Translations under genes and position numbers: made by a program
Notes under the pieces: generated by a model
What the model was told of the DNA's origin: nothing
What the model saw: only the letters and a program-made list of their open reading frames with translations
Database searches by the model: none
Origin: a virus
Reading direction: 5' to 3' (one strand)
DNA length: 37,837 bases
IMG/VR virus record: IMGVR_UViG_3300027917_000094
Coordinates: 1 to 37,837 of that record
Shown: piece after piece, positions 1 to 37,837 of the stretch
Layout of the letters: every line of letters begins with the position of its first letter
Numbering within the stretch: the first letter of the stretch is position 1

Positions 1-191
1 CGACCGTGGTGCTGGAGGTGCCAGGCCACGGCAACATGGTGGTGAAGGGCACGGGTGACCTGCCGCCCATCTTCAGGGTGTACGCACCGCACTGGGCCAG
101 CTGCCCGCATGCCGACCACCACCGCAAGAGCAAAGGAGGCTCACATGGCGACACGACGGCAAGACGCAAAGGTGCTCCAGGCGTTTCATGA
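1..191 (+). CDS. C-terminal fragment of an unknown protein (5' end outside window)
   Basis: The frame is open from base 3 to a TGA at 189-191, so 62 residues of a carboxyl terminus are visible. I do not recognise it. The fragment begins with a valine-rich stretch containing PGHGNMVVKGTGDLPP and ends in a basic, His/Lys/Arg-rich tail. It overlaps the next gene, which starts at 145 behind a strong ribosome binding site, by 47 bases. An in-frame GTG or ATG inside the fragment could also serve as a start, but the open frame reaching the edge makes a truncated longer gene more likely. Confidence 0.45.
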   Translation, partial: TVVLEVPGHGNMVVKGTGDLPPIFRVYAPHWASCPHADHHRKSKGGSHGDTTARRKGAPGVS

Positions 192-333
192 ACTGACGCA
201 GGCGGGCAGGCACCTAGAGGAGCAGTGGCAGGCTGCCGCCCGTAGCACGCTGGACGAGGTGAGGCGCTGCCTGGTTGTGCTGCGCAGGATCACCAGCAAG
301 GATGCCACCCATGGCGACGCCAGTGGCAGGTGA
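145..333 (+). CDS. Small helical protein of unknown function (62 aa)
   Basis: The ATG at 145 is chosen because AAAGGAGG lies just upstream with ideal spacing, although the frame is open further back. The product is short, charged and predicted helical: it begins MATRRQDAKVLQAFHELTQ and contains a heptad-like run through the LDEVRRCLVVLRRI segment. No domain is recognised. It overlaps the next gene by 23 bases, which suggests one plus-strand operon of short accessory genes. Without homologues the function cannot be stated. Confidence 0.6.
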   Translation: MATRRQDAKVLQAFHELTQAGRHLEEQWQAAARSTLDEVRRCLVVLRRITSKDATHGDASGR

Positions 334-607
334 CCGCCGACGCCCGCGGGTGTGCACCTGCTGCGGCAAGCTCCACAGCCGCCTGGGTGCGTGCCCGTTC
401 TGTGGGCACGACCACCCGCAGATGGAACCCTGGAAGCTGGCACCGCTGGCCGCGGTGGCTGAGATGGTCGGCGGCTGCCCCACGCAGCGACACCGTGTGG
501 TGTGCCCGCAGTGCGGGGGCAGTGGCGGCATCAGAATCGACCCAGCAGAGGCTGCCCTGGTGTGGAACCGACGCACACGCAGGGCGTGGACAAGGAGGTG
601 CGCATGA
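311..607 (+). CDS. Lar-like zinc-ribbon protein (possible restriction alleviation)
   Basis: This 98-residue protein has the layout of the Lar (restriction alleviation protein) family: a first Cys pair in GACPFCGHDH, a second in VVCPQCGGSGG, and a closing EAALVWNRR segment equivalent to the family's EAxxxWNxR end. An extra N-terminal CTCCGK pair is present. Lar of the Rac prophage modulates EcoKI-type restriction and modification; many phage homologues are named only from the zinc-ribbon pattern. The ATG at 311 has AAGGA upstream. The stop overlaps the next start as ATGA. The zinc-ribbon call is firm; the anti-restriction role is inference. Confidence 0.6.
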   Translation: MATPVAGDRRRPRVCTCCGKLHSRLGACPFCGHDHPQMEPWKLAPLAAVAEMVGGCPTQRHRVVCPQCGGSGGIRIDPAEAALVWNRRTRRAWTRRCA

Positions 608-1119
608 ACAACGACTGGGGCTGGCGCGAGAAGCTGGCGTACTACTGGCGCAACTGCCAGCGGTGGTACCACCGCAGCAAGCTCAACCAGGCAACCACCT
701 GGGCACTGGTGGCCGCGGTGGTGCTGGTGGTGGTGTGGGTGGCCTGGCCCGCGGAGGGGCAGGAGCGCAGCCTGGTGCTGCCACCCGACTACCCACCGCT
801 GCCGCTGCCGCAGGACGCTGAGGTGATGCTGCTGCCAGCACCCAAGACGCTGCCGCCCGACGGCTGCACCATGGGCTGGGGCATCAGCTGGTACGACACC
901 CGCACCGACACCAGGCAGACCTTCGGGGTGTGGCCGTGCGGTGCCGTGTGGGTGTTCCGCTGCCAGGAGTGGCTGCAGTCGCCTGACAGGTTGCACTGGT
1001 ACTGGGCGCTGATGCGCGAGTACTGGTTCCAGGCACCCGTCGAGGTGGCCGTGCAGTTCGCGCCCCTGCTGGACTGGGTGGAGGAGCGGTACCCGCCAGG
1101 GTCACCGCCACCGCAATGA
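604..1119 (+). CDS. Single-pass membrane protein of unknown function (171 aa)
   Basis: The start at 604 has AAGGAGG upstream and overlaps the previous stop by four bases. The first 25 residues are polar and aromatic (WGWREKLAYYWRNCQRWYH). They are followed by one hydrophobic segment near residues 32-47 (ALVAAVVLVVVWVAW), then a Pro-rich stretch and a Trp/Tyr-rich C-terminal half with three cysteines. Topology is probably N-in with the larger part outside the cytoplasmic membrane. No family is recognised. Its position next to another small membrane protein suggests the two are made together. Confidence 0.65.
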   Translation: MNNDWGWREKLAYYWRNCQRWYHRSKLNQATTWALVAAVVLVVVWVAWPAEGQERSLVLPPDYPPLPLPQDAEVMLLPAPKTLPPDGCTMGWGISWYDTRTDTRQTFGVWPCGAVWVFRCQEWLQSPDRLHWYWALMREYWFQAPVEVAVQFAPLLDWVEERYPPGSPPPQ

Positions 1120-1316
1120 CCTGGTTCCTAGTGGCCGTGCTGGGGCTGTGGGCTGTGGCAGCCACCGCCTGGGGCTGGCACCAGCGCACGGCAGCCAACC
1201 AGCTGCACGACGCGGTGGTGGCCTTCCTGGCTGCCACCAGGGAACCGCTGACACCTGAGCAGGTGCGCAGCGCCGTGGCCAGGCTGGAGCGCACCTTGGG
1301 CAAGATCCTGGGCTGA
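1116..1316 (+). CDS. Small membrane-anchored or secreted protein (66 aa)
   Basis: The ATG overlaps the preceding TGA as ATGA. Residues 1-20 are hydrophobic (TWFLVAVLGLWAVAATAWGW) and form a signal-anchor. The rest is a short helical domain ending in RLERTLGKILG. It is the last gene of the plus-strand operon; the stop lies about 90 bases before the intrinsic terminator at 1410-1436. The organisation (TM segment plus short helix, coupled to a larger membrane protein) would fit an accessory membrane or superinfection-exclusion protein, but that is speculation. Confidence 0.6.
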   Translation: MTWFLVAVLGLWAVAATAWGWHQRTAANQLHDAVVAFLAATREPLTPEQVRSAVARLERTLGKILG

Positions 1317-1409
1317 CGGGCTGGGGGTGGCCACGGCCACGGGCTGGTTCGGCTTCCTACCAGCCTGGGCTACCCCCACGCCCCATCCCTCTACACGTTG
1401 CAACCACTG

Positions 1410-1436
1410 GACCCGCCACCAGGCGGGTCTTTTTTT
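1410..1436 (+). terminator. Rho-independent terminator of the plus-strand operon
   Basis: A perfect 8-bp stem, GACCCGCC / GGCGGGTC, with an ACCA loop is followed directly by seven T residues (1430-1436). It lies about 90 bases after the last plus-strand stop codon, so it ends the leftmost operon before transcription would run into the minus-strand lysis genes. There is no A-run on the other side, so it should act in the plus direction only. Confidence 0.9.
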
Positions 1437-1466
1437 GTTCCAGGCATGCCCCTGGCACGCACCAGG

Positions 1467-1544
1467 TCGCGCTGTGTCGCGTTTTCGGAGGGGAGGGTAT
1501 GCAACCCTATGGAGGCACCTCAGTCGCAGACACAGGGGCTGCTA
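1467..1544. repeat. Dispersed 78-bp repeat, copy A
   Basis: The left box TCGCGCTGTGTCGCG starts the copy, TATGGAG lies at offset 41, and the right box GACACAGGGGCTGCTA begins at offset 62. Length and offsets are identical to copy C inside the portal gene, and both end boxes match copy C exactly. CTGTGTC and GACACAG form an inverted pair. The centre contains GTATGCAACCC, which resembles the core of the TATGCAA repeats near 13.6 kb. Confidence 0.7.
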
Positions 1545-1572
1545 GTGGCCTCTGTCGGGATTTCCGCGTATA

Positions 1573-1652
1573 TCGCGCTGTGTCGCGCCCTGAGCTCTGG
1601 AGGTGCTAGGGTATGGAGTCCAGCAGTGAAATGCGACACGGGGCAGCCTGGG
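1573..1652. repeat. Dispersed repeat, copy B
   Basis: The same left box TCGCGCTGTGTCGCG is followed by TATGGAG at offset 39 and by GACACGGGGCAGCCTGG starting at offset 62. Copy B lies 106 bases after copy A in the same orientation. Its right box is closer to that of copy D than to A or C. The sequence between boxes is otherwise unlike the other copies, so the conserved parts are the boxes and their spacing. Confidence 0.65.
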
Positions 1653-1682
1653 CAGGATTTCGGGCAGGTTTCGCCTGGGCGA

Positions 1683-1964
1683 CTACCTGGGTTCCCAGGG
1701 GCGTGGCCTGTCGCGCCGTAGCAGCCGCCCACGCCAGGTGCCGCGCCTACCCACCTCGTCATCGCACAGCCCCAGGCGATGCTCCGCATCCTGCCTGCGC
1801 TGGCACGGGGTGGCGCACGGGTGCTCGTGGCACTGGCGGCAGGCGCGCTGCTGCAGCTGCCACTCCACGCACCCCCACAGTTCGTGGTCAGTCAGCGCGG
1901 CCAGGAACTCCTTGAACAACCAGTCGGGGTCGCCCGCCTTGCGGTCAAGGTACTGGTTGCCCAC
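1683..1964 (-). CDS. Cysteine-cluster protein of unknown function (93 aa)
   Basis: The reading frame shows the strong GC third-position bias of real genes here, from a GTG at 1962-1964 down to a TAG. The visible core reads DPDWLFKEFLAALTDHELW, then a Cys cluster C-x2-C-x4-C-x3-C within ACRQCHEHPCATPC, then an acidic and basic tail. This could bind zinc. It overlaps the o-spanin candidate by 20 bases and is the last gene of the minus cluster. The GTG has no strong ribosome binding site, so the start is uncertain; translation coupled to the upstream stop is possible. Confidence 0.5.
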   Translation of the reverse strand: MGNQYLDRKAGDPDWLFKEFLAALTDHELWGCVEWQLQQRACRQCHEHPCATPCQRRQDAEHRLGLCDDEVGRRGTWRGRLLRRDRPRPWEPR

Positions 1965-2331
1965 ACCTGGGTTCCAGCGCGTTGTGCTCCTGCACCTTGC
2001 CAGCCCAGGCTGCTGCGTGGGCACGCCACAGTGCCTCGCGCTGCTCCACCACCTCAGCCACCAGCAACGCCCACGCCTTCCACTCCTCCTCGTCGGCATC
2101 GTGCCCTGGGTGGCCTGGGTACGTGGGCAGGTCCGGGGGTGGCAGCATGGCCACCTGCACCACGCAGGGCGACGGCACCTGCACGGTCACCACCTCTGGT
2201 TCCGGGCAGGGGTCTGGCATCGGCGCGGCGCTGCGGCAGCCGCAGAACCCCAGCCCCATGAGCAGCAGCAGCACCACCAGCAGGATGATGGCGTAGTCGC
2301 CAACGGTGGGCCAACGGCTGGGGCGCGTCAT
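1945..2331 (-). CDS. Probable o-spanin-like lipoprotein (Rz1 role)
   Basis: The ATG at 2329-2331 overlaps the stop of the i-spanin candidate as ATGA. The 128-residue product has a hydrophobic signal (AIILLVVLLLLMGLGF) ending in C30 and C32, then a proline-rich region (PMPDPCPEPEVV and a PPPDLPTYPGHPGH segment) and a helical C-terminal part. A Pro-rich lipoprotein directly after a TM/coiled-coil protein is the classic Rz/Rz1 pattern for outer-membrane disruption in Gram-negative hosts. The lipobox is not canonical, and the protein is longer than most Rz1 proteins. The pair arrangement is the main evidence. Confidence 0.55.
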   Translation of the reverse strand: MTRPSRWPTVGDYAIILLVVLLLLMGLGFCGCRSAAPMPDPCPEPEVVTVQVPSPCVVQVAMLPPPDLPTYPGHPGHDADEEEWKAWALLVAEVVEQREALWRAHAAAWAGKVQEHNALEPRCGQPVP

Positions 2332-2747
2332 GGCACCACCCCCGCTATGGCCTCCAGCGCCAGGCGGTAGGTCTGGCACTCCGACATGCCCACAGCCTGC
2401 TCCCGCAGCTGCCTGTACTTCTCGGCAACCACCCGCAGGTCGTCCTCTGCCCGCGCCAGCTGCGCCATGAGCCTGTCAATGGTGGCCTGGCGCTCTGCCG
2501 CCAGTCGCCCCCACTCCGCGCCCTGCTCCACCGCTGCGTTCTGCTCCTCGATCTTGGCGCGCAACGTGGCGATGGTCTGCTCCTTGGCCTGCACCTTGCG
2601 CTCCCAGGCGTCCACGGCCATCTTGTACGTGTCCACCTGCACGTCGTACGCCTGCAGCCTGCCGTGCTGTACCCACACCACCCCGCCCAGTACCAGGCAC
2701 ACCACCAGCAGCCCGCCTGTCGCGTAGACCAGTGGTCCGCTGAACAT
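2328..2747 (-). CDS. Probable i-spanin (Rz-like)
   Basis: The 139-residue product starts behind GAGGTGG. It has one N-terminal transmembrane segment (about residues 7-26, VYATGGLLVVCLVLGGVVWV). A long coiled coil of Lys, Glu, Gln and Ala heptads follows, from roughly residue 40 to 115. Rz proteins span the periplasm from the inner membrane and complex with an outer-membrane lipoprotein. The gene follows the amidase and holin candidate and overlaps the Pro-rich lipoprotein gene. Length, topology and context agree with the i-spanin role; sequence identity to known Rz was not tested. Confidence 0.65.
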   Translation of the reverse strand: MFSGPLVYATGGLLVVCLVLGGVVWVQHGRLQAYDVQVDTYKMAVDAWERKVQAKEQTIATLRAKIEEQNAAVEQGAEWGRLAAERQATIDRLMAQLARAEDDLRVVAEKYRQLREQAVGMSECQTYRLALEAIAGVVP

Positions 2748-2756
2748 GCCACCACC

Positions 2757-2981
2757 TCACTTCCCGTAGTCGCCCACCCCGTCCTTGGCCAGGCGCGTGT
2801 TGTCCACAGTGCGCTTCATGATGACGCCACCGTACAGCCCAGCGCAGGTGCCCAGGGCAGCCAGCCAGTTCCCAGCCGTGAAGTGCTCTGGCCGCATCCA
2901 GAAGAACCCACTGGCCACCGTCATGGCCATGCCACCGAACACCGTTACCCACAACCCCGTGCCAAGCTCGTACCACTTCAT
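2757..2981 (-). CDS. Candidate holin, two transmembrane segments (74 aa)
   Basis: The ATG at 2979-2981 overlaps the amidase stop as ATGA and has GGGAGTG upstream; an in-frame GTG nine bases earlier is less likely. Two hydrophobic segments are visible, residues about 7-28 (GTGLWVTVFGGMAMTVASGFFW) split by polar HFTAGN from about 41-57 (NWLAALGTCAGLYGGVIM). A charged C-terminus follows (KRTVDNTRLAKDGVGDYGK). Size, two-TM topology and a position between endolysin and spanins fit a class II-like holin. No family match can be claimed. Confidence 0.55.
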   Translation of the reverse strand: MKWYELGTGLWVTVFGGMAMTVASGFFWMRPEHFTAGNWLAALGTCAGLYGGVIMKRTVDNTRLAKDGVGDYGK

Positions 2982-3556
2982 GGTGCCCACTCCCTGCAGG
3001 CGTCAGCGATCACCGTCGCCTCGCGTGCCTGCCACGCTGGGTCCAGCAGCCTGCGCTGGTCCGCGTCGTTGGTGATGAACGCCAACTCCACCAGCACCGC
3101 TGGCATGTTGGTGCCAACCAGTACCGCGAACTGGCTCTCCTTGTCGGGGTCGCCGTCAGCAAAGTCGGCGCGCCCCCGCATGTCCGGGAACGCCTGGCGC
3201 ATGCGGTACCAGATCAGCCCAGCCAGGTAGTCCGCAGCGTCGGCTTCGCGGTTGGTCCACACCTCGTACCCGTGCGCGGCTGGGTCGGTGTAGGCGTTGC
3301 AATGGATGGACACGAAGCAGTGCGCGCCCCAGGTGTTGGCCAGGCGGCAGCGTGCCTGCAGGTCCGCGCCCAAGTCGTACGGGTTGAAGTCGTGGTCCGC
3401 GTACCTGGTCAGGTGGCACTGGTGCGCGTCGTTCATTCCGAAGTTGCCAGCCACCTGCAGCGCCATGGCCAGCGCCACGTCCTTTTCAGGTACGCCCGCG
3501 CTGCCCACCGCGCCTGGGTACGCACCACCGTGGCCTGGGTCAAGCATCACCCGCAT
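2978..3556 (-). CDS. N-acetylmuramoyl-L-alanine amidase endolysin (Amidase_3)
   Basis: The 192-residue enzyme cleaves the bond between N-acetylmuramic acid and L-alanine in peptidoglycan. The Amidase_3 signature is complete: LDPGHGG gives zinc ligand H9, E24 lies in GVPEKDVAL, H85 is in VSIHCNA, and catalytic E157 is in VLVELAFITND. There is no signal peptide and no cell-wall-binding domain, so it should need a holin. The ATG is preceded by a strong GGAGGTGA. It overlaps the 70-aa gene before it by 17 bases and the holin candidate after it by four. Confidence 0.92.
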   Translation of the reverse strand: MRVMLDPGHGGAYPGAVGSAGVPEKDVALAMALQVAGNFGMNDAHQCHLTRYADHDFNPYDLGADLQARCRLANTWGAHCFVSIHCNAYTDPAAHGYEVWTNREADAADYLAGLIWYRMRQAFPDMRGRADFADGDPDKESQFAVLVGTNMPAVLVELAFITNDADQRRLLDPAWQAREATVIADACREWAP

Positions 3557-3752
3557 CTGTCACCTCCAGTAGCTCTGCCAGCCTGCGCTCTGCCACTGCC
3601 CGCCCCAGCAGTTCCACCTGGCACCTGTCAGCCAGGTACTCCACCCTGTCGCGCAGGCGCTCCAGGTGCGACAGCGACACCACAACCAGGCCACCGTTGG
3701 GGTCCGGGCGGTAGCTGCCATCAGCACAGGCGCGCACACGCACATCACGCAC
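3540..3752 (-). CDS. Small helical protein before the endolysin (70 aa)
   Basis: The GTG at 3750-3752 directly follows the TAG of the previous gene, so translation is probably coupled. The product starts with a short basic part (MRDVRVRACADGSYRPDPN), then a valine-rich strand and a long charged helix (LSHLERLRDRVEYLADRC through AERRLAELLEVTD). It has no membrane segment. It sits in the lysis cassette between a TM/coiled-coil protein and the amidase. No function is recognised. Confidence 0.6.
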   Translation of the reverse strand: MRDVRVRACADGSYRPDPNGGLVVVSLSHLERLRDRVEYLADRCQVELLGRAVAERRLAELLEVTDAGDA

Positions 3753-4169
3753 CTAGGGCGTCCTGCTGGCCTGGAGCTTGCGCAGTTCCCTCACGTCTTC
3801 CTCAATGCGCTGTAGGATGCTGCGGTTGGTGGCTGCCAGGGTGTTGGCGCTCTGTACGTCGTCGCGCAGCCCGTCCAGCTTCGTGTCCACCACCTGGTTC
3901 ACCCTGCCGTTGACGTAGTCGTTGTGGTGCATGATCTCGTCACCCACGTACCGCGCCATGGCTGGTGCGCCTTCCGAACGCCACCACTCCCTGACCTGCG
4001 CCTTGCCCACGAACGTCGCAACAGCCCAGCCCAGGCTGCACACAGCAGCCAGCTGCAGCACCATGCCAGCTGCGAACTGCACCAGCGACAGGTTGACGCT
4101 GATGGCGCGGCCACCGTTGCCGTCGTTGTGGTAGGCGATGGTCGCCCGCCTGTTCTCATGCCTTGCCAC
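3753..4169 (-). CDS. Membrane protein with C-terminal coiled coil, lysis region (138 aa)
   Basis: The start is GTG at 4167-4169 with GGGGAGG upstream. One hydrophobic segment is visible near residues 28-55 (SLVQFAAGMVLQLAAVCSLG then WAVATFVG). It is followed by a soluble region with heptads toward the end (NRSILQRIEEDVRELRKLQ). Single-TM proteins with a coiled coil occur as holin-like or antiholin proteins beside phage endolysins. That context makes a lysis role plausible here, but a tail-associated membrane role cannot be excluded. Confidence 0.55.
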   Translation of the reverse strand: MARHENRRATIAYHNDGNGGRAISVNLSLVQFAAGMVLQLAAVCSLGWAVATFVGKAQVREWWRSEGAPAMARYVGDEIMHHNDYVNGRVNQVVDTKLDGLRDDVQSANTLAATNRSILQRIEEDVRELRKLQASRTP

Positions 4170-4170
4170 G

Positions 4171-4506
4171 TTACGTGCCCTCCCCTATCACCAGCCCATA
4201 CGTGCCCTCCCTGTGGGTGCCGCTGGGTATGTTGACCTTGAACCTGTAGGACTTCCGCTGGCCAGCTGTGAACGCGCCCAGGTCGTACCCGTTGGTGGGG
4301 TCCGTTGGCAGCACCGTGTAGCTCGCCCCACCGTTCACGCTCACGTACACCCTGTCCGCTTCGGTGGTGGACAGCAGCGCCGTGTCGTGTGCACAGGTTG
4401 CCTCAACGTCGGCGTCGAACAGGTAGTCCGTGCCCACGCGATACCAGGGGATGTAGATGTACCGCCACTCCATGGTGCCGTGCGGGTGCTTCAGCAGCAG
4501 CGCCAT
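4171..4506 (-). CDS. Unknown protein, probable tail-tip accessory (111 aa)
   Basis: ATG at 4504-4506 is preferred because GGAGG lies four bases upstream; a GTG one codon earlier overlaps the previous stop as GTGA. The product looks beta-rich, with alternating strands such as EWRYIYIPWYRVGTDYLFD and a YVSVNGGASYTVLP turn that resembles small carbohydrate-binding or tail-fibre accessory folds. It closes with NIPSGTHREGTYGLVIGEG. It lies between the coiled-coil gene after the tail proteins and the lysis cassette. No family is recognised. Confidence 0.6.
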   Translation of the reverse strand: MALLLKHPHGTMEWRYIYIPWYRVGTDYLFDADVEATCAHDTALLSTTEADRVYVSVNGGASYTVLPTDPTNGYDLGAFTAGQRKSYRFKVNIPSGTHREGTYGLVIGEGT

Positions 4507-4802
4507 CACCCCTCCACCTTGTCGGGTGGCAGCTGCACCAGCTGGCGTCGCCTGCCACCGCCCACGGGAATGGTGCGCCCGCCAGGTGGCGGCAGGTCGT
4601 CCTCGCGCACCTGGTGGTAGTCCTGCAGCAGCCCACGCGCCTCGTTCACCTTGCGCACCTCCGCGGCCAGCTTCTGCACGGTGCGCCCCTCCGCGGCCAC
4701 CATGGCCTCCAGCAGCATGGTGGCAGCCTGCACGATGCGGTCGGCTGCGCCAGCGATGCGGTGGCTGGCAGCCACAATGTCGTCAACCTGCTGCTGCTCC
4801 AT
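4506..4802 (-). CDS. Coiled-coil protein of unknown function (98 aa)
   Basis: ATG at 4800-4802 is chosen over an upstream in-frame start because GGAAGGGG precedes it. The first 70 residues form a continuous helix (MEQQQVDDIVAASHRIAGAA onward to EVRKVNEARGLLQDYHQV). A Pro/Gly/Arg-rich tail with GGRTIPVGGGRRR follows. Such proteins may trimerise as tail-fibre chaperones or connectors; nothing specific shows which. It follows the 416-aa baseplate-region gene after a two-base gap. Confidence 0.6.
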   Translation of the reverse strand: MEQQQVDDIVAASHRIAGAADRIVQAATMLLEAMVAAEGRTVQKLAAEVRKVNEARGLLQDYHQVREDDLPPPGGRTIPVGGGRRRQLVQLPPDKVEG

Positions 4803-4804
4803 AC

Positions 4805-6055
4805 CTACCCCTTCCCAGGCTTCCACCTGGCAGGCTCTGGCACCACCAACCAGTTGAACAGGAACGCGCCGAACTGGTACTTCGGGAACACGGTGCTCAG
4901 GCTGCGGTTCTGCTGCACGAACACGGTGGTGGTGCTGCCCGTTGCCTTGTCCTCGCGCTCAATGGCGCACACGATGTCACCCTTGTACGGTGGCCAGCAC
5001 TCAATGAAACAGTCGGGGTTCTCGTTGCTCAGGAACATGTACACCACGCAGTACCAGCTGTACTGCTGGTCGAGGATCTCCCGCGCCAGGTTGCCTGCCG
5101 CCTTGGTGGTTTCCCACCACATGTCCAGCCCCAGGTCGTAGCTGCGCATGTCGTTGTTCCAGTTCGGGGTGCCCTGCACCTGCTTCGTGTGGATCACGTC
5201 ATGGCGGTACGGGTACACGGGCGGGCGGTCGAAGAACACGTGCGTGAAGTACTCGTCGTTCAGCTGGAGGCCCCACAGGCTGACGTAGGCGTAGTGGGCC
5301 AGCACGAAGATGGTGTACCGCCACCAGCGGGGGCGCAGGTGGATGGTGTAGTTCGCGTCGGGGCGCAGCGCCAGCCAGTGGTAGCTGTCCAGGGGCGTGC
5401 CGTCGTCAGCGAAGCAGTTGTACCACTCGGGGTGGCTGAAATCGAACGGGGTGAACAGCAGGGTGTCGTTGGGGTTGCGCAGCACGATGCTGCTGCCCTC
5501 GTACCCGTGCATGTCCACCAGGATGGGTTCCTTCAGGTGGGTGTACCCGCGGAACCTGGAGTCCTGCGCCTCCGTCTCGTTCTTGAACGGCAGCCGTGCC
5601 CACGGCAGCGGCACCCCGTTGGGGTTGCGCGTGGCAGCCTCTGCTGGGTTGTGGTGCTTCAGTGGCTTCGTCACCACCTCCTGCGGGTTGATCTCTGGCA
5701 CCTCGTAGGTGGGGTCCAGCCACACGTGCGGGCACCTGGGCATGGGGTAGCACATGCCAGTCAGTTCGTCGCGCACGTCCACCTCTAGGAACCACCCCTC
5801 TATGCTGCCCGCGTACCTGTCGGTGCGGTCCACTGGCATGTGGGGCGACAACGGTTCGGGCCACTGGCGCATGGTGCGGCGCTCAACGTCACGGAAGCTG
5901 GCCTGCGTGCCACCGATGATCTCCGTGTTGAACTCGTAGAAGTAGTGCTCGTAGTCGCGGTCCTGCACGTACCACGCCAGGTCCAGGTTGGGCACGTTGC
6001 GGTCAACCTGCGACCGCCACATGGTGCCAGCGTCAGTGAACCGCAGCTGTATCAC
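4805..6055 (-). CDS. Aromatic-rich tail-tip/baseplate protein of unknown family (416 aa)
   Basis: The GTG at 6053-6055 overlaps the previous stop as GTGA, which fixes the likely start; the frame is open further but without a site. The protein is strikingly rich in Trp, Tyr, Phe and His, with runs such as RDYEHYFYEFN, FSHPEWYNCF, LRPRWWRYTIFVLAHYAY and WNNDMRSYDLGLDMWWE. The compact aromatic composition and the position after the hub-like pair suggest a tail-tip structural or receptor-contact protein. I recognise no enzymatic motif. Confidence 0.65.
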   Translation of the reverse strand: MIQLRFTDAGTMWRSQVDRNVPNLDLAWYVQDRDYEHYFYEFNTEIIGGTQASFRDVERRTMRQWPEPLSPHMPVDRTDRYAGSIEGWFLEVDVRDELTGMCYPMPRCPHVWLDPTYEVPEINPQEVVTKPLKHHNPAEAATRNPNGVPLPWARLPFKNETEAQDSRFRGYTHLKEPILVDMHGYEGSSIVLRNPNDTLLFTPFDFSHPEWYNCFADDGTPLDSYHWLALRPDANYTIHLRPRWWRYTIFVLAHYAYVSLWGLQLNDEYFTHVFFDRPPVYPYRHDVIHTKQVQGTPNWNNDMRSYDLGLDMWWETTKAAGNLAREILDQQYSWYCVVYMFLSNENPDCFIECWPPYKGDIVCAIEREDKATGSTTTVFVQQNRSLSTVFPKYQFGAFLFNWLVVPEPARWKPGKG

Positions 6056-8106
6056 CGCTGCTCCAGCACCAGCCTGGTGCCCGTGTGTTCCATGTTGCCG
6101 TCCTCCCCTCGCTCTACCTTGATGGACCAACCCTTCAGCACCCAGCTGCTGTCCTGCACGTAGCTGCGGAGCCACACGTTGTTCCCGAAGGCATCCCAGT
6201 CCAACCCGTGGAGCTTCACGTGCTGCCCTGCGTGCAACCCCAGCACAGGCTGCAGCAGGTCCACCGTGATCTCGTAGCTGCTGGTCAGGTTGCGCAACCC
6301 CTGCCGCAGACCGATGCCCAGCACCAGCGCCTGCATGGTGCCATCGAACTCGTCGCCCGTCTCCAGGTCAATGCGCAGGTCCTCGCTGGCAGCCAGCACG
6401 CACACGCTGCTGCCCTGCGGGTAGGTGTGCCCATCTGCCTGCAGGTTCTCCAGCTGCACCGTGGTGTCGCCCACCGACTTGATGGTGCCGATGAGCGAGT
6501 ACGGGATGGTGTTGCTGCCGTACCTGGGGTCGCCTGGCCCAACGGTGTCGGTCAGCTGGCACACGGTGCCCACCGCCCACACCTCTGGCTGCTCCTTGGG
6601 CGTAACGGTGAACGTCTTGGTGGTGGTGTCCACCGTGGCGTCGGCGGTCAGCTGGGTGCAGTCCACGGGTATACCTGGCCACCCCAGGTCGGTCACCATG
6701 GCGGGCACGTCGAACTCGCCCACCTCACCGAACTCGTCCAGGGGCTGCAGCTGGGGGTCGTCGGGCACCTCGTAGTCGCCCTCTAGCGTGCCGTCCTCGC
6801 GCCGCACCACGCACACGCTGCCGCGGGTGTTGCCGTCAGTACTCACCACCACCTGGCACGGGGTGGACAGCGCACTCTCGCTGCTCTGCACCACGGCCAC
6901 CGCTGCGTACTGGTACGTGCCGCCTTCGCGCACGTCGGTGTCGAACACCACCGCGTACCCCTCGCCATAGTCCAGGTCGGGGTTCTGGTTGTCAGCGTCG
7001 GCCACGTGCCGCCAGCCCTCGTCTGGCACTGGGCTGGGGTCGTGTGGCTCGCTGTGGCTGGTGGGTGGTGGCAGCCCCTCGTAGGGTATGTCCACCCCGT
7101 CGAAGTCGCGGACGAACACGTTACCCAGCACGGTCTGCCTGCGCACTGGTGCGTGCTCGTCGTCCCACAACCCGAATGGGTCGCCGTCCTCGTCGCGGTC
7201 AGCCTCTGCCACCTTCTTGCGGTAGAACTTGTATTTATCGGGCTTCCGCTCGTAGTGCTTGGTGCCAGTCTGCAGCGGGAACCCGATGTTGGCACCACCA
7301 CCACGCGCCACCAGGCGCACACCCTTGTCGCTGGTGTCCCGCCCCTCGATGGTGGGCGCACCAACCTCCACGTCTAGCTGGTAGGTGTAGTCCTCCTTCT
7401 GCACGTACCGCGGGCCATCCACCTCCACGTGCCCTGGGCGCAGCGCGTACTTCTTGGTGGTCCAGACGCTGTACCTGTCCACCTCCTCCGTTACGTCGGA
7501 CTCCTCCACCACCACCCCAGTCACCCACCTGGCGGTCTGGTTGGCGTCGGCCTTCTCCACCACGCTGCCGCGCTCCACGGCCTCCGACCACAGCCGCCCA
7601 CTGGCGATGTGGTACCGCTGCTCCTCCAACGTCGCGCCATCCGGGAGCAGCCCCTTCTTCAGTAGCTCGGCACGGGCGTCGGCGTCCAGGTTCGGCGTGG
7701 GCTTCAGGTCGTACACCACCCAGGCGTTGGTCTCGCTGCGGTACGACAGCGCGTCCTTGGCCCAGGGTGCGAACGTCCAGAACACCGTGTACTGCTCCTC
7801 CATCAGCTTCAGGGCACGGCCAGGGTTGACCTCTGGCACGTACGCCCTGCTCCACACCTCGCGCCTGTAGCTGCGCGGGCAGCCGCCTGGCGTGTTGTAC
7901 TCCCAGTGCTCGTAGGTGCGGTGGTACACGTTGTCGAACTGGTTGCTGGTGGTGACCTCACGCTCAATCAGCTGGTAATCCGACATGCTGGGGTCGCGGT
8001 AGAACCCCTGGCGCAGCACGGTGCGCAGCTGCCCCTCAGTGAACAGGTCCTGGTCCTGGTACCCCTCCAGTTCGTGCTGCGTTTCGTAGGTGGGTATCAG
8101 CGCCAT
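6052..8106 (-). CDS. Large tail protein, probable second half of a baseplate hub (684 aa)
   Basis: It starts ATG at 8104-8106 with GAGGG upstream and overlaps the 259-aa hub-like gene by 10 bases. The N-terminal part contains SYRREVWSRAYVPE and charged helices. The middle is acidic with Pro-rich turns, and the C-terminal part (EFDGTMQALVLGIGLRQGLR, then HAGQHVKLHGLDWDA and a WSIKVERGEDG strand) resembles the closing beta domain of phage tail hub proteins, where a matrix-position domain is followed by a ring-forming beta fold. Together with the preceding gene it may form one split hub. The role is inferred from order and fold-like features. Confidence 0.6.
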   Translation of the reverse strand: MALIPTYETQHELEGYQDQDLFTEGQLRTVLRQGFYRDPSMSDYQLIEREVTTSNQFDNVYHRTYEHWEYNTPGGCPRSYRREVWSRAYVPEVNPGRALKLMEEQYTVFWTFAPWAKDALSYRSETNAWVVYDLKPTPNLDADARAELLKKGLLPDGATLEEQRYHIASGRLWSEAVERGSVVEKADANQTARWVTGVVVEESDVTEEVDRYSVWTTKKYALRPGHVEVDGPRYVQKEDYTYQLDVEVGAPTIEGRDTSDKGVRLVARGGGANIGFPLQTGTKHYERKPDKYKFYRKKVAEADRDEDGDPFGLWDDEHAPVRRQTVLGNVFVRDFDGVDIPYEGLPPPTSHSEPHDPSPVPDEGWRHVADADNQNPDLDYGEGYAVVFDTDVREGGTYQYAAVAVVQSSESALSTPCQVVVSTDGNTRGSVCVVRREDGTLEGDYEVPDDPQLQPLDEFGEVGEFDVPAMVTDLGWPGIPVDCTQLTADATVDTTTKTFTVTPKEQPEVWAVGTVCQLTDTVGPGDPRYGSNTIPYSLIGTIKSVGDTTVQLENLQADGHTYPQGSSVCVLAASEDLRIDLETGDEFDGTMQALVLGIGLRQGLRNLTSSYEITVDLLQPVLGLHAGQHVKLHGLDWDAFGNNVWLRSYVQDSSWVLKGWSIKVERGEDGNMEHTGTRLVLEQR

Positions 8107-8876
8107 GTCGGTACCCTCACCAGCACGCGGTGGAGCTTGCGTCGGTTCTCTGGCACGGCTGTGATGGTGTCCACCAGGCTGCCAGGCACCTGCATGGTGG
8201 GTCGCCAGTATTGGCGCGCCACGGGGTCAATGAAGTGCAGGCTGTTGCTCCACTCGCTGTAGTACACGTCCAGCGCGAACGGCTCCACCAGGTCCAGCAT
8301 GGCGTCCCAGTAGGACTTCCCAGGCGGCACGATGATGGGCTGCATGGGGTACCGCGGGTGCCCGCCCGACACGTAGTGGAAGCTGGCCCGCCCGCACAGC
8401 AGCGCCAGCACCTGCGCCAAGTCGTTGCGCCCGTTGTACACCTGGTACCGCCCCACTGGCCCGTCGTACTTCCGCAGGATGCTGCGGACCAGCCCCAGGT
8501 TGTACGTGTACCCACCCCAGAAGGGCACGATGACCATGGTGTGCCTGCAGGTCTTGCGGAAGCTGCTACTGGACCACGACTTGCCCACCACCGTGGTCAG
8601 CGGCTGGCTGCCACGCGCCACCGTCACGGTGCGCACCTTGTCGGGCAGGATGTGCCCCTGCCGTATCACGCAGCTGGCCCAGGGCAGCGCGCTGTCGTAG
8701 CTGCAGTAGATGTCGAACCTGGCGTTGATGTCGAACATGTGCCAGGCGTGGGTGGTGATCGCGAACTCCTGCTCCAGGTACCTGGTGGGCGTGCCGAACG
8801 ATACGGACTCCACCCACGGTGTCACGTCGTGGTTGTCCATGTAGACGCGGGTGTACAGCGGCACGGGGGCGGTCAC
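8097..8876 (-). CDS. Probable baseplate hub N-terminal protein (gp27/gpD-like)
   Basis: The GTG at 8874-8876 overlaps the upstream stop as GTGA. The 259-aa protein begins with the pattern of hub domain 1: a strand then NHDVTPWVESVSFG. Later comes GRNDLAQVLALLCG, and then GKSYWDAMLDLVEPFALDVYY, the 'Sy-dal-xL' element of late-control/gp27 folds. A Cys- and Trp-containing insertion lies between. In T4-like and lambda-like tails the hub caps the tube and carries the tail tip. Placement between the fibre-like gene and the 684-aa gene supports this. Fold assignment is by eye. Confidence 0.55.
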   Translation of the reverse strand: MTAPVPLYTRVYMDNHDVTPWVESVSFGTPTRYLEQEFAITTHAWHMFDINARFDIYCSYDSALPWASCVIRQGHILPDKVRTVTVARGSQPLTTVVGKSWSSSSFRKTCRHTMVIVPFWGGYTYNLGLVRSILRKYDGPVGRYQVYNGRNDLAQVLALLCGRASFHYVSGGHPRYPMQPIIVPPGKSYWDAMLDLVEPFALDVYYSEWSNSLHFIDPVARQYWRPTMQVPGSLVDTITAVPENRRKLHRVLVRVPTWR

Positions 8877-10630
8877 GGGTTCACCTCCATGTTGTACCCC
8901 AGCACATGCACGCGCCCCATCTGCATGTTGACCACGTTGCCAGACAGCACGATGCCCATGGCGGTCAGCTGGTCGTACACGCTGGTGTCCACCACCTCCA
9001 GGTGGATGGTGCTGCCTTGCCTGCGCCTGAACACCAGCCCGCTGGCGTCAAGCTCCCGCACCACCTCAGCGCCCACCAGCCCGCTGGCCGCGCCCTCGTA
9101 CCACAGCTGGTACGCAGGCAGCACGTTGACCGGGAAGTCCCTGCGCAGGTATCCCTGCGCCACCACGTTGGCAGGGAACAGCCGCTCCTGCGCGCCTTGC
9201 GGCACCACGCTGGCTGGGAACAGTGCCGCCACCACGTCAGCAGGCACCACGGCAGCAGGCACGTCCTGCCACACGGGGTGCGCGATCAGGTACCGCCCGT
9301 TCACCGGGGTGTACAGCGGGTCGGTCACGTTGAACACGAAGCCCCACGCCCAGCTGCCCCAGAACGCGGGCGCGATGTTGTACTCCACCAGGGCGTACCC
9401 CATGGCCTGCGCGAACAACGTGGCCAACCAGGTGAACTTCCTGCCCTGCGCCCCCAGGGTGCCGTCAACGCCTACCCCGAACGACCCCATGCGGGTGGGG
9501 TCACCAGGCGGCAGCGCCACCACAGGGTCGCTGTCGGCTGGGTCGTACAGGGGCGGGTCCGTTGGGAACCCTGCGCAGTCGTAGTCGGTGCTACTGATGG
9601 TGGCACCGCGGAACTTGACCACCACCGTGATGCTGTTGTCCTGCCAGGTGACGGCAGGCAGCCTGTCGCACCGCGCCTTGACCCGCCACTGGTTGATGAT
9701 CGGGAACAGCCTGGTGTAGGTGCCATGCCTGGTGCTCTGCTCAACCTGCGGCTCGACCTCCAGCATGCCGTTGGTGGTGGTCAGCGCCACCCCGTTCACC
9801 TCCACCGACAGCAGCGCCAGGTAGTCGTCGCTGGGGCGGTTGACGATGGCGTAGTCGTCGAACCGCAGTTCGCCTGTGTAGTTGTGCAGCCCGCACCCGG
9901 TCCAGTTGTGGGCCGAGTTGACGGTCGCGAAGTCGTCGGTCCACCCGAACGTCCAGCTGGCAGGTTCGTCCTCTAGCTCGCCCTGCCAGTACTTCCCGCG
10001 CATGTAGTAATACGAGCCGTTCCACGTCTCCACCTGCATGCGCACCCAGTACCAGTCGCCGTCCGTTGGCGTGAAGCTGCTGGTGGCTCTGACATCCCTC
10101 GTATTGTCCCAGTGGTAGAACACCTTCCGGCAGCCACCGCTGTCGATCTCAATGGCTGGCCCGCGCACGCCCTGGGTGGTCTTGCCGTAGTTGTCGCCCC
10201 ACCTGAACCTGGCACAGATGCCGCCCCCACCGCCAGTCTTGTACTGCACCCGCACCCTGCTGTCGTGCCAGATGCTCTGGCAGGTGATCTCGTTCCAGTG
10301 CGGCTCTGCCAGGTTGGTGCCGCGGGCGCTGCACTTCAGTATCTGGTTGCTGCCGCTGCCGTCGTCGATCAGCGACCACTCGTCGCTGCCACCGCTGTTC
10401 CATTGCGACTGGGTGTACCCAGCTGCGTAGGTGCAGCGCAGCCAGTCATTGTCACCATCCTCGAAGTCGTCCACCCATGGCGGGCAGCTGGTATGGAGGT
10501 CGAATGTGATGGGGTACCCAGGCGGCAGCTGCGTGGTGCCGTCCGCTGGGTCCAGGTTGGTCAGCTGCAGCACGTCGGGGCGGTACCCCACGACTGCGAC
10601 CACGCCCATCTGCATGTCTATGGTGGGCAC
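8873..10630 (-). CDS. Tail-tip protein with LamG-like lectin region (585 aa)
   Basis: GTG at 10628-10630 has GGGAGGGG upstream. Residues roughly 48-255 look like a concanavalin/LamG jelly roll: WVDDFEDGDNDWLRC, DEWSLIDDGSGSNQILKC, DGDWYWVRMQVETWNG and TGELRFDDYAIVNRP are typical strands of that fold, which often binds glycans. After it comes a region with AFWGSWAWGFVFNVTDP, then a three-fold short repeat (LFPASVVPQG, LFPANVVAQG, DFPVNVLPA). A DMQMGVVAVVGY motif near the start recurs as NMQMGRVHVLGY at the end. A host-recognition role is plausible. Confidence 0.6.
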   Translation of the reverse strand: MPTIDMQMGVVAVVGYRPDVLQLTNLDPADGTTQLPPGYPITFDLHTSCPPWVDDFEDGDNDWLRCTYAAGYTQSQWNSGGSDEWSLIDDGSGSNQILKCSARGTNLAEPHWNEITCQSIWHDSRVRVQYKTGGGGGICARFRWGDNYGKTTQGVRGPAIEIDSGGCRKVFYHWDNTRDVRATSSFTPTDGDWYWVRMQVETWNGSYYYMRGKYWQGELEDEPASWTFGWTDDFATVNSAHNWTGCGLHNYTGELRFDDYAIVNRPSDDYLALLSVEVNGVALTTTNGMLEVEPQVEQSTRHGTYTRLFPIINQWRVKARCDRLPAVTWQDNSITVVVKFRGATISSTDYDCAGFPTDPPLYDPADSDPVVALPPGDPTRMGSFGVGVDGTLGAQGRKFTWLATLFAQAMGYALVEYNIAPAFWGSWAWGFVFNVTDPLYTPVNGRYLIAHPVWQDVPAAVVPADVVAALFPASVVPQGAQERLFPANVVAQGYLRRDFPVNVLPAYQLWYEGAASGLVGAEVVRELDASGLVFRRRQGSTIHLEVVDTSVYDQLTAMGIVLSGNVVNMQMGRVHVLGYNMEVNP

Positions 10631-10640
10631 CAGCCCCTCC

Positions 10641-12467
10641 CTACGAGATCACGTTCAGCCTGAACTCCTTCAACTCCTCGTCGGTGCCTATGTCGGCCAC
10701 CACCCGTATCCAGAACGGTTTGTCGTACCCGCTGCCGTAGGCGATCACCACGTCGCCCGCCACGTAGTCGTTCACCATGTTGGTGGTGGTCTTGATGTAC
10801 GTGCTGGTCAGGGTGTCCACCACCAGTTCCTCGCTGGTGTCCGGGTCGTCGAACTTCTGCACCAGCAGCAGGTCGCCGTTCTGGAAGCCCTCGCCCGTTG
10901 GGTTGGTGCAGTAGATCCGGTCGGGGTAGGTCTCGCTCACGCCACTGGCAGCCGACAACTCCATCCACGGGGTCACGGGCACGCTGCGGAACGGCAGGGT
11001 GGTGGCAACGATGGCACCAGCCGTGTACACGTTGCTGCTCACACTGTCGAAGTCCACGGTGATGCTGGTGGCACCTCCTACGGTGTTGATCTCGCCGTAG
11101 TCGATCTGGTCAGCGGTGGCCACGAAGATGCGCGTGCCAGCCGTCCACTTCGACGTGTTGATGTTCTTCACCGTCAGCACCTTGGTGGTGGCGTCAATGG
11201 TCACCCCGCTGGTCAGCACGGTGCGCTGCGCGTTGATGGGTCGCCAGTCGCCACTGGGGCTGCCGCTGGCGTCGTCGCACATCTCCACCTGGTCGTTGCT
11301 GTCCGCGGGCCACGCCGCGTCGGTGGTGTTGCCGCGGGTGTAGAACACGAACAGGTCGCCACTGACTGGGGTGCCCGACCAGGCTGCGCTGGGGATGGTG
11401 ACGTTGCCGTCAGGGTCGTCCCAGTCACCACTGGTGGTGCCCTGCCAGTTCGGGTCGGCGTCGTAGCTGGGGTGGAAGCTCTCAATGTTGTCCAGGTACG
11501 CGGTGGCCTTCACTTCGTACGCGGTGCCGCTGCTGAACTTGACCTCCCACCGCTGGCTCTGGCACGCCTCGTACACGCTGATGTACGCCAAGGCACCGCT
11601 GCCCCCGTTGCCGCTGTCGGCCACTGGCGCGGTCCACTCGGGGTAGTCGTCCCACACCTCCGCGTGGTTGATGACGCTGCCGCTGAAGTTCTTCAACCAG
11701 AACCGCTGGGGCGTGCCTGTCTCGCCCTGCTGGTACGCGCCCAGGTTGATGGGTGCCGCGTCGATCTCCAGCAGCGTGCTCACGTCCGGGTTGCCACCGT
11801 TGCCCTCCGGGAACATCTCCAGCGGGAAGAAGTAGTACACCTCCACCTGGGGCTTCTCCTGGTTGGCACTGGTGCCCAGGAACAGGCTGTTGGCGTTGCT
11901 GACCTGGAACATCTCGAACCAGAGGTCCTCGTTGTTGAGCAGGCACAGCGAGAAGTAGTCGGTGATGTCCATGGCCTCGAAGAACGTGTACTGCGCGACG
12001 CTGGTGTCGGCTGTGAACCTGGCAGCATAGGTGTTCCAGATGTCGTGGCCATATTGCGCGTAGTACCCGCCCCCGTACCACTGGGTGGTCGTGCTGATGT
12101 CCTTGTACGCCCCTGACCAGTCGTTGATGTCGGGGTACCCTGCGTTCTTGTAGTACGGGTGGCAACGGCAGTCGAAGGTGCCATAGTCCACGCTGTTGCC
12201 GTGCCGCCATTTCCACAGCGCCCGCAGCACGATGGCGCGGAACCCCATGGCTGCACGGAACCTGCGCATCTTGTACCAGTTCATCATGGCGGTGACGTTC
12301 TGGCTGGGGGTGTAGATCAGCCGCACGTCGCTGCTGTTGTAGACCGACGTGTTCGTGTAGTTGTTGTTGCTGCCCCACCTGGTGATGGACCGCCCCTCGC
12401 AGTGCGACCAGTCCCACTCGCTGAACCAGATGCTGTACTCGAAGTCGGCAATGATGCTCCGTGCCAT
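10641..12467 (-). CDS. Tail fibre/baseplate structural protein (608 aa)
   Basis: It starts ATG at 12465-12467 with TAGGAGG. The N-terminal 200 residues are aromatic rich (EYSIWFSEWDWSHCEG, MNWYKMRRFRAAMG, WYGGGYYAQYGHDIWN). The middle resembles beta-sandwich domains, and the C-terminal 200 residues carry repeated 'GDxxxV' beta elements (GDLFVFYTRGN, AGTRIFVATAD, NGDLLLVQKFDDPD, AGDVVIAYGSGY). Such repeats are frequent in virion proteins that bind sugars. It lies within the tail module between a diverged duplicate gene and the lectin-like gene. I assign a virion role but no specific name. Confidence 0.6.
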   Translation of the reverse strand: MARSIIADFEYSIWFSEWDWSHCEGRSITRWGSNNNYTNTSVYNSSDVRLIYTPSQNVTAMMNWYKMRRFRAAMGFRAIVLRALWKWRHGNSVDYGTFDCRCHPYYKNAGYPDINDWSGAYKDISTTTQWYGGGYYAQYGHDIWNTYAARFTADTSVAQYTFFEAMDITDYFSLCLLNNEDLWFEMFQVSNANSLFLGTSANQEKPQVEVYYFFPLEMFPEGNGGNPDVSTLLEIDAAPINLGAYQQGETGTPQRFWLKNFSGSVINHAEVWDDYPEWTAPVADSGNGGSGALAYISVYEACQSQRWEVKFSSGTAYEVKATAYLDNIESFHPSYDADPNWQGTTSGDWDDPDGNVTIPSAAWSGTPVSGDLFVFYTRGNTTDAAWPADSNDQVEMCDDASGSPSGDWRPINAQRTVLTSGVTIDATTKVLTVKNINTSKWTAGTRIFVATADQIDYGEINTVGGATSITVDFDSVSSNVYTAGAIVATTLPFRSVPVTPWMELSAASGVSETYPDRIYCTNPTGEGFQNGDLLLVQKFDDPDTSEELVVDTLTSTYIKTTTNMVNDYVAGDVVIAYGSGYDKPFWIRVVADIGTDEELKEFRLNVIS

Positions 12468-12475
12468 GGTGCCTC

Positions 12476-13504
12476 CTAGATACTCAGCCCGCGGGCACGC
12501 AGCTGTGCCATGCGGCAGGTGCTTTCAGGTGACGCTGCGCTGGGCACCTCGCAGCGCACCCAGAACAGCACGTGGTCGCTGGGGTCAATGTCGCCCAGGC
12601 TCAGGTCGTCGCCAGCAGTCTGCCAGGTGCCTGGGCTGCCAGCCACGTCTGGCGCGAACGCGACCCAGGTGTACCCGTCGCGCACGTAGACGGTGATGCT
12701 GCTGCTGGTGGGGTCGGCGGTGGTGTCGGGCAGGATGATGCCCATGCCCGCCAGGTAGTCGTTCCCGTCGTCGTATCCGCTCACCCCGTACTCGTACTGG
12801 GTCACCCCGTCCATCTGCGCGTCCTCGACCGCCTTGTTCCCGTCCACCAGCACGTCCACGGTGTACTTCCCAGTGCCACCGTCCAGCTGCCTGTCGGTGA
12901 ACGTGATCACGAACGACCTCTTGCTGGCCATCTTGTGGCGCGTGGGGCTGCTGTGGGGTACCAGCCGCTCAATGTACTCCTCAGCACCCGTGCCGTCGAA
13001 GTACCACCCTGGCAGGCTGTAGATGTAGGTGCTCGCACTGATCTGTGTCCCCACGTTGCGGCAGGCCACCTGGCGGTTGCTGCTGTTGGCATCCGCGGCC
13101 ACAATCTCGAACTCCAGCACCTCCGTCACCACCGCGGACAGGTTCTGGTAGTTCCCGATGGTCACCTGCGCAGCCCAGCCCGTGTCCACGCTGGCCGACA
13201 CCACGATGCCCAGCCCAGGAATGATGTCCAGGTTCTCAGTGCTGCCGTCAGCAGTGACCGACAGCCCGCTACGGTCGCCCCAGGGGTTGCGGGCCAGCGC
13301 GCCATCACCAGTGGCCTCCACGTCCACGGTCACCGACCCTGACTTGGTGAACGTCAGTTCGTAGGTGCCCGCGACCGCCTGGCCGTTGGAGCGCCAGGTG
13401 ATGGAAGTGATGGGAGTGTTGGTGGTGTTTTCGTACCGCACGTCCAGGTCGCCAGTGCCCGACGTGGGGTCCGAACCGTACCGCAGAACCAGGTCAGCAC
13501 TCAT
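12476..13504 (-). CDS. Tail-associated virion protein, paralogue of the gene at 13984-15018
   Basis: ATG at 13502-13504 has AGGAGG upstream. The 342-aa product aligns along its length with the 344-aa product of the gene before it: SADLVLRYGSDPTSGTGDLD matches GADVVLRWAADDSATGSLD, both continue with DVRxxNTxxTPx, both have YxLPGxYxxG near the middle, and both end with a DGxxW strand, GTxQ and LxLGD before a short tail. This indicates tandem duplication and divergence. The fold is probably beta-rich. Function is unknown; tail-tip decoration or host binding is likely from location. Confidence 0.65.
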   Translation of the reverse strand: MSADLVLRYGSDPTSGTGDLDVRYENTTNTPITSITWRSNGQAVAGTYELTFTKSGSVTVDVEATGDGALARNPWGDRSGLSVTADGSTENLDIIPGLGIVVSASVDTGWAAQVTIGNYQNLSAVVTEVLEFEIVAADANSSNRQVACRNVGTQISASTYIYSLPGWYFDGTGAEEYIERLVPHSSPTRHKMASKRSFVITFTDRQLDGGTGKYTVDVLVDGNKAVEDAQMDGVTQYEYGVSGYDDGNDYLAGMGIILPDTTADPTSSSITVYVRDGYTWVAFAPDVAGSPGTWQTAGDDLSLGDIDPSDHVLFWVRCEVPSAASPESTCRMAQLRARGLSI

Positions 13505-13549
13505 GGGTGGGCCTCCTGTGAGGGGTGTACATGGGGCGTATCATCACCC

Positions 13550-13569
13550 TATGCAAACGCCATGCCAGG
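13550..13569 (+). repeat. TATGCAA repeat, copy 1 (plus orientation)
   Basis: The copy reads TATGCAAACGCCATGCCAGG. It matches the two minus-strand copies at 13701-13721 and 13749-13769 in the pattern TATGCAA-C-CC-TGCCAG with the same internal spacing. It lies just upstream of the 342-aa tail gene, facing the other two copies. Confidence 0.55.
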
Positions 13570-13599
13570 GAAATTCGTAAGTCCTTTATTTTCAGACAC

Positions 13600-13679
13600 T
13601 TCACGTGTGTCGCATTTTGACGGAGTGGGGTAGGCAAGTATATGGAGAGCCGGTCCGGGCGCGACACAGGGCAGCCTGG
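13600..13679. repeat. Dispersed repeat, copy D
   Basis: A diverged left box (ACGTGTGTCGCATTT) is followed by TATGGAG at offset 41 and by GACACAGGGCAGCCTGG at offset 63, the same geometry as copies A and C. TGTGTCGC and GCGACACA form a perfect 8-bp inverted pair here. Confidence 0.6.
13617..13644 (+). promoter_or_regulatory. Sigma70-like promoter match inside repeat copy D (weak)
   Basis: TTGACG and TATATG are separated by 16 bases on the plus strand. On the minus strand the same place gives TATACT (13637-13642) with TGTCGC 18 bases upstream, which could serve the 342-aa tail gene. Only one orientation, or neither, may be real. A plus-strand transcript would be antisense to tail genes, which argues against that direction. 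Confidence 0.2.
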
Positions 13680-13700
13680 CGCGAAATAGGGAGTGTTTCG

Positions 13701-13721
13701 TCTGGCACGGTGGTTGCATAC
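13701..13721 (-). repeat. TATGCAA repeat, copy 2
   Basis: On the minus strand it reads GTATGCAACC then ACCGTGCCAGA. It shares TATGCAA-C-CC-TGCCAG with the copies at 13550 and 13749. It starts 48 bases from copy 3, in the same orientation. Confidence 0.55.
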
Positions 13722-13748
13722 TGGCAACTTCTGCCTTCGCAAGGTGCT

Positions 13749-13769
13749 CCTGGCACAGGGGTTGCATAC
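13749..13769 (-). repeat. TATGCAA repeat, copy 3
   Basis: On the minus strand it reads GTATGCAACC then CCTGTGCCAGG. It is a direct repeat of copy 2. Together the three copies surround dispersed repeat copy D, as expected of a multi-site protein-binding region. Confidence 0.55.
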
Positions 13770-13798
13770 GCGAGGTGGCATGAGGTGTGCATGCGAAT

Positions 13799-13981
13799 TC
13801 ATCGGCTCGCCCTTCGGGTTGGAACGTACCCCACTGGGTGGGGGTGCATGTGCTCCCACACGAGGTCGCGGTACCGCCAACGGCTGGCCGCATCGCTGGG
13901 TTCGATCACCACCGCACCTGGCAGGTCCGCGGTGTGAATGACCCGCACTCGCTGCCCACAGTCGCAACGCCACACCTCCAC
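13799..13981 (-). CDS. Small protein between duplicated tail genes (60 aa)
   Basis: The GTG at 13979-13981 lies two bases after the TGA of the preceding gene, with GGAGG placed correctly inside that gene's last codons, so translation is coupled. The product begins VEVWRCDCGQRVRVIHTADL and ends in a His/Arg-rich tail. The CDC-G pair followed by strand-forming residues resembles half of a zinc ribbon, but a second Cys pair is missing. GC third-position bias supports coding. No function is assigned. Confidence 0.5.
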   Translation of the reverse strand: MEVWRCDCGQRVRVIHTADLPGAVVIEPSDAASRWRYRDLVWEHMHPHPVGYVPTRRASR

Positions 13982-13983
13982 CT

Positions 13984-15018
13984 TCAGACCTCCATGTACG
14001 TGACCCGTGGCACCCATAGCCTCACCGCCCCACGTGCCTGGCCCTCTGGTACCTGCCACCCCAGCCAGAGGTGCACCGTGGCACCCGCGGCCAGGTCGCC
14101 CAGCAGTAGCTCGCTGTTCTGGAATGTGCCCGCGCTGCCGTTCGTGTCGTTGGCCACCCGCGCCCACGACCAGCCGTCGCGGATCACCACCGTGACGGTG
14201 TCGCTGGTGGGGTCGGCTGTGACCTTGGCGAACACCACCTGCAGCCCAGCCAGCCTGTCGGTGGCGTCCACGTACCCGTTGCCGCTCCCGTGCTCGTACA
14301 CGGTCTCGCCGTCGAACTTCGCAGTAGCGATACAGAGCGAGCCGCCGATGTTGACGTTGGCCGTGTAGTACGACCCCTGGTTGGTCCAGGTGTCGAACGT
14401 CATGGACTTGCTGGCAGCCGTGGCCAGCACCGCACGGTCAGGGTCGCTGTGCGGACCCAGGCGCACGATGTGGGTGGTTGCGATGTCGCCCGTGTAGTAC
14501 GCGCCTGGCAGCGGGTACACCCGCAGGTCTGCCGCCATGCTGCTGCCGATGTTGTGCAGCACCGCACGGAACGACACCAGCACCCCGTCGTTGGCCTGGA
14601 TGCCGAAGTTCAACGCACTGGTGTCAACGCCACCCGCGGACAGGTACGCGCCCACCGACACGACAGCCTCGTCGGTGTCGCCAGTGCCCGCGCTGAACAC
14701 CAGGCGCAGGCCAGGCACCACCAGGTCGTTGGGCGTGCTGCCGTCCTTGACTATGGTCACGCCCGTGGTGGGGTTGTGCCAGGGGTTGGCGTCGCCCAGG
14801 TCCGCGTTCACGTAGCACGTGGTGCCACTGAAGGTCAGGGTGTACACGTCGGCCACCGTCTGGCCGTTGTACCCACCGTCCAGCGGGTACCCGCTCTCGC
14901 TCAGGTCGCGCCGCACGCAGCTGACCAGTGGCGTGCCGCTGGTGTTCACCCAGCGCACGTCCAGGCTGCCTGTGGCACTGTCGTCTGCCGCCCAGCGGAG
15001 GACCACGTCTGCACCCAT
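13984..15018 (-). CDS. Tail-associated virion protein, paralogue of the gene at 12476-13504
   Basis: ATG at 15016-15018 is preferred, with GGAG six bases upstream; a GTG one codon earlier abuts the preceding TAG. The 344-aa protein shares its full-length pattern with the 342-aa product downstream, from DVVLRWAAD near the start, through LRVYPLPGAYYTGDIATTHI and the HSDP-R segment, to RDGWSWARVAND and LLLGDLAAG near the end. The copies have diverged strongly, keeping Gly/Pro/Trp positions. It probably forms part of the tail tip or a fibre. No catalytic motif is seen. Confidence 0.65.
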   Translation of the reverse strand: MGADVVLRWAADDSATGSLDVRWVNTSGTPLVSCVRRDLSESGYPLDGGYNGQTVADVYTLTFSGTTCYVNADLGDANPWHNPTTGVTIVKDGSTPNDLVVPGLRLVFSAGTGDTDEAVVSVGAYLSAGGVDTSALNFGIQANDGVLVSFRAVLHNIGSSMAADLRVYPLPGAYYTGDIATTHIVRLGPHSDPDRAVLATAASKSMTFDTWTNQGSYYTANVNIGGSLCIATAKFDGETVYEHGSGNGYVDATDRLAGLQVVFAKVTADPTSDTVTVVIRDGWSWARVANDTNGSAGTFQNSELLLGDLAAGATVHLWLGWQVPEGQARGAVRLWVPRVTYMEV

Positions 15019-15021
15019 CAC

Positions 15022-15459
15022 CTACTCCATTCGCACCAGCACGATGTGCGCCTCGTACACCCGGAACACCGCGGGCACGTCGTCGCCTGCCTCGTCGGTC
15101 TCGGGGTGGTCTGCCACCATGGGCACCCAGTCCTGCTCGTCGTCAGGGGCGAACGCGCACAGGATGGTGGTGCTGGTGCCCACCTCCAGCTTCGCGTACA
15201 TCAGCCCCAGCGTATTGCGCAGCGCCTGCAGGGTGGCCATCTGCGTGCCGTTGAGCCTGCGCACGAACAGCCGCAGCATGCGCTTCGCCTGGTCGGTGCC
15301 GTACTGCACCACGCACGGGGTGTTCACCAGGCTGTACCGCACACTGGTGCCCAGGCTGCCCTCCTCCCACCGCTCCTCCACGATGGGTGGGTGTGGGAAC
15401 AGCAGCTGCGTCACCCCGTCGTAGGTTTCAATGCCTACCTCGTCGTCTTCAAAGCTCAT
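15022..15459 (-). CDS. Tail protein following the tape measure, possible distal-tail role (145 aa)
   Basis: The ATG overlaps the tape measure stop as ATGA, with GGAGGTGA upstream. The product starts with acidic MSFEDDEVGIETYDGVTQLL, has an HPPIVEERWEEGSLG turn and a helix LNGTQMATLQALRNTLG, and ends in beta strands (VFRVYEAHIVLVRME). In siphoviruses the slot directly after the tape measure usually encodes the distal tail protein or a minor tail protein at the tube-tip junction. The length and beta/alpha mix agree, but the family is not identified. Confidence 0.6.
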   Translation of the reverse strand: MSFEDDEVGIETYDGVTQLLFPHPPIVEERWEEGSLGTSVRYSLVNTPCVVQYGTDQAKRMLRLFVRRLNGTQMATLQALRNTLGLMYAKLEVGTSTTILCAFAPDDEQDWVPMVADHPETDEAGDDVPAVFRVYEAHIVLVRME

Positions 15460-17828
15460 GGTAGGTCACCTCCCTGCGGTGGCGCGTCGGTGACTGGTTT
15501 GATCGGCCACACCAGCGGGTGGCTGTTGGCGTACTCCTGCAGTTCGTCCATCTTGTTCTTGATGGCCTGCGTGCCCTCCTCGCCAGCGCCCATGAACCCA
15601 CCACCCAGTTCTGCCTTGACCCGCTCGGCTGCCTCGCCAGCCGCCTGCCCCAGCATGTCCGGGAGCTTTATCAGTTCGCCGGTCAGCGCGTCGGTCATCT
15701 CGGTCATGGCACCAGTGATGGCTGGCATCATCTGCTCGTAGGCTGGACCCATGCTGCCGATGTCCGTCACCAGCTGCTGCAGTGCTGGCACCTGCTTCTG
15801 CGCCAACTCCGCGCTCATTTCCTTCACGCCCTCGCCAAGCTCAGACCACGGCACCTTGTACCGCTTCACGTTCTCCAGGTTGGTGATCAGCTGGTCACCG
15901 AAGTCGCCAGCGCCCTCGCCCAGGTCAATGCCCAGGTCCTTCAGCTTCTTGTAGTCCCGCACCTGGTCCTGTATTGCCTTGATGACATCGCTGCGGGTCA
16001 CCACGTTGTACTTCTCGCGCAGCGCCTCGGTGGTGGCGTCGATCTGTTGCTTCTGTGCCAGCAGCGCCTCCTTCACCCGGTCCATGCGCCGCTGCTCCTT
16101 GTCGGCCTCCTCGTTCACCTCCTCCAGGGTGTCGCGTTGCCGTATGCGCGCCTGGATCTCCTGCTGGAGCTTGTCGTGCATCTCAGCCAGCGCCCTGGCG
16201 TTGTCCTTGGTGTGCTGGGTGTTGATCTTCCACTCGTCGCCCACCAGCCCCAGCTTCTTCTTCTGTAGCTCCAGCTGGTCAATGGTCATGGCGAATAGGG
16301 CACCGTTACCAGCAAGCTCCTCAGCGAACTCGGACATGGGGTCCATGGCTGGGTCGAACATGCCCGCCATGGCCTTCCCCAGGTCGTAGGCGAGCGGGAT
16401 CAGTGACACCAGCACAGCCAGTAGCCCACCGCTGCCCAGCATTCCCCTGAGCTTGTGGCCCGCGGTGCTGGCCGTGAACATGGCCTGGCTCATCAGCCCA
16501 GTCTGTGCCGTGGCACGTGCGCTGCTGATGGTGAACCCGTTGGTGGCCATGGTGGCGACACCAGTGGCCTTCGTGTAGGTGCTCATGGCTGCAGCCAGCA
16601 CCCCCACCGACTTGATGAACGTGCCCAGCAAGATGATGAGCGGGGGCACCACCAGCCCCAGGGTGGCAAAGAACGCCAGGAACCCCTTGGTGACTGGTGA
16701 CATGTTGCCCAGCACCATGGTCACGTTCTCCACCGCGCCCGCAATGCGCTCGAACAGCGGCACCACCGTGGGCAGTATCTTGTCACCTAGCTCTAGGAAG
16801 CTGTCCTTGACCGTCTGCAGTGCCTTATTGAACCGTACCTTGTACGACACCTCCGCTTCCTGCGCTGCCAGCGCCAGGTCCTCGCTGGTGGTCTTGGCCA
16901 GGCTGTCGAAGATCTCCTGGGTCTTTTCAGCGTTGGCACCCACCAGGTTCAGCACGCCACTGAGGGCGCGCACGTTGGGGAACACCTTGGTCATGGCCTC
17001 CTCGTTGTCACCGAACCGCTGGCGCAAGGTCAGCAGCACGTCCAGCAGCCCCTTCTCGCGCAGCTGTGTGCGCAGGCCACTGGCCGACAACCCGAAGGCT
17101 TCTAGTTGATCGCGGGCACCCTTCGTGGGCTTCAGCAGGGTGGCCATCACGCTGCGCAGCATGGTGGCCGACTCCTCGGCGTTCACGCCCAGCCTGGTCA
17201 TGGCAGCGTACGCTGCGCCCACCTGGTTGAACGACACCCCCAGTTCACTGGCAATGGGCAGCACCCGCCCCAGCGTGGGTGCCAGCGTGCTGGCCTCCAG
17301 GTTGCCCTCGCGCACCGTCTTGACCAGGATGGCCACGGCCTCGCTGGCGTCCAGGTTGGCCGCGCCGTAGGCGTTGACCGCGGACACCGCAGCGAACGCC
17401 ACGTTCTTGGTCTCGCCCAGTCCGATCTTGGCAGCCTGCGCGCTGGCCTTCAGGATCTCCATGGCGGTCTTGCCACGGGCACCAGCACTGGTGATGAAGA
17501 ACATGGCCTCTGCCAGGTCGTTGGCAGACTGGCCCGTTGCCTTGGCAGTCTCCCGCACGTCGCCACGCCAGGCGTTCACCTGGTCCCTGGCAATGCCCAC
17601 CAGGCTGACCATGCGGTTCAGGCTGTCGTCGAAGTCCGCGGCCATCTTGGCGCTGGCGGCACCCACTGCAGCCAGGGGCAGTGCCACCTTCATGGTCAGG
17701 TTGTTGCCAACCGACTGCATCTTGCTGCCCAGCGCCTGGGTGTTCTTGGCCACGCGCTGCATGGCGTTCTCGAACCCCTTGGTGTCGCCAGACAGCACCA
17801 CCAGCAGGTCAGCCACTCGCAGTGCCAA
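15456..17828 (-). CDS. Tail tape measure protein
   Basis: The 790-aa protein starts at TTG 17826-17828 behind GGGAGGACACG, an unusual start decided by this ribosome binding site. It begins ALRVADLLVVLSGDTKGFENAMQ and has the tape-measure helix pattern ADFDDSLNRMVSLVGI plus a GQSANDLAEAMFFITSAG region typical of TP901-type core domains. Hydrophobic segments lie near residues 385-425 (FLAFFATLGLVVPPLIILLG) and 480-500. A coiled coil follows around 560-620 (RIRQRDTLEEVNEEADKEQR). It sets tail length and enters the cell envelope at injection. At roughly 0.15 nm per residue the tail would be near 120 nm. Confidence 0.9.
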   Translation of the reverse strand: MALRVADLLVVLSGDTKGFENAMQRVAKNTQALGSKMQSVGNNLTMKVALPLAAVGAASAKMAADFDDSLNRMVSLVGIARDQVNAWRGDVRETAKATGQSANDLAEAMFFITSAGARGKTAMEILKASAQAAKIGLGETKNVAFAAVSAVNAYGAANLDASEAVAILVKTVREGNLEASTLAPTLGRVLPIASELGVSFNQVGAAYAAMTRLGVNAEESATMLRSVMATLLKPTKGARDQLEAFGLSASGLRTQLREKGLLDVLLTLRQRFGDNEEAMTKVFPNVRALSGVLNLVGANAEKTQEIFDSLAKTTSEDLALAAQEAEVSYKVRFNKALQTVKDSFLELGDKILPTVVPLFERIAGAVENVTMVLGNMSPVTKGFLAFFATLGLVVPPLIILLGTFIKSVGVLAAAMSTYTKATGVATMATNGFTISSARATAQTGLMSQAMFTASTAGHKLRGMLGSGGLLAVLVSLIPLAYDLGKAMAGMFDPAMDPMSEFAEELAGNGALFAMTIDQLELQKKKLGLVGDEWKINTQHTKDNARALAEMHDKLQQEIQARIRQRDTLEEVNEEADKEQRRMDRVKEALLAQKQQIDATTEALREKYNVVTRSDVIKAIQDQVRDYKKLKDLGIDLGEGAGDFGDQLITNLENVKRYKVPWSELGEGVKEMSAELAQKQVPALQQLVTDIGSMGPAYEQMMPAITGAMTEMTDALTGELIKLPDMLGQAAGEAAERVKAELGGGFMGAGEEGTQAIKNKMDELQEYANSHPLVWPIKPVTDAPPQGGDLP

Positions 17829-18141
17829 CGTGTCCTCCCATGCTCTGTGTCACCGCCTTGGCGATGGCCTTCATGTGCTCCACCGACTTCTTAGGCTTCA
17901 GCCGTGTGGCGCGCCGCATCATTGACGGCATGTAGTCCAGTGGTGTGGCTGGCTTCCGTGGGCGCTGGATCAGGTTCACCAGGGTGGCCGTGACCATGGC
18001 TGGTCCGAACTCCGCACGCTCCACCTGCATGCGGTGTCGGCGCAGGAGCAGTACCAGCTGGCGCGGTGCCAGCCGCCAGAACTCCTCGCTGGCCAACCCC
18101 AGGTCCTGTCTAGCAGCCGACCACAGTTCCTCCCACGTCAG
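17809..18141 (-). CDS. Second tail assembly chaperone (gpT/rcc01693-like), frame-shifted or coupled
   Basis: The frame is open from 18195 to the stop at 17809. A TTG at 18096 is possible but lacks a ribosome binding site, and it would delete the conserved start of the domain: LTWEELWSAARQDLGLASEE then FWRLAPRQLVLLLRRH, the 'LGLxPxEFWxLTPxEL' pattern of GTA rcc01693-type chaperones. The frame is -1 to the preceding gene. Either a -1 ribosomal frameshift (window 18138-18195, for example G GAC CCT at 18165-18171) makes a G-GT fusion, or a CTG at 18139-18141 overlapping the stop as CTGA starts it. It overlaps the tape measure gene by 20 bases. Confidence 0.7.
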   Translation of the reverse strand: MTWEELWSAARQDLGLASEEFWRLAPRQLVLLLRRHRMQVERAEFGPAMVTATLVNLIQRPRKPATPLDYMPSMMRRATRLKPKKSVEHMKAIAKAVTQSMGGHVGTASG

Positions 18142-18195
18142 TGGGCTGGCGTGGTCGGCGCGGTAGGGTCCGACTCCCGCGCAACCTCCTCGGCG
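18138..18195 (-). other. Window for a -1 frameshift between tail assembly chaperones
   Basis: The gpT-like frame has its last upstream stop at 18196-18198 and the gpG-like frame stops at 18138-18140, so any -1 slip must fall between. No perfect X XXY YYZ heptamer is present. The nearest candidate is G GAC CCT. In most siphoviruses these two genes are joined by such a slip. Confidence 0.45.
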
Positions 18196-18500
18196 TCAGG
18201 CATTGATGCCAGCCACGCCTCGGTCAGTGCTGCCAGCACGGTGGCTGCGTGTTTGCCCAGTATCAGCCCCACCTGGTCAATGGCCTGCTCCACTGGCAGC
18301 ACGGCCAGCCTCGGGTCGTTGCGCTTCCAACACGCCCAGCACAGTGCGCGCAACCCGTTGCCGCTGATCTGCCTGTCCCAGTCCATCAGGTAGTTGATGC
18401 CAGACACACGCTCCGCGTCGCACAGCACATTGAAGTCGATGCGCATGGTGCGGTCTACCCCGTCCAGTACCAGGGGCACCTCGTAGAAGCCAGCGTCCAT
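18138..18500 (-). CDS. Tail assembly chaperone (gpG-like)
   Basis: The 120-residue protein starts ATG at 18498-18500 right after the tail tube gene. It has the usual pattern of these chaperones: a beta start (FYEVPLVLDGVDRTMRIDFN), an LCDAERVSGINYLMDW helix, RALCWACWKRNDPRLAV and an acidic C-terminus before the stop. The LCDAE-xxxG-NYL and LRALxWA patterns recall GTA and HK97-like 'GTA TAC' proteins. It coats the tape measure during tail assembly and is absent from virions. The frame change to the next gene is described separately. Confidence 0.75.
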   Translation of the reverse strand: MDAGFYEVPLVLDGVDRTMRIDFNVLCDAERVSGINYLMDWDRQISGNGLRALCWACWKRNDPRLAVLPVEQAIDQVGLILGKHAATVLAALTEAWLASMPDAEEVARESDPTAPTTPAH

Positions 18501-18503
18501 GAC

Positions 18504-18935
18504 CTACACCCCGAACGACGGTGCAGGCTCGCCGTTGATCTCCATGGTGATGTCAGCCGTCAGCACCCCGTCCACTGGTGCACTGGGGCTGAAGTTCGTG
18601 ATGTACGCAGCGAACTGCCACTCCGTCGAGCCTGGGTCGGGGAAGATGATCTTGTAGTTGTTCAGGTTGTTGTTCAGGTAGTCCGACAACAGCCCGGACA
18701 CGTGGTCGTGTGTCCCCTCGACCGGGTCGAAGTTGATGGTGAACGTGCAGCTGCCTGCCCGTTTCATGCCAGGGATCACCACCGCCCAGTCGCTGGTCTG
18801 CACACTGGCGTCGTGCAGTTCCCTGGTGAACCCTGGCCCGTCAATGTCACCCAGTTCGCCAATGGTGGCGAACACCTCGGGGTCGCCCCCGTCGCCCTTC
18901 TGGATGAGCGTGCCGTGTGAACCCAATGTGCCCAT
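18504..18935 (-). CDS. Major tail tube protein
   Basis: The 143-aa protein has a strong GAGGAGG site and lies just before the tail chaperones, where the tube gene is expected. It begins MGTLGSHGTLIQKGDGGDPE then VFATIGELGDIDGPG, followed by the acidic-to-Thr strand pattern HDASVQTSDWAVVIPGMKRAG and CTFTINFDP. It ends in beta strands VDGVLTADITMEINGEP, all features of lambda/HK97-type tube proteins. It polymerises in hexameric rings around the tape measure. Position and motif agree well. Confidence 0.85.
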   Translation of the reverse strand: MGTLGSHGTLIQKGDGGDPEVFATIGELGDIDGPGFTRELHDASVQTSDWAVVIPGMKRAGSCTFTINFDPVEGTHDHVSGLLSDYLNNNLNNYKIIFPDPGSTEWQFAAYITNFSPSAPVDGVLTADITMEINGEPAPSFGV

Positions 18936-18946
18936 GTCTTACCTCC

Positions 18947-19306
18947 TCACCGCCCAGCCCAGCTGCTGGGCAGGCGCAGCACGCAGACGTACACGTCAGC
19001 GGCACCAGCGTCGAACTCCAACGTGCCCGCACTGTCCCATCCCTTGATCGGGTACGGGCCGAAGGTGTGGTACGCGCCGATGCCGACGGTCTTGGTGGCG
19101 TCCTTGGTGCGCAGCATGGCGTCCTCCACCGACACCACGGTGAACGATTGCGTGCCCACGTTGTCGTTCCGCACCAGGATGATCTCGCGCCCAGTGTGCG
19201 TCACGAAGTTGCCGTTCACGTTGTCGCAGGCGCTCCACGTCAGCACGTCGCCGTCGTAGTCCAGCTGCCCGCCCAGGTCGATTGCCGTTACCTCAGTTCT
19301 GGCCAT
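18947..19306 (-). CDS. Virion-associated protein of unknown function before the tail tube gene (119 aa)
   Basis: ATG at 19304-19306 follows AAGGAGG. The product is beta-rich: RTEVTAIDLGGQLDYDGD, GREIILVRNDNVGTQSFTVV and a GIGAYHTFGPYPIKGWD turn are visible, with a C-terminal ADVYVCVLRLPSS strand. Small proteins with the 'I-L-V-R-N' and 'G-F-P' pattern are common in siphovirus head-tail regions, sometimes as head decoration proteins. Here it sits between the zinc-finger gene and the tube gene. I call it structural from context only. Confidence 0.65.
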   Translation of the reverse strand: MARTEVTAIDLGGQLDYDGDVLTWSACDNVNGNFVTHTGREIILVRNDNVGTQSFTVVSVEDAMLRTKDATKTVGIGAYHTFGPYPIKGWDSAGTLEFDAGAADVYVCVLRLPSSWAGR

Positions 19307-19309
19307 TGC

Positions 19310-19585
19310 CTAGTCCTCCTTGACCAGTGGTTTCCCGTCCGCGCCGAACAGCCCAGTCGGCTGTGGTTGCGGCGCATGCCGTTGGATGATGTGGTTCAGC
19401 AGCACCCGCTCGTGCAGGCTGTTGAACGGGCACAGCCTGCACTGGTACAGGGTGTACCTGCCCCACTGCTTCAGGTCATACGGTTTGTCTGGCCTCGGTG
19501 CCGCGGCTGGCGCTGCCTTCGCCGCTGGTGCCTTGGCTGGTGCCTTGGCCCGCGCCTTGGCCTTCGTGGTCTTGCGTTGCGCCAT
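19310..19585 (-). CDS. C2H2 zinc-finger protein in the head-tail module (91 aa)
   Basis: ATG at 19583-19585 lies two bases after the previous stop. The first 30 residues are a low-complexity Lys/Ala/Pro tail (AQRKTTKAKARAKAPAKAPA). A classical C2H2 finger follows: C49 and C52 in YQCRLCPF, then H65 and H70 in LLNHIIQRH, spacing C-x2-C-x12-H-x4-H. The end reads TGLFGADGKPLVKED. Short single-finger proteins of this kind occur beside phage tail genes without known function. The basic tail could bind DNA or the virion. The zinc finger itself is clear. Confidence 0.8.
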   Translation of the reverse strand: MAQRKTTKAKARAKAPAKAPAAKAAPAAAPRPDKPYDLKQWGRYTLYQCRLCPFNSLHERVLLNHIIQRHAPQPQPTGLFGADGKPLVKED

Positions 19586-19587
19586 GC

Positions 19588-19977
19588 CTACACCTCCGTG
19601 GTCATGACGTAGTTGCACACCCACACGAACCTGCCGTTGTCGTCCCGCTCCATGGGGAACGGCACCTGGTCCGGTCGGATGCTGATGATGTTCACGCCAG
19701 CCACCACGGCTGCATCCACAGCAGCCAGGCAGCGGTACGCAGCCACCGCGGTGGCCTCTGCTGCCACCACGTCGGTGTTGCGCACCACCACCTGGAACGC
19801 TATGGGGTCCAGGCGTGGCCCAGCGTGGTCGTGCACGTACACGGGAGGCGGGCCACCATAGCGGTTCACCGCCACCACGTTGTTGGGCGTGTCGGGCAGC
19901 ACGTGCAGGTACAGGTCCGTGCCGCGGGTTGCCACCTGGCTGCCCTCCAGCAGCGCCGCAACAGCCTCGACGCTCAT
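19588..19977 (-). CDS. Tail terminator / tail completion protein
   Basis: The ATG overlaps the gp10-like gene as ATGA. The 129-aa product begins with a helix (VEAVAALLEGSQVATRG), then DLYLHVLPDTPNNVVAVNRY, GGPPPVYVHDHAGPRLDP, IAFQVVVRNTDVVAAEATAV, AYRCLAAVD and a C-terminal strand pair. The PNN-V-V-Y-GG and P-R-V-VR pattern matches the minor capsid/tail terminator (gpU-like) family, which stops tube growth and forms the head-binding ring. Position after the neck protein and before the tube genes agrees. Confidence 0.75.
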   Translation of the reverse strand: MSVEAVAALLEGSQVATRGTDLYLHVLPDTPNNVVAVNRYGGPPPVYVHDHAGPRLDPIAFQVVVRNTDVVAAEATAVAAYRCLAAVDAAVVAGVNIISIRPDQVPFPMERDDNGRFVWVCNYVMTTEV

Positions 19978-20411
19978 GCGCCCTTCCCCTTGTGCTTCAT
20001 GGCAGCGCGCACGATGGCCGCGGCCATGTCACCAGACACTTTCCTGCCCATGCTCTTGGCGTGTGCCATGGCTGGCGTGTACAGGTACTTCGCCTGCCCT
20101 GTGGTGTGCTTGTACCAGGTGCGTTCGTGCTGCACGATGGCGTACGGCACAGCCGCGCCCCCATAGCCCAGCTTCACTGACATGCGGTTGGCACCAGTGC
20201 GCACTGGCGGCTGCACGTGGCCACTGCTGCGCAGGGTGCCGCCGTCCTTCGGAGCCACGGGCACGTAGTACTCTTTGCTGTCGCCCATGATCTCCTCACC
20301 ACGTTTGAACAGGCTGCGGCCAAGCTCCACCAGCCCCTCACGCCCCATGGCCTGCACCTGGCGCGCCAATGCCTTCGCACCCTTGTACTCGACCTTGACG
20401 CGGTTCTTCAT
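19974..20411 (-). CDS. HK97 gp10-like neck protein
   Basis: The ATG at 20409-20411 overlaps the closure gene as ATGA, so the longer upstream reading is rejected. The 145-aa product has the gp10 family pattern: VKVEYKGAKALARQVQAMG, LGRSLFKRGEEIMGDSKEYY, VPVAPKDGGTLRSSGHVQPP and AVPYAIVQHERTWYKHTTGQ, then AKYLYTPAM and a basic helix. The P-x-DTG-LRxS and YAxxxHE elements are diagnostic. It joins head to tail during assembly. It lies between head closure and tail terminator, as in HK97. Confidence 0.85.
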   Translation of the reverse strand: MKNRVKVEYKGAKALARQVQAMGREGLVELGRSLFKRGEEIMGDSKEYYVPVAPKDGGTLRSSGHVQPPVRTGANRMSVKLGYGGAAVPYAIVQHERTWYKHTTGQAKYLYTPAMAHAKSMGRKVSGDMAAAIVRAAMKHKGKGA

Positions 20412-20719
20412 GTCAGCACCTGCTGGTACACCTGGCCGTTCTCGTCCGGGTAGCTCTCCACACGTAGGATGACTGGCTGGCTGCCGTCTGGCAGCGTTAC
20501 GCGGTCCACTGGGCTGATGCCAGGGTTGCCGTCGCAGTAGATGGTGGTGGTGCTGACCACCTCCTGCCCATCCACGTCCCGCGTCATGCGGGGGCGACCG
20601 ACAACCCTGCACCGCACCGCAGTGGCCGCACCGTAGGTCGGGCGGCTGTACTCGTCCAGGCCAGTCCGTGGCTCCCAGGTGACCTCCTGGGTCATCAGAT
20701 CTGACCAGGGCGTTGTCAC
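20408..20719 (-). CDS. Head closure (head-tail joining) protein
   Basis: GTG at 20717-20719 has GGAGGGTG upstream and overlaps the adaptor stop as GTGA. The 103-aa product is short and beta-rich with the SPP1 gp16-type pattern: VTWEPRTGLDEYSRPTYGA, VRCRVVGRPRMTRDVDGQEV, STTTIYCDG, DRVTLPDGSQP and VILRVESYPDENG. This protein seals the portal-adaptor channel before tail joining. Gene order adaptor, closure, gp10, terminator supports the call. Confidence 0.8.
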   Translation of the reverse strand: MTTPWSDLMTQEVTWEPRTGLDEYSRPTYGAATAVRCRVVGRPRMTRDVDGQEVVSTTTIYCDGNPGISPVDRVTLPDGSQPVILRVESYPDENGQVYQQVLT

Positions 20720-21369
20720 AGCACCCTCCTGCTGATCAGTGCACGGGCGTCGGGCGGCAGCCCAGCTGCCGTCACCACGCCCTGCGCGTTGGTCTGGTCC
20801 GCGTACGTTATGGCAAGGTCACCCACCTTGCGCGACTGCACGTCGCCCCCACCGCGCTGCTCCTTGCGGTGCCAGGCGCACACCGTGATGATGCACGCCT
20901 CCTCCACGTCGTACGGTAGGTTGCGGTCGTCCTCGCCTGGCAGCAGGTACCCAGCCGTGTATGTCACGTTGACGTTGTGCTGCTCCGTGCTGGGCAGCGT
21001 GTACCGCTCAACCGCCCACCCCACCCACGCCTCGCGCACCCAGCCCACCTCGCGGTACAGCATGCCAGCGTCGGCGTCCTGCACCACGAAGTCGGTCACG
21101 GGTTCGCTGTCGATGAGGATGGTGGGCGTGCCCACGATGGGCGTGTTGGTCAGCGCCAGGTGCGGCCAGTCGTTGCCAGGCAGCGTCTCCACATAGTCCT
21201 GCCTGGCGTACACCCTGCCCGCGTACTGGCTGATGGCATCGCTGGCTGCGCGGATCATGCGCTCCAGCAGGGCGTCGTAGGTGTCCACCGTCAGCTGCAG
21301 CGCATCCTTGACGGCTGTCAGCGTGGTGAGCGCCGTTGTGCCTGCCGTGGTGGTCACTGTGATGCCCAT
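20716..21369 (-). CDS. Head-tail adaptor (connector) protein, HK97 gp6-like
   Basis: The 217-aa product starts ATG behind GTGAGGTGA. It has the connector pattern: an N-terminal helix region (LTAVKDALQLTVDTYDALLE then RMIRAASDAISQYAGRVYAR), a strand ending DYVETLPGND, LALTNTPIVGTPTILIDSEP, then VNVTYTAGYLLPGEDDRNLP followed by VEEACIITVCAWHRKEQRG. The YTAGY and P-D-EEA elements mark this family, which forms a 12-mer ring under the portal. The C-terminus DARALISRRVL fits the usual ending. Confidence 0.88.
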   Translation of the reverse strand: MGITVTTTAGTTALTTLTAVKDALQLTVDTYDALLERMIRAASDAISQYAGRVYARQDYVETLPGNDWPHLALTNTPIVGTPTILIDSEPVTDFVVQDADAGMLYREVGWVREAWVGWAVERYTLPSTEQHNVNVTYTAGYLLPGEDDRNLPYDVEEACIITVCAWHRKEQRGGGDVQSRKVGDLAITYADQTNAQGVVTAAGLPPDARALISRRVL

Positions 21370-21377
21370 GCCTCACC

Positions 21378-21644
21378 TCACTTCGTTACACCCTGCGCTG
21401 GCTTCGTCACGGCAGCGTAGGCTGCCTTCTTACCCTTGATCTTCTGGTCGCCAACCTGGTACCAGCCACCACCCAGGTGCACTGGCACAGCGGGCGCAGG
21501 TGAAGAAGCACGGGCAGGGGCAGCGTATGCGGCCACCCCCGCCCGCACGAAACGACGGGCCACCGCGGGTGGGAAGGCAGCGCACTCACCTGCGTTGTAC
21601 GGCAGGTTGTGGCGCAGGAACTTCACCAGTACCTTCGCACCCAT
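21378..21644 (-). CDS. Small protein between capsid and connector genes (88 aa)
   Basis: ATG at 21642-21644 has GGGAGG upstream. It begins AKVLVKFLRHNLPYNAGECA, then FPPAVARRFVRAGVAAYA, the 'YNAGExAxFPPxxAxxLxxxGVA' pattern of small proteins next to capsid genes in many phages. A Pro/Ala linker is followed by a second short element, GGGWYQVGDQKIKGKKAAYAA. The second part may bind DNA or the connector. The family's function is unknown to me, and the context is the head-tail interface. Confidence 0.7.
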   Translation of the reverse strand: MGAKVLVKFLRHNLPYNAGECAAFPPAVARRFVRAGVAAYAAPARASSPAPAVPVHLGGGWYQVGDQKIKGKKAAYAAVTKPAQGVTK

Positions 21645-21655
21645 GCGGTACCTCC

Positions 21656-22141
21656 CTACTCGCTGTCAGCCTGCACGGCTTCGCCAGCGAAGAACAGCAC
21701 CCCAGCCATCAGCTGGTTGGTGTCGGTCCCACTGGCCGACAGGTCCTGGTGCACGCTGATGCGGAAGTACCGCCTGATGCCGCGCAGGTCAATGGAGCGC
21801 TTGTACGCTCCGATTTCCGTGCTGCCCCCAGTGTCGCCAGTGGCGACCACCACGCCAGCGGACTCCGCTCCGTCGTAGGAGTAGGCGGCTGCCGTGGCCA
21901 GCCCGCTGTCGGTGTCGTCCTCCACCTTGGACTTCAGGGTCAGGGTCTCGTCCTCGTCCAGGACGGCCTCGTAGGTGGCCACCAGCACCGCGCTGGTGGG
22001 TCGGAACGGCAATGCCTCCAGGTCGAAGATCACGCCGTCGATGTAGGCGTTGTCGCCAGTGCCAGCCGCGGTGGCCGCGGTGTGCTGGCAGGCGCAGGCT
22101 GCGTACACGTAGGAGCCGATGTCGCTGAAGTTCACTTCCAT
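21656..22141 (-). CDS. Probable head-associated/decoration protein (161 aa)
   Basis: It follows the major capsid gene with a GGAGGTG site. The product is acidic and beta-rich: FSDIGSYVYAACACQHTAAT, VIFDLEALPFRP, SAVLVATYEAVLDEDETLTL, then SIDLRGIRRYFRISVHQDLS. No helix-rich region is present. Genes directly downstream of HK97-fold capsid proteins often encode decoration or stabilising proteins. This placement suggests such a role, but the sequence has no definite family signature I recognise. Confidence 0.6.
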   Translation of the reverse strand: MEVNFSDIGSYVYAACACQHTAATAAGTGDNAYIDGVIFDLEALPFRPTSAVLVATYEAVLDEDETLTLKSKVEDDTDSGLATAAAYSYDGAESAGVVVATGDTGGSTEIGAYKRSIDLRGIRRYFRISVHQDLSASGTDTNQLMAGVLFFAGEAVQADSE

Positions 22142-22151
22142 GTCACACCTC

Positions 22152-23330
22152 CTACCAGGTCCACGCCACGGCTTCGATCACGCAGACCGACGCCTCGTGG
22201 CGCACACCAAGGTCGTGGTGGGCAAGGAGCTTCAGCACCGTCTGGTCCAGGCTGAACGCTGACTGCAGGTTGCTGCCGTCGTGGTACGCAGCCACGTCGC
22301 TGGCACTCACCTCCAGCGTGTTGGCCTCACCGATCAGCACGTCCGCAAAGTCGGCCAGGTACACCTCACTCTGCGTGCCCGTGCCCACGTTGTCAGGCAC
22401 AGTGGTGGTGCTGGCGTAGGGGAAGCTGAACAGTCGCCCAGTCGCCATCTCCGCGGCGAACACCAGGTTGCCGTTGCCGTCGCGGAGGGTGCGCAGGTAG
22501 AACTCGGTGCGTGGCGACATGATCCACGCGGGCCGCAGCATGCGCACGTTCGCGTTCCGCAGGTAGAGGATGGCGGTTGCCAGGTCCTCGGTCACGGTGG
22601 CGAGCGTGGGGCTGCCCTGCGCGTCGAACTTGTTCGTTGCCCAGTGGTACAGCCCCTTCGGGGCGAACGCGCTGCCGTTGGAGCGCAGGAACGCTGCGTC
22701 CTCTGTCAGCGCCAGGCTGGCCACGCAGTCGTCACGCACGATGCCGTCTGCGTTGGCCACGTTGAACCTGAGCAGGTCGTTGGACATGGGCACCAGCACA
22801 GCCAGCTTCTTCCAGCTGAGGCTGATCTGCCCGAACGTCTGCTCGCTGACGCCCAGGTTCTGGTTCTCACCGATGTAGCTGCCAGTGGCACCACCAGTCA
22901 GCTTCGGCATCGTCATGCTGCCCGTGGCCATGGGGATGATGGTGGGTGACAGGCTGCGGATCACAGCGCGCTCCCGCAGGAGTTCGATCACGTCCGCGCT
23001 GTACTCGCTGGGCACCAGCACACCACCTGCCTCGGCGTCGCTCGCGGACAGCGCCTTGGCCATGGTCTCGTCGCCCCAGTGCTTGCGGGCGAAGGCAGCA
23101 GCACCCTCAGGGGTGCGGCCACCTGCGATGGCGCGCAGGAAACGGCCAGCGCGCAGCCCGCGGGTTTCCTTGGTCAGCGGCACGGGCTGGTGCGTCTGGT
23201 CGGCCAGGCGGTTGATGGCCTGGGCCAACCCGTCGCGCTCCCGCGCCTGGTTGTCCTGTGCCAGCAGGTCGCCCACCAGTTCCTTGACCAGTGCGGTGAC
23301 CTGACTGGCGGTTTCGGCTGTCAGGTTCAT
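22152..23330 (-). CDS. Major capsid protein (HK97 fold)
   Basis: The 392-aa protein has TAGGAGG upstream. It starts with a helical prodomain (residues 1-110, with SQVTALVKELVGDLLAQDNQ). The mature region follows: AGGVLVPSEYSADVIELLRE, then AVIRSLSPTIIPMATGSMTM, PKLTGGATGSYIGENQ, the E-loop-like segment and the P-domain KKLAVLVPMSNDLLR. NGSAFAPKGLYHW and a DFADVLIGEANTLEVSASD stretch come later. The GG-L-VP and G-Y-GE patterns match HK97. The prodomain is probably removed by the neighbouring protease, and no separate scaffold gene is seen. Confidence 0.92.
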   Translation of the reverse strand: MNLTAETASQVTALVKELVGDLLAQDNQARERDGLAQAINRLADQTHQPVPLTKETRGLRAGRFLRAIAGGRTPEGAAAFARKHWGDETMAKALSASDAEAGGVLVPSEYSADVIELLRERAVIRSLSPTIIPMATGSMTMPKLTGGATGSYIGENQNLGVSEQTFGQISLSWKKLAVLVPMSNDLLRFNVANADGIVRDDCVASLALTEDAAFLRSNGSAFAPKGLYHWATNKFDAQGSPTLATVTEDLATAILYLRNANVRMLRPAWIMSPRTEFYLRTLRDGNGNLVFAAEMATGRLFSFPYASTTTVPDNVGTGTQSEVYLADFADVLIGEANTLEVSASDVAAYHDGSNLQSAFSLDQTVLKLLAHHDLGVRHEASVCVIEAVAWTW

Positions 23331-23340
23331 GGTAGTCCTC

Positions 23341-24771
23341 CTAGTCGGGTAGCTGCCCAGTGCGGGCTGTCATGGCCTCGGCCACGGCATCCTTCACCAG
23401 GGCAGCCACAGCGTCCGCGTCCACCTCCTCGGGTGGGTCGGGCGCGTTGTTGATCTTGGTCGATGCCTCCGCGAAGGTGCCCAGCGCCTTGGCATGCTCC
23501 TCCAGGGCGGCTGTGGTACCCGCGAGGGCAGCGATCAACTCGTCCACCTTCGCTTCGTCCATGATGTCCTCCAGGTCTGTGCCGTGCTGCTCTGCGTGGT
23601 GCCTGGCCACCCCCGTGCTGGTACCACCCGCGCCCACGATGGGGTAGTCGGTCGTGGTCCAGGTTAGGGTGTGGGTCTGCACCTGCGTGTCGTCGCCGTT
23701 GGCCAGGCTGGCAGTGTTGGTCACTACTGTGGGTGACCCAACGACATACCCCGCCTGCTTCCATACGGTCTCCAACACGTTGCGCGGCAGCACCGCGTTC
23801 AGTTGCCCCACAACGGGGTCACCGTCCAACACCCGCGCAGCCCAATGCCGCAGGGGTGCTATGTCGATTCCCATGGCACCTGCCTGCACCAGCGCCTCCG
23901 GGTTGGCAGGCACTGGCACCCAGCTGTGCTCCAGTAGCTCGTTCTTCAGGAAGTCGTACCCGTGGTGGTCCTCGTTGACGGTCCACTCCAGGGGTCGGAA
24001 GCCCACCGACTTGGCGCGCAGGAACCCACCCTGCACCAGGCGGTACACCATGTACCCGAACGGGTTGGCGTCCTGGGGCGTGAAGCGGTCCACGGACACC
24101 AGGGCGTTGTTGCCGTCCAGGTACATGTCCACGCTGCGGGCCACGGGTGGCGACCAGTAGTCGTGCGCCCACAGGACCACTGGGTTGCGCTGGTAGTGGC
24201 TCAGGTCCCAGCCGTCCTGGTAGATCACATCGTTCTCGCGGTCCACGGCCTCGGTGCTGATGACCGTGCCGTAGTCGTACATGCCAGTGCCAGGGTCCAG
24301 CCCGCCCTGCTTCACCTGGCACGTGACCAGCTTCACCATGGGTGGTGCCGTGTCGGCGTCGCCCATGCGGTTCACCTGGTCTACCCAGCTGGCGCGCTCC
24401 AATAGCTTGGTCGGTGGTCTGTCCATGGCTGCCCCCTCGCGTTCTGGTAGTGCGGCCAGCAGCTGCCCAGCCGCCTCGTAGATGTCGTCATGCCCCTGCT
24501 GGCTGGCGCGGCTGCGTATGGCTGCCAGCGCCCGCCTGTACACCTGGCCTTCCTTGCCGAACGGGTACGCCCACGCACCCTTCGTCTCCGGGTCCTCCTC
24601 GGTGCGCCTGCCCAGGAACCACCTGCTGTAGTTGCCCCAGTTCGGTGGGTCGCCCAGCAGCGCGTCACCGTCAGCACCACTGAACGACCACGGGCTGTCA
24701 CTGTTGACCTGCCCCCGTGCTATGAGCCGTGAGGCGTGTGCCCGACCCCTGCTGTTCAACCGCATCGGCAT
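23341..24771 (-). CDS. Prohead protease (HK97-type) with extra N- and C-terminal regions
   Basis: ATG at 24769-24771 follows GAGGGGG; upstream residues in the frame lie inside the portal gene and are rejected. The 476-aa product is twice the usual length. The protease core occupies about residues 145-300: VISTEAVDRENDVIYQDGW, catalytic H203 in LWAHDYWSPP, S255 in RAKSVGFRPLEW and ELLEHSWVPVPANPEAL. Before it lies a 110-residue region (MRLNSRGRAHASRLIARGQ to QQGHDDIYEAAGQLLAA) possibly binding DNA or capsid. After it is an acidic helical tail (AKVDELIAALAGTTAALEEH) that may act as scaffold. Confidence 0.85.
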   Translation of the reverse strand: MPMRLNSRGRAHASRLIARGQVNSDSPWSFSGADGDALLGDPPNWGNYSRWFLGRRTEEDPETKGAWAYPFGKEGQVYRRALAAIRSRASQQGHDDIYEAAGQLLAALPEREGAAMDRPPTKLLERASWVDQVNRMGDADTAPPMVKLVTCQVKQGGLDPGTGMYDYGTVISTEAVDRENDVIYQDGWDLSHYQRNPVVLWAHDYWSPPVARSVDMYLDGNNALVSVDRFTPQDANPFGYMVYRLVQGGFLRAKSVGFRPLEWTVNEDHHGYDFLKNELLEHSWVPVPANPEALVQAGAMGIDIAPLRHWAARVLDGDPVVGQLNAVLPRNVLETVWKQAGYVVGSPTVVTNTASLANGDDTQVQTHTLTWTTTDYPIVGAGGTSTGVARHHAEQHGTDLEDIMDEAKVDELIAALAGTTAALEEHAKALGTFAEASTKINNAPDPPEEVDADAVAALVKDAVAEAMTARTGQLPD

Positions 24772-24781
24772 GGCTGCCCCC

Positions 24782-27226
24782 TCACTTGATGAACACCAAC
24801 CGCTCGGCACAGCGGCACCGCACGTGTATGTCCTGTGGGGTGTAGACCGCACCCTTGTCCGTCTCCCACGGCTCGCCAATGTTGGTCAGCGCACGCTCGC
24901 CCACCATGGCACCGCACAGCCTGCACAGGTGTTCATCGTTGGTCAGGATCCACTTCCGCTTCACGTTTTCCTTGGGCAGCAGCCCACCCTGCTGCGCGGC
25001 CTCCCATAGCATTTCCTGCCCGCGGTTGCCAGCGTACTTCAGTTCGTTGGTGGCGATGATCTCGGCGCGCTCCTTGATCTTCTTTTTCACCCACCGCTCC
25101 AGCTTCGCGTTGGCGTCCTCCACGGACATGCCCTCTGCCAACCACTGCTCGTACAGGCGCTTCCGCTGCTCCACCTGCGCGGTGGTCAGCCCCAGGCTGT
25201 CGCGCATCTGCCGTGCGATCTCCTGGGGCGTGTACCCCTGGTCGTACCCAGCCACCAGCAGCCTGCGCAGTGCCTCTATGGTCTCGTCGGTCACGTTGGT
25301 CACCATGCCCGCGCCGAACTGCTCTAGCTCCTGCAGGGCGGCAGGGTTCAGCAGTTCAAACGACAGCGGCTCGCCCAGCACCTCTGCCAGTTCCGCAGCT
25401 GCTGCGTCGCCCACCGTCAGCAACGCTGCCCGCATGGTCTGCCTGGCGTCCTCGAACGCTTCCGTGGCTGGTAGGCGGTCCACCACGGCCACCGCTGCCG
25501 CCAGGTCGCCACGCTCCAGGGCAGCCACCACAGCCTGCACGTCCAACTCGCCAGCCAGGGCGTGGAACGCCTCCATCAGGTCGTCCACCAGCTGTGGCCC
25601 GAACTGCTCGGCCAGTGCCTGCACCGCTGGCCCGCCCACCTGGCGCTGCACCACGGCCAACGCCACCGCGTCAGCCCAGGCGGTTGCCACTGGGTCGGGC
25701 TGGGCTGGCACCAGGGCAGCATGGGCACCACAGGTGCAGCCAGCCCCATGGTCAGATACCAGGGGCGCGGCATCGCCAGAAATGCCTTGCGACGTCGCGC
25801 TGTGTCGCGTTTCAGCACCCTCCTCCATGTGCTGGTATGGAGGGAGGTTCGGCGCTGACACAGGGGCTGCTATGGATGCTCCAGTCGGCGGCTGGGTTGG
25901 CACAGGGGTGCCCACCTGGCCAGTGGGTACCAGCTGTTCGTTGAGCTTCAGCAGGTGCACCTGGCCGCGGTCGTCTGGCAGTGGGTCCAGCCCAGCCATG
26001 CAACGCCACTCGTCCATGGCCAGCGCCCAGGGTGCTGCCTTGGCCACCTCCAGCTGGTAGTCCGCGTTCTCCTCTACGGGCGATTCGTACCCCAGCACCA
26101 GCCGCTCGTCGTACATGGGCACCAGGTGGGTCTGCAGGTACGCCCTGAAGAACTCCAGCCGCGGCTCCACCACGTGCTTCGCGAACAGGTAGTCCGCGGC
26201 GTCAATGGTGGCGCGGTTGCTGCTCTCGATAATGCCCAACACCTCGGGAGGCATGCCCACGGTGTGCACGATCACGTCGCGCTCCCACCTGCGCAGTTCG
26301 GTCAGCTGCATGTCGCTGAACTTCTGCGATAGCTCCTTCACCTGCACGGCAGCACCAAGGAACAGAGGCTTATGGCGGTTCAGGAAACCACCCACCCGCT
26401 GCATCCACTTGGCCTCCAGGCGGTCGGTGTCTGCCTTGCCCAGCCCCTCGCCGTACACCAGCAGGTCCGGTCGGGCGCTGTTGTAGAACCAGCTGCGCAC
26501 GTGCTTGCTGGCGAACTCGTCGGTGTCGATCTCGTCGCCCAGTGCGCGCAGCAACCCTGTGCCCCTCTTGTACGGGTTGACCGGGTTGGGGTCCACGAAC
26601 CACACCACCAGTTCCATGGGCACGTCGATGCCCGTGCTGCTGCCAGCAGGCTCCAGCCTGAAGCTCTTGCGGTCCGACGTTGGCACTGCCTTGACCCAGG
26701 TGGGCGGCACCAGCCAGAAGTCCATGGGCACCAGCCGCCCCTGCACCACGTCGGCCTCCAGCAGCCAGAACGCCTCACCAGTCAGTTCCAGGTACAGCTG
26801 CGTCAGGGTGCGCCCCACGTTGCCAGGGAACGCCATGGCTGCGTTGTTCAGCAGCCCCAGCAACGGGTGGTCCACCACCTGCACAAGCTCCACGCCCTCG
26901 GGCAGGTCCACCAGCTTCCTGCGGTACGCACCGCGTTCCACGCCACGCGCCTGCAGTGCCGCCGACCGCAGGTACCTGCGCGTCACCTCGCTGCGGGTGG
27001 CGTATAGCTGCCACTGCACGCTGCCCACTGCCTGCGCCACCTTGCTGCTCACCGCACGCACCCACGGGCTGCGGCTGTAGGCGTCCAGCATGCCCTGCAC
27101 CCCACGCTCTGGTGCCAGGCGCACGTCGCTGGGCAAGAGTGCCGCCATGATCTGCTCTGCCTCGGGGGCACCTGCCATGGTCTGCTTCAACCCCAGGGCG
27201 CTGGCCAGCCGTGTCATCATGCCCAT
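24782..27226 (-). CDS. Portal protein fused to a MuF-type head morphogenesis domain (814 aa)
   Basis: ATG at 27224-27226 follows GAGGTG; a GTG three codons earlier is possible. Residues about 1-440 are an HK97-type portal: SPWVRAVSSKVAQAVGSVQW, DHPLLGLLNNAA, LYLELTGEAFWLLEAD, YKRGTGLLRALGDEID and the channel-lining RWERDVIVHTVGMPPEVLG. A Pro/Thr-rich linker (about 440-510) contains dispersed repeat copy C. The C-terminal region (about 560-814) is a helical MuF domain ending WILTNDEHLCRLCGA (C768, C771) and HVRCRCAERL (C804, C806). Separate genes are the common arrangement. Confidence 0.9.
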   Translation of the reverse strand: MGMMTRLASALGLKQTMAGAPEAEQIMAALLPSDVRLAPERGVQGMLDAYSRSPWVRAVSSKVAQAVGSVQWQLYATRSEVTRRYLRSAALQARGVERGAYRRKLVDLPEGVELVQVVDHPLLGLLNNAAMAFPGNVGRTLTQLYLELTGEAFWLLEADVVQGRLVPMDFWLVPPTWVKAVPTSDRKSFRLEPAGSSTGIDVPMELVVWFVDPNPVNPYKRGTGLLRALGDEIDTDEFASKHVRSWFYNSARPDLLVYGEGLGKADTDRLEAKWMQRVGGFLNRHKPLFLGAAVQVKELSQKFSDMQLTELRRWERDVIVHTVGMPPEVLGIIESSNRATIDAADYLFAKHVVEPRLEFFRAYLQTHLVPMYDERLVLGYESPVEENADYQLEVAKAAPWALAMDEWRCMAGLDPLPDDRGQVHLLKLNEQLVPTGQVGTPVPTQPPTGASIAAPVSAPNLPPYQHMEEGAETRHSATSQGISGDAAPLVSDHGAGCTCGAHAALVPAQPDPVATAWADAVALAVVQRQVGGPAVQALAEQFGPQLVDDLMEAFHALAGELDVQAVVAALERGDLAAAVAVVDRLPATEAFEDARQTMRAALLTVGDAAAAELAEVLGEPLSFELLNPAALQELEQFGAGMVTNVTDETIEALRRLLVAGYDQGYTPQEIARQMRDSLGLTTAQVEQRKRLYEQWLAEGMSVEDANAKLERWVKKKIKERAEIIATNELKYAGNRGQEMLWEAAQQGGLLPKENVKRKWILTNDEHLCRLCGAMVGERALTNIGEPWETDKGAVYTPQDIHVRCRCAERLVFIK
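25795..25872. repeat. Dispersed 78-bp repeat, copy C, inside the portal-MuF gene
   Basis: Left box TCGCGCTGTGTCGCG, TATGGAG at offset 41 and right box GACACAGGGGCTGCTA at offset 62 all match copy A exactly, as does the total length. At 78 bases (26 codons) it keeps the frame. It encodes part of the linker between portal and MuF domains, including AAPVSAPNLPPYQHMEEGAE. Confidence 0.65.
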
Positions 27227-27236
27227 GCCCGCCACC

Positions 27237-27788
27237 TCATTTCGTGATGTCCTGGCGGTACAGCAGCCGCCCCTTCGCTAGGGTGTACACAGTGCCAGCA
27301 GCGTCGGTCAGCTGCACGTCGTACCAGTAGGTGCCCACGTGGTCAGCCTCGTAGTCGGTGAACGCGAACTCGGCCTCGCCGTCGCCTGGCTGGGTCAGCG
27401 TGGCCACCACCTGGTACAGCAGCGCACCGTCGCCCACCTGGTAGCTGTCGCCCGACACCTGGTTGGTGATCGCACGGTCAAGCTCCACCTCGTCGTCGCT
27501 GGTTGCCACGGCCACGTGTGCGAACGCGCTGCGGGTCACGTTGTAGAACAGGTCGCCAACCACCACGTCAACGAAGCCACCAGTGTCCGCTGCCGTGTCC
27601 GTGTCGGTACCAGCCCCCAGGGTGCCGCTGTTGCGCAGCACGCTGAACAGGGCAGGCGGGTTCTCGTGGGTGGCCACCGTCAGCACCAGCGTGCAGTCCT
27701 CCAGGTCGTAGCTGTTGCCGTCAGCCTGCGACACCGTTGCACGGATGGGTGTGGTGTCACCGCGGTACCGAATGATGTCAGGCACCAT
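27237..27788 (-). CDS. Beta-rich structural protein before the portal gene (183 aa)
   Basis: ATG at 27786-27788 follows GGAGGTGG and overlaps the 78-aa gene by 11 bases. The N-terminal part (DIIRYRGDTTPIRATVSQ then YDLEDCTLVLTVATHENPP) and the end (HVGTYWYDVQLTDAAGTVYT, LAKGRLLYRQDIT) resemble the BppU-type N-terminal fold of phage baseplate proteins, 'RGDTxP ... GTYYYDVQ'. Inserted between is a segment, VGDLFYNVTRSAFAHVAVAT and AITNQVSGDSYQVGDG, shared with the 806-aa protein. It is probably a virion protein. The location next to the portal gene is atypical for a baseplate protein. Confidence 0.6.
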   Translation of the reverse strand: MVPDIIRYRGDTTPIRATVSQADGNSYDLEDCTLVLTVATHENPPALFSVLRNSGTLGAGTDTDTAADTGGFVDVVVGDLFYNVTRSAFAHVAVATSDDEVELDRAITNQVSGDSYQVGDGALLYQVVATLTQPGDGEAEFAFTDYEADHVGTYWYDVQLTDAAGTVYTLAKGRLLYRQDITK

Positions 27789-28014
27789 CCACCTCCAGTT
27801 CCAGGTCCGCAGCAGTGGCCACCACCAGCACCGTGTCGCTGGGCACCAGGGTCAAGGTGGGCGCACCACTGGCCATGGCCAACACCAGGCCAGCGTCCTG
27901 CATCACCAGCTGTAGCTGCTCCGTCTCCACTGTTAGCTCCAGCCCCTGGACCAGCACGGGGTACGGGGTGCCAGCACCACCTGTCTGCCCCAGCCAGTCA
28001 GGGTAGATGTCCAC
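27778..28014 (-). CDS. Small beta-strand protein of unknown function (78 aa)
   Basis: GTG at 28012-28014 directly follows the TAG of the preceding gene, suggesting coupled translation. The 78-aa product alternates strands and short turns: DIYPDWLGQTGGAGTPYPVL, then VQGLELTVETEQLQLVMQDA, GLVLAMASGAPTLTLVPSD, TVLVVATAADLELEVDGA. It looks like a small beta sandwich or part of a fibre. No family is recognised, and the lack of a strong ribosome binding site lowers confidence. Confidence 0.5.
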   Translation of the reverse strand: MDIYPDWLGQTGGAGTPYPVLVQGLELTVETEQLQLVMQDAGLVLAMASGAPTLTLVPSDTVLVVATAADLELEVDGA

Positions 28015-28281
28015 CTACGTGCGCCCGCCACGAATGTCAGGCACGCCCTTCTGCTCCAGCCCAGCTGCCCGCCACACGTCATTGAACAATGGTGTGACGA
28101 TGGTGCCGTACGGAGCGAACAGCACCTGGTGCAGTGTCTCCACCGCGCTCTGTAGCTCCGGGCACGGCTGGGGGTCCGGGGGCGGCTGGGGGTCGCCCTG
28201 CCCTGCGTTCTTGCGCGCCAGGTACCACATGGCGGCTGCCCCCACCACCAACCCACCGATGGCTGCCAGTGCGTAGTACAT
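28015..28281 (-). CDS. Small membrane-anchored protein (88 aa)
   Basis: ATG at 28279-28281 has GGAGGGC upstream. A hydrophobic N-terminus (YYALAAIGGLVVGAAAMWYL, residues 2-21) is a likely signal anchor. It is followed by a Pro-rich spacer (GQGDPQPPPDPQPCPELQ) and a helix ending WRAAGLEQKGVPDIRGGRT. A membrane protein in the terminase-portal interval is unexpected for an assembly module; it could help with envelope interaction or be an accessory gene. No family is recognised. Confidence 0.55.
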   Translation of the reverse strand: MYYALAAIGGLVVGAAAMWYLARKNAGQGDPQPPPDPQPCPELQSAVETLHQVLFAPYGTIVTPLFNDVWRAAGLEQKGVPDIRGGRT

Positions 28282-28291
28282 GCTGCCCTCC

Positions 28292-28885
28292 TCATGCTGG
28301 TGTGCGCTGTCGTTTGTCCGCGCTGATGTCGAACACGTACAGCGGCGTCACCAGGTCGTCGTCGTAGATCGTAACGGTCAGGTCGTCCAGGCTGATGACC
28401 GCACGGTTCAGTGCCGCCTGCCTGGCTGCCTTGGCGTCGTCAGCTGCGTCGGCCAGCTGCTGTTCCTGGGCTGGTGTCAGCGCACCACCCGTGCCGCTGA
28501 TCAGCGCAGCGGACACGTCGCTCTCGAAGGTCACGCTGGTGTAGTCCGTGAAGTAGATGGGCCACACTGCAGCCCCCAGGTCGTTCACCGCTGCCAGGTT
28601 GCCACCCGTGACCGTGCACTCTGCCCACGTTGGTCCTGGCCTGGCCTCGAACGCCAGCTTCGCGTTCACCAGCCGCAGGCTGATGCCTGTCAGCTTCGTG
28701 CCCAGGTCGAACTTGCCCTCGTTGTCCAGCACGTACGGGCGGCTCATGGCCACCACCCTGTTCCCTTCCAGCGCCCGTATGGTGTCCGACAGGTCCTGCA
28801 CCGTGATGGCAGTGCTGGGCGCAGCCACCGTGATGATGCGCGGGCTGGTTGTCCAGTCAATGGTCACGTCACTCCGTACCGTCAC
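28292..28885 (-). CDS. Probable virion structural protein (197 aa)
   Basis: GTG at 28883-28885 has GGAGG eight bases upstream. The product begins TVRSDVTIDWTTSPRIITVA, then a helix TVQDLSDTIRALEGNRV, then strands ISLRLVNAKLAFEARPGPTW and AAVWPIYFTDYTSVTFESD. A helical hinge TPAQEQQLADAADDAKAARQ follows. It ends with DDLTVTIYDDDLVTPLYVFD, a pattern common in phage fibre and collar proteins. I assign a virion role without a name. It lies in the block between terminase and portal. Confidence 0.55.
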   Translation of the reverse strand: MTVRSDVTIDWTTSPRIITVAAPSTAITVQDLSDTIRALEGNRVVAMSRPYVLDNEGKFDLGTKLTGISLRLVNAKLAFEARPGPTWAECTVTGGNLAAVNDLGAAVWPIYFTDYTSVTFESDVSAALISGTGGALTPAQEQQLADAADDAKAARQAALNRAVISLDDLTVTIYDDDLVTPLYVFDISADKRQRTPA

Positions 28886-29048
28886 CTGCCGCCTCCTGGC
28901 GCTGCTTCAGGTCGGCAATGATGCCCTCTGCCCAGGCAATGCTGCGCTGCTCCGCTTCAATGCCCTCCTGCAGGGTGGCGATGTTGGCCCGTGCCCTGTC
29001 CACCCACCGCTGCAGGTCCTCCACCGTGTACCCGTCGTCGTCAGGCAC
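28869..29048 (-). CDS. Small coiled-coil protein (59 aa)
   Basis: GTG at 29046-29048 overlaps the preceding stop by eight bases; a GTG eight codons later is an alternative. The product is almost entirely one helix: DDDGYTVEDLQRWVDRARAN then IATLQEGIEAEQRSIAWAEG and IIADLKQRQEAAGD. Heptads suggest a coiled coil. Coding is supported by GC third-position bias. No function is recognised. Confidence 0.45.
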   Translation of the reverse strand: MPDDDGYTVEDLQRWVDRARANIATLQEGIEAEQRSIAWAEGIIADLKQRQEAAGDGTE

Positions 29049-29349
29049 CTGCCTGCCCCTTCCTGGTGCCGCCCGTCTTGCGCCTGGTGGTCTTTGCCTT
29101 GCCGCGGCGCACGTCCTTGTCGGACAGGTTGGGGTTGGGCTGCAGGGTTGGCGCACTGTCACCAACCTGCTCCAGGCAGGCGTACGCCACCCTGTAGTCG
29201 CGCCCCTTGTCCACCAGCACCTGCTCGCCGTTGTGGTGCACGTGGACGTGCCCCTGGGCGTTGAAGTACAGCTGCACGTCGTGCCCAGCCTGCCTGAGCT
29301 TGACCGCCTTGGCCTCCACCATGTCGTACGTGGTGCGTCGTGGGCTCAT
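29041..29349 (-). CDS. Small basic protein of unknown function (102 aa)
   Basis: The ATG overlaps the 806-aa gene stop as ATGA. The product begins SPRRTTYDMVEAKAVKLRQA, has a beta segment DVQLYFNAQGHVHVHHNGEQ and ends in a strongly basic tail (KDVRRGKAKTTRRKTGGTRK). The HVHVHHNG turn could bind metal. A basic tail suggests nucleic-acid or virion association. No family is recognised; coupling to the large structural gene suggests it is made with that protein. Confidence 0.55.
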   Translation of the reverse strand: MSPRRTTYDMVEAKAVKLRQAGHDVQLYFNAQGHVHVHHNGEQVLVDKGRDYRVAYACLEQVGDSAPTLQPNPNLSDKDVRRGKAKTTRRKTGGTRKGQAGA

Positions 29350-31766
29350 GAGATTGTCTCCGGGTTGCGGATCACAGCCTGGGTCAGCCCAGCTGCGCCA
29401 ATGGATAGTTCGGTGGCGAACGGTTTGATCTTGTAGCTGCCACCCGTGACCGCGTTGCGCGCCCGCAGCAGCACTGGGATGGGTGCGCTGTAGGTGATCT
29501 CTGTGTCCTCGCTGCCTGGGCTGGCGTCGGTGCCAGTGTCCTCGTACACCAGCAGGAACGGGACGTACACGTTGTCGCTGGTGGTGAGGGTGATGCCCGT
29601 TACGGTGTACCCCAGCACGTAGCTGTCGCCGTTGGTCTGGTTGGTGATGGCTGGGGCAATGCTCACCTCGTTGGCGCTCACCACCTCGGTGATGTACGCC
29701 ACCGCGTTGCCGCGGCTGGTGTTGTGCACGATGTCGCCCACCTCCGCGCTGGCGAACGCACCCGTGTCCACAATGGTGTCCTCGTCGCTGCCCGCCTCCA
29801 TGGTGGTACTGGCCGCACCGAACAGGGTGAACTCGTCGGTGGCCCAGCTGGTGTACCTGTGCACGTACTCCAGGCCAGTGCTCACGTCGCGCACCACCAC
29901 CCTGCCCGTGGTGGGGGTGTCGCTGGTGATCGCTGGGTCCACCTTCAGCGTGCCAGTGGGTGCCGCGCCCTGCCCGCTGTCCACCGTGTACTCGTCGGTC
30001 TCAATGTCGCCACCCGCGGTGGCCAGCCGCCACAGCGCCAGCCAGTCGCCCACCCTGGTGTTGGTGATGGTGATGCTGACCTTCTGCGGGCGCGCAATGG
30101 GGTTCTGCTCGTCGTCGTAGGTGCTCCACTTGTTCGTGTCCGCGGTGGGCACGTTGTCCAGCACCACGCCAGGCGCGCAGTACCAGCTGCCACCAGCAAA
30201 GGTACCGAACGGTGCGGCAGCGATGGGCGTCACGATGGTGCAGGTGGGTCCGGTCACGTAGTTGCTGCCGTCGTACTCGATGTTGTTCACGTCGTTGAAC
30301 GTGCCGCGGCTGTTGCGCAGGACCAGGATCTTGGGCGTGGTGTGGTGCGCCACCACCGTGGCCGTGGCACCGCTGGTCACCTGGGTCACCACCTGCCCCT
30401 CGCTGATGCCACCTGTGATGGTGGTGTAGGTGACCAGGTAGTCGGTGCCCAGGTACGCCTCGGCTGGGACGCCGTCCGTGTTGGTGGTGCCCGTCTGCCC
30501 GCGGCGCAGGATGTACTGCGTCCACCTGTAGGCGTCGGCCACACCCTCGTCGCTGCAGTCGATCACGATGCTGAAGTACTCGTTGGTGCCGTTCTCGTCG
30601 ATGTCGAAGGTGTTGTCCGCAGCGTGGGTGATGGACAGGCCACTGAGCAGCGCCACCCCAGTGTCGGCTGGCGCACCGCTGCTGGTGCTGGTGGTGCCAC
30701 TGGCCTGGCCTGTGATCACCTCGCCCGACTGGAAGTCCACCGTGATGCTTTCACCGATGAGGTAGTACGTGATGCTGGTGTCCAGCACCGCTGCCGTCAC
30801 CACGCCCCTGGCCAGGCTGGTGGTGCCCACGATCTCCTCGCCCACCTGGTAGGTGCTGACCGCCCAGGCACCCGTGGTGATGATCCTGTACCCCGCGGTG
30901 TTGTTGATGTCCGGGCCAGTGGTCACGGGCACCGCGTTGCGGCCACCTGCTGACAGGTCCACGATCCAGTAGGCGTAGCTGGTGGTGAACTGGCGCGCCA
31001 GCACCGTCACGTACCCCTCGTCGATCAGCCCGTCCACCACCTGCACCAGGTAGAGCTTGTCAATGTGCCCGTCCTCCCACCAGTCCTCCACTGGGCTGGC
31101 GTCCTTGTACTCCGTCAGGCGGGCACCGTCCTGGTACACGTAGATGTGGGTCAGCGGCTCCAGGTTGCCCTGGGTGAACACACCAGCCCACAGGCTCTCG
31201 CCAGTCTCTGGCGCGCCCGACTGCGTGGCCGTGTGCGTGTTGCACGTCAGCCCCTGGCTGGCGTTGTCGAAGCTGTTGGCGCTGGTGTCGTCGTCAGGGC
31301 GTATCCACAACTCGCTGCCAGCACCAGTGCCGCGCACGTCCAGCAGCGTGCCGCTGTCGCTGTCGGCGTCGCCAGTGATGTCCTGCCCTATGTCGCCCGC
31401 CACGATGTTGGTGTTGTTGCACGGCACCCGGATGATGCCCGTGTTGCTGCCCTCGGTGCGCTTCCACAGGCGCGTGGTGATCGCACCCGTTTCCAGGTGC
31501 TCCACGCTGGTCTGGTCGATGAACCACGGGTCGGTCTCGTAGTTGTCGATCAGCCCCACCGTGTAGTCCGTGGGCGTCTGCGCCGACATGGGTTCGCCTT
31601 CCACCATGCGCGCAGGCTCATCGAAGTAGTCCTGCAGTGCCAGGTACAACTCCTTCACGGTACGGGTGTCGGCCTCGGTGGTGCCACCAGACCACTGCAG
31701 GCGCATCTGCCTGTTCTCTGCCTTGTGGTACACCGTGAAGTCACCGCTCAGTATGGTGCCGCTCAT
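29346..31766 (-). CDS. Large repetitive beta-rich virion protein (806 aa)
   Basis: The ATG overlaps the beta-helix gene stop as ATGA. The first 130 residues (SGDFTVYHKAENRQMRLQWS, VKELYLALQDYFDEPARMVE) look like an attachment domain. Residues about 130-720 carry repeated 'G(E/D)xVxG-x-T-S-GAxAxV' beta elements, such as VGEEIVGTTSLARGVVTAAV, SGEVITGQASGTT and EGQVVTQVTSGATATVVAHH. Near residues 655-720 is a module (VGDIVHNTSRGNAVAYITEV, AITNQTNGDSYVLGY) shared with the 183-aa protein. This is a fibre-like or capsid-spike virion protein; location near terminase is unusual. Confidence 0.65.
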   Translation of the reverse strand: MSGTILSGDFTVYHKAENRQMRLQWSGGTTEADTRTVKELYLALQDYFDEPARMVEGEPMSAQTPTDYTVGLIDNYETDPWFIDQTSVEHLETGAITTRLWKRTEGSNTGIIRVPCNNTNIVAGDIGQDITGDADSDSGTLLDVRGTGAGSELWIRPDDDTSANSFDNASQGLTCNTHTATQSGAPETGESLWAGVFTQGNLEPLTHIYVYQDGARLTEYKDASPVEDWWEDGHIDKLYLVQVVDGLIDEGYVTVLARQFTTSYAYWIVDLSAGGRNAVPVTTGPDINNTAGYRIITTGAWAVSTYQVGEEIVGTTSLARGVVTAAVLDTSITYYLIGESITVDFQSGEVITGQASGTTSTSSGAPADTGVALLSGLSITHAADNTFDIDENGTNEYFSIVIDCSDEGVADAYRWTQYILRRGQTGTTNTDGVPAEAYLGTDYLVTYTTITGGISEGQVVTQVTSGATATVVAHHTTPKILVLRNSRGTFNDVNNIEYDGSNYVTGPTCTIVTPIAAAPFGTFAGGSWYCAPGVVLDNVPTADTNKWSTYDDEQNPIARPQKVSITITNTRVGDWLALWRLATAGGDIETDEYTVDSGQGAAPTGTLKVDPAITSDTPTTGRVVVRDVSTGLEYVHRYTSWATDEFTLFGAASTTMEAGSDEDTIVDTGAFASAEVGDIVHNTSRGNAVAYITEVVSANEVSIAPAITNQTNGDSYVLGYTVTGITLTTSDNVYVPFLLVYEDTGTDASPGSEDTEITYSAPIPVLLRARNAVTGGSYKIKPFATELSIGAAGLTQAVIRNPETIS

Positions 31767-33313
31767 GTCACGCCCTCCTCACGTAGCGTTATGGTCACGT
31801 TCATGCCCGTTGACGTTACGGTGCCGCCCGCCACCGCAGGCACGTACCTGGTGTCACCCGTGCTGGACTTGCGCACCCGGATGTACACAGCGAAGTCGCT
31901 GCCTGGGTAGTTCGTGGATTCGCTGGCCACACCACCTGCCACCGTGTCCTCGTTCATCAGTTCAGTGTCGTCGCTCTCGCGGTACACGGCAACCTGCGCG
32001 CCCACCACAGCCACACCGTCCTGGTCCTTGACGGTCACCTGCATGGTCACGTCGCTGGACACCGTTACGGTGGCACCCGCGCTCTTGTACGTGGCGTTGC
32101 CGCTGCACCCCACCAGGCTGATGGTGACGGTGCCGCTGGGTGCTGCCACGTAGAACGTGCTGTCGGTCTGGCCGTCGCTGGCGTTGTACCCGCTGAAGGT
32201 GATGCCGCGCAGGGTGATGCTGGTGGGTGCGCTGGTGCCGAAGTAGATGGCGTGGGTGCTGGCCGTACCCTTGGTGAACACCATGTCGTCCAGGTACCCG
32301 TCAGGGTCCGTGCCCACGTTCCACAGCAGCGCCCCACTGTCCGCTGTGCCCTCGTACCCCTTCACCACGCTACCAGTCAGGTCCGCGCCACCAGCAGTGA
32401 TGGTGCCGCAGCCGTCGAAGGTGTTGCCTGTGACGGTCTGCCCTGACTTGAACGCCACTGCCCCACCGTTGGTGCCCAGCAGCATGGAGGTGATGGTGCA
32501 GACCAGCAGGTTGGTGTCGGACATGTCGAACCCGAAGCTGGCACTGCCCGCTGCCCGCAGCACGCTGTTGTTGATGTTGATGCGGCAGCCGCTGCCAGCG
32601 CCCACCACCTCGTACAGGGTGCTGGCCACTGGGCTGTCCGTGAACACCAGCACCTCGTTCAGCATCTCGAACCAGGTGGTGGTGGCACCGTTGCCGATGG
32701 TGAGCTTGCCGTAGGCGAAGTAGATGCCCTCGTAGGTCAGCAGCATGCCGTACCCGTTGGCAATGTCCTGCGCCAGGATGCCAGCCAGGTCGATCTCGTC
32801 ACCGCTGGTGCCGCCCGTGGCGTAGTACCCGTCGCCGTAGCGGAGGTAGTCGTACCAGGTGTTGACCTTGTTCGCTGCCAGGCCACTGGTGTTGACTAGC
32901 AGGCGGTAGTACCTGACGCTGGTCTTGGTGTAGCTGCCGCTGGTGGGCGTGCTGTCGCAGTCGATGATGCCGTTGAACCAGCCGCCCTCGTAGGTGTCGC
33001 TGCCGAACAGCGTCCACCATGCCCAGTTCGTGTTGTCGCTGGACAGCCCCACCTGGAAGCCACCGCCAGACTCAGGATCGAGGTACGGGATGGCGGCGTG
33101 GTTGATCCAGATTCTGAAGTGCTGGCCGGTGAGGTCGATTCCGCTGCCGCGGTCCCACTGCGTGGTGTCGCTGGTGCTGCCGCGTGCCACCCACGCGATG
33201 CTGTAGGTGCCCTCCTTCTTGATCTCGGCATCGGTGCCGTCGCTGGAGGTCCAGTCGTCCGTCTCACAGTAGTGGATGAAGGTGGGGGTGCCGCCCAGGG
33301 TTGGCGTGGCCAC
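31763..33313 (-). CDS. Beta-helix-like virion protein with C-terminal Ig-like domain (516 aa)
   Basis: GTG at 33311-33313 has GGGAGGG upstream. The N-terminal part (HYCETDDWTSSDGTDAEIKK) and aromatic strands resemble a lectin-like fold. The middle has stacked beta-coil turns (VFTDSPVASTLYEVVGAGSG, INNSVLRAAGSASFGF, SGQTVTGNTFDGCGTITAGG, SITLRGITFSGYNASDG) typical of right-handed beta helices. The end (VTVKDQDGVAVVGAQVAVYR) is an Ig/CNA_B-like domain. Beta helices commonly form phage fibres or depolymerases; no catalytic residues can be named here. Confidence 0.65.
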   Translation of the reverse strand: MATPTLGGTPTFIHYCETDDWTSSDGTDAEIKKEGTYSIAWVARGSTSDTTQWDRGSGIDLTGQHFRIWINHAAIPYLDPESGGGFQVGLSSDNTNWAWWTLFGSDTYEGGWFNGIIDCDSTPTSGSYTKTSVRYYRLLVNTSGLAANKVNTWYDYLRYGDGYYATGGTSGDEIDLAGILAQDIANGYGMLLTYEGIYFAYGKLTIGNGATTTWFEMLNEVLVFTDSPVASTLYEVVGAGSGCRININNSVLRAAGSASFGFDMSDTNLLVCTITSMLLGTNGGAVAFKSGQTVTGNTFDGCGTITAGGADLTGSVVKGYEGTADSGALLWNVGTDPDGYLDDMVFTKGTASTHAIYFGTSAPTSITLRGITFSGYNASDGQTDSTFYVAAPSGTVTISLVGCSGNATYKSAGATVTVSSDVTMQVTVKDQDGVAVVGAQVAVYRESDDTELMNEDTVAGGVASESTNYPGSDFAVYIRVRKSSTGDTRYVPAVAGGTVTSTGMNVTITLREEGVT

Positions 33314-33353
33314 TAGCCTGCCCTCCCCTCAGCACAGCGCGCCACCACGTAGG

Positions 33354-33806
33354 TCATGACACGCTCGCTGCCCGTGGCATCTGCAGCATGGCTGTGGCGT
33401 GCACGTTGATGAGCAGGTCCTCCACGTCGTTGCCCACTGGCCCGCCCAGGTCCACGGCCAGGATGGCCTGGTCGCTGGCTGCGTCGTCGTTGTACAGGAT
33501 GCCCCAGTACCCGTCGTTGAACCCGCTGGCGCTGTAGCTGATGGTCACGTTGGTGAAGTCCAGGGTGGGCACCCCACCAACCAGGGTCCAGGTGACACCC
33601 GACAGGGTCATACCCCCAGCCGTGTAGTTCGTGCCGCTGACCTCGTTGGCGCTGTAGTCGCCCCAGGTGGGGCTGGTGTCGTCCACCGCTGGCGTGATCG
33701 TGTTGTCCACGATGCCCAGCCGCAGGGTGTCCGCTGTCAGGTCGTGCACTGCCTTGCCGCAGTCCAGCGCGAACTCGTTGAACACGTACACGTCGCCTGC
33801 AGCCAT
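33354..33806 (-). CDS. Conserved phage structural protein after terminase (150 aa)
   Basis: ATG at 33804-33806 follows GAGGGGG, giving a 150-aa product, so the longer open frame inside terminase is rejected. It begins AAGDVYVFNEFALDCGKAVH, then DTLRLGIVDNTITPAVDDTS, WGDYSANEVSGTNYTAGGMT and a VTISYSASGFNDGYWGILYN strand pair with DDAASDQAILAVDLGG. The 'ANEVSGTxYTAGG' and 'G-LYND' patterns recur in a family of phage structural proteins whose exact role is unknown. Position next to terminase suggests a head fibre or collar. Confidence 0.75.
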   Translation of the reverse strand: MAAGDVYVFNEFALDCGKAVHDLTADTLRLGIVDNTITPAVDDTSPTWGDYSANEVSGTNYTAGGMTLSGVTWTLVGGVPTLDFTNVTISYSASGFNDGYWGILYNDDAASDQAILAVDLGGPVGNDVEDLLINVHATAMLQMPRAASVS

Positions 33807-33816
33807 GCCTACCCCC

Positions 33817-35013
33817 TCACCATAGGTCCACTGGTTGCCAGTGGCAGTTCTCGTGGGCGTGCCGTGCCAGTGCCAGGGCGCACACGCAGTCGTCGTGCAG
33901 CCCCTCGGGCGCGCTGTACCGCACCCCGCGCCTGGTGTACTCGTACTCGAACTGCTCCAACTCCAGGCGCACCTCGTTGTCCGGGATGTACACCTCGCCA
34001 CGCTGCACGTCTACCGCCAGCCCCTCCATCAGCGCCTGCTTCGACCGCTCGGTGAACTGATACCCCTCGTAGTTGCTGGCACCCTTCTGCAGTTCGCCCA
34101 GCACCGCGTCGCCCACCCCAGTGCTGTCCACCAGTGCGAAGGTGTCGCCAGTGGTGGCGCGTATGGCGTCGATGGTCTCGGGCCATGGGCGCTGGAACCG
34201 CGTGTACCCGCACACCCGCTTCAGGGCGTCCAGCCCCACGCCCACGGTCCAGTCCTGCTTCCGTGCCAGGTCCCAGCCCCACACCACAGGCTGGGCGTCG
34301 GCCAGGCCAGGCACCACGCAGTTCGCGATGGCAGCCAGGCCGAACGGGTTGGCACCGTCGTCCGTAGGCTCTGCCAGGTACAGTTCCCGGAACACGTCCT
34401 CGGGCAGGTCGCGTGCCGCGGCCTCGATCTCGTCCGCAGCCAGCACCCCAGCGTCCACCGCATCCCAGGCTGTTATCTTGTGGTACGCCATGCCAGGCGC
34501 ACCCTCCTCTGCCCTGCGCGCCAGGCGGTACGCCCAGTTCTTGCGCCCCTTGACGTTGCCGATGATCCGCACTGGCCCACGGGTGGCGGTCAAGGTACTG
34601 CGCACCGCGTGCCACGCTTCCTCCCTGCACCTGGTGGCCTCGTCTATGACCGCACCGTACACGTCCTCGCCGTACAGGCTGTCGGGCTTCTCCGCTGACT
34701 TGAACCACAGCACGGCACCGTTGGCCCGCAGCGTGAGGAACAGTTCGCTGTCGTTGCTGGTGTAGGTGTCGGGGTCTGTTATCTGCGCCTTGTACCTGCG
34801 GAAGGCAATCTTGGCCTGGGCGTAGTACGGGGCAATCCACCACCAGTTCGCCCACCGTGGCCCGCACCAGGCGTGCTCCAACAGCCAGGCCATGCACCCC
34901 ACCGTCTTGCCGCTCTTGGTGCTGGCCTCGATGTTGACAATGCGGGCAGGGTCGAAGATTGCCGCCTCTTGCTTGGCGTACAGCTGCGGGTGTCTGAACC
35001 TGCACTCGTCCAT
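33817..35013 (-). CDS. terL: Terminase large subunit
   Basis: The 398-aa motor and nuclease packages the genome through the portal. ATPase: variant Walker A ASTKSGKT (residues 30-37), WWIAPYYAQAKIAFRR, Walker B VYGAVIDEA (D124, E125), coupling motif IIGNVKG. Nuclease (RNase H fold): D248 in VWGWDLARKQDWT, D296 in ALVDSTGVGD, D374 and D375 in GLHDDCVCALAL. The first Walker A position is Ala, as seen in some phage terminases. The ATG lies after an intergenic 9-bp repeat array. It is slightly shorter than most terminases but complete. Confidence 0.95.
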   Translation of the reverse strand: MDECRFRHPQLYAKQEAAIFDPARIVNIEASTKSGKTVGCMAWLLEHAWCGPRWANWWWIAPYYAQAKIAFRRYKAQITDPDTYTSNDSELFLTLRANGAVLWFKSAEKPDSLYGEDVYGAVIDEATRCREEAWHAVRSTLTATRGPVRIIGNVKGRKNWAYRLARRAEEGAPGMAYHKITAWDAVDAGVLAADEIEAAARDLPEDVFRELYLAEPTDDGANPFGLAAIANCVVPGLADAQPVVWGWDLARKQDWTVGVGLDALKRVCGYTRFQRPWPETIDAIRATTGDTFALVDSTGVGDAVLGELQKGASNYEGYQFTERSKQALMEGLAVDVQRGEVYIPDNEVRLELEQFEYEYTRRGVRYSAPEGLHDDCVCALALARHAHENCHWQPVDLW

Positions 35014-35021
35014 CCTTCATT

Positions 35022-35076
35022 CACAGTGGGGGCAGCCCACACCAGTGTCCATAGTGTGCACAGTGCCGCAGTGTGA
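35022..35076. repeat. 9-bp CAGTG repeat array between terminase genes
   Basis: CAGTG or TAGTG occurs at 35043, 35052, 35061 and 35069 with 9, 9 and 8 base spacing, and once more at 35024. The units read CAGTGTCCA, TAGTGTGCA, CAGTGCCG, CAGTGTGAC. It occupies most of the 73-base gap between small and large terminase genes, a place where packaging or regulatory sites can lie. Confidence 0.4.
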
Positions 35077-35086
35077 CCTGCGCCAC

Positions 35087-35632
35087 CTAGTTCGGTGGTT
35101 CGCCATCGTGCTCCTCGCCCTGCTGGTCGCGCCACACCTTGCGCCTGCTGTCCTCCTTGCCGCTGGGCAGCGCGGCCACGTGCTCCGGGTCGTTGGCCTG
35201 GGTAGGCATCACCCTGCTGCCCATCTGCAGCGTGAACACCTGCACCCGCTCCTCCCTGTGGTGGCTCTCCAGGCGTGCTGGCATGTCCAGCCCCAGCAGC
35301 CGTGCCCTGCGGTGCATGATGCGCAGCACCTGGTCAATGGCAGCTGGGTCGCCGTTGAGCGCCCTGCGGTACACCTGCACCTGCATCTCGTCCAGGCGGT
35401 CCGCTTCCAGCTGGCGCAGCGCGTCGGCGTCGGCCACTGGTAGCTCGGCCAGTGCCGTGGTGACCGCCTTGTACGCACAGCTGGGGTTCGCGTACCCCAG
35501 GGCGTCGGCAATGTCAGCGAAGGTGGCACCTGCCCTGCGCAGTGCCAGCGCCTGCTGCTGCCTGTGCTTGGCCTCGACCATCCGCGTGCTGGTCTTGGCC
35601 TCACCCTTGCCCCTGCCTGATTTACTGGCCAT
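35087..35632 (-). CDS. terS: Terminase small subunit
   Basis: ATG at 35630-35632 overlaps the PP-loop gene by 11 bases. The 181-aa product starts with a basic stretch (ASKSGRGKGEAKTSTRMVEA), then a helix-turn-helix: HRQQQALALRRAGATFADIA, DALGYANPSCAYKAVTTAL, the usual DNA-recognition domain of small terminases. A coiled region (DADALRQLEADRLDEMQVQV) and oligomerisation segment follow. The C-terminus is acidic and charged (DSRRKVWRDQQGEEHDGEPP). It recognises the packaging site and regulates TerL. Adjacent TerL and HTH motif support the call. Confidence 0.85.
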   Translation of the reverse strand: MASKSGRGKGEAKTSTRMVEAKHRQQQALALRRAGATFADIADALGYANPSCAYKAVTTALAELPVADADALRQLEADRLDEMQVQVYRRALNGDPAAIDQVLRIMHRRARLLGLDMPARLESHHREERVQVFTLQMGSRVMPTQANDPEHVAALPSGKEDSRRKVWRDQQGEEHDGEPPN

Positions 35633-36701
35633 GAATATACCCACCTCGCACCCGCCCCCGTGGTGGCGCACAGGGGTACACGGTGCAGTGCTCCAGCAGC
35701 GGTCGGTAGTCCAGCCACCTGTCCTCGATCACCAGCCGCATGACCTCCTCTGGTGTCTCTGGCTGGTGCTGCGGTTGCCAGATCACTGCGGCGTCCTTGC
35801 GCACTGCCCGCAGCGCGTGCTGCACCATGGCGCGGCTGGCCTCTGCGTGCCCCAGCAGCACCTGGTGCATGTACTCCTGCCCGCATTTCCAGCAGTGGCC
35901 ACAGCGCCCTGGCATGAGCTTGACCCCGAACCTGTCCTGGTACCGCCTGCGGAGGGGCGGTTTGTACCGCACGGGCATCATGCAGGACAGCACCAGTGGC
36001 AGCACGGTGGGCGCGTGCTGGTCGATCAGCAGGAAGCTCTCGGTGTTGCACGACATCCAGTCCTGGTACACCTGCGCCCCAGCCACGGTGTCCAGCAGCC
36101 ATGGCACCAGTGCCGTGTACAGTTCCTGGCTGTCGCTGTAGCTGGCCTCGTACACCAGCAGGTCCGCGTTGTCGGTGGCCACGTTGCCGCCCGCATAGTG
36201 CACAGCCCCAGCGCCCAGGCGCAGCCCCACGTCCATGGTGATGCCCAGGATCAGCTGGTTCTTCATGATGGACTCGCGGTACGGGGTGCTGCCGTGCTGG
36301 CGCACAGTGACCACCTGCAGTGGCATGCCCAGGTGGTTGGCAATGTCCACGGCTGCCTTGTACTCGTGCGGGTGGCTGCGGTTCAGCCCACGCACGTGCA
36401 CCAGGTGCACCTCCTTGCCTTGCGCCCTGAACTTGAGCGCGGCACCTGTGCTGTCCTTGCCTGCGCTGAAGCCCACCACCGCGGTGCCGTTGTCGGCCAC
36501 GTGCAGCCCCTGTGGCTGCGGACGGTTGGTCCAGGTGTACTGGGCAGAGCGGTACAGCAGGTCAACGTAGGGGCGCAGCCCAGGCGGCAGGGCGGGCAGG
36601 TTAGGCGGTAGTGGTTGGTCGCTGACGTGCTCGAACAGCCGCCCCAGCAGGCTGGTGATGGGTCCGGGCTGCCAGTCCACCCACTCCAGCCTGATGCCCA
36701 C
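35622..36701 (-). CDS. QueC/QatC-like PP-loop enzyme of unknown substrate (359 aa)
   Basis: GTG at 36699-36701 has GGGAGG upstream, three bases after the previous gene; the longer frame lies inside that gene. The ATP-pyrophosphatase PP-loop SAGKDS is at residues 79-84 in AVVGFSAGKDSTGAALKF. It is followed by KEVHLVHVRGLNRSHPHEY and YRESIMKNQLILGITMD. Four cysteines fit a QueC-type zinc site: C240 (VLSCMMP) and C267, C270, C273 in RCGHCWKCGQEY. QueC makes preQ0 for deazaguanine modification of tRNA or DNA; QatC and Cap9 are defence relatives. The exact subfamily and substrate cannot be settled by eye. Confidence 0.75.
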   Translation of the reverse strand: MGIRLEWVDWQPGPITSLLGRLFEHVSDQPLPPNLPALPPGLRPYVDLLYRSAQYTWTNRPQPQGLHVADNGTAVVGFSAGKDSTGAALKFRAQGKEVHLVHVRGLNRSHPHEYKAAVDIANHLGMPLQVVTVRQHGSTPYRESIMKNQLILGITMDVGLRLGAGAVHYAGGNVATDNADLLVYEASYSDSQELYTALVPWLLDTVAGAQVYQDWMSCNTESFLLIDQHAPTVLPLVLSCMMPVRYKPPLRRRYQDRFGVKLMPGRCGHCWKCGQEYMHQVLLGHAEASRAMVQHALRAVRKDAAVIWQPQHQPETPEEVMRLVIEDRWLDYRPLLEHCTVYPCAPPRGRVRGGYIHGQ

Positions 36702-36703
36702 CG

Positions 36704-37231
36704 CTACCTCCCAGCCCGCACCGCATGCTCCACCCGCACCAGGCGGGCCACCAGGGTGTTGAGGGTGGCCTGCGGGTGGTAGGTGGTGGCAATGTCGGTG
36801 TCGTCGTACCTGGCAACGAAGCGCACCAGTGGGAACGCCAGTGCCAGGCAGCACACTGTCTCACCGCTGCCCGTTGGCACCACGTACTCCGTGCCCACCT
36901 CCAGGTCGCCCATGGTGTTGCGCACGTGCTCGCGCAGCCCGTCAGCCACCTCGCACATCAGCTGCATGGGCAGGTGGCCAGGGGTGGCGTCGAACCAGCC
37001 AGGCCAGCTGCATGCGATCTCCGCAGGGGTCCACCAGCGGGTGGGCACCAGGTCACCACGTGGCCCGCACTCCAGCACCTGCTGCCCCACCCTGCGCAGG
37101 GCGTCGGCTGCGTTGCCGCACGTGAAGCAGACCACCCCGCGGTAGTGCCCCACGGTGGCCACATGGCTGCGGATCACCAGGGCACGGATGCCCTTCTCAG
37201 GCAGTACCAGCTGCAGGCGAGGGTTCGCCAT
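36704..37231 (-). CDS. Conserved unknown protein between methyltransferase and PP-loop gene (175 aa)
   Basis: ATG at 37229-37231 follows GGAGGACG and overlaps the methyltransferase end by 35 bases. The product starts ANPRLQLVLPEKGIRALVIR, has VVCFTCGNAADALRRVGQQV with a Cys pair, RWWTPAEIACSWPGWFDATP, GTEYVVPTGSGETVCCLALA and FPLVRFVARYDDTDIATTYH, then a C-terminal helix. The PTGSGET loop resembles a nucleotide- or phosphate-binding turn but is not a Walker A. Its position inside the MTase/PP-loop group suggests a joint function. I do not recognise a family. Confidence 0.7.
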   Translation of the reverse strand: MANPRLQLVLPEKGIRALVIRSHVATVGHYRGVVCFTCGNAADALRRVGQQVLECGPRGDLVPTRWWTPAEIACSWPGWFDATPGHLPMQLMCEVADGLREHVRNTMGDLEVGTEYVVPTGSGETVCCLALAFPLVRFVARYDDTDIATTYHPQATLNTLVARLVRVEHAVRAGR

Positions 37232-37837
37232 GCTCCACGTCCTCCGGGTAGACCTTGGCGATGTTGCTGGGGTCACCCTTGTAGAAGGCAAGCACGTTCT
37301 GGTGCGCCTTGCCCAGCTTCCTGCCCCTGGCGAAGTGACCGCCCGTGCGTATGGGCAGACTGCCAATGGGTGTCACCAGCACTGCGTCGTTGTAGAGGAT
37401 CAGCGGCATGTCCCGCGTGAACCGCTCAATGGTGTCAGCGACCAGGCCACGGTACGCGCCGCGGTTGTCGCGCACGTCGCCCACCTTGACCACCAGGAAC
37501 CTGTCGTCGCGCAGGCGCTCCACTGCCTGCCAGAACACGTCCACGTACCAGTCAAGGAAGCCCTCGTAGGTGGCGAACGCGCTGCCGTCCTTGTCGTCGG
37601 CGCTGTAGATCTCCAGGTCGTAGTATGGCGGGCTGGTGAGGATCAGGTCGTACCTAGCACCCGCAGGCAGCAGGGTGTTCAGCTGGGCAGCGTCACCGCA
37701 GATGTAGCCTGGGCTGCATCCCACCTTGCGCGCCTGCTCCTCGTTGGCCAGCACCTGCTCCTTCCGTATGTCCACGCCCGTGTAGTTGTACCCCAGGGTG
37801 GCAGCCACGACACCCTTGGTGCACTCGCCACAGAACG
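37197..37837 (-). CDS. DNA methyltransferase, 5' end outside window
   Basis: 212 residues are visible; the frame stays open to the right edge. Motif I is FCGECTKGVVAATLGYNYTG followed by VDIRKEQ (usual form FxGxGxxG), and motif IV is TSPPYYDLE. NRGAYRGLVADTIERF, LVTPIGSLPIRTGGHFARG and KLGKAHQNVLAFYKGDP complete the pattern of phage-encoded SAM-dependent DNA methylases of the N4/N6-type class. The order motif I then IV is of the beta-to-gamma group types. It could protect phage DNA from restriction or add a base to a larger modification. The target and missing N-terminus are unknown. Confidence 0.85.
   Translation of the reverse strand, partial: FCGECTKGVVAATLGYNYTGVDIRKEQVLANEEQARKVGCSPGYICGDAAQLNTLLPAGARYDLILTSPPYYDLEIYSADDKDGSAFATYEGFLDWYVDVFWQAVERLRDDRFLVVKVGDVRDNRGAYRGLVADTIERFTRDMPLILYNDAVLVTPIGSLPIRTGGHFARGRKLGKAHQNVLAFYKGDPSNIAKVYPEDVEHGEPSPAAGTA

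Follow-up and report, generated by a model that had tools for sequence, protein, structure and literature searches.

What role can a short repeat play that recurs four times in one phage genome, in a gap between convergent genes, between two tail genes and within the portal gene? The window analysed here is the whole of IMG/VR record IMGVR_UViG_3300027917_000094, a stretch of 37,837 bases without end repeats, and its gene content is of the siphophage type. Small plus-strand genes occupy positions 1-1316, and the main landmarks are the following:

2978-3556, minus strand: endolysin
15456-17828, minus strand: tape measure
22152-23330, minus strand: major capsid
23341-24879, minus strand: protease
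24782-27235, minus strand: portal-MuF fusion ORF
33817-35013, minus strand: TerL

Portal and MuF-type head morphogenesis domains are joined in this one ORF at 24782-27235 (minus strand), as they are in L006, L007, L008 and L104; short repeats at L006:2000-3500 and L008:2300-3500, often spaced by multiples of 63 bp, point to a protein with repeats of 21 residues. A QueC-like gene at 35622-36854 (minus strand; PF06508 above cut-off) hints at a 7-deazaguanine modification pathway, and 311-607 (plus strand) gives a weak, below-cut-off match to the Lar restriction-alleviation family.

The syntenic relative G011 (L112) measures 60.8 kb and, with its endolysin at 53.9 kb and a tail gene at 2.0 kb, appears to be circularly permuted. 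Because of this length and apparent permutation, the early region of the present phage is probably absent from the window, and further copies of the repeat may be absent with it. The capsid gene has its best isolate relatives in phages of Proteobacteria, and the terminase its best relative in a phage of an acidobacterium; sigma-54 is common in both groups.

A family of four two-armed repeats

A sequence-only reading had proposed a dispersed family of four copies sharing left, middle and right boxes, and both the copies and their positions were confirmed:

1467-1544, plus strand: copy 1, with left arm TCGCGCTGTGTCGCG, TATGGAG at 1508-1514 and right arm GACACAGGGGCTGCTA, in a convergent intergenic gap
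1573-1652, plus strand: copy 2, head to tail with copy 1 (start to start 106 bp)
13600-13679, plus strand: copy 3, with TGTGTCGC at 13606, TATGGAG at 13641 and GCGACACAGGG at 13661, inside an insertion absent from the relatives L096-L100
25795-25872, plus strand: copy 4, inside the portal-MuF ORF 24782-27235 (minus strand), at about residues 455-481, in a variable linker

All four thus lie on the plus strand. The left box TGTGTCGC starts at 1473, 1579, 13606 and 25801, the middle box TATGGAG at 1508, 1612, 13641 and 25836, and the right box GACAC[A/G]GGG at 1529, 1635, 13663 and 25857. The left box is as first described except in copy 3, where it reads TTCACGTGTGTCGCA. From left-arm start to right-arm start the distance is 56, 56, 57 and 56 bp in copies 1 to 4, and the right arm of copies 1 and 4 has one extra base (CGC[A/T]GACACAG). 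These same two copies have 19 bp (GTCGCGCTGTGTCGCGTTT) and 16 bp (GACACAGGGGCTGCTA) in common, equally separated. Copies 2 and 3 share an additional box, GTTTCG[C/T]CTGG, some 33 bp to the right of the start of the right arm; together with the head-to-tail spacing of copies 1 and 2 at 106 bp, it suggests a unit of about 106 bp (1467-1680).

In order to score the family, we used a profile of 27 positions in three boxes with flexible gaps, applied to both strands. Copies 1 to 4 score 26, 27, 24 and 27 of 27; the best score elsewhere in the window is 20 on the plus strand and 19 on the minus strand, leaving aside the copies' own near-palindromic matches (at most 21). The possibility raised at the outset, that such boxes might be as frequent in shuffled sequence, is not borne out, as 200 dinucleotide shuffles of the window reached a maximum of 22 over both strands. 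An nhmmer profile returns the four copies with E values of 4e-15 to 6e-12, and nothing beyond them in the relative loci fetched by then. Between pairs of copies, 25-32 of the 32 box positions counted are identical (32/32 for copies 1 and 4), and the spacers are 26-50% identical, mostly near chance. Conserved boxes, fixed spacing and free spacers together argue for a binding-site-like constraint and against a recently copied miniature element (MITE).

The convergent, intergenic and intragenic placement of the copies was likewise borne out. The convergent gap 1317-1682 at the end of the late operon contains copies 1 and 2, the former preceded by a plus-strand terminator-like site (1409-1436), and copy 3 sits between two tail genes. 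No sigma-70 promoter was found at copies 1-3. Pattern scans of viral, bacterial, phage and plasmid collections gave no further copy, the strict pattern had 0 matches in the bacterial/archaeal genome collection, and a tail-gene search of that collection for prophages gave none. Three pattern matches in viral contigs were dismissed as chance: L005 (AT-rich coding sequence), L014 (coding, in a palindromic contig) and L015 (35% GC). L014 itself is perfectly palindromic over two arms of 5,053 bp, probably through an assembly artefact.

Copy 3 and its sigma-54-like surroundings

Querying for close relatives with the tail gene that lies downstream of copy 3 (12476-13504, minus strand) brought up five that are closer: L096 (81%) and L097-L100 (76%). 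The tail gene and the tail gene at 13984-15021 (minus strand) are adjacent paralogues with about 35% identity in cross-matches, a duplication that close relatives also have. The locus is composed as follows:

12476-13504, minus strand: tail gene downstream of the minus-strand sigma-54-like site, 76-82% identical in L096-L100
13505-13798, no strand: noncoding insertion of 294 bp between a 58-aa ORF (13799-13975) and the tail gene

In all five relatives the homologue of the small ORF 13799-13975 abuts the tail gene without a noncoding gap, and in L096 the ATGA overlap of the two was read directly. ATGA, the stop/start overlap of the flanking genes, also stands at both edges of the 294-bp insertion. 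Of four occurrences of the heptamer TTGCATA/TATGCAA in the window, three fall in the copy-3 insertion and one in copy 1, and this clustering led to a scan for sigma-54 promoters. Published sigma-54 elements read tGGcacg at -24 and tTGCt at -12 (PMC4641369); we scanned for TGGCACG-N4-TTGCW, requiring GG and GC and scoring out of 12. The sites of interest are:

13552-13567, minus strand: sigma-54-like site TGGCATGGCGTTTGCA, 11/12, pointing to the tail gene 12476-13504
13703-13718, plus strand: sigma-54-like site TGGCACGGTGGTTGCA, 12/12, antisense to the late genes
13751-13766, plus strand: sigma-54-like site TGGCACAGGGGTTGCA, 12/12
13776-13791, plus strand: sigma-54-like site TGGCATGAGGTGTGCA, 10/12
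25898-25912, plus strand: degenerate sigma-54-like site TGGCACAGGGGTGCC, with one base missing between its -24 and -12 elements

The window holds only two 12/12 sites, both in the copy-3 insertion, with 0.07 expected by shuffling, and the remaining sites of at least 10/12, which lie outside the insertion, are present in chance number. Across 2000 dinucleotide shuffles of the insertion, its count of sigma-54-like sites was not matched once. An RBS-like AGGAGG lies between the minus-strand site 13552-13567 and the tail-gene ATG; three of the four sites in the insertion, those on the plus strand, run antisense to the late genes. Copy 3 stands between a divergent pair of sites with 5' ends 136 bp apart, its TATGGAG being at a distance of 74 bp from the minus-strand 5' end and of 62 bp from the 5' end of the first plus-strand site.

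The other copies lack such surroundings. No sigma-54-like site of at least 10/12 was found around copies 1 and 2 (1317-1682) or around copy 4 (25740-25960), so that an intact promoter does not adjoin every copy. Copy 4 retains TGGCACAGGGG, with TGGCAC 62 bp from its TATGGAG, at the same offset as the 13703 site of copy 3; copy 2 retains only TGG, at the matching offset from its right arm, and in copy 1 the corresponding position is cut off by copy 2. The earlier statement that no single known role explains all copies stands in part, a sigma-54 context accounting for copy 3 only.

A comparable arrangement is found in the relative G004 (L103), which a search for relatives of gene 1683-1964 returned along with one unrelated phage only. 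The late operon of G004 ends with 413 bp of noncoding sequence, adjacent to the homologue (55%) of that gene and thus at the locus that copies 1 and 2 occupy in the window. The region has sigma-54-like sites of 12/12 (1781, minus strand), 11/12 (1713, plus strand) and 10/12 (1916, plus strand), a count matched by 0 of 2000 dinucleotide shuffles; the defining spacing of 10 bp between the -24 GG and the -12 GC, in the TGGCACG-N4-TTGCW context, is present here as it is beside copy 3. A TATGGAG at 1847 lies between minus- and plus-strand sites that span 135 bp, against 136 bp in the window; its flanks are CTGTCC and GGGACAG, separated by 14 bp, in place of the arms of the window's repeats. TATGGAG, the divergent sites and their distance are thus common to both regions. 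Their overall similarity is modest, being reached by 2, 0 and 4 of 500 shuffles in three scorings, and a stretch of coding sequence from another phage reaches an equal score. The likeness of the copy-3 region to G011 (L112) was rejected as chance since the match falls in a coding ORF, which leaves less weight for the similar score of G004. A gapped pattern for the shared layout matches G004 only in the viral collection; having been designed with G004 in view, it shows rarity and is not independent confirmation. The 413-bp region of G004 also contains a consensus sigma-70 promoter, TTGACA-N17-TATATT (L103:1660-1693, minus strand), upstream of ORF 964-1602.

Known systems and competing explanations

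Bacterial units of an upstream activating sequence and a sigma-54 promoter resemble the copy-3 region in having a -24 TGGCAC and a -12 TTGC rightly spaced with respect to the consensus (PMC4641369), and a conserved inverted repeat upstream of the promoter. Intragenic sigma-54 sites, some of them antisense, are common in bacteria (PMC4591121, PMC9765219). The present family differs in its location in a phage late region, in arms that start 56-57 bp apart instead of forming a single short dyad, in three copies without a promoter, and in that no phage-coded activator was found. Regarding the latter, a gene for an AAA+ enhancer-binding protein (PF00158) was not found in ten relative records, mostly partial, and for this reason a candidate activator would probably come from the host. 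PilR-type (C/G)TGTC half-sites were considered as an activator motif and rejected as too loose to claim; NifA-like TGT-N11-AGA and GTCT elements are mentioned as PilR hallmarks (PMC6058289).

Among phages, the SAS/ESAS elements of cluster K mycobacteriophages are dispersed repeats whose function is not known, and they likewise combine a short asymmetric box (GGGATAGGAGCCC in SAS) with an imperfect pair of inverted repeats and a spacer (PMC3203893). ESAS arms lie upstream of the box and adjoin start codons, whereas here the arms flank the box, the box itself differs, no 13-bp SAS at a start codon with 17-bp inverted repeats upstream is seen, and none of the four copies is at a plus-strand start codon. 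The stoperators of cluster A mycobacteriophages are repressor sites distributed across the phage genome, as these copies are, although they are short, asymmetric single sites in large number, compared with four two-armed sites here (PMC9283540). We file the family as a variant among the dispersed phage regulatory sites.

The stoperator likeness points to the strongest competing explanation, in which a phage repressor would occupy the four sites as operators or roadblocks and block or terminate late transcription in the prophage, the sigma-54-like sites being unrelated. We consider this possible, if rather doubtful. It stands close behind the sigma-54 enhancer reading because all four copies share one orientation relative to the late operon, one of them within a gene; the constraint on the boxes is operator-like, and the spread of stoperators over phage genomes offers a precedent (PMC9283540). 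Against it, no repressor or integrase was found among the window proteins scanned, in a window that probably lacks the early region; there are only four sites, with a two-armed 80-bp geometry unlike the short asymmetric stoperator; and the sigma-54-like cluster around copy 3 is left unexplained.

Of the roles suggested by the sequence-only reading, a binding site array fits best, and a MITE-like element or a structural RNA is unsupported. A miniature mobile element with 12-16 bp inverted ends would share with MITEs its short length, inverted ends and several loci, and could draw on the position of copy 3 within an insertion absent from five relatives and on the linker around copy 4, which is about 24 aa longer than that of L104 and about 30-50 aa longer than that of other kin. 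We nevertheless regard it as improbable, given that the copies are not alike along their whole length: interiors diverged to about chance next to intact ends are unlike the decay of copies of one element. Furthermore, flanking target duplications are neither clear nor consistent, the copy-3 insertion measures 294 bp and not 78-80, and no copy was found in the viral, bacterial, phage or plasmid collections.

A structured regulatory or processing RNA closed by the arms is very improbable: the arms can pair in 4/4 copies (copy 2 includes a G-U pair, copies 1 and 4 leave a bulge), yet 7 of 8 strand/copy folds are no better than shuffles (z-scores -1.4 to 0.4, the exception being the minus strand of copy 4 at -3.4), nearly invariant arms yield no covariation (a weak test with four sequences), the interior has no common fold, and Rfam, searched at the gathering and at relaxed thresholds, gave nothing but chance matches. 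A hairpin immediately before TATGGAG was rejected, as it is not common to all copies.

A putative enhancer in a phage late region

The reading that we prefer, at a probability of roughly 0.4, is that the four copies are sites of one oligomeric transcription regulator, with copy 3 acting in an enhancer-like manner on sigma-54 promoters. Here we infer protein binding, sigma-54 use and the identity of the responding genes alike. The regulator would grip the two inverted arms, CTGTGTCGC and GCGACACAG, whose starts lie 56-57 bp apart, and would also contact the asymmetric TATGGAG box between them. Copy 3 would be placed like a bacterial enhancer, or upstream activating sequence, between divergent sigma-54-type promoters, one of which would face distal tail genes; the bound enhancer-binding protein would then loop to the sigma-54 RNA polymerase, and the distal genes would be turned on whenever the host's activator is in its active state. 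Copies 1, 2 and 4 could be accessory sites, serving as roadblocks of late transcription, as decoys, or persisting as remnants of older promoter cassettes. As their boxes are intact, the putative binding function seems to have been retained at each of the four loci, whether or not a promoter accompanies it. A bolder version, which we hold to be unlikely, is that a transplanted divergent sigma-54 cassette ties the distal tail genes, and possibly the lysis genes, to a host enhancer-binding protein, while the copies in the late operon, including the one in the portal gene, tune or silence from afar.

As a rule, phages have their late genes transcribed with the housekeeping sigma factor or with factors of their own. 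If the sigma-54 enhancer reading is true, late promoters of the sigma-54 type and a dedicated two-armed enhancer would couple virion assembly to a cue from the host (stress, nitrogen, motility or pili, for instance), and the phage would provide a directly testable case of borrowed enhancer-dependent transcription. If the copies are repressor roadblocks instead, a two-armed type would join the short list of genome-dispersed phage control sites.
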